A program made the position numbers and the translations under genes. From Branchiostoma floridae (Eukaryota > Chordata > Leptocardii > Amphioxiformes > Branchiostomatidae), in contig NC_049993.1 in assembly GCF_000003815.2 (NCBI RefSeq), forward strand, positions 16,512,897 through 16,576,896: DNA of 64,000 nucleotides. The letters run 5' to 3'. The notes beneath the pieces were generated by a model. The model saw nothing but the letters and a program-made list of their open reading frames with translations, was not told where the DNA came from and made no database searches. Of this stretch, positions 1 to 64,000 are shown one piece after another (position 1 is the first letter of the stretch; each line of letters opens with the position of its first letter).

Positions 1-146
1 TCTTATGTTTTTCATTGAAGAGGTTTTGTGTTTGGCAGACCATGGACTATTAATGGGATACTGTATGTCCTAGTAGATTGGATAGATACATGAATGGAAA
101 ACCTTTCATTGCAGTGCTCTAATTATGATTTTCTTCTGTTTTACAG

Positions 147-182
147 ATTTTTGCAGAGGTCAAAAAGTTGTTCAGCGATTGA
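147..182 (+). CDS. Possible last coding exon of an upstream gene (partial)
   Basis: A pyrimidine-rich tract ending in a consensus acceptor (ttctgttttacag) precedes a 36-base open stretch. It reads IFAEVKKLFSD followed by TGA at 180-182 and could be the final exon of a + strand gene that enters from the left. The downstream 1.2 kb is AT-rich with no exon-like sequence and carries an AATAAA at 1360-1365, as a 3' UTR would. Eleven residues are too few to name a family and the reading phase is assumed, so this is a weak call. Confidence 0.25.
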   Translation: MFAEVKKLFSD

Positions 183-1902
183 TGACCAACAACACCAGAC
201 ATTTTAATAGAAAATAACAGTAAGAAAATCACTTAGTAATACGTTGATGATGACATTCTGTGCTTCTGTTCTTCTGTCGTGTACTCAGCCATTGTGTCAA
301 GAACAATTTATCATACAGGTGTGTGCACTTTGGGATGGTAAAATGAATGACTATGTTGGGTTAATAGTGCAGGTGTTTAGAGGGTAAAGCTTTCAGGTAG
401 AATGTCCATCATCATTTATCACTCAGAGATTAGTACTTAGTGTAAGGATGATGGGGATTCAATGGTTTTGGTAGGGGCTTGATATGTGTCATATATGTTT
501 ATGTGTAATTCTGCCTTTCTTTTTTCTGTTGTTCTGAAACCTTTTGAAAATACATTCCTTGATAATGTAGTGATATGTGGCAGATATTTCAACATGTTTG
601 TGCTACAGCTTCAGAATTTTTAGGCCAGCCATATACAAGCAAGCACAACAACATTATGACCATGCTCATATGTTGTTCCACTCCATCTTGCATTCAACTT
701 CATTGCAGTAAGAATTGGTACTGCTTTTCCTTTTATATTCCATCTTTTAAGGAAAATGGCTTACTTGGAAGAATGTATTATCATGCTAGTAAGGATGAGT
801 ATTGTGAACATCTCAGTGCAATTTGTATTATTTTCCCAGAAATATTTTGTAGGGCAGATCTTCCAATAGTTTTGTGTGACTTTGTTCCCCTGGTGCAATT
901 ATTTAGTGAAAAGGGTAGGGCTGATTTAGCTGTGGAAGCTAAGATATTTATCAAACAGCTGTTTTTCACTATCACAACACTGCCTCATATGATTCAGATA
1001 ATTCTAATGACCCATTCAACTTCTGGCTAGCAATACTCAGAAGATTTAATGTTCAGCCTACTACAAATGTAAATGTGACCCTCTTGCATCAAATTTGCAT
1101 TAGTTATGGGCAGCAGGGACAAGGTAAACATGTTTATGTTTGTTAATGATTATAACATACTCTCTCTTGGTTGGATTTGTGCAGAAGTAATCGTCTGTGC
1201 TGAGAAGCCGTGAAAGAAGTAATTATTGAATTTCTATCTTCAGAGCTTTGAACCAGTAACAAATTTGGTAAGAATCAACGGTAAGACTGTAAAAAATTAT
1301 GAGTTTCTGGTACAGTTCATTTGCAGATAAATTTGACTTTCAGCTTATTTGTGAGGACAAATAAAATCTCATTACAAAAATAAAAAAATGTGCTTTGCAG
1401 AATCTTTTTTCGTTGTGTTTTGAATTATACAATTCACAATGATTTATACTAGCTGATATTTTGAATACTTGCTAGAAAACATTTTCACAAATATTTGTCA
1501 CAGGATATTTTGTTTTCTCACGTTTACAAGAATTGAACATGTGGGTGAGGAAAGTTACTGATTATGACACGTCGATGAAGGTTAGACATCCAAGTAATAA
1601 GATACACCAACAAGAAGTCACTCAAGCAACTGGATATGATTTTGGAAACGGTCAGACGTTTTAGATCATCAACCACCTTTGATCAGTGACACTGAGCAGA
1701 CCTGTTGTAGAATAGGTAATTAAATGTAAACCCAAACTACCTGCAAATCGATATGTGAAGGAGATGAAGAAAAAATTTAGATAGTCCAATTGGAAACAAA
1801 ATTCCAAACTGTCCAGTTGCTTGAGTAACTGGTATTTGGTGTATGATCCTACAATACTACCTGGATGTCTAACATTCATCTACGTATACATGAGTGTATT
1901 CG
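183..1902. other. Non-coding stretch, possibly 3' UTR of the left-hand gene
   Basis: AT-rich sequence in which I see no protein-like exon. Open frames here use low-complexity, Cys/Ile/Phe-rich residues typical of chance translation. AATAAA at 1360-1365 is the only candidate polyadenylation signal noted for a + strand transcript. Confidence 0.3.
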
Positions 1903-1905
1903 TTA

Positions 1906-2278
1906 GGCCTAGGAAAAAAAATGTTGTGTTTCCTGTTTCAGTCCTGAAAAAATTAGGGTCGGTAGGTAGGGGATATCTTTTTTTTTTTTTGTCATTTTTT
2001 TTAGGCTAGCCAAAAATCTAGTGATACATATTACAATACAGTTGAACAAAGGAAACTGAAATGCATGAGGACACTTGTCTTTCGATGTCAAACTTTGATT
2101 TTGTGCACAATAGATAGGACAAGCAGACTGTTTTTACTTCACTAGCAAGCAGGCTGAATAAAAATTCTAACTGGAAGCTATGTGACTCTACTGCCCACCC
2201 AAAAAAAAGTCTAGGGTCGGCAGGTTTTTCTAGGGAAGGTAGGGAAACAGGAAACACAACATTTTTTTTTCCTAGGCC
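1906..2278. mobile_element. MITE family A, copy 1 (TIR GGCCTAGG, TTA target duplication)
   Basis: A 373-bp element has long imperfect terminal inverted repeats. The left end reads GGCCTAGGAAAAAAAATG and the right end is the reverse complement, ending TTTCCTAGGCC. It is flanked on both sides by TTA (1903-1905 and 2279-2281). The internal sequence has no coding capacity. A second copy lies at 15124-15490 in the opposite orientation. A 3-bp TTA duplication with GG-starting ends is what PIF/Harbinger-type elements leave, so a non-autonomous Harbinger-like MITE is the best guess. Confidence 0.8.
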
Positions 2279-2343
2279 TTATGCACATGTAGTAGGTGAT
2301 GATGCCATGGTAAGGGGAGCTACATGATTGTAAGCTTTTTTAA

Positions 2344-2382
2344 CTAAATTTTACACTTTACTCCACACACACACACACAAGT
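2344..2382. repeat. Short (CA)n microsatellite
   Basis: A run of about nine CA units at 2365-2381, just outside the presumed 3' end of the minus-strand gene. Confidence 0.7.
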
Positions 2383-2394
2383 TTGACCACTTCT

Positions 2395-3736
2395 ACACCA
2401 GATGTTTCCTTCTGGATCTTTATTGATTCAGGACAAAACAAAGCAGGCAATATAAAAGATTACACTTATCATATTATACGTTGCATGCTTATGTCATGGC
2501 ACAAAACTAAGATAAGAATAGCAAGAAGCAGCATCTATAAATACAAAATTCTCTTATTTAAAAGCACTGCGAATGCAGAACGAATTTTGTTTTGTCATTT
2601 AATGTACATCTCACAGGGTTATGCCATTCAAAAGGTTCAATGGGGGTGGTTGCAAACATTTCTCTATCTGTAACAATGATTTCTCAGGTAATTTGTCATC
2701 TTCACATCCCATGAGCCCATGAAAGTTTTAGATGGAATAGTCCATGTGTAAGTACATTAGGTGAATTACTGCACTATATATGAGCATTAGCAATATATAA
2801 ATATATACAGTTTCTAATGATGATACAAAAGTATACTCTGGTAGAAACTAAACCCTAGCATAGCAAAATTTATTTATAAATACCAAATATAGCGTTTTAA
2901 CCTTTTAAAGGCCACCATAATGCTTAAGTTGAGTATAATTGGTAAAGAAATTAAGGTGATATCTTAAATTAACGTGGTACAATAATGGAGAAATATACAA
3001 AGGTGACAAACACCATAATTATAAATGTAACGTTATACACCAATCCGTATGGCATTTTCTACTTCAGACAAATATGATCATCATTCAAAACAATGTATTC
3101 TATATTATTTACCTTATCTACTCTCTGCCAAACTGTCAATATTGGTAACTTACAGCTACATAACTGCATTAGATACAATATAATACACAATCTGGCCTTC
3201 AAACAACTGTTTCCACATTGTTGGGGTCAGATGTTGCACTTTACCTTTTCATCCACCAACTCACACACAGCTCACCATCAACCTAATGTAAGATTTATAA
3301 ATTATCTTTACAAACCATAGGGGTTGGCCCTCTTCATTTTTTTGGAATCTACAATGATTTGCCTCAGTCTAACTACACACATTTTGAAAGGATCACTAAA
3401 ACACCAGCCTCTGCCTTTTCATAACTATATACCTAGTAATATAAGTATGTTCTATCCATAATTTTGTCATTTTTATGTGTCTTGCTGTCTTTCTAATCAT
3501 ACTTCTACTTCCTGGAACATATTCAATTTACATGGTATAGGTCATACGTATACAATTCCAATTTTAGTCATAAGCTTGTTGATTGCCATAGTAGGATGTA
3601 CTAGTATTTTGGTAACTACACGTTGTATCATTCCCATACTTGTAAACATTGTAAGAGGACTCCACTAAAACGAGTGATTTTATCACCAATATTTTGGGAT
3701 TCTTAATAAGCCAAACCTCATAAGCCCAGACCCTAA
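2395..3736 (-). other. Probable 3' UTR of the TspO-like gene
   Basis: Between the stop codon at 3737-3739 (minus strand) and a minus-strand AATAAA (TTTATT on the plus strand, 2419-2424) lies 1.3 kb of AT-rich sequence without exon signals. The AATAAA sits in a plausible context about 20 bases before the (CA)n tract. Length and end point are inferred, not demonstrated. Confidence 0.4.
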
Positions 3737-6700
3737 TTATGCAACCCTGCTGAATCTCTGCCTTTCAAACCGCTTGGTGTTCACCATTGCAAATTCCTCT
3801 TGATCATCAGGGTACCGGTCGTCCGTGCTAGAGATGTTGGAAAAGAAAACTTCTAGTAAAAATGGGGAAATTTTAAGTACCGTCCCATGGCACAAGTTTG
3901 CCATACAGCTGAGGTTATACAATGTCTTCAATACCTCATCTGATTCGGTAATATGCAGTACAGTCAAACCTGTTCTAGTAAATATCTCTGCATAAGGACC
4001 ACCTCTGGCCGTTGTGGTCACTTTTTGGTGGTTCATTTGATTATTTTTTCCATTCATCAAAGCATCAACAACCTGGTTTGCAGGGACCACCATCCATTTT
4101 CTTGGGAACTAATCGATTTACTGTATCCATTTTCTGTATCCATATTACCAAGTCCCGAGGTTAGGTTTGACTGCACTTCCAAAGGACACTTACAATTATC
4201 GTAAATCATTCATTGCAATTTCATATGCTAATCATGTTCTTTGATGATTTTTTTATTGTCATGGTTTCATCCATTATATAACTATCATCCAACGTTCAAT
4301 TACTGCATTTTGACCAATTAACATATTTCGATTAAGAACAATCAATCTCATAATCTCCGCCGTGATCTTGTGATTCGTGTCAATCATCCCGCGTCATCAT
4401 TCGGTTGGAATCAGTTGGGATCAATCCTGGTGATCAGTACATTCTGGAAAAATATGAAAAACCGTTAAACAATTAGGTCTTTTATCACCACTGCATAAAA
4501 GCGACAGCTTTAAGGATGATTTGAAAAAAAATCAACAGATCATCTGTGTAGCTGCAAAAAGCCAAGAAATCGAAAATGAACAACTTGCCAATGATAAATT
4601 ACCGTGTAAACATCATCATCATCATCATCATCTGGTGACATCAACACGAAAGAAGAAGAAGATTGCTGAGGATCTGGACTGACTCCAGTTTTTTTTTTCT
4701 TTCTCTTACCAGTTTTATACATGTACAAGCATAATGATATCTTAAATCTAAACACGGCCATCTATAATGTAGATTACTGAAAGGACAGATTTACTTCTTG
4801 AGTTGTAAAACAAAGAGGAACGGCAAGATTTTATATGGCCTAACTTAAACACATTGGCTTTGCATTCTCAGTGCGCATGTACTGTGCGTCATCACCGTTG
4901 ACCTGTAGTCGACCTTTGATGATGGGGAACGTTTGGAACAAAAGACCAGAGGGTTGAAGAGTCTCTCCACCGTCTTTCCTACCTGCACACAAAGGACTTC
5001 TGTAGTCCGCTGCGCCGTTTGGGTTCGAGAGTGGGAGCTAAGTGGTTTTGTGAAGGCTTTGGAACATGCCAAAAATAGAAAGATCAAGAACTTCTACCTG
5101 GTCTACGAAGAAAGGGTTGGTACTTTGTTGAAATGTCCTGAGGTTTGAAGGTGAACAACTTTAAGTAGTAAGTCTGAACCTCTTCAACGAGAAGTCTGAA
5201 AAGTCATCATGAATAAGCTTAAGGTCGGAATTTTGGGAAGTTGTTGCCTGCTGCCAATGTGGAAGATCAAATTGTAGCTCGATGGCTCAAATGTTACATA
5301 ATACTCTCGTCGTATAAGGTCTGGTGCCGATGAACAAAACCCTTTATATATATAGATAAATCATTGCACGTCTGGCGTTACAGTTACAGGGAGGAATTTT
5401 GTAGGATAAGACATAAGTGCCCGGTCACACATCATATTGGTAAGTCGTAGACGAGAAAAAGTCTAACCGAAAACGTTGTCACAAATCCTTTAATTTTGTG
5501 GCTTATTGTGAGGTAATCACCATCGGCAATGCTGACTGTACATGTAGACCTCACTTATGAACCAAATAGTTCTGTCCTTGCCTCGTTAAACGTTCTATGA
5601 CAAGAGAAAAATGACGAATGTGTCCGCGTCCTAGTCGACACATTCTCATCACGACTTTCTACCAACCGCATGTCCCATGGCCCAACTGGGGCCAAGGTAG
5701 GCTATAAGTTGGAATTCTTCTATTCTAGCTCCAATTGGCTCCTCCTCTCGCGTCCAAGCAGAGCATGACTTTCCTCACTTTGATTTTACAAATTCACGAT
5801 TTTTAAAGTTAAGCAGGCGGCCACGCCGCTCTGCTTCCAACCACAGACTCACTCCCAACTATGTTCTGGATATAGCGAAGATCGAGAGGCCATGGTCGAC
5901 AAGTATAACAGGGCCTGTAATATAAATTACTTACCCGTAGTCGATAGGCTTCCTGCGATGGTTGACCAGGACGATGATGAAGCGCAGCAGACAGAACAGA
6001 CAGGCCAACCCCAGCAGCACGGCGTTATAGATGTCGTTACGGTCGTCCTTGTTCCAGAAGTGACCAGGGATCTGGAAAAAACATTCATTTGGTGATGTTT
6101 AGAACAATCTACCAGACTAACTATGCTGGCTATAGGGAGAAGAATTTACTAGAGGAGTTTGGCCACCATAGGGTTTCATTTCCTCACAAGCTGACTGCAA
6201 ATGGTTACTCTATTTTAGCCGAATTCTACTACCCATAACCTCTTAGGAAGGCCGTGTGAAGGTTATATTTTATAGTAATGAGAGAGTCAGTAATGTTACC
6301 CGTTACTCTCAGTTGTGAACCTGCTGTTAATAATAGACTTCAAGTCCTCTTGGACAGGACCTTTAGTCATAGGCCTCGTGATTGAGCAGATCTAGACCTT
6401 GGGTATGTTAAAGAACCCACCACACTTATCCAATATAGTAGGGTCACCCAGATGTGAGTTGCTCAAAAATCGCTGCTTGTATTTACTCAACAAAACTGTC
6501 CGTCTAACGGTTATTGGAAGCACACGTATTAAAGTATTGAAAGCGGCTTACAGCGATAGCCTGATTAAATCTCGCTTATAGCTTGCCACCAAACATCCAA
6601 CTTTGTGGGACCAGTTACAGCCCAGACGGGCAGGGTTTGTTGTTAGGCTTAGGTCCCATTTCCGAAACGAGGCCCGATCGGGATGTTTGCGGAAACGAAA

Positions 6701-9700
6701 AATGAAACTGTTTACCAAAGAATATATACAGATTATGCTATTGACTATTCCTTTTGAGGTTTTGTGTGTTTTGTTGCTTTTCTTATCATATTTTTCGTTT
6801 CCGAAAGCTACAAGGCCAGGCCCCGGGTTGGGAATTGGGACCTAGGCCTTACACAGACTACTCACAGTGCCATCTGACAGCTTGGGGTAGTGGATGAAGA
6901 TGGCGGTGAGCACCACGATGAGCGTGGGCCAGATGGTGATGGTGTAGCGGCAGTACGGCTCCAGCGGCGTGAAGTTCTCCAGCACGAACCACACCAGCAT
7001 CAGGAACGCCAGGCCGGAGAACAGGCCCGTGGTCACGTCAACCTGCGGAAAAGACACTCACGTGACTGTGACGTCATGGAACGTCAACCATGTTGGAGGG
7101 TTGATTGAAGTCATAATCATTAAAACGTTTGAAAAGCTAGCCGAGAGGACAGATATGTAGTCACGTCAACCTGTGGCAAAGGCATTGGGTGGTCAGGAAC
7201 CGTGTTTTGACACTCACGTGACTGTGACGTCATGTAACGTCAACCATGTTGGAGGGTTGACAAAAGTCATCTTAAAACATCAATCATTAAAACTTTTGAA
7301 CAGCTGGCCCAGAGAACAGATTTGCAGACACGTCAACCTGCGACAAACACATCGGGGTGGTACCTACGACCGAAGTCATGATCATTATGGCATTTAAAAC
7401 TTTTTGAAAATCTAGCCCGGAAAACAGATCTCTAGACAAGAAACCTTACGACACGACAAAGACATTAGGATAATCAGAAATGACGTTTTGACACTCACAT
7501 GACGATGACGGTTTGTTTTGAACATCATAACTGGAGGATATTTAAGGTTTGTTTGTTTTGAACAGCATAAATGAAGAAGTAATAGACGTACTATAATGAT
7601 ACTTAGTAGGTCTTTACAAATTGAAGATCAAATTCAGTTTCTGACTCCTTAGGTTTTACCAAGTTCAGAACAGCGGTAGAATTTCTGTACTAATTCCTCT
7701 GCCGGTTGCTTACCTGATTGAGTTTTGATCCCCAGTAGACCAGGCAGATGCCGAGGTTGAGGAAGAACAGCACGGTGGTGAAGGTGATGTAGATCCCCAG
7801 GCCGTTATGACACAGGAGCCGGACTGCGTACAGGTCGCCCTACATAAAAGGACAGTTACACAAGCCTATAAAAACACAGTTATACAAGACCTGAGTGAAG
7901 AAGATACGCTCCAGTAACTTGGTGGAAATCATGCAGATGTGCCGACATTATTGCCTCAATGGCAACTGGCTGTCTTTGATTCTTAATACACGCATAAGGC
8001 CTTCAGAAAACCAACTAGAAAAACCGCGATTTATAAAGAATGCCAGCTGTCATTGATGCCAGGTAGTCGGACTCATCGTAATCTGGCATGTCTCAATAGA
8101 TGTTACGGATAACTGTTTTAACTGTTTTATTGCTAGCTTTTTGTACGGGCATGTTGCCTTCATGATGACTATGGCCATTCCTTACAGAATCTTGTCATAT
8201 TGTCATTCATCCTCGCCAAATCTCGGTAGTCTGGGCTACTGGACTATCATGATTAACGATAATTATCCCCAAACCTAACAGTACACGTACAGATGTACGT
8301 ACCAGCACATTGTCCTTCATCCATGCCAAATCTCGGTGCTTTGATGCTCTGGGCTACTGGACTATCATGATTAACGATAACTATCGCCAGAACCTGACGC
8401 ACGTACCGGCATGTTGTCCTTCATCCAGGCCCGACTACTGGACTATCCTGAAACAACTTCCTGATTAACGATCATTAACGATAACTATCGCCAGAACCTG
8501 ACGCACGTACCGGCATGTTGTCCTTCATCCAGGCGCCGTCCCTACAGGTGCGGAAGTACGTGGTTGCCAGGCAGACGATGAGGGAGATGACGATGAGCGC
8601 CATGAACACCGCGGCAGGGATCATGTGCCGCCCGTCGTACAGGAACTGCCAGCCGATGTTCAGCCCCAGGTTGATGATCCAGGCCACCCAGAAGGGCGTG
8701 GGGAGGGCGTTAGGGAACACGTACACGTACTCATGCTTGTACCTGCAGCAAAACAAATGTGGGACATATAACATTTCGATTTTCACATGAACATATGTAT
8801 AAAGATTCATAAAGTAGAAACAGATCTTGAACCAGTATATCTCACCGAAGAGCTAGTCGTCCACTGGTTGTGACAAGTAAAACAGAATATATGTACAACA
8901 GTATGGACATTTGCAGGAGCCTAGTTTGTACAAGGAAAATTTCCATAGCTCTTTTTCGTTAATTTTTTTTATGCTGGACACACCAATAGGCATATTTGCC
9001 TAGATTCTTTTTGGACTTGTCATTTGTCCGAAAGTTTAAAGCCTCATAACTTACCATTTATTCATATACACAATGTATTTTGGACAGGAGCAAAACATGA
9101 TTATCTGTCATGATTTTCTTCTGATTTCCCCGTTGTTGTTGTTCAAACTAATCGTTATAATTGATCGGCATTACAAATGTACATCTAGTTCTGTAACTCT
9201 ATTTCGGCTATAATATCATAACTACTTGCTATAACTGCTGGTTTAAGATCTGTGGATATGGACAAATAATACCTGATGGTAGATTGTTTACTTTGATAAA
9301 GTTTTGATTGTCTTAAAGTTTGTAGAAATTGAATAAGAACAATAAAATGTCGTCTTCAGCCATTAGCACATGTAATAAAACAAGCAGTCACGGTGGCCGT
9401 ACCTCCCGCCGGCTGGACTGCCCCCGAAGTCCTAACAAGTCCGAACATATCCGACCCATTTCCGACCTTACTCCAGGCCAATTCCTAACAATTCCTAACA
9501 ATTCCTAACAAAGTCCTAACCAATTCCTAACAAAGTCCTAACAAAGTCCTAACAATCCGACGAAAATCCGACCAATGGGCAGGGGGAGAAAGGGGGATAA
9601 CCGACCAATCAGATTCCGTAGCGAGGGGGGAAAGCGAAAACACGACACTTTTACAGTTAGAATCAGACAGAAGACGTGCACGCGCGGGCAGTGGCGCAAA

Positions 9701-10309
9701 ACAAAGTCATCATGCCCAAGAAAGGAAAAAGCGATGAGTATTGGCATCATGTTATGGGGCAGTTTGCCATGGGCAAACATAAATTCTCCACCGGGGCAGG
9801 TCCGAAGAACCAGCGGTGGAGGGCGGTGTTGGACAAGATAAGAAGTTGCCCCAAGTTCGACCTCGGTTGGCTCAAGAAAACTGATGTTTTGGGGAGGGCA
9901 TTGCAGTGTTCATGTGGGTATCATCTGCAAAGGTACGTCAAATATTTAGTTATCATCAATTGAAACTGCTGTATGTAGCTTTCAAGCCTTCTATAATGTT
10001 CATGGATAGTGAATTGAGGAACTGAAGTTTGTGAGAATTAGAATTGGAAATTATGTATTTGCATCTGTCTGGCCAGATATTTGTCAGCAGCCATTCACAA
10101 ATTTATCTTAGCACCAGATGATCCCAGAAAGGATGTATAATAAACAAATTTATTAGTTACTACCAGTGAGTGAGTGAGTGAGTGAGTGAGTGAGTGAGTG
10201 AGTGAGTGAGTGAGTGAGTGAATGAATGAATGAATGAGTGAGTGAGCGAGTCAGAGTGAGTGAGTGAGTGTGAATGATTATGAATGAGTGAATGAATGAG
10301 TGAGTGAGG

Positions 10310-10346
<37 letters not shown>

Positions 10347-13300
10347 TAACAATTTACTCTTAGCAGCTTTCCTAAGTACCAAGTGTTTATATGTCACTTC
10401 TTCAACTTTACTCAAGGTAGACTATAGTATATAGCATCACTTTCATGGTAAATGTCATGTAAGTATGTTTTCTGATAAAGTAATTTCTGATACAGTAGTG
10501 GCAAAAATCTTATGGTATGTGAAAGGCACCTACAGGCGATCAAACAATATGTCAGTTCACGGCTTTGGAAGAACTGGACTCCTTAGAACAATAACAACTG
10601 ATCTCTCCTAGGATAGTCGACGATTCTACTGGATCGACATCTCTAGATCTACTGTGACATATACATGTGCAAGTGAGTGAGTGAGTGAGTGAGTGAGTGA
10701 GTGAGTGAGTGTTTGTTAAACAGTGTGACTGTGTGAATATATTCTTATTGGTAGCGTGAGTGAGTGTGTGAGTGAGTTAGTGTGTTTGTGTGTGTGTCTG
10801 TGTTTGTGTGCATGCATGTGTGTTTGTGTGCGTGCATTTGTGTGTGTGTGTATGTGTGTGTGTGTGTGTGTGTATTATCTTTTGTATTTATCCTCCCTTC
10901 AACAACTTCATTGAAATGATACGAATCATCTCAGAGTAGTGGAGATGCTGAGTAGTTTTATTCAAAGTTCAAACCATTGTAATAGTACAGTGGCCAAGTA
11001 AGAGGCCATGCATATATAACGTTATAGATGGTACAGCATATGTGTGGGGTCTGAACTTACAATTTAACAGACATGACAAAGAAACTCATGACTACTACTT
11101 CATTTTGTCCTCTTCACAGACATCCACAGCCGTTTCCTCAGCAAAACGGACACCTGCATCTTCATCAGTAACAACACAATCACCTGCAACACCTCAAACT
11201 TTAACCGTTGTCACAGCTCCATCAACAAGCACATTGGAAACAACAACGGATCGTTCGAAAACTCTTGGGACTTCAAGTCAGTCAGCAATGACAGAAACTG
11301 CTCCTGATACAGTCTCCTCAAAGACTGGAAGTATGGTCACCACCACTAAACCCACAAAAAGGAAATCTACAACTGTTCTAACAATGGCGCAAAGAAAACA
11401 GCTTCCGACAGTGCAGGTAACAACATCTACCTCTGACAAAACCACAGTCACCGCTGACAAGACAGTGCAGAATAGCACACAAGGATCACAGCTGATATCA
11501 AGGTCCACCCTTGACACAACCACACCCTCAGAGACAAATCGTCAGTCAAAGTCAAGTACAGAGGGAAGCAGGTTTCCGACAGTGCAAGTAACAACTTCTA
11601 CCTCGAGCTCCGACAAAACCACAGTCACCGCTGACAAGACAGAGCAGAATAGCACACAAGGATCACAGCTGACATCAAGGTCCACCCTTCACACAACCAC
11701 ACCCTCAGAGACAAATCGTCAGTCAAAGTCAAGTACAGAGGGAAGCAGGTTTCCGACAGTGCAGGTAACAACATCTACCTCTGACAAAACCACAGTCACC
11801 GCTGACAAGACAGAGCAGAATAGCACACAAGGATCACAGCTGACATCAAGGTCCACCCTTGACACAACCACACCCTCAGAGACAAATCGTCAGTCAAAGT
11901 CAAGTACAGAGGGAAGCAGGCTTCCTACAATGCAGACACAGTGGGAGACTTTTTTGCCCAAAAAGCTCAGAAATAACATCTCCCCTGCTGATCAGGCATG
12001 GATTGCACAGTGTCTATATGACCACAACGGAAAGCTACGGGAGAATCTGCCCAACCAAAATTGGTATCATCCTCCAAGTCCCCAAGTGCCAATGGGTGTC
12101 CCACCAGATCCTAACCAGTACTTCCGGCAGAGGATGTTCTTGTGGGCACCGATGCGGATGTGGAAAATACCACTCAACTGTCCCAAGTGTAAACTACAGC
12201 TGTCTCATAGTGGGATATACACAAGGGCACGTGAAGTTGTAGACATTGACTCAAGATACTACCTTGTGAGCTTGGATTACCCGAGGTGCAACAAATGCAA
12301 GGTTCCATATTGCCCCTGGAGCACAGATATCCTCAATCAACTCGACGCATACCATAGAAGTACGTTTCCTGCTGTGCTGACAAAGTACGCAGCTCTGGAC
12401 AAGAGATGTGTCACGCTCATGAAGCCACGCACGCAGGGGAACAGTTCCAGTCTGACTCAACAAGCACTTGAAGAGATTCACAGCGAGGCGTGGGGAAAGA
12501 AGTGCATGCATTATCTCTCTGACTGTGAACTTCACAAGAAAGGCACCCAACTGACAGGACTAACATGTCTATACCAAGCACCACCTGCATACCGCCCTCT
12601 TCCTCTAGCCCAATGGTTTGAGGCCGTCCACACAAACGAAATTCTTGGACACGAGGATGAGATGAAGGCCATCATCACCAGCACATATGGAAGAGTGCTT
12701 AAGATGGACTCAACCAAAAAGGTTTGTGTTTTGTTTTTATCCATTGTTTTGCTTGCTTTGCTTTACCGTGGCAAGATTGTAAACCCAGGACTGACCAAAA
12801 AGCACAGGTTCTTAAAAAAGACCTGATCCAGTTGACAAAAAGAAAGGTTACAATATTGAAAATGATTACATAGTACTGTTTAACATCTACATGACTCAAT
12901 ATATAATTATCTTAGAACTTAGGTTATTGTGAGAGGTCATCAGGGTCAGCATGCACAACATTGTATAGATTATAGCACTGGGCACAGATTTTTATGTTAA
13001 CGGACTGAGAGATTGTATTATGATACTTTCAATTATTGTAAGTATTGTGAGCTATTGGTTAGTATCATATTAGGTATCTGTACTGTGGTCCCTCAACAAT
13101 GAATCTGATACACTAATCCTATGTTGTGAGAAATTATGGGGAAGGTCATATTCCAAGTGCATGTATTCATTTTTTCATCTTCCTTGTATAATGTTTTTCA
13201 GGTGACAAAGAAGCTGGCAGGTGACGTGGCCTCTTCGGCCTCATGGATGACCAACATATCCAATGAGGCCGGAGAGGTCCTCAACTCCGTCCTCACAACG

Positions 13301-16300
13301 GGTGAGGGGGCAGGGCTGCAGGAGGTATGCCAAGGGATCGTCAAGAGATACACCAATGCTCATGAGCCACCCCCTGAAGTGATATATGTGGACACACACT
13401 GCTGCAATGACAAAGGTATATATAAGTACTAGTATGTCATTATAGATAAAGGACATTGTGTCCTCTGTTTTATGTCTGTATTCAATTAGATAATTACTTG
13501 CTTTACTCAGGGCTCGGTCTTCTTTTTTATATTCAAATTGAGGAGAAAATGAATACATGATACAGTGTTGATATCCACAAATGTTTAGTCTGTATAATGA
13601 TTTTATTACTTACAAAAATTTATATGGCAGAAATATGATTTTCTTTGCATTCTTGGAGCACATGATACTCAAAATGTAATGATGTAATGAAGTCACAAGA
13701 AAGTTACATGTAGTGTTTATTGCTCATCTAAGCCACACTGTCTCAAGTTGGTGTTATGCTAGATTTATTGTCATCTGACAACTTGTGCTTTCCATTACAG
13801 GTGACCCTAAAGCCCTTACGTATTTCAAACCATGGAGATGCCATGTGAAGCTCGACATCTTCCACTACCTGAGAAGGTTCACGAAAGGGCTCACGACAGA
13901 ACATCATCCATTGTATGGCACGTTTTGCTCGAAACTGAGCAGCTGCCTCTTTGTGTGGGATGAAGCTGACTACCAGCTGCTACGAGAGGCTAAGAGAGGT
14001 GAACTGAAGAAAGAGTTCGCGGGTCAGCATGTCAGCGAGAAGCAGGTGACGGCAGCCATAACAACAAACGAGCTGGCAAGGCACTGCCGCAGGGTCACAC
14101 GACCAGTGGAACAGATTCGACAGCTGATTGACCAACTCCTCAAGGAGATGGGGGAACTGACAGATACTTCAGGTGTGCGCTTGATCAGTCCTACAAGCAT
14201 GAAGAAAATCTGGGCTGAGCAACAAAAACACTTGCCATGTATCGTCGACCCTGAGGGAGTCAACCTGTACACCATCACTGGCTACCTGGAGAAAGGTGGG
14301 AAGAAGTTGCAGGTCCTCCGGTGTGCAAGAGGCTCATCATCAGTCGAGTCATTCCACAGGCACCAATGCGCCTTTATCCCAGGTGAGTAGAGTACCACTT
14401 AAAATTTTTAACAGAGAACATACCTAACTTACGGGGGGATATCTTATGGTAATGCAGTTAAGAGACCCACAACAATTTGAAGGCCTACAACAAGAAACTG
14501 GTCTTATGTCTTATGTTTGCATATTATGCTTTTGCTGGTGTGTTCATCTTTCTTCTTGCTCTTGTTGTTGCTTCTTCTGTCATTTTTGGCAATGCATCAG
14601 GGTAATTTGCATTTTGTCTTCATGTTTTGGTGATTTGCCTCAGTGGCAAGCCTAGTGTTAGTTCTGTGTGTGAGTAGCTTGACTAAAGGCAAATTACTAG
14701 GAGAGAGACATCTGCATTTTCTTGAAAATGTTGTCTTTTAGTTCAAATGCGTCTAGTCCAACTAGATAAGATTAACAGAATCATGATATTGCTGAATATT
14801 TTGCCATTGATCATTCAGACAACAAATCCCCCCTCTTGTTTTAGGCTGGAGAGCAAATGCCGCACACACGCAAATGTATATGCTCGAAGGTGGGAGCAGG
14901 TGGAACATGAACCGGGCCAGAGAGGCTGTGCACCACACCGAAACGTCCAGGACCAAACTCTACGATGTTCGCCTCATGGCGAACATCAACAACATGAGCA
15001 TGGGGGTTTTGGGGGAGAAGCTACTGCCCGAGTTTAGTCCTCCTGGCAAGCCCACGGGTAAGGTTTGTTTGATTGTATAAAGAACACCTCTCTCTGATTT
15101 AATTCCCTACAAGTCAATTGTAAGGCCGAGGAAAAAATGTTGTGTTTCCTGTTTCCCTACCTACCCTAAAAAACCTGCCAACCCTAGAATTTTTTTGGGA
15201 GGGCAGTGGAGTCATATAGCTTCCAGTTAGAATTTTTTATTCAGCCTGCATCCTATGTATTACTACCAATCAAATTAAAGCACTGCTTGTCCTATCTAAT
15301 GAAGGATAAATGTAACATGCAAAAAACTAAAGTGTCATCATGCAATTACTTTGTTCAACTGTATTGCAATATGTATCACTAGAGTTTTGGCCAGCCTAAA
15401 AAAGAAATACAAGAAAAAAAGATTATCCCTACCTACCGACCCTAATTTTTTCCGGACTCAAACAGGAAACACAACTTTTTTTCCTAGGCCTGGTGCAGGT
15501 AATTTTCAATGTTACCTGCACCAGTGCAGGTATGCAGAAAAAGTATTTTGATCCCTGTTTACTAGTTACTAGATATAGTCCTTTCATCGATGACAAATGG
15601 TCACTTTTTACTTCATTGGATTCTATTGAGCAAACTTGTTACATCTAACCTTCATCAAGGTTTTTTGGTATGTGCATCCTGTGATTCTATTTTGTATGAT
15701 TACAAAATATTTTAAACAGGTTTTAAAACATTATTGATGATTATGTGTTTCAGATGAGCTCATTGCCATTCAGTATCTGCTGGCCCAGTCTGGTAGAGGA
15801 GATTTGAATCCATCAGTAGTAAGAGATGATGATGTTGGCAACCTCCTCCCGGAACTCAACTTGGAGGAGGCAAATGAGGAGGACAACGTTGACGCCACCG
15901 TGTGCTTGGCGGAGCACATACGGTCAGAAAACAGTGAAGGTAAGATATTTGTTTAAAAAAAAGATGAAAAGTCACAAACAAAATGCTGCAGATAGAACTG
16001 TATTTACCTCCACTTAAAGGGGCCACTAGAATTTTGTATAATGTTTGAATACTGGTCTACAGATTGATTGTTAACACTCACCAAATAGTGCTTTAAGAAT
16101 TTATTGTATGCTTGTCTAATCTAATGTTTTAAAACACTGTATTTACAGGTTTGTCTGAAGTCGTCCTCGGAGCAACTGCTGCTCGTGGTACTGCTACATC
16201 TACCTCAAGTTGTGAAGTCCTCGGACTGCCTGGGTCATCTACCTCAAGTTGTGATGTTCTCGAACCGCCTTGGTCATCTACCTCAAGTTGTGATGTTCTC

Positions 16301-19300
16301 GAACCGCCTGGGTCATCTACCTCAAGTTGTGATGTTCTTGAACCGCCTGAGCCATCTACCTCAAGTCAAGATGACCAAGTAAGGCAAATTCCAAATTGAA
16401 ACATTTGAAGTAAGGGACAATCATAGCCATGAAAAAACCCACTCCAACAAGTATGAATTTGTTATTATAATTTGCTTCTTCTTTCTCTTCCAGGAAAGTC
16501 AGTATGATGCTCGAGGTGTACCGGGATGGGAGGCTGTGGATAATCTTGCAGCCTACCTCCTGTGCCTTGACCTCTCTGCAACAGCTCTGTCAGCAGCAGA
16601 GGCAAACAACATCGTGGCACTGTATGCCAAACTGTCTGACTGTGACAAGGGAGCAACAAAGTACAAGAGGAAGGCTAAGCAGGGTGTTGTACGTCAGGGA
16701 AGTGGCTGGAGAGCATCCAGAAAACGTGACCCTGCAGCACCAGGTGTACAGGGTTGTGAGAGGTATGTTTGGCACAATGTATCATAGGCATCACAACTGT
16801 ATAATCAAATAAAAATAACAGTTCCCTTGTAACGAGGCACAAAGTAGAATGCTCAAGATATTTTACACTAGTTCATGGAAGGACAATTTATACTACAAAT
16901 CTTTACATCAACAAAGCACATACTGCATGCACTACTTTAAGGTCAGTAATCTGAACACATTTTCATTGTGATTCTACTCAATTTAGAATCTAGAGCATGT
17001 AGTACGGGGCAATGGAACTGTCATGAAATGCTGGGCTCCAGTTTCAGTTGCATGATCATTGTCAATGTATCAGTACAGGGTTATATACAATATTCAACAT
17101 TGTATGACAGTTTATTAATCCACCCAAGTAATGTGACATTTCTTTATCTTTCACCTTGTTTTTAGATTCGCACAGATACTGCAAATGCAAAAATGTTTGC
17201 GGTGCTTTTATGTTTGCGTTTTTTGGGGGCTGATTCACATTATAAACTGAAAACCATTTCCATCATTTTTCCATAACTGTTTTTTACTACAGTACATGGC
17301 GCTTCTGCAAACTTAAAACACCACCAACAGTCTATTTCCTGCTAGCATGAAATTAGATCCATTTATAGTTAGTACATGCAATGTTTTGCTAAATGCATTT
17401 GTGTCGCATTATTGCTCACTTAGGTTGTACATGACACATGGTCAGGCGGCCCAGTGTCCCAGCACCAACAGGGTGTCCGAATGTCTCTGCTTGCGGTTGA
17501 TGAGGAAGTTCGACCTGCCACGTAACCGCCCAAACGACGCAACTGGCAAGAGACTTCCTCATGTACAGAGTATCGTGCACACCTATGGCATAGTGCAGCA
17601 GCTCCTAGCTGATAGCCGTGTTGTCCAGGAGAAGACAAATATTGTGTTGGTTGTGATCAACAACACGACGGTGTCAGCATGGTGAGACAATTTCGCATTT
17701 CTTATGATTGATATTAAAGACACTGGGATTTTTTAGTGTATTGTCATGATATTTGTTTTGAAAAAAAATGTTTTATTCTCTACTGTAATTACTGGATTTT
17801 AAATCTAGCCTTTTCTTTATAATTGTAGTAATGTAACAGGTATTTAAGGACCATATCACCTGATGGATGACTGAACTGAACTGATTGTGGAAATTCTGTT
17901 GTTCCTGTTGATAGCTATAGGCTTTACCAATATTTGCAACTTTACATTCATATGTATAGCTATTATCTTTTCCAACACATGGAACAGAATGCCCCATGAA
18001 AATCTTTTAAGTGAGTGATCTAAATGGAACAATCATTCTTTCATCTCTCAGGATGAGTGACAGGCAAAAGAGAGTTGACCGAGAAGCTCTACTGAAAGGA
18101 ACATCTCTCCCGGCATCCATCACAACTGCAGAGGAGCCACTGGCTGAGGCCCACCAACTGCCCACAGAAGAATCAGCCCATGGGCATGAGCACATGCAGT
18201 TTGATGAGCCGGAAAACCGACAGGGACAGTCAGCAAAGCGTCCGAGGAATTCAGCGCCCCGTGGCTCAGCGGTGCCTATCCCTTACCTTCAAGGACCGGT
18301 TGACTCGCCAACGCCACCTTGGTTCCAAGGATCTACATGTACCTCACATCCAGCTTATCAGCGTGTCTCACCACCACCTCCTTATTTCCAAGGGTCTACC
18401 CCAGCATACCAGTTTCCTCACGGGTATCCTCCGATGCACTGGCCATATTATATTCCACCCCAGTCCACACCGCCCTCAAGCACAAATGAGACTCAGTTTC
18501 TGTCCTCAAGACACCGTGATTGGAGGCAACGCAAAGCCGCCATGGAAGATCAGGAGAGGGTGGCGAGGGGGGAAGCCCCCAGGAAACGTTATAAGAGCAA
18601 AGAGGGGGGATATAGGTATATCTGTACATTATGTCAAAAGCAAAAATGTGCAGATACGGGGCACACCCAAGTGAAAGGAAAGTGGTACTGCCCATCCCTT
18701 TGTATCACTGTGGAAGAGTGGAGGGAGAGCCTTAAAAAGGACTAAAACTGCATTGATTTATTCTCAGGCCACAGCATTTATTAGCATAACAAGTGTGTCT
18801 TTTTTTAGTGTAAAGTTGTATAATGTGTATTGAATTTGATTGTTACCATTTCCCAAAAACCAATCATGTGCAGGGTCCGCTTGCTGCACACTCACGTAAC
18901 AAGTGGGTGTTTTTTTAGTGTAAAGTTGTATAATGTGTATTGAATTTGATTGTTACCATTTCCCAAAAACCAATCATGTGCAGGGTCCGCTTGCTGCACA
19001 CCCACGTAACAAGTGGGTGTTTTTTTAGTGTAAAGTTGTATAATGTTGTATTGAATTTGATTGTTACCATTTCCCAAAAACCAATCATGTGCAGGGTCCG
19101 CTTGCTGCACACCCACGTAACAAGTGGGTGTTTTTTTAGTGTAAAGTTGTATAATGTGTATTGAATTTGATTGTTACCATTTCCCAAAAACCAATCATGT
19201 GCAGGGTCCGCTTGCTGCACACCCACGTAACAAGTGGGTGTTTTTTTAGTGTAAAGTTGTATAATGTGCATTGAATTTGATTGTTACCATTTCCCAACAA

Positions 19301-22300
19301 CCAATCATGTGCAGGGTCTACTTGGTGCACACTCACATATCAAGTAGAAAAAAGCTCTTTTATTGTGAAGTTGTAATGTTGCATTGATTGGTTGATCATG
19401 TATTCATATGGGTTGTTTCCTCATTGTTTTAAATCTTTATGATTGACGAAAGTATTTAGAGACAGTTTGTAGCACTAGCTTTTATATATTTCTTATTTCA
19501 TGTTACACGTCAGGGGACGATATCTCTCCATGGTGCTTAAAGACAACCTCTTACATATTTACACAGAGAGGTAATCTTTTTTTTTGTTGTAAACAACATA
19601 AAAACAAAATGATAAATACAAGTGCCAGTTGACTTCACAAGATGTGTTTGTCATTTCTGTAAATATGCCATGAAGTTGCAATTGAATACTGAGTTTAGCT
19701 CTTTTCTCCTTTCTTCTCTTTCCCCCTCTCTTTCCCCCCTTTTCTCTCTTCCTTTTTTTTTTACCCCCCTCGAAGCAGTCCTTTATGCCCCTCGCCTGGC
19801 CGAGTGGTTAAGGCGTTGGACTCGAAATCCAATGGGCTCTGCCCGCACAGGTTCGAATCCTGTCCGTGACGAGGTTTCTTTTTCTTTTTCAAAAATTCTT
19901 TTTAGGATTAGACTGATTCCAAAGACCTGTGCACCACGGTCAAAACGTACATGCAAATGCAAAACATACAATATAACACATTAATATGCAAATATTTGAC
20001 GGTACTTTCTCATTGGTCGAACGATTGTCATGCCGTCATAGCATGAGCTGCTAATTGTCATGGACAGTCAGTTGATTACAATTCTCTAACCCTATAAACT
20101 AAACCTTTAAAAAGGTAAATTTACTATTAGCTTGAAAAGATTTATGTTAACGTTACGTTGGTACTTTAACACTAGAGACTATACCTGTGCATCACGGCCT
20201 TTCACCCAAGTAATGCACTTTTCGTGTCCCTTTCATGTATCGTATGACAACCCAGTGTACTTGAACTTGAAATAAGACCTCTGAAAGCCTATTATGTCTC
20301 TTTTTCAAAATAAACATCGAATGACTAATGAATTACAACGCGTTGTAAATGTTTCCGCACACGAAAGACTCCAGGAAGATTTGTAAATTGCCAACAGTGA
20401 CATGAACAAAAGCAGATAAAGAAATAAGCTATCACACTGTGGTGCCAGAGGCGTGTTTAAACAAGCAAACAAACAAACAAACTAGTAAACAAGCAGCTAT
20501 GGTTCCCAAACCTGTACCCTTTTTTTGCTAACAGCAAAAGCTAGCTGCCACCGAAAGGCAGGTGGTGCAGAAAACGAAATATCAAAATGGAATGCTCCGC
20601 TGCAGTGTTGTGGAAAGCCGCCAGGTGGTCCCAAATCTAATAATTTCCGGTTTAAAGATCTAGCCGTTCTTGAGTTGTCTTGTTGACCAACAGACCGTCT
20701 AAGACACATACAAACACGGAATATAATCTTTTTGACGAAGGTAATAAATGACACATGTTTGTTACCTGCGGCAGATGGTGGTGAGCGCGTACAGGTGCCA
20801 GATGAGGTTCCAGAAGAAGATGACTGCCCACAGCGTGAACACCCACCCGGCAGGGGTGAAGTCAAACTGGAACTGCGCTGTCGTGTTGCCGATAGAGTTT
20901 GCGAACCAATCTGAGGAAAAATACAACGTCATGAATTAGTAAAAAATCTTTTCGTACGGAAGCACCATGTATATATGACAAAGTCAAGGTCTACTTTACA
21001 CCCACACAAGACATGCATCAGTGGAAAACGCCTCTTTCGGAATAAATATGTCTCTTGAATATACCTGTCAGTACTCGGTTGTTCATAGAATAAGTCTAAG
21101 TGTTGCTAAGCATATCTTTTTTACTATCTTCACCAAATGAAAGGTTAGCAGGGCTAGGCTTTCGATGTTTGGTTGTTATTCTTCTCTAACAGTGGGGTAG
21201 TTTAGAAGTTAGCTTAGATATTAGCCTACCATACACCATACTTTCTACCTTTAAGTCAGCACTGCTGCAATGAATCAGTATACCTGTCCCTGGAGAAATA
21301 CAGTGGATGCGCATGCTGTCTAAAACGCGTGATCATTTTCAAAACGTATCCAGTTGCTTAAAGAAACAAAACGTTGTGCTCGGTCCTGCCATACCTGAAT
21401 TGTGATGAAATTCGGTACGACGAAAACACATGCAACGAATGCACATATATTTCTTATTCAAAAAAAAGCGTCCAGAGCGATGTCCATGGGAAATTCCTAC
21501 AGTAGAACGCCCAATTATATGTCTAAATTGTGCATTCCTGTACGTAAGTTGTGAGGGGCCTCTCAACCAGGCTGATTTTCAAAATGGCGGATATATAAGT
21601 ATGTAACCCGGTGGATGAAAGGATTTGAGTGGGTGCCAGGTGTGAGACATTTGGGCTGTGATGTTATCACCTGTGTTACCACAGGTGCGTTAGTGGCTAT
21701 TACTGTGGCTTGAGAAGTAAAAACAGTGCGTTTGTTATCGTTAGCACCTACTAGCATCCTCGCGATCCCACAGTTATTGGTTACCTCCGCCACCATGTTA
21801 ACAAGCTTAAGCGTCACCAAATGGCGGAGCTATGTCGTTACCTACCTCTGATTGTATCTATATCCTTAGAGAGCGCTCTCCTAGTAAAGAACTTGTAGTT
21901 CTCTGTGGCGTCCAGGGCGGCACAAGAGAGCGAGAACATAAACATATTGAGATATTTACACTTTAAACAACTTGTGCCCACCACCATTTTTTACTGAAAA
22001 CAAGTCCTATCAGCACAAGAATAATAACAAAAGATTTACCCAGGACCATCTCCTCGAAACTACAATTAAGCCCCTGTCAAATAGCACTAAAACCGATCGT
22101 TTTATTTGACAGCAAGCTCTGAATGACATTTTCGGCATTTATACGTCAGTAGAAAGCGTGATCATACCGCAATTTTCGGCATCAGCCGATGTTCGCAGGT
22201 CCTTAAGCTCTATTACATACGATAGTGTAGACTTTTAGGCTATAAGTAATGATACGCTTGACCTACGTCGACTCAAAATCGGGCGTTCTTCTGGCGATAA

Positions 22301-23006
22301 GCAAATACGACCGAAACTCATCCACTGTGTGGCAGGGGCTTTATGAAATACGCATTGGAACACGTGATCTCTAGAAACACGAACAAGTCTCTGATATATA
22401 AATGATAGAATGGCCCATTAATTTCCACTAATCCCCATCAAAAATGATTGAACACCCCTCGGCCCCTCCTGAAGTTGTTTACCACCCTGGTGTATTGGCC
22501 CCTCCCCATGCGGCAACGCAATCCGGCCATTTTGCGGTCATTTTTGCTGTTTACTTAGAATGGTGATTTGTGGATATTGTTATACCCACATGGAATGATC
22601 AATTAATGTTCACTTATCGACAAAAAATTATTAAACATCGCCCTGATGTTGTTTACTGCCAAAATGAAGTGGCCCACACCATGCGACAACGTAATCAAGC
22701 CATTTTGCGGTGATTTCTGTTTGTACCATTTTGTGATTGTTGTTTTTACTCACCTAGCTCCAAGCCGAGGTTGGATGAGATGATGTTGATAAAGATGGTG
22801 AACAGGTAACAGCACAGGGCGAAGGCGATCAGGAAGGCGCGGATTGGCTTGTGCATGGCTCTCTTTCTTTTCCTGTCCTCTCTCCACGTCTGTAACACAT
22901 TGTCAATGTTCATGAGTCGGTGTGTGACGGACAGAATGCAAACCAGCGGCAGACTGCCTTCCATCTTTGGCTGCATGTTCACGAAGATATTTTCAGGGTC
23001 AGCCAT
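3737..23006 (-). CDS. TspO/MBR-like multi-pass membrane protein, 386 aa, seven exons
   Basis: Minus-strand exons in transcript order: 22754-23006, 20766-20910, 8511-8742, 7714-7839, 6866-7042, 5935-6071, 3737-3827. All have GT-AG borders, their phases agree, and together they give 1,161 nt (386 codons plus TAA). The start is MADPENIFVNMQ. About eight hydrophobic segments are visible: one in exon 1, one in exon 2, two in exon 3, one in exon 4, two in exon 5, one in exon 6. Exon 2 carries FTPAGWVFTLWAVIFFWNL, which resembles the conserved PxxWxF..W helix of TspO/translocator-type proteins. That family has five helices, so this protein is longer and only related. The last exon is a charged cytosolic-type tail (YPDDQEEFAMVN...) accepted on phase and a strong polypyrimidine acceptor. 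Ligand and membrane are unknown. Intron 2 is 12 kb and contains an oppositely oriented gene. Confidence 0.8.
4085..5700. other. Intronic sequence without supported gene
   Basis: Last intron of the TspO-like gene. A short (ATC)n run at 4611-4630 explains an Asp-rich minus-strand frame there. The frame at 4933-5148 has a somewhat protein-like composition but no homology that I recognise and no clear splice context. Confidence 0.4.
5735..5905. repeat. Diverged dispersed repeat, related to 28205-28410
   Basis: The stretch containing gctcctcctctcgcgtccaa, then an AT-rich part with tttgatttta, then gcaggcg and finally ccatggtcg, matches in order a stretch at 28205-28410. Both look like old copies of the same non-coding repeat. 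The boundaries are approximate. Confidence 0.5.
6646..6848. mobile_element. MITE family B, copy 1 (TTA duplication, TIR GGCCTAGGTCCCAA)
   Basis: A 203-bp element whose ends are GGCTTAGGTCCCATTTCC on the left and GGAATTGGGACCTAGGCC on the right. It is flanked by TTA at 6643-6645 and 6849-6851, and the inner parts of the arms also pair (TTTCCGAAA / CGTTTCCGAAAG). The ends share the GGCCTAGG start of family A, so both may have used the same transposase. The right end lies about 17 bases from the 3' border of coding exon 5 (6866) of the TspO-like gene. Confidence 0.8.
7020..7345. repeat. Tandem repeat spanning a splice acceptor of the TspO-like gene
   Basis: The exon-intron border at 7042/7043 (minus-strand acceptor followed by GTTGACGTG) is repeated in the intron at about 7171 and 7338. 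Each copy keeps an AG followed by GTTGACGTG and about 25 bases of exon-like sequence. The first two intronic stretches also share the motif gtgactgtgacgtcatg and caaccatgttggagggttga. Spacing is roughly 130-170 bp. A fourth, decayed copy may lie near 7430. Confidence 0.75.
8140..8535. repeat. Tandem repeat spanning a splice donor of the TspO-like gene
   Basis: The 3' end of the minus-strand exon 8511-8742, with its donor (plus strand acgtac, then cggcatgttgtccttcatcc), recurs at 8401-8430 and, more diverged, at 8297-8327. Intervening sequence (gggctactggactatc, attaacgataactatcgcc) is repeated too. Traces continue to about 8150. The unit is about 100 bp. Confidence 0.8.
9430..9560 (+). promoter_or_regulatory. 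Phased array of TCCTAAC boxes upstream of the nested gene
   Basis: Seven TCCTAAC heptamers begin at 9483, 9493, 9503, 9514, 9525, 9536 and 9547, that is every 10-11 bp or one helical turn. An outlying copy lies at 9430, and several TCCGACC-like words and a CCAATCAG sit nearby (about 9430-9615). The array ends about 160 bp before the ATG at 9712, in a locally GC-rich stretch, as expected for a promoter. The TAAC core resembles MYB-type sites, but the factor is unknown. It could equally be the subterminal repeat of a transposon. Confidence 0.5.
9712..18745 (+). CDS. DUF6729-like, DDE-transposase-like nuclear protein, 1,505 aa, ten exons
   Basis: Exons: 9712-9932, 11071-12721, 13202-13415, 13801-14382, 14845-15057, 15754-15939, 16149-16378, 16494-16762, 17424-17681, 18052-18745. 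Phases agree throughout and sum to 4,518 nt. Order of parts: a short N-terminal region with CSC; a Ser/Thr-rich stretch with three long repeats; a zinc-ribbon-like region (CPKC near residue 444, CNKC near 480) of the DUF6729 type; then a region with YVDTHCC (D688), KLDIFHYLRR (D714) and SSSVESFHRH (E878), the layout of an RNase H-fold D-D-E catalytic core; FIPGWRANA; a second low-complexity stretch; and a C-terminal CTLCQ...GH...YCP finger. I recall multicopy relatives in fish with the same C-terminal end. Catalytic activity is inference. The gene lies inside an intron of the minus-strand TspO-like gene. Confidence 0.75.
10166..10342. repeat. (GAGT)n and (GT)n microsatellite tract
   Basis: About 150 bp of gagtgagt/aatgaatg units run into a (GT)n run near 10314-10342, within the first intron of the nested gene. 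Confidence 0.9.
10671..10874. repeat. Second (GAGT)n and (GT)n tract
   Basis: A gagt run at 10673-10710 and interrupted tg-rich sequence at 10755-10874, also in the first intron of the nested gene. Confidence 0.85.
11396..11935 (+). repeat. Three coding tandem repeats of 57-59 codons
   Basis: Three consecutive copies begin with PTVQVTTSTS, continue with DKTTVTADKT and end STEGSR. They lie within the Ser/Thr-rich part of the nested gene's second exon. The copies are nearly identical in nucleotide sequence, including synonymous positions, and copy 2 carries a two-codon insertion (the extra Ser-Ser). This points to recent expansion or gene conversion rather than old duplication. Confidence 0.9.
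15124..15490. mobile_element. MITE family A, copy 2, in an intron of the nested gene
   Basis: This 367-bp copy carries the same ends as the element at 1906-2278 (GGCCGAGGAAAAAATG ... TTTCCTAGGCC) and the same interior in reverse orientation, for example the AGCTTCCAGTTAGAATTTTT block. The flanks (TAA and TGG) no longer form a clean duplication, so this insertion looks older or has one mutated flank. Confidence 0.8.
16189..16366 (+). repeat. Four coding repeats of 14 codons
   Basis: Exon 16149-16378 holds four copies of a 42-bp unit reading SSTSSCDVLEPPG with small changes (first copy CEVLGLPG). The unit length preserves the reading frame, so copy number can vary without breaking the protein. 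Confidence 0.9.
17177..17330. mobile_element. MITE family E, copy 1 (TACTGCAAATGC... ends)
   Basis: tactgcaaatgcaaaaatg, tttgcggtgcttttatg and gcaaacttaaaacaccacc appear in the same order as the GC-richer versions at 63069-63209 (ctgtaaatgcagaaatg, ttcgcg, gcgaacttaaaaccacc). C-to-T type differences dominate, as expected when CpG sites decay. It lies in an intron of the nested gene. Confidence 0.6.
18781..19385. repeat. 110-bp satellite, five copies, directly after the nested gene
   Basis: Five head-to-tail units with periods 110, 110, 111, 110 and 110 bp start 35 bases after the stop codon at 18745. Inner copies are nearly identical and the outer ones diverge. Each unit contains two hairpins, GTGCAG/CTGCAC and CACCCAC/GTGGGTG, the second followed by a run of seven T. 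Confidence 0.95.
19790..19871 (+). tRNA. tRNA-Ser(CGA)-like gene with a broken acceptor stem (probable pseudogene)
   Basis: A perfect A box (tggccgagtgg) and B box (ggttcgaatcc) are present. The anticodon arm is ttgga-CTCGAAA-tccaa with anticodon CGA, the long variable arm is gggc-tct-gccc and the T arm acagg/cctgt, all as in a serine tRNA. The 3' strand of the acceptor (ccgtgac, then g) expects gtcacgg at the 5' end, but the sequence there is cctcgcc, which cannot pair. T-rich sequence follows as a Pol III terminator. It is therefore transcribable in principle but unlikely to be charged. Confidence 0.75.
22068..22341. mobile_element. MITE family D, copy 1 (TIR AAGCCCCTGYCA)
   Basis: The left end TAAGCCCCTGTCAAATAG is matched by the right end GTGTGGCAGGGGCTTTA in inverse orientation, 274 bp apart. 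The interior is non-coding. The same terminal word recurs at 27944-28428 and, shortened, at 39011-39234. It lies in intron 1 of the TspO-like gene. Confidence 0.65.
22470..22753. repeat. Imperfect duplication next to the first splice donor of the TspO-like gene
   Basis: gttgtttac, atgcggcaacgcaatc, ggccattttgcggtcatttt and a GT-rich end occur at about 22475-22600. They recur at about 22645-22753 as gttgtttac, atgcgacaacgtaatc, gccattttgcggtgattt and then the real donor. The duplication therefore abuts the exon 1 border at 22753/22754. Confidence 0.6.
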
Positions 23007-24680
23007 GGCGAGGGCGAGTAACTACCGGGAGCACACGCGTCAGGACGGGGAGAAAGTTTCTCTGTCTCCCGCGCGGGGAGAAATAGGGCGCAAAATAAGC
23101 GGGGGTACGCTCCGCAGGTCTGTATGCCGTTGTTTTGTTAGGCTGTCATCGAAGTAGGTCGACTTACGCCAAAAAATCGCTACTGTTGATTAATGAGCAA
23201 AAGTAGACTTGGAAAAGCCATAAATTGTTACGACGTCATGTCACAAACACTGATTGCAAAACATTGGCACGTACATTTTCCAAAGTAAGGAAGATTTATA
23301 AAGCTTAAGCCTTACTGCATACATCTATGTGATTTCCTTGGATTGGAACAAATATCTAATTTTCAAAAGTTGAAATACGACGAAAAACACCAAAAGCAAC
23401 AAAACATGAAACAAACAAAGAAAGAATAGCATTGGAGATCATTTGATAAATTTCTTGATGAATTCTTTTAAGAACTTCAAACAAGCTTCCTTCACCTTTG
23501 TTTTGATTGACTCTTATCTTTGTTTTCTTAATTCGGTGACGCCCACTCCAGGTAAGTACCTCTCCGTTCCCGCATGTTCCACCTGAGAAGTGACATGAAA
23601 GTCCTGCCGGCCTCTGACCCTGTTCCTGGTGCTGCTGTTCACCCAGGTTAATAACCCCCGGGTGACGTGCAAGAAGACGCAGCACCTACTTCAAACCCTG
23701 AATCTAACAGATCCCACCGCTGTTGCTACCAGACTAAGTCCTTGACTGCTACTAGTTTCATCTGATCTTTCTGTTGTCTTCCGTTATGAAGCGTAGTAAA
23801 GTAAAAACACAAAGTCTACATTCGAGAATTAATAAGATTCCAGAAATCCCCGCACAATTCATAGGTCAGTTAATGTTGCATCTAACCAAACGTTGCGAAT
23901 TTCTTGTTGACCCTTTGTCTATCACCCAACGAAACTTTGTGTAATTGAATTGTCTTTACAAGCAGATTATGTAGGTAAGCGAAGCGTTGTTAAATCTTTG
24001 ATAGATCTTAGGACGATCACCGACAAAGTTGGCCCAAAATATTAAAGTACTTTCATCTCTATCCCAACAAATGTTCAACAGTATGCAATAGTTTCTGAAC
24101 TAATTGTGAGACTTTATAAGAAAGCAGGTCACTTAAGAAACACAGACGATGTTTCTGTCCACGTGGATCCGTACCCCGCCTGTCGTGCCAAAGGTCCCCT
24201 TTTGTTCCGCTGCACCGAAGAGTGGATAATAGATTGCGAGAAACGGGCGTGTGTTGTTGAGAGGGGGTTACGTATTCTTAAGGAATACAAACGGAATGCA
24301 TTATGTCTATTGAGCAGTGTTGTTACATACTATTTTCACGGTTTGTTTGGAACCCCTTTCCCCATTGTATTTACTCATAAACTTTCTCAATGAAAGAGCA
24401 CTTTGGAGTTGTTTCTGTCATATGTACACACAACACACTAGGTGTTGCTAATCTTTAGGGAGTGTCTACTTTGATCTGGTAATTCAAGTATTCATACGTG
24501 TGTTTTTCCATTTTTTTAAAGATAAAAATCTCAACTTCCTTTTGCAAAGTTTCGTAACATGTCAGTCAATGAGATGTACGTGCTTTATTTTTTTTTCTAC
24601 GATGAGGGCTACTGTGTGGATTTCTGAGAAAAATCAAGCGTCCGTAAACGCTTAACAAAATCCCTTAAGGGCTGAGGTCA
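23007..24680. other. Start of the 9.7-kb divergent intergenic region
   Basis: The first 150 bases upstream of the TspO-like ATG are GC-rich (cccgcgcggggagaaa) and may be promoter. Beyond that I see no exon, RNA or complete mobile element. Short open frames (for example 24106-24393) show no family resemblance. Confidence 0.4.
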
Positions 24681-24681
24681 T

Positions 24682-24702
24682 TTCACGTGATCATCACGTG
24701 AA
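24682..24702. promoter_or_regulatory. Perfect palindrome with two E-boxes
   Basis: Ten-base arms TTCACGTGAT and ATCACGTGAA flank a single C, giving a 21-bp perfect inverted repeat that contains two CACGTG E-boxes 11 bp apart. It lies 8 kb upstream of the TIR gene and 1.7 kb upstream of the TspO-like gene. Paired bHLH sites are a possible reading; a function is not shown. Confidence 0.4.
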
Positions 24703-24919
24703 CACGTTTTTTTTTCAGGCTTAGAATGACGTCACAGCTATATGTCTCCAAGCAGATGTTGGGTGTAAGATCTTTAAGTCGTCTAATTGTAGTCTCAATG
24801 GGGGGAATAATTTACCAGGTGAGTTTGAACACCAGAGTTTCATTTCCCGACGGACTGACACTCTCGACCAATGACTCGCCCTGTGTTTGCCACATTCTGG
24901 TATCCATAATCCTTTAGGA

Positions 24920-25125
24920 AAACCTGGATAGGATAACGATAACATTTTCAAAGCGGGCTCAGCTTGTGGAAACAAAAAATAGAAATGTATACGTAAAAAT
25001 ATGCTCTAAGAATGACCACGCCTATTCTATTTACGTCTTGTGTAGTTTAGCGTCTTTTATATCATACTTTTCGTTCCCGAGCTGCCCGACCGAGCCCTGG
25101 TTTGGGAATGACGAAGCACGTAGGC
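24920..25125. mobile_element. MITE family B, copy 2 (diverged)
   Basis: aaagcgggctcagcttgtgg, ggaaacaaaaaatagaaatg, ttttatatcatacttttcgt and gtttgggaatgacgaagcac follow the order of the interior and right end of the element at 6646-6848. The right end retains TAGGCCTTTTA. The left end is eroded. Confidence 0.55.
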
Positions 25126-26810
25126 CTTTTATGGTTACATTGGTTTTCGGATTTCTCCAGTAGTTATGTTATTAGATTTGTCTGGCACCAACCAGTCAAA
25201 AGATCCCAAAAGCTTTTCAGAGAATCCAGGATACTTGGAAAACCATCATAAGATGTTACGGCCTTTCACTCAAACATCTGCCCGGAGGTTACTATATACA
25301 GGTCACTGAATAAAAATTATCGGCGCGTCACTGCCTGAGGTATTACCAATGGCTGTCTGAGTTCAAGAAGTTTTCATAGTGGAGAGCATCACCGCCCGAA
25401 GTATGTACAGGTCACACATTTGGAATATTTGCAACGCTCCTGAAGACTCTAAGTCCAGTGTTTTGATCTGCTTAGAGAAGAGGATACTGTTACTGGTGTT
25501 TGTTTGATTTTGGCTTGTATTACAGATAACGGTGGATCAGGCACTCCACACTTGTGAACTAATGAAACTGTACATTAAAGCTGTTAAGGTGTTCATCCAA
25601 AGAATTTCCAATCTAGCAAATGTTATTTAAATCCTTAGACCCTTAATGCTTCTGAATGGTTAAAACCAGACGTTCCAAACCATACTAACTGTTACCCCCT
25701 CTCATCATCTTCTGGAAGAGTTGTAGTGAATGCCTATCAATGGCACCATTTACATTTGTCTAATGGTACATACTACCATAAGCAACACTCATCAGAAATT
25801 GTCATGAGTAACAATCCTTACCGTAAACGTTTCCAAGTCAGCTAGGCCTGTTGTGTATGACTCATTGACTGAGGATACATTAGTCTCGATCCTTCTCCCC
25901 CTAACCGTCAGTCTTAAGTTTCTCACCTTTGTCTCCTGACCTCCCGACACCACCTATGGGGGACCACCGACCCAAAATAGGTCAATGGGTTCATACCAGA
26001 CATGCGGTTTGCTTTGTCTCTGCCGAAGGAGCTTCTGTCGAGGCGTTCAGGGTACAATTTTGTCTCGAGTCAGCAACCTCATTTTTTTTTCTAAAGACTG
26101 AGTACTTAACCCTTTTAGAGAGCGCTATACTTCATGCATTACCCCTTTCCATTAACCCTGTGGCAACTTGAGTTGAGCTCAGTGAAATGGCCAAGTGGGT
26201 GGAGTGTTTAAACCAGTCGGTAGGCGGCCCCGGTCTTGTCATACTTTAAAGTCGATAGTTAGAAAACTGGTAAATGTCTTGGATCAAAAATCACAATTTA
26301 AACATTGGCGCTTACACTAGTACTAGTAGAAGCATTTTCTGTACCAGTAATGTTAATTATCTTGTTGGGCTAAACGGGATATCCGAACTAACATGCATAT
26401 TGCTGTGCCGATCTGTGCGTCGGTTCGTTTCAAATATCAAATATAATGTTAGATTCGGGTACGCTGACTTCGCTTTACGTCGCCAATTCCCCTCAAACGT
26501 CACATACGTAGAAGGCATCAATTTTGGGCTACGGATTACTTGATTACTTGGTACTATACCTTCCACGCAAAAGATCATCCGTTCCCCTGTCATTACCTGT
26601 TAGTAATTTAGGTTTCACAGTTTACTACTAAAACGCCATGTCTCCATAGGCATGTGATTAACGCCCCCTACCCTTAACAAGAGTGAGTTACACCCTATAA
26701 AGTTCTGCGGGAGGCCACACGTAACGGTTGTTGTCAGACTTTAGTCCCAGGCAGATATGGTTGGAATGTCCACACCCTATCCGAGGCGTGGTGCGGATGG
26801 AATGGTCATG

Positions 26811-27118
26811 TTTGCCATCGTGGCTACGTTACGAGTAATGCAGTTTGGAATGTGTTATTCACTACGCATTTATTTGGAGGTTGCCAAATAGAGCCAGATA
26901 TCTATCACATCCGATAAGTGATTTTTATTTTTATAACGTATCTAAGGGATATTAAAATACCTATAATGAAATAACTAGTCTGGAATTGTTTGCCATCTAT
27001 ACTAAGCTACGCGCAAATCAGTTTGGAATGTGTTCTCTATGCATTCATTTGTAGGTCGACAAATAGAGCCAAATATCTATCACATCTTATAAGTGATTCA
27101 TTTTCATAAAGACATTAC
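26811..27118. repeat. Diverged tandem duplication, about 178-bp period
   Basis: tttgccatcgtggctacg, cagtttggaatgtgtt, aatagagccagatatctat and cacatccgataagtgatt at 26811-26930 recur as tttgccatctatactaag, cagtttggaatgtgtt, aatagagccaaatatctat and cacatcttataagtgatt at 26988-27105. Confidence 0.8.
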
Positions 27119-27943
27119 ACGCGATATCTTTAAGCATGATAAGGTCTAAAGATGAACTGTATCAACATTACATAACGTGTTATAGGACAATCCTTGTTTA
27201 GCCTGGGATACAGTCTTGATGTTCACACCTCCGGTTTGTTCCTCAACGGTCACTCTTTTTGCAGAAGTCTGCAAACAAGGCTAGAAGAAGGTTTTACTTA
27301 TGTTAACATTCATTAATGGTGAGATAGTTCATCTCCAATATACAATGTATATATACCTGACTTCGTCCTAGAAAAAGGGCACCGGGTACAACTATAGCAT
27401 GGAGAGATATCGATATAGTCCGTCACCAATACACCTGACATCGTACTTTTGCCCGTACAAGGCTGAATACGAGGCTAGACAAGGGGTTCAATTATGAAAC
27501 ATCCACTCAATTCAATCCATGCCCGACATACTTGACTACGCCTTGAAGGCTGAATATATATATATTAGGCCAGAAAAAAATCAAGTATCACCCTACAAAT
27601 ATAATTCTATCTGTGTCAAGAGAATATCCATGGGCTAAAGTAGTATCTCTTGACCCCCGGTGGCCAATGGATACTGCTTCGGTCCATCGATACTGGTTTG
27701 CCAGCGGTAGATCTGCTTGAAGGTGCTTAAAGTATAGCACCCCCACCCCACCGCACCCATCCCTGCCATATTGACTACGTGCTGTTGTCACCTGTCAGGT
27801 ATGCTGCAGGACGACTTTGTCAGCGTCGTGCCCTTTGACCTTACACATCTGCTCACCTGGGTAAACGGTGAATAACGCATCGGCGGAGGATCACAGCTCA
27901 ATCTATCTAACTTATCCCTCACTCTGACAGCGAGCGGTGGATC

Positions 27944-28428
27944 AAGCCCCTGTCACATATCCACAACTTTGGTCCCGACCACTCCCCGATGTTGGCGCCT
28001 TGAATCATTCCTATATATTCATAATCTCTAAGTAGATCCTACGGCAGCATAAGATATATAGTATCAAAAGCCGACCTAGGTCTGTGTTTGGCTACCGAAG
28101 CAAACAAACTGCTAGGCCGGCTTCACTCTTCTGGCAGCTTTTGATATTGTCTTATGCTACCGTATAATCTGCTTGGAGATTACCTATTCTCAGACTGTCT
28201 AAGCGTGCTCCTCTGGGCGCGTCCAAGCAGTATATTACTTTACCGACCTTTTGATTTATTGAAGTTATATTCGGCAGGCGCAGACGCATTTTATACAGAC
28301 TAGTACGCAACCTTGCCAACCTACTCCCGACTGCAGATGACGACCTTGCTCACGAATAGCTAGCTAGGTCTAACATGGCCTGGGGGAGGTCGGGAGTCCA
28401 TGGTCGGCTATGTGTGTGTCAGGGGCTT
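27944..28428. mobile_element. MITE family D, copy 2, with another MITE nested inside
   Basis: The left end AAGCCCCTGTCACA and right end TGTGTCAGGGGCTT lie 485 bp apart. The interior contains the family C element at 28022-28182 and the repeat shared with 5735-5905. A further right-end copy, TGTCAGGGGCTT, lies at 28446-28457, suggesting a second broken element next to it. Confidence 0.6.
28022..28182. mobile_element. MITE family C, copy 1 (foldback, TAATCTC...GAGATTA)
   Basis: A 161-bp element whose arms are imperfect inverted repeats of about 45 bases: TAATCTCTAAGTAGAT, ACGGCAGCATAAGA and TATCAAAAGC on the left against their complements on the right. It is non-coding. A partial relative is at 57951-58050. 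Confidence 0.75.
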
Positions 28429-28459
28429 CATTAATTCTCAATTACTGTCAGGGGCTTTA

Positions 28460-30840
28460 TCAATTCTCCATTTACAACTGGATTACTGACCTATAGTTTT
28501 GACCAAATCAAATGAAGTAGTCCTGATAGATCATGTCAATTTCGTCCAAAAATGAATTTACGTGTTCAATTAAGATATGCATGCAATTTAGTCTGTATGC
28601 AAAAAGGTATGTGTTGAATAGATTTAATGTCTAATTTCACAGGATATGAAACAAGATGCTTTGATAAGGTACCCTCAGTTGGTACTGCCCTGTATTTGTC
28701 GTGCTTAAAAGCAGATATAAGTTTATTTAAATTGCAACAAATGCACCAACAAGTGTCACGTTAATTTGACATTAGCTTTGGTTGAGAGTTTGGTTGCCTT
28801 GCTAGAAGTTAAAGCCTCGTAGAAGATACCATATGTCAATATTGTGGCAAATTAGGTGGGAAACGTCATACAGGGAGTGTGTAGCAATTGTATCTAATTG
28901 TATCTGTTACACACATCAGCTGTACTCGCCAAGCAGAGGTTAGGCATCAGCTTTATATTCATCAGGCTTTCTTGTTTGGACGAGAAAACAATGAAAATAG
29001 AAAGCCCGATATTATTAACGCCTACATTGATGCCTCAAACAAGCTGGGGCCTCACCTGGAGTGTGTATATCAACAAACTATTCAACCCGAACACAACATC
29101 GACATAGAAGTTTTAACTTCCCATCATCTCCCAGGACACACCTTAAAACGACACAAATGGCGGCTCCCTTTGTCCTTAAGTATATTTTGCAGGTGTTACC
29201 TTCGCTCTGTCTATAGACCATCTGGAGTGAAGCAAACAATGGCACACCCTGCCTCTAAAGGACTAACGACCTCTCGGACTCACTTCAAACAGAGAGGACA
29301 AATGAAGAAAAATAGAACATGATGTACACTATGTGAAACTGCACCTTATTTACAAGACTACATACGCTGCTGGGAAAATGGTAGAAACTGGCCAAATAAT
29401 CAATTGATACATGTATGCCAGAGTACTCCTATGGCCAGCTAACTCCTTTTGTTCATTATCTATTCAGTTAACTTGACAAGTTGGCCAATTTTGACCAATT
29501 TTTCAGCAAACGATCGAATCTGATAGAGTCAATCTTATGTACTGTACTGCAGCTACACTGGGGGTATTACAAAAGGACGCTATGCCTATGGGAGCTCGAG
29601 TGAGGTGACGTGTAAGCTGGGTGTTACCGCCCTGTACATCAATTATTTATCACTAACAACGGACGGGAGGACACGGAATGACCTTCGATATACACGTCGG
29701 CCATGTTGGTTCCAAAGACCGAAATACGAGAAAGACACTATTTGAATTTCATTAGCTTAGAACTCCGATGTAAATCTTCTCAAAGAAGAGATGTCAAGGG
29801 AGAAATACGCCATGACGACACATACAAAACCGTCTTTTCTAAGGACGGAAAAAGGGCGCGTGATACGAATAGGAAATTGCAAATTTTGACCTGTTATAAG
29901 GCCATTTTAATGCCACAGTTTTAAAGTGATTTTACTTAACTGATAGCTATCTTTACACGAAACTTTCGGTGATGGCAGCTTAATTGTTTTTGAATGATGT
30001 TGTAACAATCACAGCCAAACTATGGCTTGGCTATTTCAGAATGATGCTGCGTTACAAATGAACTGTCGCAAACTGAATCCGAGTGTGTCATAGAGCAAGG
30101 GGATCCACGCAAAACATACACACCAAATATCACACAATTCTTCCATGTTGAAATGTACTGTGTTTTTCTCACCGTGGAACAAAGGGGGCACACACGAGGC
30201 CTAAGGCACATTAGTTCCCACGTCACCTCAGAAAACGTATCCACCCAGGCAACGTCTGAACAATAACCACAAAGGACAAGCCCAGGCCACCGTCATGGTC
30301 ATGATTAGGAAGCGTTTTTGTTCTGCAATGTCAAGAGCATCGTGAACGAAATAAGGTTGGAACAGAGAGCGAAGAAACTGCCTGTTTCTCTCCTTACAGA
30401 AAATCAGTCTGTCCCCTTGTCTAGTCCTGTGTATCCTCAGGGTGATTAGATGAACTACAAAGACGCTTCTTTCAGCGAGAGGTCGAGCAACTTTTCACTC
30501 ACCTAAAAATGTTATCCTCAAAAATGTCTCGCTCTTTCCTGACGCAGGTCTGAAGATTTCTCGATCTACCGGGATGTTATCCGACCCTGTACGCTCCCAG
30601 CACACCGACTGTCCAGGCGTAAACCACAACGTTCCCTCCCTTTACCGGCGCGTCATGTGAGGGTGGGGCACACGCTAGCAGCCCGTCGGACCGACACAAA
30701 TGACAGCAAGACGACCAGACAATAGAGCCGGGGTCATGAGGTGTCAGGGTGGGACGCGTAGCCTCCAAGCAGGCTTACAGGGCTTTGTACGGACCTATAG
30801 TGTGTTGTCTTCTGATTGTATATCAGTGCTGAATGTAATG
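28460..30840. other. Intergenic, nothing supported
   Basis: No exon-like sequence or structured repeat recognised. The longest open stretch (28888-29322) begins at a non-ATG codon and its translation resembles no family I know. Confidence 0.4.
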
Positions 30841-30844
30841 CTAC

Positions 30845-30999
30845 TTCACTTTTATCCGGGGCTAACCTATATCCGTTATTTGCATGATATCTGGGGATAT
30901 CAAGCTGACGGTGGTTTTGAACTGCAAAGCTGTGAAATATATCCCTAAATATCCAGTTTAAAAAAAACGAACATAGGTTACCCCGCGGATAAAGGTGAA
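30845..30999. mobile_element. MITE, TTCAC/GTGAA ends with ATCCGGGG arms
   Basis: The left arm ttcacttttatccggggcta and acctat is matched inversely by the right arm ataggttaccccgcggataa and aggtgaa. Total length is 155 bp. The interior holds a smaller palindrome, gatatctggggatatc. It is non-coding. Confidence 0.7.
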
Positions 31000-32440
31000 C
31001 TAGGGGAGAGACTTTCTACAAGAAACTGGGTACTATTAGAACTGATTCTACGATCAGAAAACAACACACAACCAAAGCAAACCAGCCTTACCCGAAAGCC
31101 TGCTGACAAGGCTACAGGACGCGTCTGCCCTATGCGTCACTGTGCATTGTTGCAAACAGGTTAGAGACCTAGTTTGAAAGTGTAAAATTTGCCAAATAAG
31201 GGAAACAATTTGCTAGAGTACTCAAATTGCTTGAGATGGCAGTAGTGTACACAGAGGAGTGTGCCGGAGCATAGTAGTTTTTCTTAGATGTTTGCTCTTG
31301 TCATGGGTTTCTTAGCGTCGTAGAACAAATATTCAGTCGATCATTATCTTAAAAGGAGACAAGAAATATTTGCGTTGATTTATAAACCACCAGGCAGCGT
31401 GTGTTACCCATATGCCCGGGTTATGTTAGCCCTGCATGTACATTTTCATGGACTTATTTGTCGAATAAAACTTGGATTTACAAGAAATATCAGTGAACTT
31501 GAGATATCAAACCCGGAGGTTCGGCTGCATTACCAAGCCTTCAGATGTCCCAAAATCTTACAATTTCAAGGTCTAACGTACCCACATACCTAATATCAAT
31601 AAGATCCTTTCATGACTTATGGAGTTGTATTGTTCACACACACACGCACGCACTTAAGCAAGCACACAAACACGCAATCACACAGTCACATATAGAAACA
31701 AACATACAAACAAAACCACACATTCAAACACTACCAAAATTTAACCTTCTTAGCGAAGGTAACAACGTGTTGTGTAAAGATTTGCAAGGTTTAACAACTG
31801 AACCCTCCCGACTCATATTTAAAAGTGGGCTAACCGGTTCTTTTGACGTCAGTTCGTCAAGGCAAGTGTTGAAAACTGTGTGTGGGGACACCTAGCGATT
31901 TGAAGAATCATAGCAATGAATAGTCGTGTACAAAATTTAACATCATACCCATGTGTTTGTTGTATTGGAATCATTTCTACAGATCATTCGGCTGTTATCA
32001 ACTGATTTTCGTATGTTGCAACAATGTATTATCACCTTGGCAGCTCCACTACCTAGTAGGTCTTGTCAACGGCAAAGAAGAACACAAGAACAAACTGCAG
32101 TGGTTTGGAGATCAGCTATACCCAGAGCAAAAATACACCTTACAATCACATACTAGTATAACCATCTACAATGAAAGGCGGGGGCGTTGGGCCGCGTCTA
32201 CGTCAAGTCAAGTCTAGTGGAGTGTACAAGTCGTCTCGAAAATGCGTGACTGTGTAAACCCGGCCATCTAGAGGGAGAACGCACGGCATTGGTCCCATGT
32301 GTAAAACAGGTACGACGGACGCACGTCTGTGTCGCCGCTGTGTTCGTGACTAAATCTTATTTGAAAAAAAAACAAACTGTCCAAGTTTAGTTCTTCAACA
32401 AGTGGTATGACCCTTATACCCTCCCCTATTTACTAACAAA
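31000..32440. other. Intergenic, nothing supported
   Basis: Contains a short CA-rich patch near 31636-31680. Otherwise no gene or repeat that I can support. Confidence 0.4.
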
Positions 32441-32449
32441 CAAGTTCCG

Positions 32450-32560
32450 CCAATCAGATTATAAGAAACGGTCACGAGGTGTGACGTACGTCACAGTTCT
32501 GAAGGCGGGGGATTCCCGGTGTAGTTGGGGGCCAATCGTGACGTCTAATAGAAGTAGTTA
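32450..32560 (+). promoter_or_regulatory. Candidate promoter of the TIR-pseudokinase gene: CCAAT boxes, CRE-like palindrome, kappa-B site
   Basis: In order: CCAAT at 32450-32454; the perfect palindrome TGACGTACGTCA at 32482-32493; GGGGATTCCC at 32508-32517, a full match to the kappa-B consensus GGGRNWYYCC; a second CCAAT at 32532-32536; and TGACGTC at 32539-32545. The block ends about 235 bp before the ATG. Motif matches are seen directly; use as a promoter is inferred from position. Confidence 0.55.
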
Positions 32561-32779
32561 GAACTAGTTAGAAGATTAAAGTTACCAAAAGGGCAGGCAA
32601 ACGAGACGCCCTTGTGGTGATCACCTGTCTGAAAAGTTCCGTCGGGACGCTGCACACCTACATGGCGGAGTTGAAAGTGTTCTAGCCGCAGGTGAGGCAG
32701 CTACAGGTGTTTCCCGTTCGCTCCACGCCTCCCGGAAGTAACACGAGAAAAATAAAACAATACCGCCGTACCTGAACCC

Positions 32780-35700
32780 ATGGCTGCCGTAGGTAAGTAC
32801 AACAGCCGATCTGGCGACTTTATTTGCTGTCTAGTGAGTTCTTCTCTGTTCCCCATATTGTCTGCACCTAACCTAACCTTAAGTTGCATTAAGCTACATT
32901 ATTTCAATTTGTAGACCTAACTAAAGTGAACATGCGAAAGTTTATTTATGTGTTAATAATTGCATGGCACGGTGGTAAGCTGTGTCACGGTATGCGGGAC
33001 CGAGTATGTAACCAAATTCACCATTTTGTTTGCCTAATGGTAGGGGACTTTGTTACCACTCACAGCGCCATTGTCGAACAGTAAGCCGAACAGCTATCAC
33101 GGTGTGTTGGTAACAAGTGTATCACAAGTACTGTGTAAAGGAAGGGCTCGACAGCGATATGGGCTTTATACCTGCTGGTATCCAGTCAGATATTCTTCGT
33201 TATTCGCGTAGTCTGTCCAAGCCATACTATGTTTATCTATGCTGACGATAATGTCTTTCTAAAACACGTCTCAACTTTGATGTCCCGAAAAAGAACTACA
33301 GGCATACGAAGGATCATAGATCTACCTGGAATTCAAATTGATTCTAATTACTTATTTCTAACTAATTTCTAAACCTTTTCACGGTTTCACTTTCAGGTCT
33401 AATTCTTAGAAAAGTGACGTATTCAGGAGTTGTTATTAACTTAATAAGTCTTCTCAGTGCAATATTTCATTGAGTGGATACCTGAACTCCTTCAATGAGC
33501 CAGACTTTCTTTTCCTTTTTACAGACAAGGACACTCAGGTTAATAATCTATTTTAAAAGTGCCAAATACACAGACCAACCGGCTTGATGAGATAAAGGTA
33601 GACCCCCCCCCCAAGCCTTTTTGAGACGTAGTGGTAGTGTTGTTATCCACTTTGTTAAGGGCATGGTATTGGATTTTTACCATGGTCAATATTGACCGAA
33701 GGAGGCCATATATGTATTGGAAGGAGCCCATCCCTCTCCTTCCATCTTCCCGATAGGTAATTTTAAACAAATAGATGACGTAAGGAATTCGAAAGGAATG
33801 TGAAGTGCCTTTCCCAAAGGTACAAGATCCGTAGCATGGCAGGATTCGAACCTTGAACATCTCGGTTCTGGGCTAATTGACAGTTTGCACCCAGACCCAG
33901 ACAGGCGACACCGGCGGTACGGGGTCCATGACGTGAAAGGGCACTTTGCTGCTGACCTAAATGTTTATTGATTACGTGGTTATCTCGTTGCTAAGGTGAA
34001 ATCAAAGTGCACCTGTCAGCTTATAGTTATTGTTGAAAAGCCTGCGTAGGGCCAAGCTCGTAAAGGCTGTTCAAGCGGTACATACTGGAGACAGGAAGAA
34101 CAACAATGTCCCACATTCTTGGGTTGTTAAAACTCTGCACCGGTGATACAATTGGGCATAAGCAGTGGTACATTGCTCCAATCGTTGTTCTTTCTCACAG
34201 GGTTGTCTTCAGCTTTGATTTTGTCGGTCTCTCCAACTCTTTGTTTGCGAGCCCGTGTTGTTGTTTTGCTGTCATTTTACTGGGAGAAAAGTTACCCGGA
34301 CAATAAGGAGACACTGAGACCTGTACATGTAGTGATAGGGGTGTCACATGACTACATAAATATATAAAACTCTACAGGGAGTCGTTTGGAACAGATAAGC
34401 AGAATACGGAGTAAAGATTCAAATATACTTCTATGGACTTAAAGTGGTATTGAACCCCACCCCCGTCCATGTGCCTTAAACAGTTGTTGCCATCCAAGTA
34501 ATACCTTGCACATCTTGATTCAATATCACACCGATTTATTTCCCTAGCCTGTAGCTCATATAGGCAGAGTAGGAAGGGAGGGGGTGGGGGTGGGAGAGGG
34601 TGTCTGGAGGACCTGCCCCCTGTAATGACGTAACACAAATCTTTCTTTCTCAGAAGTCCCCCCGTATGACGTCCACCTGCCGTACGAAGGCGAGGCGTGC
34701 GGAGAGTTCATGTCCAGCAGGCTGATGGACCCTCTGGCTGCAGCCGGGTACAGGACCTACACAACCAAGTACTACCTACCCGGACAGGTGAGTGTTACAC
34801 CTACACAACCAAGTACTACCTACCCGGACAGGTGAGTGTTACACCTACACAACCAAGTACTACCTACCTGGACAGGTGAGTGTTACACCTACACAACCAA
34901 GTACTACCTACCCGGACAGGTGAGTGTTATACCTACACAACCAAGTACTACCTACCTGGGCAGGTGAGTGTTACACCTACACAACCAAGTACTACCTACC
35001 CGGACAGGTGAGTGTTACACCTACACAACCAAGTACTACCTACCTGGACAGGTGAGTGTTACACCTACACAACCAAGTACTACCTACCTGGACAGGTGAG
35101 TGTTACACCTACACAACCAAGTACTACCTACCCGGACAGGTGAGTGTTACACCTACACAACCAAGTACTACCTACCCGGGCAGGTGAGTGTTACACCTAC
35201 ACAACCAAGTACTACCTACCCGGGCAGGTGAGTGTTACACCTACACAACCAAGTACTACCTACCCGGGCAGGTGAGTGTTACATCTACACAACCAAGTAC
35301 TACCTACCCGGGCAGGTGAGTGTTACACCTACACAACCAAGTACTACCTACCCGGGCAGGTGAGTGTTACACCTACACAACCAAGTACTACCTACCCGGG
35401 CAGGTGAGTGTTACACCTACACAACCAAGTACTACCTACCCGGACAGGTGAGTGTTACACCTACACAACCAAGTACTATCTACCCGGGCAGGTGAGTGTT
35501 ACACCTACACAACCAAGTACTACTTACCTGGGCAGGTGAGTGTTACACCTACACAACCAAGTACTACCTACCTGGGCAGGTGAGTGTTACACCTACACAA
35601 CCAAGTACTACCTACCCGGACAGGTGAGTGTTACACCTACACAACCATGTACTACCTACCTGGACAGGTGAGTGTTACATCTACACAACCAAGTACTACC

Positions 35701-38700
35701 TACCTGGGCAGGTGAGTGTTACACCTACACAACCAAGTACTACCTACCAGGGCAGGTGAGTGTTACACCTACACAACCAAGTACTACCTANNNNNNNNNN
35801 NNNNNNNNNNNNNNNNNNNNNNNNNNNNNNNNNNNNNNNNNNNNNNNNNNNNNNNNNNNNNNNNNNNNNNNNNNNNNNNNNNNNNNNNNNCCAGATGAGT
35901 GTTACATCTACACAACCAAGTACTACCTACCTGGACAGGTGAGTGTTACACCTACACAACCAAGTACTACCTACCCGGACAGGTGAGTGTTACACCTACA
36001 CAACCAAGTACTACCTACCCGGACAGGTGAGTGTTACATCTACACAACCAAGTACTACCTACCTGGGCAGGTGAGTGTTACATCTACACAACCAAGTACT
36101 ACCTACCTGGGCAGGTGAGTGTTACACCTACACAACCAAGTACTACCTACCCGGACAGGTGAGTGTTACACCTACACAACCAAGTACTACCTACCCGGGC
36201 AGGTGAGTGTTACACCTACACAACCAAGTACTACCTACCCGGGCAGGTGAGTGTTACACCTACACAACCAAGTACTACCTACCCGGGCAGGTGAGTGTTA
36301 CACCTACACAACCAAGTACTACCTACCCGGACAGGTGAGTGTTACACCTACACAACCAAGTACTACCTACCTGGACAGGTGAGTGTTACATCTACACAAC
36401 CAAGTACTACCTACCTGGGCAGGTGAGTGTTACACCTACACAACCAAGTACTACCTACCAGGGCAGGTGAGTGTTACACCTACACAACCAAGTACTACCT
36501 ACCCGGACAGGTGAGTGTTACATCTACACAACCAAGTACTACCTACCTGGCCAGATGAGTGTTACATCTACACAACCAAGTACTACCTACCTGGACAGGT
36601 GAGTGTTACACCTACACAACCAAGTACTACCTACCCGGACAGGTGAGTGTTACACCTACACAACCAAGTACTACCTACCCGGACAGGTGAGTGTTACATC
36701 TACACAACCAAGTACTACCTACCTGGGCAGGTGAGTGTTACATCTACACAACCAAGTACTACCTACCTGGACAGGTGAGTGTTACACCTACACAACCAAG
36801 TACTACCTACCTGGGCAGGTGCGTGTTACAGCACCCACACAATCAAGTACTACCTACCTGGACAGGTGAGTGTTACACCTACACAACCAAGTACTACCTA
36901 CCTGGGCAGGTGAGTGTTACACCTACACAACCAAGTACTACCTACCCGGGCAGGTGAGTGTTACATCTACACAACCAAGTACTACTTACCCGGGCAGGTG
37001 AGTGTTACACTACACAACCAAGTACTACCTACCCGGGCAGGTGAGTGTTACACCTACACAACCAAGTACTACCTACCCGGACAGGTGAGTGTTACACCTA
37101 CACAACCAAGTACTATCTACCCGGGCAGGTGAGTGTTACACCTACACAACCAAGTAGTACTTACTCGGACAGGTGAGGGGTGTATCTACTCCACCAAGTA
37201 GTACTTACTTGGGGAGGTGAGTGTTGTATCTACTCAACCAACTAGTACTTACTTGGAGAGGAGATGATTGTAACTACTCAACCAAGTAGTACTTACTTGG
37301 GGAGCAGGTGAGTGTAGCACCTACACAATCAAGTACTACCTACCTGGACAGGTGAGTGTTACACCTACACAACCAAGTACTACCTACCTGGGCAGGTGAG
37401 TGTTACACCTACACAACCAAGTACTACCTACCCGGGCAGGTGAGTGTTACATCTACACAACCAAGTACTACTTACCCGGGCAGGTGAGTGTTACACTTAC
37501 ACAACCAAGTACTACCCACCTGGACAGGTGAGTGTTACACCTACACAACCAAGTACTACCTACCTGGACAGGTGAGTGTTACACCTACACAACCAAGTAC
37601 TATCTACCCGGGCAGGTGAGTGTTACACCTACACAACCAAGTACTACCTACCCGGACAGGTGAGTGTTACATCTACACAACCAAGTACTACCTACCTGGA
37701 CAGGTGAGTGTTACACCTACACAACCAAGTACTACCTACCTGGACAGGTGAGTGTTACATCTACACAACCAAGTACTACCTACCTGGACAGGTGAGTGTT
37801 ACACCTACACAACCAAGTACTATCTACCCGGGCAGGTGAGTTTATCATGTCTATATATGAATCGTGCAATTTTCTTTACCCTAGTATCAACGATTGCATC
37901 GTCAAATACATCATCATCCATTTATTCATCCATCTATTCAATCATTCATTCCTCCTATCTACCTCCCTCCCTGCATCCATCCATCCATCCCTCCCTCCCT
38001 GCCTAAACCCATCCATACCATGATGCCAAGCACTGTTTAAGCTGACTTGTACTTGTTTTCCCTACTACGTTGAAACTTTGACAAACAGCAAACATCCATC
38101 CATTGATTCATTCCTGAAAGTAAAGATCATATCATTGTAAATATCCGTAATATTGATTGCAGCCTCTGTTGGATGAGTTCATCAAGGGTGTACAGCAGAG
38201 CAGAGTCACGGTCCTGCCGCTGTGTCAGACCTTCATGGCTTCTCAGTACTACTGGTACGTCATGTTGTATTAGTTACCTCTTTAATATGTAAATAGTGTA
38301 ATGTAGGGTCTAATAGCGTTATCATTTTTACCTCAATGAAAAATAGAGGTATCGTTTTTGGTGCGCAATGGTGTGTGGATGGATATTTGTGACCAGCATA
38401 ACTTTAGAACCCCTAGATGGACTGTCATGATGTCTGGTATGTGAATAGGGGTTGGGAAGACGAAGGTCGATTTTAGGCCCTCTGTGGGACCTTAGCACTG
38501 CAGCATGCTAGCAGAACTTTAGTGTTTTGAATCTTTCGTCCTAGACATGCTATGGTCCTGTTATGCATTGTGATTGTGCTATTAGACCAACATTTGGCAG
38601 TTATATGGAAATTCACACTTCAACTCCAATTCACAGGTACGTGGAAAACAGCATCCACGACCGCAGCGTCATCAGAGAAGGCTCCGTCATCTTCGTCAGG

Positions 38701-40536
38701 ATGGAGGAGGACTGCTCTCTGTCTCAGAAACTCAAGCCGTTCGGGTTTCTGGACTTCACCACGGACGCTGCGTATGAGGAGGCGTACCCACGACTTCTAC
38801 GCACGCTAGGTCCTCCATGTACGTGTCCTAATGAGCTGTCTTGCTTATTTTATCAATCAGTATCCAATGATGACAGGGCCGACCGGGCATAAAAAAAGAT
38901 CTCCATGCAGAGTAAAAACTGTTTAGTCTGGGTCATAAGGTGACATTTTTTCTCGCGCCTCTTTTTGGACATTGCTTGACGGATGAAATCACTCAGAAAT
39001 ATCTTACTACCCCTGTCACATTATCCACGATCTTCGGGCGTATCGTTGGAAGATCGGCCATGTTTAAGATCGACAGAAGGTTGCGCGTATTTTCCACCTG
39101 AAAACCGTCCCTGTCACATATAAACCGTACTTTGTACATTGTACAATTGTTGTGCAATAAAGTTACTTTTATAAGCGAGGCTCGGGCGATTGCCGCAGAA
39201 TCGTCGTCCGATCCATCTTCCAAATGTGACAGGGTTATTACAAGTGACGACATGGTTTAGTAAGGTTGACGTAGCCAGACGCAGTTCCTAGCCCCTAGAT
39301 AATTATTCCAGTGAAATTTATCAATAACAGCTTTCCAACCGGAGGCCAACCGTAATTGTAGTAACCGTTTCTCAAGTAAATGTATATTTCTTCATCCAGC
39401 CTCAGCCCCCCAAATGCAACAGCACCCAACGACTCGCGCTGACGAAATTTACGACGACGACACTTACGACGACGTCTTCGTCAACAACGACGTTGACGAA
39501 GACCAGCAAATGCCGAGAAGTAATTTCGTCCACGCCACGCACCGGACCTTTGACGCCATGGGCCCGCAGATCCACACCGACTTGGTGGAGCCAGAAAAGG
39601 CATTGCTGTCGGCATGCAAAGGTTGTGAGAAGTTGTTTATTTAAAAAAAAAAGTTAAACGTTGTGCTGACCGTGATGAGATGACAGTTTAAGATTGACAA
39701 ACTCTATATGCTGCCAGTTCTATAGAATGTCACTTGATTGCTTTTCAAGTATTTATGGGTTTCAAACAACACGGTCTTGACATTCAGTGTCGTATATTTG
39801 GTTGAACATTTGGATAAGTAGCAAATAGTAGAGTTTAGCAAAGCGAAGAGGTGATCTTAAGCATTTGAGTCATCTAGCCAGGAGAAGTCGGTGGAACCTT
39901 TGATGGGTCGTCACTGAATGTTTATGAATAATCAGTCAGAAGAAACATCAACTTAAGATTAAGTAAGTTTTATACTGACCATGGTATCTCAGGTTTGCTA
40001 TTACCTACTATATCACATCGCCCAAGAACATACACCAGCTGAAATTATTTTTTTCCTTTTCTCTCCAGAGTTCGAATGGTCCGAGTGGTCCCTGAAGGCG
40101 TTCTGTCAGGACCCGGACAGCTACATCCAGCGGGTACAGAAGATCACTCCGCCGCTGAGAGATGACGTGGAAAAGGTAACTACAGCTAGATATTTCCTAT
40201 CATCATACCTAGCTGGTGCTTATGAATGGAATTCCTTCATCCACTCAGTACTGTCGTTGCACAGGGCTCCTGGAAATCAGTTGCCTTGAAGTGTAGAAAG
40301 TGTTCTGAAGACCAATAAAGAACATACATCTATAAACATCTACTAAGAGCTACAGACATCTCAGGCAAACTAGGGTTGAAAGAAGACCGCCGTATGTACT
40401 GGACAAAAGATACAAACCCGGAAATTCTGCTTCAGTACCAAGGTCAGTCGCCTGTGGAGGAGCAAAATAGACCTTTGCGTTTAGTCACATACTAGATAAC
40501 TTTACGTCCAATTTAAAGGCTCTTACGTTGTTGCCC

Positions 40537-40582
<46 letters not shown>

Positions 40583-43500
40583 GCAAGAGAATGAAAATAT
40601 GCAGGAGGAAAGACTGACAAGAAAGAAACTGCACCACTTTCCGTCCACAGGTCCTGCTCCTGGCCATCCTGCCCCAGCAGCAGACCCACCGAGGCAGCTG
40701 CATCACCCTGGCGAAGCTCAGCTGCTGCGGGCTGCCCAGGGTGGAGGGTCAGGCGCTGGAGGCGCTCCTGACTGTGAGTAATGATGGGCGTTTTGGTTAA
40801 ACTAAACATAAACGCTACATATAGTCTTGGCTTGCTGTAATTAAAACAAAGAAATCTAAAACTCCAACATGGCTTCTGCAAAAATTGACGGAAACCAACA
40901 CTGGTGTAGACTTTTAATATTGCAATGTTTTGTTAATTTAGAACGCATAGGCCCATTTAACACAACAAAATAAGTCCCATATTACATATAAAGCAAGGCA
41001 ACACAGACGAAACTCTTCAATCCATAATGTGACCGTGGGCGGAACGCAACATGACACAGCAGTGGCATCATTGTGAAAGGTAAAGATAGGCACAACAGGA
41101 ATGATTTCGTATGGCATAACATGTGTATAGTTTTATCAGCTGACAATATTCTCCTATTTCCTTTCCACAGGTCATTCATCAGAACATATTAAATCAAGGC
41201 ACAGACTACGCCGAGTCTGGCGGTCTCAGTGACGTCACGAAGGAGGTGCTGTACGTCCTGTCCAATAGGGACGCCCTGAGACAGTGGACGCGCGGGACCA
41301 CCCTGCTGCGGATCCAGGTGTGCTGCGTCTTGCTCATCTGCCTGCACGTTTCATACGTCAACGGCGACGTCGGGCTGGAGTTTTCTGCGGAAGAACTGAA
41401 GAAAACTCAGAACGTAATCAAGCACAAGATTGAAACCTTCGATGCGACAGATCTGAGGTTCAGGTAAGAGCGTGTCCTATTATTGATAGGTTCAAAAGAT
41501 TGCAGTGTAGTCAATGTTATAAGGTACCATCTCAATCTGTGGCCTAGTTGGTTTCAACACAAGCATGTGTCTTCCTTTTTCAGATGCTGTAAATTGTTAC
41601 ATGCCATTCTTTTCCAGATGCCTTGCCGATTACTACATCCACACGATCTACGAAGCCTCCAAGCGGATCGCTGGCAAGTCGGTCGGAAAGTTCAAAGAAC
41701 TAGTGATCCAGGTAAGTCAGTAAGTTATATCTTTTTATTTTAGATTGAAGAAAATATACAGATAAAAATGAGCTTTCCTGTTGAACATTAAACCAATCCT
41801 TCAATCTACCCGGTTCTTGAATAGCCATTGTCAACACAGTTATGTGAAATTTACGATGCCCGAAGCATCTTCTTTTACTAACCTGAGCATTGTTCATTTA
41901 TCTCGTTGCAGGCAAGAGATGTTAGCAGTACCAAAGACCCCAAAACTGCTAAACAACTTGTGAAAGACATCTGCAAAGCCGAAGAGTACGACCAACAGAT
42001 CGTGTTGTCATATCTCGCCGACATGGCAAGTCCATCTCCATCTTGTGCCAAAACATGGATCTAAGTTAGACATTCTTTAGCATATACATGAAAGCAAGAT
42101 TTCCTAAGTGCAATTTTTGCAAATAAGGTATATTGATCGTGGACATTATTCCGAGTATAGATAGCTAGGCAAATGCTGAAATGGCGCATATAACGGATCC
42201 AACAGTTGGGATATTTCATGAAAAGGGGCAATCATCGACGACTGTTGAGTCTTAATGGCAGTAGATATATGAAGCTGAAACAAGTGAGATCATTCTGTAG
42301 TCAGCTAACTCCTTTTCTACGACCGCAGGACCATGAAGACATGATGCATATTACTTTGGAGGATGTAACCTTTATCATACTCTACTCTACTCTACTCTAC
42401 TCTCTCTAATAGGCGTATGATTCAGAGACTGCCCTGGAAATCTTCCAGCGGGCAGTGTGCAAGCTCGCCCAGACGTGCAGCGGCTCCAGGGCGGACCGGC
42501 TCTTCATCCTCACCGCCGACATGTTCGTCAGGATCCTGCAGACCACAAAGAGATCAGGTACTGAAAACTAAACCATGGAAGAAGAGATTTCGACTTTGTG
42601 CTAAAGCACAATAGATCGGCGCAACAAGACCTTCATTCATCCAAAAACATCCACTAGCATATACTACGAAGCATTCGCCCCAGACCGTCGCACGAACTTG
42701 AAGTGTCATATAGAATTGCCGAGTAGGCTGTAACAGACACAACCATCGATAAAGACCTAAGACAGCCTTGTGTTCAAACATGGAGGACATCCGTTCCTAT
42801 TTCCTATTATGGCTGGAACATCATTACAGTTACTGTTAAGCTTTTCAGAATCAGACCGTTTGACGCCAAATATATTATCCCTATTATAAAAACAGAAAAC
42901 TGAGAAGGGTGGAGAAAACTGATTGGCAGACATTCTGAGCTTCCCAAACTGTTAGATAGTTAGACTGAGGGATAGATGATCCTGCAGCCATAGAAAAAAA
43001 GTAAGGCCTCATCAAACTCTTTTTTTTTCAGATCTCTGCTCCATGGCACTTCGACCTCCTCCTCCGCACGGAAAGAGGAAGAAGCTGCTGGGTCTAGCCG
43101 AGCTCTGGTACGAGCAGCAGTTCAACCTGGGCACCGCGCGGCTGGCTGTGGAGGTCCTCTGTAGACCGCTGCTACATCATCCGCATGTAAGGGGACACAG
43201 GCTCTTACAAACTGTCTCTTTTATGAATACATGTTTCTAAGGAAGACAACATTCTACTGTACCTTTCATTGTATCTGACAGCGTTACCTGTATTTGCATC
43301 TATGGATACACTGTCTGTAGTATGATAGAGTCGATGTAGCTATTGTAAGAAATTTATTTGCCCCAATTGGTTGGAAAAACCATTGCCGAACCGTAATGAA
43401 GAAACAGTTCCCTCTAGTTGGAAGAATCTGCTGAACATACAATGATTATGCATGTATACTGTCTGTTCTTATGACCATGTAACTGTATTTCCCACCAGCC

Positions 43501-43721
43501 TGAAGTTCGTGAGACCATGGCTCGCCGTCTAGCAATGCGGCAGGGAAGACGTGCGGACGACATCATCATTGAGTGGGAGGACCTGGTTCCTATTGAGGTA
43601 GGTACTTTTCCGAGGAAGATGTTCTTCATTTTTGGCTACTTGTCTTTGGCAATTAGTGTGTTTTCAGATTGTATGAAGAGAGATAGAAAGAGAGTGGAAA
43701 GAAGAGAAAAGCAAAGGAGAC

Positions 43722-43777
<56 letters not shown>

Positions 43778-46700
43778 AAGACAAAGACGGAGCGAGAGAG
43801 AGAAGGATAAAAAAGAAGGGCAGAGAGAAAGGCAAATAGAGACGAAGAGAGAGAGAGCTAAAAACAAAGAGAGACTGAGATATAGACAGATGGAGGCATA
43901 GAAATAGACCAAAACGTCTTGAGGGGGAGAAGATCGAGTAAAATAACGTTTTGTACTCTAACTGTTCATCAGGCTAAACACATCAGTGACCAGTACAAAC
44001 TGCTGGGCCTGCGCATCGTCACACACCAGCCCACGCCTTGTCAAGACCTGGAGGATCACGTGGTTTGGAAGGGGACTACGACGTACAGAAATGTGGCTGT
44101 CAAGGTATGTGGTAATTTGGCATGGAGTTTGAAACATCATTAAGATCACAATGAAATGTAAGATGACTGCTGCTTTCGTCATGGTAAGTGACCTACGACT
44201 ACAGTACGTGGCAGCGGGTGAAAGATACATGCAATTCTATACCTTCCCCCACCTCAGTTTTGGTTGGTGATTTTGGATCACGTGTTGCTTTAAGATAATT
44301 TTTGTTCCTTTATGTTTATGTTAGGCGGTACAGACCACGATCGATACCAGCTAAAAGCATATAAGGCTTAGTTTTCAGGCGCCCTTCCCTTGTCACTTTT
44401 TCCAGGTATACAAGATGAATTCCATGCAGGACTTGATGAGTGATGGGGACAGGTCGGAGGGTGCACGGACCGTGAGAAACAACGTGCGCATGTTGGGAGA
44501 ATTGAGCGGCAGTCCAAACATCCTCCGGCTTCTGGCCTACCAGCTCCGACCTCAGCCTGTGTTCCACATCACTGAGTTCATGGACGAGGTAAACCTTTAA
44601 CTTCTGTTGTGTAAATTTCTTGTACGCTAATCACTATCAAAGTCCAGCCTTCATTTCATGCAATAGTCATTCCCATCTTGTTACAGGTATCAATAAGCTT
44701 AAATGTGACGGTTTGATTTTGCTTGCAATACCAATTCTCTGGAAGTAGGAAGCCCGTATCTGAATGCGCTTTAATGAAGAAATGTGTAGCAGTCCTCACG
44801 TGATCGCTGATACTATATCCTTATCGGCATGTTGCCACGCCTACAGATCCCCTCCATGTTAGATCTAGTCATCGCAAGATCTTCTTTATGCTTGTTCAGG
44901 GGAATCTACTGGACTTCCTGCTCCGGAGGCGAACAGAGCACCAGCACACCAGGTCCTCCCTGCTGTACCTGCGGTCTCTGCTGACCCTCCTGCTGGACAT
45001 GGTGGCCGCTCTCCGCTACTGCCATGGCAACAACATCGTCCATCGTGACGTCATCGCCAGGAACTTCCTGGTGTACAGAAAGAGAGGGACGTACATGTGC
45101 AAGCTGGGTAATTTCAACATGGCTGTTAAGGCACCGATGATTGAAGAAGAGACATACGAGTGCCCCGACTGCCTGCAGATAGCTTTCCAAGGTTGGTCTT
45201 CTACGTACTGAGGTGGCAGGTGTTGAAATACCGTTGAGTGTTTACCATTGGGCCTGGATAAAAATGTATGGATAAGCAAGGAGGTTAAAATCATAACCTC
45301 CTTGGGATAAGATATATATACATGCATTGGCTATCTTTTTTTTACTAAAACAAGGAAAGGCATAATATGCATTATTACTTATGAGCACTGCCTAGATCTT
45401 ACTGAGTCACGACCACCCAGTATAGATAGGCATTGGAGTGCCCGAAGTCGAGGCAATATATATGTCTAAACAATATCAAAGCCTACGTTTCATGAAAAAA
45501 AGTCTTATTGTGCACCTTCCTTCATAGGATCTAACAAGGATACTACAGCCAAGTTCCGTATTACCTTGTAGTGGATGGGACGATATGTACGACGTAACAG
45601 TAAAAACGTTTTAACTGAGGACGCCATTCATATCTTCCTACACAGGGTCTTACGACGATCCCGTCGCCAAGCTGTGGACCGCCCCCGAGTCGATGGTCGG
45701 GTACCAGTTCTCGGACAAGAGTGACGTGTGGATGCTGGGCTGCGCTATGTACGAGGTGCTGACGCACGGCTGCCGGCCCTTCACCGAGATGTGGGGCATG
45801 GCCGCGGACGATATCGTGCAGCAGGTGAGTAGAACCAACTGCTGGCGTCATCCGTGCATCAGTTCACGTGGCCTGAATGGCTGGTCATCTAGCCCTGATG
45901 AAGGACGTATTAATCATAAAGCTGGTCTAAATGTAGAACGTTGCCGTTTCTGACTTTCTAGCTACAATATTGTTCAATCAATCTATGATAAGAGTAGTTG
46001 ACATTAATCTTTCAGAACATATTTCAACAGAAGGTCCTACATAGCTATCATTAGTTTGGGCAACAAGTTCTTCCGAACCGTATGGAAGGCAGAAGAGAAA
46101 GAATGGACTCTAGATAGAAATGAAGATGATAACAATCGAACCATAACTAACTGCATGCCGGAGTTACACAAACACTTTCCAATTGTGTGCATATAATGAT
46201 TTTTCCTCTCTTCTCTCTTGCCCGTCCCCAGGTTGTGTTCGGGCTGCGCCCCCGCCAGCCGTCCTGCGTGCCGAGGAAGCTGTTTCAGTCGGCCATGCTG
46301 CCCTGCTTCCTCGCCGACCCTGCCGAGCGGATCGCCCTGATGCAGCTGGAGAGGAAGCTGAGGGGTTACCTGAAGGAGTGCCCCCTACCGGGTCAGTTCT
46401 GTGTTGCACGTTCATACTTCTAAACTCTAAATTCACCCAGGCATGGGATTGATCCTGATTCACGAGGCCTGTTATAAACGGTACAAATCTAGTTCGGAGG
46501 GGGCGTAAAGCCAGATTCGATGGGTCCGGTGTAATAAATAAGAACCAATCCCGTGTCTGTGTGAAGCCCTGAACAGTTCGTTGTACATGTGGTGAGCCTA
46601 GTGCAAATGGAAAGCTGTATCATCTAAAAGACGAGCATTTAAAACAACGATTGGCCAAAATAACACATCTTTTTGGTGACGAAAAAGAAGCCTCTGGAAA

Positions 46701-49700
46701 TGTAGGCGTAGTCACCAAGCAAATTCTTGGTTTTTCTTGTATACATCAAAAAGGGTTACAGTATTCTTAATGGTCCACCAACTTGATTAAGAACGATGTC
46801 ATTGTTGGTTTTCTCTCATGTAGGTGTGGAACACATAGATGATATCCATCCTCCGCCTCGGCTGTCTCCTAACCAGTCAACACGGCCAGAAAGGGTAAGA
46901 AATCTATACTCCTTACTTCATCAAAGAGCATCGGTATGTAAACTCCATAGATGGATATATATTGATTTCGATGTATCTTAAACTACCTTACGTTCCAAGA
47001 CATGTATGGCACAGCTTCAATATAGCGATGCCTTTGTTTTCTAGGGAATCCCAAGGAATTTGGAGACACAGATCAACAGTGAAACAGGTAAAATGTATTT
47101 TCACTCTGATAATGCTTACAGGTAACTGTCAGCAAGGAAGAAATCAAACGACGCTGTGAACACTTGCAAATCAAAGACATTTTAGCATAATGTTAAGGGC
47201 ATTCTGTCTTACAAACTTTCAAGTGACCAGCGCTAGCGTGTAACTGCACACATAGCTGTCAATGCGACTGCACTCGTGGAAAGATTACAGTTTCAAAAGT
47301 TGTGTCTTTTTACATTTCAGAAGTCCCCGGGACTGAATACAAGATCGAAAAGGTACTACACATTATCCATTCACTGATATCTTTAAAATTTCACAAGATA
47401 TCAATTTAGTTTACCTGGATGCTGACGTAATTATCATTTTCCTTTCGCATTTTACAGGGGAAGTTTCCCTGCTCTGCAAGTGAGATACTTGCCTACGACC
47501 AGCCCAACGAACAGGGGGTACGTAACAACATCGTGAAATATGTATCTGATCTCATTTATCTGATCTCTGTGGGAGGCAAATGTAATACAGACAAAGGTAT
47601 AGTTGGTAAAAAGTATTCTGTCCAATGATTGTGTCAAACAAACCCATACATGTATTTACAAAAAGAAAACACACAGTTACCAAACTGGGTATGATCAAGA
47701 CATGGGCCTGTGCCGTGAGATGTTGTATTGATCTCTGGGGGTCACATCTTTGTTGTTTATTTGCTTAAATTATCTTACACGTCTAAACAAATCAAATGTA
47801 AAAGATCCTCTTTACAAAAAAATCTAATTGTGGACTTATAATTAACATTGAAACCTTCATTATTCTTCCATTCTACCCCAGGAGGAGTTCCTGCTGTTGA
47901 AAGACGGACAAGTTCCTTCCGTCGACAGACGGAGGAAGGAGATGCTGCTGAGGCTAGATCACGTGAACATCAGACGGGTCATGGACATCGTCATCAACGG
48001 CAACCACGTCAAACAGGTAACGCCGAATTATCACTCCGCACAACGATGTGAAACATTGTTTTCTTATGTATTTCTGTATACCTGTATGTGTTTCTGTGCC
48101 TTTATAACTTGCACTATCAAATATGATGGTAGACTTCACAATTGCCAAGTCACCCTTGGCCGCTTCATCGCCTCTTAAGGCTAAAGCCAAGCCAAGTAGA
48201 CGCAAGCCCCCCAAACAGAAATTAAAAACATGTGTTATAAATTTCCAGGGCATACGCAACAAAACTGCTGATCTAGCAGCATGCTTAGACCAGCATTCTC
48301 CAGATATTATACTAGGCTCAGAAACACATCTAAATGACTCAGTTGGCAGTAGTGAACTTTTCCCCCCAGACTATACCGTCATAAGGAAAGACAGAGAACT
48401 GGGGAGAAAGGGAGGGGGTGTTCTCCTTGCCTACAAGAACGACTTGATAGTTACACATAGATTAGATCTAGACACTGAGTGTGAAACGGTATGGGCAACC
48501 TTGGAGATCCAAGGAGCCAAACCGATTACAATTGGTTCTTGTTACAGATCGCATACTTATGCAAAAGACATTGACTTTGTAGATAAACTGAGAGCCTCAT
48601 TAAACAAGATTAAACCACAAGGTGGCCAAGTATGGCTAGGGGGGGATCTCAATTTCCCTGGTATAGACTGGAACAACTTAAGTGTGAGCCCAAGCGCTCC
48701 CTATAGTGCACTTTCTAAACATTTTTTAGAGTTAACACATGACTTTGGGCTCGAACAGGTTGTGGATCAACCAACCCGTCTTAATAACACCCTTGATCTT
48801 TTCTTAACTAATAATTCATCACTTGTTGAAACTTGTTCTCTGATCCCAGGTATAGGGGACCATGATGGCATCCCAGTTATTACTGTTAATGTTAAACCTA
48901 AGAAAATCAAACAAAGCCCCAGGCGTGTTTCACTTTGGAAAAAAGCTGATGAAACCGCCATAAGAACTGAGCTACAGGATTACAGTAATAATTTAGCTAA
49001 ACGGAACATTGACAACTGCACAACAGAAGAGCTTTATAATGAATTTGTGGACAAAATCAAGATAGTGATGGACAAATATGTCCCATCCAAAACTATTAAC
49101 AATAATAATTTTTCACCTTGGATTAACAACAAGGTTAGGAAAATACATAAGAAAAAACAGCGAGCCTACAACTCTTATCGTAAAAACCCAACAACCGAGA
49201 ACTTGACTAAATTCCGCACTATTCGCAAACGAGCAAAAAAGACTACCAGACAAAACTACCGTAAATATGTCAATTCTATATGTTCTGATTCCCCCAAGAA
49301 GTTTTGGTCGCACATCAAACACTTAAAACAGGATACAACTGGGATCCCTAGTCTTAAGCAGAAAGGAAAGCTAGAAACAGATAACAGAAACAAAGCTAAC
49401 ATCCTTAACAACCAATTCAGCTCTGTCTTTACACGAGAGGATGAACACATGCCCCGCCTCCCCCGTAGTTCTATCCCCACTATGCCTGACTTTTCCATCA
49501 ATGTAAACGGAGTCACCAAACTCCTAAAAGATCTGAATCCACACAAAGCAAGTGGACCAGACGGCCTACCAACAAGGATCCTCAAACTAGCAGCTGCTGA
49601 GTTAGCCCCTGCTCTGACTATTATTTGTCAGAAATCACTTGAAACTGGCCAAATCCCTTCCCCATGGCTACATGCCAATATCTCTCCCATCTTTAAAAAG

Positions 49701-52700
49701 GGGGACAGGACTGATCCTGCAAATTACCGTCCTGTTTCTCTCACATGTGTTTGTAGTAAGGTTATGGAGCACATAGTGCAATCACAGATGATGGATCATT
49801 TTGACAAATACTCTATATTATCTGACAAGCAGCATGGGTTTAGGAAAAAGCGTTCATGTGAAACCCAACTTATTTTAACTACAACTGACTTAGCCCATTC
49901 TTTAGATACCAGGTCGCAAACAGATATGATTATAACCGACTTCGCAAAAGCTTTTGACAAAGTACCTCATGATCGCTTACTCCTAAAACTCCAAAATTAT
50001 GGTATTAGGGGTAAGGTTCTCCACTGGATTTCTAATTTCCTCAAAAATCGTAAACAAAGAGTGGTAGTTGGGGGAGAGCACTCAGAGTGGGCAGAGGTAG
50101 TCTCTGGAGTGCCCCAGGGCACTGTGCTCGGACCACTACTGTTCTTAGTGTACATTAACGACTTAGCCGACAACCTCAACTCTAACATCCGTCTCTTTGC
50201 GGATGACTGCGTCATTTACAGGGAGATAAACAGTGACAGAGATCACACCCTCTTACAAGAGGACATCAATACATTAGATACATGGCAAAACACATGGCAG
50301 ATGAAATTACACCCGGACAAATGTTTTGTTATGCGTTATACCCACAAACGTAAACCTAAACTCTACGACTACAAATTAGGAAGTCATGTTCTAGCCGAGA
50401 CTAACAACCACAAATACTTAGGAGTCACACTCAACAACCAGCTCTCTTGGTCACAACACATACAGTACAGTGCTTCCAAGGCTAACAAGACGTTAGGCTT
50501 TGTGAGACGCAATCTTTATAACTGCCCCAAATCAGTCAAAACAAATGCATATACATCCCTTGTTAGACCGCATTTAGAGTATTCCAGCGCTGCCTGGGAT
50601 CCATACCACAAAGAGCACATTGCTAAGTTAGAGTCCGTTCAAAAAAGAGCGGCTAGATTTGTCACAAATTCGTATCATAGTTATGATAGTGTCACCAAAC
50701 TTGTCTCTGATTTGGGGTGGGACACTTTACGCAACAGAAGGACAGCAAATAGATTAACAATTCTACAGAAAGCAAGACACCACAAAGTAGCCCTACCGGT
50801 CGAAACTCATCTAAAGCCTGTACCGCGCCAATCGCGACACTCAAACCCAAATTCTTACAAGGCTCTACCTTTTCACAAAGACTGCTACAAACATTCCTTC
50901 TTCCCACAAACCGTGAGAGATTGGAACTCTTTACCGTACGAGGTCACGGAGATCACAGACGCTCCAAAGTTCAAGGAGGCAGTTCTCCAACGCCTCAGGG
51001 AACATTAAGGCGCAGCACTCCCCCTGGACGCTCTGCCCCAACTGAGGGGCGTTGTCCAGTACCCAATCAAGATCAAGTGTCATCTCTGAATGCCTAATTT
51101 ATTCTACATTGACCAATGATTATCTACAATGCAAAAATTGGCAGCTGAGGTATCTGTTGAAACATTACTCTGAGCTGCCGAATAAGTTGAGACATTCAGG
51201 TAATAGGATACACGATATGTAAAGACAACAGCCACTCATAGTCAAGCAAAAACATTGGCGAAAAAAAAAAACTTTGGAAACTTTATTCAGCCCATTATAA
51301 TTAGCCACCTACATCAAAATGTAGGCAGCTAATCTTCTTGGATTGTTAATAAATAGATAAATAAACAAGACATACAAACAACATAAAATAGATAAAGAGT
51401 GAGTGAGTGAGTGCTATCTTAGACGTCACAGCTGATCGTTAACAATTATATTAGTCTGTCCAGTTGCTCGAGTACCTTGTGTATCTGATCATGAGGCCTG
51501 GCTTCTTTTAAGATAAATGTTGTACATAAATAACTTTTCTCAAGCATCCTTGGTATCTTTTTGCAGATGTCACAAGTTTTTGCAGGGGGTCAGCTAACCC
51601 TTTTGGCTGCAGCTAGAGACAAGCGACTGTCCGTTGACGACATGGTTCGGTGCCTGAGCCAAGTGGCGGACGCCATGGCCTTCGCGCACGGGACTCTCCT
51701 CAAGGGAGAGGGCGTCATCCACTGTGACCTGCGGGCCATGTACGTCATCTGTGATGGACAGCACGTAAGTACAACGTCTCTGCCTCTCCGTACACACCGA
51801 TCTCGACGTGTGCTTTGATGAAGGTCTTTAACCACATACCGGTCACCCTCCCCCAACAAAGATCAGCTTGATGATTAGAATGAATCACCGGGAGGATGCA
51901 AAGAACGGAACTTAAGGCAAATGTTACGAGAGGCATTGCAGCTGTAGTTGGCAATTACCTCTAGGATCAAGCAGTTTCAAGCAGCTTTGCAATCGTCATA
52001 CCTCTAACAAAAGAGAGCGTATCGTGTATACATGTACTAGTCAGTCATGTGTAACTGTAGCTATCCCAATGTGTGACACAAACTCTGCAATTTCATGAAG
52101 TCGAACTTCTACTTCTGCCTTGCAGGTAAAGGTTGGTAGGTGGGGCCGTGCCAGCCGCCTGCGGCTCCGCTTGTATGACACCAAGCTGTCCGAAAGTGTG
52201 GTGACCAAGCCCATGCCTCAAGACGCCCTGAGATGGTATGTTAGATCTACACAAAATGACCGTACTCTTCTGTAAAAAATGTTATTGCGAGAACAAAATA
52301 CATGATAGTACTTCTGTCGGCTGTTATATTATTTGGCCGTGTTGTTCTGTCCAAACCATATCTATCAAGTCTTGGATTGATATTTGGTTTACAGTTTACC
52401 AGACCTAAATTTGGCGATAGAATTCACTGAATCTATGAAGCACATTTCTGTCTGTAATGCCCTGCAGGTCACCGATGGAAGTGATAGAAAGCGGGATCTA
52501 CTCGCAGGGCAGTGACGTCTTCACGTTCGGACAGGTGTGCTGGGAGGTGTTCCACGCCTACAACGCGGACAGAGGCAGCGAGAACAGGATGCTGGCGCCC
52601 TACCCTTACCTCAAGGCGTTAGAGGTGAGTGTGCGTGTGTGTTACAGTCAATAACGTAAAAGCTTTGCCTTTGCATGCGTGATAGAACTGGGATGCAAAG

Positions 52701-55298
52701 TAAATACTAGTAGCAAGCCCATATTTCTATTTTCGCTTGTCACTCTTCTTTTCAATTGTTCTGTCGTAAAAAAAAAGCTAAAAGAAACTGGTTCAATGTC
52801 TGCTAAGTTATTTGTTCCTTGTTGGCACAAAACCTGATTGGGCGGAGCTTTTTGTAGCCTTTGAACCAAACTTTGCGATCCCAAGGGCCGTTCAAAGAGA
52901 GTTTATGTTACATGGATTAAGAAGAGGCGTCTGAAGTAGTATGTTTTCGCACCGTGGAACACACACTCGGTTCGAATTACGTCAAATGGAACATGATGGA
53001 AGGTGGTTCGGGTTCTAAAATGATCTGGAACTTTTGACCACCTTTTCTTCCCAAGCAGATGAATCATTGCTCTTTCCTGTCCAGGTCCTGCCGTACCTGC
53101 AGCGCAGACAGAGGCCCCTCCAGCCGTGCGACTGCCCCGACTGGCTGTACCGCCTCATGAAGCTATGCTGGCTGGACGAGCGCAGCCGCCGCCCGGGCTT
53201 CGACAAGATCGCGGCCTGCTTCAAAAGGTGAGAGGTGGAATTTTATGGATTTAGGAACGCCCATCAGGAGCAAAGAAAAGTAACCAAACGCCGTCACCAC
53301 TCACCCTTAATTCGTAATGTTGAGTCATAACGGCCTGCAGGCCAATTTGAGCTTCTCAATGAATAAATAAAAGATTGAACAAATAACGGGGTAATAGCTA
53401 TAACGTTATAATATCTAGGAAAATTTGATACGCTATACTACCCTCAGTCATATGCTAGACGTCGTTGAACTATCCTACTCAAGGATTTTTCTCTCAATAA
53501 TCATAAACTTCTGATGCAAAAACTTTTTGCCAAATACCCATAGCAGAGGTAATGGTAAATTACTGACTGTTGAAAGACTATCAGGTGGTAACACAGTTTT
53601 CTGCCACAGTAATGTAATGATAAGCTTCTTACAAACTAACAGGATAGGGCCTAAAAGAGAACTGCCTGCTGTAAAATATATTTTGCCATCTATTTCAGTC
53701 CATCTACATCGCCAATGTTGGACATTGGTGACGACGGAACTTACAAGAAACGGGCTCCTGGTGGAAACGAAGAGAGCCTGAACGCGGCACTGAACCACCA
53801 AGACCGCCACTATTTCCGCCAGGGTCTGCTCCAGAGCAATACCGACTACGCCACAAAGCACGGCATCGGCAGCTACTGGGTGTGGGACACCGATAACATG
53901 TCGCAGGGCAGCGCCGACACATTCTACACCATGACGTCAGACCAAACGGTCGACACCGTCAGCAGCGACCTAACATCCGGGACCTGGCAGTCTGCAGAGT
54001 CGCGGTCAAGGGCGGGAACTGACAGCACACGGTTGTCTGAAGGTAGCCAAAGCTCCTCTCCAATAGAAGATCTCGTGGAATACACAACATTGGACTTGCA
54101 ATCAGACCAATCGGTCGCAGGATCAAGTCGTAAGAGCTCTCGAGGACAAGAAGTCATTTATAACAATTCGCTCAGCATGGCACCTCTTGTTGCCGAGTTG
54201 AGTGCCCAACTGCAAGGGGCACAACCAACAAATGCCGCAGAGAACGATGCAGACGACACTAGTGATGCCGTCACTCTGGAAGACGAGGCAAAAGAAGAAT
54301 CAGAAATAAGGCTTCTTCGAAAAACGTCATTCCTAAACCCTTCCTACGAAAGCAATGCACCTACCCGTTTCCAGGGGATGCAGGAAAGCGTGAACATGGC
54401 TAGACCTGAAAATCCAGCATCCAGTTTGGTGGGAACAAACTCTCCAAACACTGGCGATAAGGGCAAAGCAAATGATGACGCGGACTATTACACGAAGTTA
54501 GTTCGTCCTGCTTCAAGCAGTAGTACGCATAGCGTACCCTCACCTAACCACAGAGGCGAAGGCTACACTAACCAGCCCAAGCTTCCGTCACGGCCTCCCG
54601 TCCCTCCACGCCCATCGACGATGGCAACAAGCCCTGAAGGACAGAAAGGGAGCGGCTCAGCAGCTGTGATGACGTCACGCGAGGACACGCCACCTCCCCC
54701 GGTCCCACCACGCGTTATCCTGAACTCGGCAGATACGGAGGACACCCAAGACGACCCACCGTACGCAGACGTCCGCGTGCGACGTAAGAGCCAAGATGCA
54801 GTATCCCCCGCCCACATAACACGTCCCCTAAGTAGGTGCGACCTCAACAACATGCAGCACGACAGAGGAAGTCAGGAATGGAACCAGGAGTCATCCAGCT
54901 GCCCCTCGTCCATTGCCAGCCCCATCGGCCCGAACGCGTCGAGGCTCAGAGTACACTCCGACACCTCGTTGTCGTCGCAGGATTCGTCGTACTTCGGAAG
55001 CAGCCAGGAGAGTGTTGCGATGACTTCGAACCAGAATTCACCAGTGACACCAGTGAATGGGACGAAAGGTGTTGTGGCAAAGATCAAGAAAGTGAAAGGC
55101 AGCGTAAGGAGAAAGTTTAGCCGTAAAAAGGGTAGCGACCAGGGAGACAGAGCTGGAGGGGCACGTGGTGAGGGGGTGTTTCGCTACACGTCAGAAGAAG
55201 CTGATGCTAGAAACCGGAAGAGCACATCCTCAGCCTATAGTGACTATAGAGACACTGACGCCAACTCCGACCAGGAAGAGTTTGACACTAGGCTTTAA
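32780..55298 (+). CDS. TIR - helical region - tandem tyrosine-type pseudokinases - docking tail, 1,755 aa, 28 exons
   Basis: Exons: 32780-32792, 34654-34787, 38163-38254, 38637-38818, 39400-39621, 40069-40175, 40651-40773, 41171-41463, 41618-41711, 41912-42025, 42413-42557, 43032-43186, 43499-43597, 43973-44104, 44406-44588, 44900-45191, 45646-45824, 46232-46391, 46824-46894, 47045-47087, 47321-47352, 47458-47517, 47882-48016, 51567-51764, 52126-52235, 52468-52624, 53085-53227, 53699-55298. All phases agree (5,268 nt). Start MAAVEVPPYDVH in a good context (accATGG-like). Domains: TIR 7-135; acidic linker 141-214; helical region 215-590 without a family I recognise; kinase-like 1 605-905; kinase-like 2 956-1222; tail 1223-1755 ending DTRL. 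Neither kinase-like unit keeps a DFG Asp. By analogy with TIR adaptors and tandem pseudokinases it is probably a cytosolic scaffold in innate signalling; that role is inference. I know of no named protein with this order. Confidence 0.85.
33590..33870 (-). mobile_element. tRNA-derived SINE-like element
   Basis: Read on the minus strand, it contains a perfect Pol III B box (GGTTCGAATCC at 33842-33852). This is followed by CCTTTGGGAAAGGCACTTCA and further non-coding sequence ending near a (G)n stretch at 33601-33612. The A box side is eroded. The layout fits a deuterostome tRNA-SINE; the family name is left open and the ends are approximate. It lies in intron 1 of the TIR gene. Confidence 0.5.
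34756..37842 (+). repeat. 44-bp minisatellite made of an exon end plus its splice donor, about 70 copies
   Basis: The unit is the last 33 bases of exon 34654-34787 (acctacacaac, caagtactacctacc, cggacag) plus the first 11 bases of the intron (gtgagtgttac). The first copy is the real exon-intron border at 34787/34788. The rest fill the first 3 kb of the intron, so about 70 potential GTGAGT donors follow one another. Variation is mostly cccgg/cctgg, gac/ggc and cct/tct. Units at 37140-37310 are degenerate. The array contains an assembly gap. Confidence 0.95.
35791..35890. other. Assembly gap of 100 N inside the minisatellite
   Basis: Exactly 100 N, the conventional size for a gap of unknown length. 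Comparison of the flanks with the array 660 bp downstream predicts 49 missing bases (see findings). Confidence 0.95.
38330..38505 (+). repeat. Possible dispersed repeat in intron 3 of the TIR gene
   Basis: A block with cctcaatgaaaaatagagg (a small hairpin), gtgaccagcataactttaga and acccctagatggactgtcat resembles a repeat type that I recall as common in marine invertebrate genomes. Only one copy is in this window, so the call rests on memory. Confidence 0.3.
39011..39234. mobile_element. MITE family D-like element (TIR CCCTGTCACA)
   Basis: CCCTGTCACATTATCCACGA on the left and TGTGACAGGG on the right are inverted ends 224 bp apart, with inner pairing of cgatcttc/gaagatcg-like words. The end is shared with the AAGCCCCTGTCACA family elsewhere in the window. 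It lies in intron 4 of the TIR gene. Confidence 0.65.
40542..40580. repeat. (CA)n microsatellite
   Basis: About 19 uninterrupted CA units, 70 bases before the acceptor of exon 40651-40773. Confidence 0.95.
42026..42412 (+). other. GC-AG intron of the TIR-pseudokinase gene
   Basis: The exon ending ...CTCGCCGACATG is followed by GCAAGT, not GTAAGT. The next exon (GCGTATGATTC, 42413) follows an AG preceded by a ctcta-rich tract. Phase 0 on both sides preserves the reading frame. GC-AG introns are a known minor class processed by the major spliceosome, and the otherwise perfect ATG/GCAAGT match fits that class. The tract just before the acceptor contains a (TACTC)n run. Confidence 0.75.
43723..43870. 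repeat. (GA)n microsatellite and GA-rich tract
   Basis: About 25 uninterrupted GA units are flanked by imperfect GA-rich sequence. The apparent Arg/Glu-rich and Ser/Leu-rich frames here are its translations and not genes. Confidence 0.9.
43973..46391 (+). other. First kinase-like domain (tyrosine-kinase type, degenerate)
   Basis: Residues about 605-905. The glycine loop is reduced to VVWKG, with no GxGxxG. VAVK keeps the beta-3 lysine (635). The helix-C glutamate position appears to be Asn (RNNVRML). HRDVIARNFLV (HRD 744-746, Asn 751) is intact, and its ARN is the tyrosine-kinase form. The DFG position reads NFN (767-769), removing the metal-binding Asp. KLWTAPES (APE 806-808) and SDVWMLG (819-825) are typical of tyrosine kinases. 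Loss of the DFG Asp and glycine loop suggests no phosphotransfer, though ATP binding through K635 and N751 is conceivable. Confidence 0.75.
48123..51008 (+). CDS. LINE endonuclease/reverse transcriptase, 961 aa, intact
   Basis: The protein copies its own RNA into DNA at a nicked target. The N-terminal apurinic-type endonuclease shows NFQGIRNK, GSETHL (E67), GSCYRS, GGDLNFPGIDW (D175) and GDHDG (D246, H247). The reverse transcriptase shows PANYRPVSLT, KQHGFRKKRSC, DFAKAFDKVPHDRL (first catalytic Asp 606), GVPQGTVLGPLLFLVYIND and FADDCVIY (692-695), followed by the thumb. No stop or frameshift interrupts it, so the copy is young or under selection. The order and motif spelling fit the CR1/jockey group; clade assignment needs a tree. 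The start ATG is the first in frame, and a few upstream bases may belong to the element. Confidence 0.93.
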   Translation: MMVDFTIAKSPLAASSPLKAKAKPSRRKPPKQKLKTCVINFQGIRNKTADLAACLDQHSPDIILGSETHLNDSVGSSELFPPDYTVIRKDRELGRKGGGVLLAYKNDLIVTHRLDLDTECETVWATLEIQGAKPITIGSCYRSHTYAKDIDFVDKLRASLNKIKPQGGQVWLGGDLNFPGIDWNNLSVSPSAPYSALSKHFLELTHDFGLEQVVDQPTRLNNTLDLFLTNNSSLVETCSLIPGIGDHDGIPVITVNVKPKKIKQSPRRVSLWKKADETAIRTELQDYSNNLAKRNIDNCTTEELYNEFVDKIKIVMDKYVPSKTINNNNFSPWINNKVRKIHKKKQRAYNSYRKNPTTENLTKFRTIRKRAKKTTRQNYRKYVNSICSDSPKKFWSHIKHLKQDTTGIPSLKQKGKLETDNRNKANILNNQFSSVFTREDEHMPRLPRSSIPTMPDFSINVNGVTKLLKDLNPHKASGPDGLPTRILKLAAAELAPALTIICQKSLETGQIPSPWLHANISPIFKKGDRTDPANYRPVSLTCVCSKVMEHIVQSQMMDHFDKYSILSDKQHGFRKKRSCETQLILTTTDLAHSLDTRSQTDMIITDFAKAFDKVPHDRLLLKLQNYGIRGKVLHWISNFLKNRKQRVVVGGEHSEWAEVVSGVPQGTVLGPLLFLVYINDLADNLNSNIRLFADDCVIYREINSDRDHTLLQEDINTLDTWQNTWQMKLHPDKCFVMRYTHKRKPKLYDYKLGSHVLAETNNHKYLGVTLNNQLSWSQHIQYSASKANKTLGFVRRNLYNCPKSVKTNAYTSLVRPHLEYSSAAWDPYHKEHIAKLESVQKRAARFVTNSYHSYDSVTKLVSDLGWDTLRNRRTANRLTILQKARHHKVALPVETHLKPVPRQSRHSNPNSYKALPFHKDCYKHSFFPQTVRDWNSLPYEVTEITDAPKFKEAVLQRLREH
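51300..51333. other. Hairpin near the LINE 3' end
   Basis: attagccacctacat and atgtaggcagctaat are inverted repeats (13 of 15 pairs) around a four-base loop, followed within 20 bases by the AT-rich repeat tail. This is the position where CR1/L2-type elements carry the stem-loop recognised by their reverse transcriptase. It is possible that the hairpin belongs to a separate small repeat. Confidence 0.5.
53699..55298 (+). other. C-terminal docking tail of the TIR-pseudokinase protein (single large exon)
   Basis: A 533-residue Ser/Pro/Asp-rich, probably disordered tail. Visible short motifs: VEYTTL (Y1351), which fits the ITIM pattern (V/I/L/S)xYxx(L/V/I); VIYNNS, NPSYES, DYYTKLV and PPYADV as further tyrosine sites; RPPVPPRP (about 1521-1528) and PPPPVPPR (1554-1561) as SH3 ligands; a basic KIKKVKGSVRRKFSRKK patch near the end that could bind membranes; and the C-terminal DTRL, a class I PDZ ligand. 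Motifs are seen directly; partners are inferred. Confidence 0.7.
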
Positions 55299-56475
55299 AC
55301 AAGCTGTACATCAATCAGGGCAAAGTCGAACTCAAAATTTTGGATTCAGCAGACACTAGGCTTAGTTTAAAGGTTGCAGAGTCTAGAATTTGGCCCGTGG
55401 ACACGAAGAAACCTAACGGATGGGAGCAAAAGGCCAGTTCCTGGCCTAGGTACTTGGCTAGGCAGCTTCTTGACTTTCTTCAGGTTGCGACAAGAACAAT
55501 ACAATGTGGACACTAGGCAACAGGCTGATATCGTGACCACAGACATATACAATACAAAAACAGGCAGTTTCAGTGGATGGGCTTCTAACAACAAAGATTC
55601 GTTTTCCTGCAAATGTCATTCTGATATTCCTGTGTTGGAAGATCAAAGCAATAGTATTTCCCACTCGTTAGCATACATAATTCCTCAGTTATGCAATTTT
55701 TTTCAGTTGAAGTTGAGTTCAGTTGTGATCATTGCCAGATTTGCAACCTTAACCAGGGTTTCTTGATTGCGGAATGCTACGTTTCCACTATATCCTCAAT
55801 TCTTGAACTAGTTGACTTCTACCAACACAGATAAACTTTCAAGTTATATAATCAATTTTTATTTCGTAGTAGTCTATACAAATCAAGTGCACACACATGG
55901 TTACAGCTTTGCGAATGAATCGCTTTTGTACATAGGGTCTGAGCTGAAGAGGCATACATCTTTACTCGAAAATATTTCAATACAACAATGGCAAGGAAAG
56001 CATACTACACAGTATACAAAAACAACAAAATACAATTGATAATATTATGGTCTTTGCTTTCACCAATACACAATGACGTTTTTAGAATACATGCCACTTT
56101 ACCCAGGATGATTTAGGAAGTAAATTTGGAGGAAAGTATCATCAAGTACCACCTATATTCCAGCTTCTGCAAGAATTAAACATTAACAAATAACACCAAT
56201 GTACACACTCTTCTTTTGTTCCGTATCTAATCGTATCTAATCCCAGTTTGATGTCCTTCTTGGGTGCCGTTTTAAAGGCAGGACACAAGCATGTTTGTCC
56301 ACACATAACCATGATTTTTTCTTCATTTAAATGCAAATACTAACAACAGATAAAAACAATTCATCATGCAGAAGAAGACATACAGGAGTAGGGTAGAAGC
56401 TTTTCGTAGGCCTCATCCAGAAATTATATAGCATGAAAGGTTTGATTTATACATAATAAAGCTGAACAAAATTAG
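55299..56475 (+). other. Probable 3' UTR of the TIR-pseudokinase gene
   Basis: AT-rich sequence after the TAA, with ATTAAA at 56175-56180 and AATAAA at 56455-56460 as polyadenylation candidates. The open frame at 55374-55766 has no recognisable similarity and is left as untranslated sequence. Confidence 0.4.
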
Positions 56476-57950
56476 CAAGTCTTTAAATGAAACAGAAATC
56501 GCATTACACATATACTGAACTTAGTACTTTCGGAGATAAAAAGCAGAAGCAAGCAGTTACCCTTTGCTACAAGAGACAAAACTCTCTTTTGTGAATAATT
56601 TCTTGAACTATATACACACACGCAGAGCAGACGTATCTAATATGTAGATAAGCCAACTTTATAGGCTGATGTGATTTTAAAATTCATCTTGTCATTTCAA
56701 AGCCAGGTTGATTCTGTCGAAGCACACATCCTTGGTGGCATCCTGTCATGGCATTCTCCATTTTGTTTCACACTCATAGCGCCATCTTGAATGTCACCAG
56801 GTTGGCCCTGTGAACGCGCCGCGGCCCAGTGCTGCTCCTCTCTGTTGACTTAAGATGGCCCAGGGTATATGAGCACTACTTTCAAAGTCCTGTAGAAAAA
56901 TTGCCATAACTCCGTCATAGAAGCTTGAAAATGCCTCAAATCTGGTGTATACGGAAAACACAACTATAGAAATGCAAACATGAGTCATTTATGAAGTTAC
57001 GTACTCTGAATTTTTAGATATCACAATTTATTATGATGTATAATTTTTCCAACAAAATGTAGTCTAGAAAACCATTCCCAACGCGCAAATTACATGAAAA
57101 TTTTTTAGTACATACTGACATATGTTCCCTTTCAGAACTAGTGAGATTTATTGAGAAACATGTTCCTGCTCTGTGAAAAATATTGATTTTGTCACATTTA
57201 TGCATGTAATTTTAGGGTACCTTTTTCTATAATCACCTTATAACTCAAACCAAAGACCATATACAATATATTCAACTACATCTGAGTGTAGAACAGGACG
57301 TTTCCAACGATTTAATTTCCTTTTCAATCATTTTAAGTCATTGCTACCGTTTTCTACAAAGGTTTGAAGTTTGTACCATCAATTTTTACCCTGTAAGCCA
57401 TGTTTTAGTAAACCTGCCCATCACTCAACGTGACAGGTCGTAATTAGCACCTCCATGGGAAGGAATTAGCTGTAATTTGCACTTGTGTCATGACAAAAGA
57501 ACCAAGGTTTATTGTTATGCGTAGACTAGTCTGTTGGTATAAACAGTTGTTTTGTAGCAAGATTGTTATTATGCTCATAGAACGAGAAAATTTTAGTCAA
57601 TGTTAGAGAATAAGTCTCTCTATTTACATTGAAGATGGATTCTGCAAGATGCACAACCAGAAAACCATACAAAATGTAAAAGTGCCACCAACTGGGCCGG
57701 GCATTTTGGCCCCGCGCGGCTTCGAATCCCTGGTGTCAAGAGACTGTACTATTCGGCAAAAACTCAGCAAAATTCGCTCAAAACAAGTCCGACTTTGCCT
57801 CTGTTGCAGTCTTCGAACGGGGCTTGTTTTTATTGGGGATGGGGGGGGGGGGGGCGTTGGTTCGCAATTTTCAACGTTTAGCTACGTTTTCATGCGCCGG
57901 GAAAGGGGTTTTGCCCAAGGAGCTTGGTTTGCCGAGGAAGGGAGTTTGCC
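56476..57950. other. Intergenic between convergent genes, or SLC17 3' UTR
   Basis: No exon-like sequence. Minus-strand AATAAA words occur at 57147-57152, 57508-57513 and 57829-57834 and could end the SLC17 transcript. A G13 homopolymer lies near 57841-57853. Confidence 0.35.
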
Positions 57951-58050
57951 GTGGCATAAGATAGCATCATTAGCTTGGGAAGGAAGGCGGAGGCCAATGA
58001 AACTCCTCACTAATACTATCTTATGCTACCGCAAGTTCTGCTTGGAGATA
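57951..58050. mobile_element. MITE family C, partial copy
   Basis: gtggcataagatagcatca on the left pairs with actatcttatgctaccgcaa on the right, followed by gttctgcttggagata as in the element at 28022-28182. The left outer arm is missing or decayed. Confidence 0.6.
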
Positions 58051-59499
58051 AGTTATATAGCTCAGATATTAACCTCCTTGCTCAATACATTACAACCTAA
58101 TTGACTCAATACTGCCAAACTGGGGTATGAAATGACGCGATTTTGGTCCAACAATTTTTTTCGAACGCTCCAGAATAGAACAGAGAGCCAAATTGTGTGC
58201 TTTGAGAAGTAAAACATAATACGGGTTGCTATAGTTTGCATGAAATAGTGTATAAAACTGACCATGAGAACAACAAATCATTAGAGAATACTATGCAATC
58301 TACAGCCATAATGATTCTGACCTGTCGCCATGTTTGTTATCATTACTGATTAGAATGTTTGTTTAGGGCTGTCAGAGTAAAATTGCCTATGATGAAAAGA
58401 ATTTGAAATCCACCCAAATGCATGTACAGTATACTTCGATGTGTAAACTTTTGTAGAAAAACGTGACAAAAGTGACATTGGTCTCCTCCTTCTATATTTC
58501 CCCCAAGACAATTGTACACAAGTTGTGTTATTTGGAGGTTGGTCCAGGCAGACAACCATACATATGATCTAGGCCAACAAAGGAAAATAACCACACTAGT
58601 TCAACTCGTATGTTCTTTTCTTTTTATAGCTAGAATCCTGTGCTTCCCTTATCAGAAACGCCCGTGTTGGTGAAATGCCCTTTCCCCGGCCGTTATATTG
58701 GGCAAAAAAGTCTGGTCATTTAGGGCAAGGAGTTTACATAGAAATATATAGGGTGTCTTCTATTTAATGTGTTTATGTTGTGCTGTGCTCTTTTACAGTT
58801 TACTTGAAGCACTTCAAGTATGATGCATAGAATTTTCTATAAATGTTTATAGAGCAGCGGGAGTGGTTAAAACTTTCAGAAGCATGTCAAATACTTAAAA
58901 CATCTATCTGAGTCTGAGACTGTGATTTTTTCCCCCATCTTTTGTATGGGTTAGAATGTAGTTCTCCCTGGTTGTGAAGAAGGTACTTTTTGTTTGTCGT
59001 TCACACCCGGACAGAGACAAAAGACCAGACTACACATACGCCGTGGCAAATACAACTTTTACAATAGCTGCTCAGCTGTGATTGACAAACTCAAAAGTGT
59101 CATATTTGAGTGTCAAATTTATAGTTAACGAAAATGAATCAATAAGAATAAAGAATTGACGATTAGAAAATAGATTGAAGATTAGTCAAAGCGCGTGCAT
59201 TCCCATATCCCCATTCAGCGTTTCACAGATGTGTATTGTTTCTTGTTTTGCCAAAATCATTAGTGGCCATGGAACCAGTATTCTGTATGTATAAACACAC
59301 GACTGTCTTGTCCTTTCCTTTGCGCTTCCTCAGATTTTAGAAATTGAGCAATTACCTCAGCAGGACAGATTAGCGCCTGATTGGGATGCAAAGTGAGGGC
59401 GGGACACTGGGCGACAATTATCACTCAAACTACTGCATATTTACAAGCTATATGCTGGCACTTGGCTCATTTCAATATCCAAGTACCTAATAATCATAT
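58051..59499. other. Probable SLC17 3' UTR or intergenic; nothing else supported
   Basis: AT-rich, without splice-flanked coding stretches. Short open frames on both strands look like chance. Confidence 0.35.
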
Positions 59500-60069
59500 T
59501 TAAATGAGATATCTGGCAAGGCAGGTCTGGGCAATCTTAAGTGAATGGAGCTCCCCGCTGCCGAAGATTCCGTAGAACAGGGCTGTAGCCGCGAACACGC
59601 AGGCAATGATCAGGACAACACGGGACCACTCCTGGCTTGTCTGCAAATATTGTGTGAAAAATTATACGACAATTCATTTTTCAATACTTTCGTAACTTTG
59701 GCAAATATTGTGTGAAAAATGAAGATCGCACACCAATTCATGTTTACATACTTCCGTAAATTTGGTGGCAAATAGTACAAAAAAGAACATTTCAGATGAT
59801 TATCTTACAATATGTAAACAGCATGTTCAATAGTCATGATCAATAGAGGTGGAGCATTATATTTTTTCGCATGGCGAGTATACGTAGTTATGTGATGATG
59901 CTTCTATATATAAAATTTGATATTTATATATATGTACATTTATACCATGTCTTTCGGTTTGTAGATTTTTGTTATAGTACATCGTTATAAGGTTGTACAT
60001 TTGTACTGTAGTGTCCATTGCCTTTAGTTGATTTGCGCAGATTCATAGTCTGTATATATAGACTGACAC

Positions 60070-60100
<31 letters not shown>

Positions 60101-63100
60101 TAAGCTAAGGTTGTCACAGAAACATATCTACTACTAGTAGTATAATGGTGATGCTACTATGAGGTGTGTATATCATATACCTTGTTCTTGGTAAGTGTAG
60201 TCACCAGCAGTGGGAAGGTGATCCCCACCACTCGGCACAGAACCCGGCAGAGCCCGCACAGCACGCTGGCGTACCGGGGCGCGATGTCAAATGGGTTGGC
60301 GTCAGCAACTGGGAACGACAAACAACATTATTCAAAAAGACAAAAATCTTTACAACTTTTATTAACATTCACATAACAATGTACAGACAGTATGATACAT
60401 AAAAAGCAATTATGATCGAGTTGTGTTCATGAAATTACAAAGATAGTTGTCTATTTCTATAGTGTTATTTAGCCTGTTTCTAAAATACGCAAAATTTGGT
60501 CTGACGTTTCATTTACAAAATATAGGTAGATAGCGTATTTGCAAAACAAAGGTAGTACAGACAAACTACATTATTGTATCTGGGTAAAGCTATATGATGG
60601 CCACACAGCCGATGCTATCAAAAGCCCTGGCGTTATTGTCGACAGAGTTAGAATTAGACCTGGCCCAGAATGTAATGGCGAGATATTGGACACTGCATAA
60701 AAAGGGACATGTCAAGCCTGACAGAAAACGTTACGCAACTACCAGATAACAGACTTTCCCTCCAACAACAAGAATAGGAATATCTTATTAACATAGCGAG
60801 AGGGCCGGTACAACATGACCTTTAAAAGTTGGTGCATTGAAAAAGAAGATCATCATCATTCATCTACAGTCATGAGAAGAGCCATGTAGCTGCATTCAGC
60901 CTTTCATCATCTTTCTCCACTGTGCAAAAGAAGATGCAACCAGGTAAACACTGCTCTGAACTTACCTGCTGCCCTAGCCGCAGAACTCCCGTAAGCCACA
61001 GAGACGAAACAGGTTGCCACCACAGAGTTGGAGGTGAAGGCTGCCACGAAAAGGCAGCCAGAAACGCCCAGGCAGCCTTCATGAATAAAGAAAGAAGACA
61101 ATCATATATGCTTATGTCTGTATAATAAAATGGAAAAACACACACACACTAAAGATTCAACATATTTACAACCAAAAGGCGACTTAGAAAGAGTTTTCTT
61201 CCAAGTCTTCCTCGTGATGAGATAACTGAGGGTCCGAATGCTCAGCAAAAGGTCAAAGACGGATAGAGTTCTGTACCTAACTTCGTCTCGGTTTGATGCA
61301 TTCTTTTATAATATATGCATATTTGCATTGCTTCCTTCTTTCCCAGATATTCCTTTAAGTACCGCTGTGATTCAATATTTTTGCTACCAACCGTTAAAAA
61401 TAAAGTTGCCATGCAGTACGTGTAACAGTTACGTCACATTGCTACAGGAGAAAGGCATTGGTCTTTACCAAATCAGATGCTCCCAGCATGTTTTGTTTGA
61501 TACAGGAAAGTACCTCTTTCTAGATCTATGGGCATAGCTTGTTTACGAAGTTTCCATGCCGTTGCCTCTTTACATCCATCAATATTATTTTTCCTTGCCC
61601 TGAACAGGTCTACGTATGTGTACGGGAAAATTGTTACATGTGGAACATACGATACCTGTTACAGCCAACACTTTACGAGCGATCGTTGTTGATAAGCGTT
61701 TGCTTAAACGGTTCCCAACCAATGCAAACAGCGGTTCTAAAGCACCAAATATCAGGACTGGAATCCCAGCTAGGACTCCTACCTGCACATAGTAGAAAAT
61801 ACAAACAAATATTACTACTTCATTTTTTATGACGTTATGCTTTCATGTGGGTTCATCACACATTTCTGCGTCTATCGTAAAATGGATACATGGTAAAAGC
61901 TAATCGCTCTCCCTCTCTCCCTAGGCTTGACAAAAGACGTGAAGTTACGCGTAAAATATGGTGCGAAACATTTGTTATACGGTCACTTTACACACATACA
62001 CACACAGAAATGCAAGTACACGGAAGCGTACACATAAACACAGAGGCATGCGTACACAAGCGCGTCCACACACGAGCACCCACCAGCTCGATGCTTGCTC
62101 CAAAGCTTTGGTTGAAATAGAGCGGCAGAATATTGGGTTCCCAGCAGTAGGCCGCTATCTGCAGCAGAATGGAGGCCCAGACAGCGGGGGACGTCAAGAT
62201 GTGACGTAGGGGAATACTTTTCTATAACAGAATATAATGGAAATGACAATGTATTTAGTTACTTCATTTTATGACCGAAGGAAGGAAGAACAACAAGAAA
62301 AAACTAACAAAGAAAGAAATAGTGTTGCCAGTAAAAAGTTCTTGTTCGTACCATGCTTTTTTTCTTGTTCTTATTCTGCTCATTTGTCTTGTTGACATCT
62401 TTGTTTTTCCTCAAAATCATTGCTTCGAATACGACCATTAGGATTGTCCATGCTATGCCCAGGCCTCCTGTGTATCAGACGTCATTGACAACAAAAAGTC
62501 ATAAACAATGGAATGAATACTAAGTAGGCACAGAGGTAAGTCGTTATTAATTATATGATAAGGGACGGAAACGGTTTGTTCCTTTCGCCTATGCTAGGTT
62601 ATCCGGCTACATCGTTACATCAGTCAGTAGCCTAGCGACACGTGACATAAGGGTAATGTAAAGTTTTTGTATGACGTCGCAGAATGTCATATTTGATTCA
62701 GATTCAGACTTACCGAAAAAGTAAAATGGTGTCTGCCAGAACAGCCTTTGTGTGATGAAACCAGTCGCGATTATTCCAAGGAACTGGCCAAGATAGAGCC
62801 CTTTGTAGTACAAAGATGGATAATATAAGAACATTCAGTATGTTAGGGAACGGCATTTACAGTGTATCACGAAAGATACTGTATGGACTTTTGGAAAAGC
62901 AGAGTTGACTTAATCCTCTAAAAAAAAGGCAACATGAGGATGTCATTGATAATGACTTGCACTATGAACCAAGTGTCATGCACCTCTTTGATAAAAGCAA
63001 AATGTCCATTCTAACAACAGATAACATCACATTGACATTTGAATTGCTATAAAAGTATGAAATACAGTACTGTAAATGCAGAAATGTTCGCGATGGTTTT

Positions 63101-63821
63101 ATGTTCGCGGTATTCACGAGGAAGTCTTACAGCGAACTTAAAACCACCGCGAACACCCTCTTTCCCGCGAATGCGAAATTAACTTCCCGCGAACTTAAAT
63201 GCATTTACTAAACAACCTTCTGACCTGCAAAGATAAAAGGAGAAACCTTGGCACTTTGCGTCGGCAGCAATCGCTCACTCAGAACGCCGTAAGCAGCAGG
63301 CTCACATAGTCCCTGTAGGACGATTTAAGATCATGTATCTTTTAGCGATGTAAAGAACTGCTTAAATATCTGTACAACTTCTTCTTCTCAGATCAATGCA
63401 CTTGAGTCTAATATGTATACAGCATACTGCGTGTTTTAAATGTGCATCATTTAATGTACGTACTGTGTGCAATTAAGAAAATGTTGAACCCTCTATAGAC
63501 AAACGCACACACACAGACACACATATATGACGTTAATGATTAACATTATATCGAAACTTATTGGGATAGCTGCACGACCTTGATGTGTCAGAAGCGATGA
63601 GTTTTGCTTAATTTTGCTACAGAAACTAAGTTTTTTGTTACCATTGTTGAGTCCCTTCTGATGAATTGTGGACAGACGTTACGAGATACAGGACATGTTA
63701 AACATTTACCTCTGCCAGCCCTGCTACAACACGATGCGCCACTGCTGCTTCGAAGTGTTGAAAAACGAATGGGGCGACACTGTGGACAACGGAACTGAGA
63801 CCGACTGAGGCCAACAGCACC
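59500..63821 (-). CDS. SLC17-family transporter (sialin/phosphate/vesicular type), 3' part, nine exons
   Basis: Minus-strand exons in transcript order: 63710-63821, 63225-63312, 62714-62800, 62352-62467, 62084-62221, 61656-61782, 60966-61076, 60181-60308, 59500-59640. All have GT-AG borders, phases agree, and they encode about 349 residues to a TAA. Major-facilitator features of SLC17: RVVAGLAEGLCEPAAYGV (the helix-4 region), GLYLGQFLG, FYFFGGLGIAW before the long central loop, KSIPLRHILTSPAVW opening the second half, NPFDIAPRYASVL, and the C-terminal SQEWSRV...FYGIFGSGE. DIAPRYA and EW...FGSGE are family signatures. Members move organic anions, sialic acid, glutamate, nucleotides or phosphate using proton, voltage or sodium gradients; the substrate cannot be read here. 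The first helices lie beyond the right edge of the window. Confidence 0.88.
59636..59772. repeat. Duplication beside the last SLC17 splice acceptor
   Basis: gcaaatattgtgtgaaaaat, caattcat, atactttcgtaa and tttgg occur from 59643. They recur from about 59701 as gcaaatattgtgtgaaaaat, caattcat, atacttccgtaa and atttgg. The first copy includes the acceptor of exon 59500-59640. Confidence 0.7.
60070..60102. repeat. (GA)n microsatellite
   Basis: About 15 GA units with one interruption, in the last but one SLC17 intron stretch. Confidence 0.85.
63069..63209. mobile_element. MITE family E, copy 2
   Basis: The ends ctgtaaatgcagaaatgttc and gcgaacttaaatgcatttac are inverted repeats 141 bp apart. Inner blocks repeat the words ttcgcg / cgcgaa several times (gaacttaaaaccaccgcgaa). 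A decayed copy is at 17177-17330. It is in an SLC17 intron, 16 bases before the exon at 63225. Confidence 0.7.
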
Positions 63822-64000
63822 CTGAAAATTCAACATTGGTGATATTTATTTGTCATGTCTTTCTGTTTTCTTTCTTTCTTTCATTCCTTCTATCTACCTA
63901 CCAATCTTAAAATTCACTTTTAACGATTTGATCAGATCTAACTAGTTACTTGCTCATTGCACTTTAATTTTGTCCTATTTACTTTAAGTTGATACGGTTG
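63822..64000. other. SLC17 intron continuing beyond the window
   Basis: The sequence after the exon at 63821 contains pyrimidine-rich CTTT runs on the plus strand and no further exon; the upstream exons are not in view. Confidence 0.5.

What the first reader, a model, noticed from the sequence alone, without database searches (positions are those of the whole stretch)
32780..55298. A TIR domain fused to two tandem tyrosine-type pseudokinases and a docking tail
Seen: 28 exons whose phases close to one 1,755-codon frame, with a TIR domain at the N terminus, two kinase-like domains with tyrosine-kinase spelling (HRDxxARN, RPxF), and a tail with SH3, ITIM-like and PDZ motifs. Known: JAK kinases pair a pseudokinase with a kinase, and TIR adaptors signal without kinases. 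Inference: this is a TIR-nucleated scaffold that joins the two logics in one chain. I know of no named protein with this order, so it is the best candidate here for an undescribed signalling system.
Basis: partly seen in the sequence, partly recalled or inferred. Interest (0 to 1): 0.92.

Follow-up and report, generated by a model that had tools for sequence, protein, structure and literature searches.

The report
TIR protein with two dead kinases
A lancelet-like genome carries a small family of immune-type signalling genes that join a TIR domain, a helical domain and kinase folds that have lost a key catalytic residue, so they probably act as docking scaffolds rather than enzymes.

Summary
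I rebuilt the 28-exon model independently and got the same 1,755-codon frame. Pfam supports an N-terminal TIR (TIR_2, 33.4 bits, cut-off 28) and two tyrosine-kinase-type domains (E 1e-35, 2e-29). New evidence: the same genome holds three diverged relatives, C12 (TIR-helical-KD1-KD2), C4 (helical-KD1-KD2, no TIR found within 16 kb upstream) and C6 (TIR-helical-KD1 plus a tyrosine-rich tail). At eight KD1-to-KD2 junctions every intron phase I could read in C12 and C4 equals the window gene's, which makes a two-gene error unlikely. The DFG aspartate is lost in KD1 of 4 of 4 members and in KD2 of 3 of 3, so both domains are predicted pseudokinases and the strict 'JAK logic' does not apply. The helical block is ARM-like only at borderline. 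Of five tail motifs counted, only the SH3 type exceeds chance. TIR-kinase fusions are already in print (choanoflagellate 'Kinase TIRs', lancelet LRR-TIR-Kinase), so this is a new variant. No transcript data were available.

The parts
32780..32792 (+). exon 1 (coding part, MAAV); least certain exon
   Evidence: rests on ATG, GTAAGT donor and phase only
34654..34787 (+). exon 2, TIR first third
34755..37841 (+). 44-bp x about 70 minisatellite; duplicates the end of exon 2 together with its 5' splice site (62 exact CAG/GTGAGT copies); interrupted by a 100-N gap
38163..38254 (+). exon 3, TIR middle
38637..38818 (+). exon 4, TIR last third
39400..39621 (+). exon 5, acidic linker with YDDDT and YDDVF
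40069..40175 (+). exon 6, helical block begins (aa 215)
40651..40773 (+). exon 7, helical block
41171..41463 (+). exon 8, helical block; folded alone gives five helices at low confidence
41618..41711 (+). exon 9, helical block
41912..42025 (+). exon 10, helical block; GC donor
42413..42557 (+). exon 11, helical block
43032..43186 (+). exon 12, helical block
43499..43597 (+). exon 13, helical block ends
43973..44104 (+). exon 14, KD1 N-lobe, VAVK lysine
44406..44588 (+). exon 15, KD1 alpha-C region (Glu replaced by Asn)
44900..45191 (+). exon 16, KD1 HRDVIARN and NFN in place of DFG
45646..45824 (+). exon 17, KD1 APE to SDVW
46232..46391 (+). exon 18, KD1 end
46824..46894 (+). exon 19, linker
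47045..47087 (+). exon 20, linker
47321..47352 (+). exon 21, linker
47458..47517 (+). exon 22, KD2 degenerate N-lobe
47882..48016 (+). exon 23, KD2 N-lobe
51567..51764 (+). exon 24, KD2 HCDLRAMY
52126..52235 (+). exon 25, KD2 GRW in place of DFG, then YDTKLSES
52468..52624 (+). exon 26, KD2 WSPMEVI to F helix
53085..53227 (+). exon 27, KD2 end (RPGF)
53699..55298 (+). exon 28, 533-residue Ser-rich tail with 3 SH3-type motifs, stop codon

Best explanation
The window holds one gene of a small family (four loci found in this genome) that encodes TIR - helical, perhaps ARM-like block - tyrosine-kinase-type pseudokinase 1 - pseudokinase 2 - Ser-rich tail. Shown: the domains, their order, the intron-phase match with paralogs, and the loss of catalytic residues in the members read. 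Inferred: the protein is a cytosolic signalling scaffold. The TIR domain joins TIR assemblies (receptors or other TIR adaptors), the helical block regulates or adds contacts, and the pseudokinases serve as allosteric or docking modules rather than as enzymes. The tail recruits SH3 partners, and in the C6 member perhaps SH2 partners. It would connect TIR assembly to tyrosine-kinase-type signalling without its own phosphotransfer.
For: 28 exons close to 1,755 codons. TIR_2 and two PF07714 domains pass curated cut-offs. C12: TIR_2 37.3 bits, helical block, KD1 171.1 bits, KD2 99.8 bits in the same order on one strand; C6: TIR_2 44.5 bits, helical block, KD1 132.1 bits; C4: KD1 153.8 and KD2 93.9 bits. 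A TIR exon lies about 1.4 kb upstream of the helical block at both C12 and C6; with 149 TIR_2 matches in 513 Mb, and ignoring their clustering, a same-strand TIR within 10 kb has a chance of about 0.0015 per locus. Intron phases match at all eight KD1-to-KD2 junctions wherever a side was read. DFG Asp lost in KD1 4 of 4 (N, G, G, N) and KD2 3 of 3 (G); KD2 catalytic Asn lost 3 of 3. Four PF07714 kinases of the same genome, all that were read of eight held, keep HRD...N and DFG. KD1s and KD2s form separate groups in the tree (KD2 100/99, KD1 66/71). The C4 helical block scores 26.9 bits against ELMO_ARM (cut-off 27.0). SH3 motifs exceed chance.
Against: No transcript was available. No KD2 was found in C6 by profile to about 10 kb downstream and no TIR within 16 kb upstream of C4 (an assembly gap lies there), so the four-part order is seen in 2 of 4 members. 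The C6 helical block is only 18% identical to the window's and finds no other member by itself; its kinship rests mainly on position and KD1. KD1 of the window gene and of C6 keeps the HRD aspartate and the ATP-binding lysine, and some kinases with altered motifs are known (recalled) to keep weak activity or nucleotide binding. The helical block has no solved relative by sequence; its ARM likeness is below cut-off. ITIM, YxN, [KR]xxPxxP and YxxP are not above chance. No partner or pathway is shown.
Confidence: 0.6

Rival explanations
1. KD1 is still a working, unconventional kinase: it keeps the VAVK lysine, the HRD aspartate and the catalytic asparagine, so the protein is a TIR-activated kinase like an IRAK in one chain.
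For: KD1 of the window gene keeps Lys, HRD Asp and Asn; C6 keeps Lys, Glu, HRD Asp and Asn and of these motifs lacks only the DFG Asp (NFG).
Against: The DFG Asp is lost in 4 of 4 members; C12 reads HRN and C4 reads HRM; the window gene also lost the alpha-C Glu. Such a pattern across paralogs fits a fold kept without catalysis.
Confidence: 0.2
2. The TIR domain is an NAD-cleaving enzyme as in SARM1, and the helical and pseudokinase parts gate it.
For: A perhaps ARM-like helical block beside a TIR, as in SARM1. In the window gene a Glu (YWYVE) lies near the place of the catalytic Glu (position recalled).
Against: At that place C12 reads WQFKQ and C6 YKLFH, so 2 of 3 TIR-bearing members lack it. 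The alignment there is ambiguous by one residue.
Confidence: 0.1
3. Two neighbouring genes (TIR protein and kinase protein) were read as one.
For: Introns of 3.4 kb (after exon 2) and 3.6 kb (after exon 23); no cDNA was available; C4 has no TIR found upstream.
Against: TIR followed by helical block and KD1 recurs at C12 and C6. Phases close across all 28 exons and no stop intervenes.
Confidence: 0.06
4. The gene is a decaying pseudogene.
For: The 44-bp minisatellite copies dozens of decoy splice donors into intron 2 and only the first keeps the TIR open and in phase; the window KD1 has also lost the alpha-C Glu that its three relatives keep.
Against: No internal stop or frameshift in 1,755 codons; the coding frame is favoured in 19 of 26 exons; similar minisatellites in other amphioxus genes are reported not to interfere with regular splicing (PMC3087553, passages read).
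Confidence: 0.04

Closest known systems
Choanoflagellate 'Kinase TIRs' and 'Kinase TLRs' (Richter et al. 2018, PMC6040629; passages read)
   Same: TIR and kinase domain in one chain, proposed to bypass recruitment of a separate kinase.
   Different: Described as unique to choanoflagellates and written in the order kinase then TIR; here TIR comes first, the kinase domains are two and predicted dead, with a helical block between. Their study included Branchiostoma floridae.
Lancelet RIPK2-like LRR-TIR-Kinase proteins (PMC11747288; one passage read)
   Same: TIR and kinase combined in a lancelet.
   Different: Reported as RIPK2 homologues with LRRs; here the kinases match tyrosine kinases best among the 60 solved chains listed and Pfam shows no LRR. 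I could not compare the sequences.
SARM1 (ARM-SAM-SAM-TIR; order recalled)
   Same: TIR with a helical domain that may be ARM-like.
   Different: Order reversed, no SAM domain, kinase folds added, TIR glutamate not conserved in the family.
Janus kinases (recalled)
   Same: Two kinase folds of tyrosine-kinase type in tandem.
   Different: JAK has FERM and SH2 and an active C-terminal kinase; none of these is found here.
Amphioxus TIR domain combinations (PMC2575513; passages read)
   Same: 28 TIR combinations reported in amphioxus, 20 specific to it.
   Different: The passages I read name no TIR-kinase combination; the supplementary lists could not be opened.
Plant TIR groups 16 and 21 (PMC7075850; passages read)
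   Different: The same paper elsewhere describes group 16 as TIR with a P-loop NTPase; plants only.

Membership tests
TIR domain (Pfam TIR_2) | profile score over curated cut-off | tested here: met
   33.4 bits against 28; paralogs C12 37.3 and C6 44.5; the sister model PF01582 is missed by the window gene (19.6 against 21.3) and met by C12 and C6
TIR domain (Pfam TIR_2) | TIR-TIR assembly | not testable with these tools
   needs protein
TIR NADase (SARM1-like) | catalytic Glu conserved | tested here: inconclusive
   window gene has a Glu within about one residue of the place (recalled); 2 of 3 TIR-bearing members lack it
Protein kinase fold (PF07714) | profile score over cut-off | tested here: met
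   KD1 123.8, KD2 103.3 bits against 23.1
Active protein kinase | DFG aspartate | tested here: not met
   KD1 NFN, KD2 GRW; lost in 4 of 4 KD1 and 3 of 3 KD2
Active protein kinase | HRD aspartate and catalytic Asn | tested here: inconclusive
   KD1 keeps both; KD2 reads HCD with Asn replaced by Tyr
Active protein kinase | beta-3 Lys and alpha-C Glu | tested here: not met
   KD1 Lys kept, Glu replaced by Asn
Janus kinase | FERM and SH2 domains before the kinases | tested here: not met
   no such Pfam match in the pieces that cover the protein
Janus kinase | active second kinase | tested here: not met
   KD2 lacks DFG Asp and catalytic Asn
Choanoflagellate Kinase TIR | TIR plus kinase domain in one chain | tested here: met
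Choanoflagellate Kinase TIR | no transmembrane segment | not tested
   no membrane predictor was run
Choanoflagellate Kinase TIR | homology to those proteins | not testable with these tools
   no choanoflagellate sequences held
SARM1 | SAM domains and ARM-then-TIR order | tested here: not met
   no SAM in Pfam; TIR is N-terminal
ARM-like helical domain | profile score over cut-off | tested here: inconclusive
   ELMO_ARM 26.9 against 27.0 in C4, just under; no ARM-type model near its cut-off in the other 3

The most novel reading that the evidence does not exclude
A chordate TIR pathway that passes its signal through tandem dead tyrosine kinases: TIR assembly rearranges a helical-pseudokinase platform that recruits separate tyrosine kinases and SH3/SH2 adaptors, bypassing both MyD88-IRAK phosphorylation and TIR NADase activity. 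In the window member, the share of TIR-bearing protein is set by competition among some 60 tandem copies of one splice donor, only the first of which keeps the TIR open and in phase.
Probability: 0.25. Interest if true: 0.78.

Novelty: new variant of a known kind. Interest (0 to 1): 0.55.

Why it matters
Animal TIR signalling is thought (recalled) to reach kinases by recruitment through death domains. A chordate family that builds kinase folds, dead in every member read, into the TIR protein itself would be a natural experiment in non-catalytic immune signalling. It also puts a TIR-kinase architecture in a chordate, whereas PMC6040629 described its kinase-TIR architectures as unique to choanoflagellates in a study that included Branchiostoma floridae. 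Because the four paralogs differ in which parts they keep, they allow direct tests of what each part does.

Tried and rejected
Tried without result: sequence search of the helical block against solved structures, alone and as a four-member profile (best E 2.1 and 0.27). Folding exon 8 alone gave mean pLDDT 49.5 with five helices and no strand, too weak to use as evidence of a fold. A first tree without reference kinases was replaced by one with four.

Rejected: JAK membership (no FERM or SH2, no active kinase). Two-gene reading (TIR-helical-KD1 order recurs at C12 and C6). ITIM claim (chance level). C2:21.2 Mb was fetched as a possible relative because of a KD2 match; it showed only kinase matches, including ordinary HRDLAARN spelling, and no helical block, and was dropped.

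Limits and errors of my own tests. The window model was first built with two exon ends off by one base and corrected. The codon table was trained on the longest + strand frame of eight loci, of which four lie on the minus strand, so 622 of its 3,617 codons come from frames that are probably not coding. For the same reason only 4 of 8 control kinases were read. In one search about the first 29 residues of the C12 KD1 query were typed in a wrong frame; searches use the right one. One junction of the C4 KD1 (before GIQEE) is a guess. Paralog exon borders were picked by hand with the window gene in view. Introns outside the KD1-to-KD2 stretch are often not shared: the helical block is a few long exons in C4, C6 and C12 but eight exons here, and KD1 N-lobe introns differ. 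The four-locus count is a lower bound: the tool scores only its best candidates, the C4 helical block found C12 but neither the window gene nor C6, and that of C6 found only itself. The window's own TIR, split over three exons, is not among the 149 matches. A 100-N gap lies upstream of the C4 helical block (X run), where a TIR exon could hide.

Full report
What was checked. The window is G000:C15:16512897-16576896 of a 513-Mb assembly in 431 contigs. I rebuilt the gene from the raw sequence and obtained 28 exons, 5,268 nt with the stop and 1,755 codons, with all phases closed, 26 GT-AG introns and one GC-AG intron.

Domains. Pfam was run over the protein in overlapping pieces. TIR_2 passes its cut-off (33.4 against 28 bits); the sister model TIR is just below (19.6 against 21.3). 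KD1 and KD2 both pass PF07714 by a wide margin. Among the 60 solved chains listed, KD1 is nearest to a Src-Abl ancestor, Eph, EGFR and Abl kinases (1,586 matched) and KD2 to EGFR, Lck, Met and Eph (583 matched), so both are of tyrosine-kinase type. The TIR itself finds plant and TLR2 TIRs only weakly (best E 0.0027). The stretch between TIR and KD1 has no Pfam match near cut-off in the window gene and no solved relative.

A family, not a singleton. Searching the same genome with the helical block gave nine matches: eight in the window gene and one on C12 (E 0.006). KD1 gave 127 matches; the best outside the window is on C6 (E 4.5e-19), and two exons on C12 and one on C4 are also present. Reading those places showed three relatives. 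C12 carries TIR, helical block, KD1 and KD2 in that order. C4 carries helical block, KD1 and KD2; no TIR was found within 16 kb upstream, where an assembly gap lies. C6 carries TIR, helical block and KD1, then tail exons with DEYDDTIQQ, DDYDDTIQQ and YQEL/YQTL spellings up to a stop; a KD2 profile found no second kinase there to about 10 kb downstream. Pfam cut-offs are passed by the TIRs of C12 and C6, the KD1 of C12, C4 and C6 and the KD2 of C12 and C4. Searches with the helical blocks of C4 and C6 found no fifth member, but they also missed known ones, so four is a lower bound.

Shared gene structure. From the KD1 C-lobe to the end of KD2 I compared eight junctions of the window gene with those of the paralogs. 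C12: seven read on both sides and one on the donor side only; C4: five read on both sides and three on one side. Every phase read equals that of the window gene (1, 0, 1, 0, 0, 2, 0, 2). At protein identities of 29 to 39% this is strong support for the splice model there and for common descent of the tandem arrangement. In the helical block and the KD1 N-lobe, introns are often not shared.

Catalysis. Aligned KD1s: the beta-3 lysine is present in 4 of 4. The alpha-C glutamate is present in 3 of 4 (Asn in the window gene). The HRD aspartate is present in 2 of 4 (window gene and C6; Asn in C12, Met in C4). The DFG aspartate is present in 0 of 4 (Asn, Gly, Gly, Asn). KD2: DFG becomes GR(W/L/F) in 3 of 3 and the catalytic asparagine becomes Tyr or His in 3 of 3, while a YDxxxSES motif and W-S-P-x-E-V are kept in 3 of 3. 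Four ordinary kinases of the same genome keep HRD...N and DFG, 4 of 4 (the other four control loci lie on the other strand and were not read). In a tree with these four, KD2s group with support 100/99 and KD1s weakly (66/71), apart from each other. So the tandem pair predates the split of C15, C12 and C4, and the loss of the DFG aspartate is shared by all members read. This argues for a retained pseudokinase role rather than recent decay. It also removes the JAK analogy in the strict sense, since no member read has an active partner domain in the chain.

TIR and helical block. The C12 and C6 TIRs have classical BB-loop spelling (RDFTPG, RDFIPG); the window gene has TKYYLPG. The place of the NADase glutamate (recalled from SARM1 and plant TIRs) holds an acid near by in the window gene but Gln in C12 and His in C6, so an enzymatic TIR is not a family trait. 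The C4 helical block reaches 26.9 bits against ELMO_ARM (cut-off 27.0), and the window block gives weak hits to ARM and HEAT models far below cut-off. Exon 8 alone was modelled as five helices but at pLDDT 49.5. I read the block as an ARM-like solenoid, not proven.

Tail. Three class-II SH3 motifs against 0.26 expected (P 0.002 before allowing for five motifs tried); ITIM-like, YxN, [KR]xxPxxP and YxxP are not above chance; TRL at the C terminus is compatible with a PDZ ligand.

How it most likely works. Shown: architecture, family, loss of catalytic residues. Inferred: TIR-driven recruitment to TIR assemblies, pseudokinases as docking or allosteric modules, tail as adaptor bait.

Literature. 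Richter et al. 2018 (PMC6040629, passages) describe choanoflagellate 'Kinase TIRs' and call the kinase-TIR architectures unique to choanoflagellates in a study that included B. floridae. PMC11747288 (one passage) mentions lancelet LRR-TIR-Kinase RIPK2-like proteins. PMC2575513 (passages) reports 28 amphioxus TIR combinations, 20 of them specific, without naming a kinase one in the text I read. PMC7075850 (passages) uses the word kinase once, for plant TIR groups. PMC8662651 (term counts and passages) does not contain the word TIR in its main text. PMC12373286 and PMC6526094 (passages) describe no such protein in what I saw. Two likely papers, one on amphioxus tyrosine kinases and one (recalled) on its immune genes, were not held, so print coverage is incomplete. 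My searches for this order found no description.

The minisatellite. Intron 2 begins with a 44-bp unit repeated about 70 times that copies the end of exon 2 with its donor. There are 62 exact CAG/GTGAGT copies against 3 in the rest of the window, and only the first gives an open, in-phase TIR; the second stays open but is out of phase. Such 'mirages' are known in amphioxus genes and reported not to interfere with regular splicing (PMC3087553, passages). A 100-N gap inside the array means that its true length is unknown.

Verdict. Real, well supported, and a new variant of TIR-kinase fusion: interesting as a chordate family with kinase folds dead in every member read, but not a categorically new system.

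Noticed in passing
34755-37841: 44-bp minisatellite (about 70 copies) that duplicates the end of the first TIR exon with its 5' splice site: 62 exact tandem donors, only the first of which keeps the TIR open and in phase. A known amphioxus phenomenon ('mirage'), here next to an immune-type domain; the array contains an assembly gap.
   Followed up: partly
48108-51008: A 966-residue open frame with endonuclease and reverse transcriptase domains (non-LTR retrotransposon) in intron 23 of the gene.
   Followed up: partly
L044 and L045 (C6 paralog; tail exons in L045 122-2118): The C6 paralog tail carries repeated acidic tyrosine exons (DEYDDTIQQ, DDYDDTIQQ) and two close YxxL motifs (YQEL, YQTL) with ITAM-like but short spacing.
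   Followed up: no
10952-12826: Open frame with DUF6729 (267 bits) after a Ser/Thr-rich repeat stretch; perhaps part of a mobile element.
   Followed up: no
8475-8852 (-): Sub-threshold TspO/MBR match (17.2 bits, cut-off 24), perhaps one exon of a TSPO-like gene.
   Followed up: no
G000:C16:4.04-4.11 Mb and G000:C8:24.4-25.0 Mb: Groups of open TIR frames (148 to 217 codons) that were the nearest TIRs to the window's own TIR in its genome.
   Followed up: no
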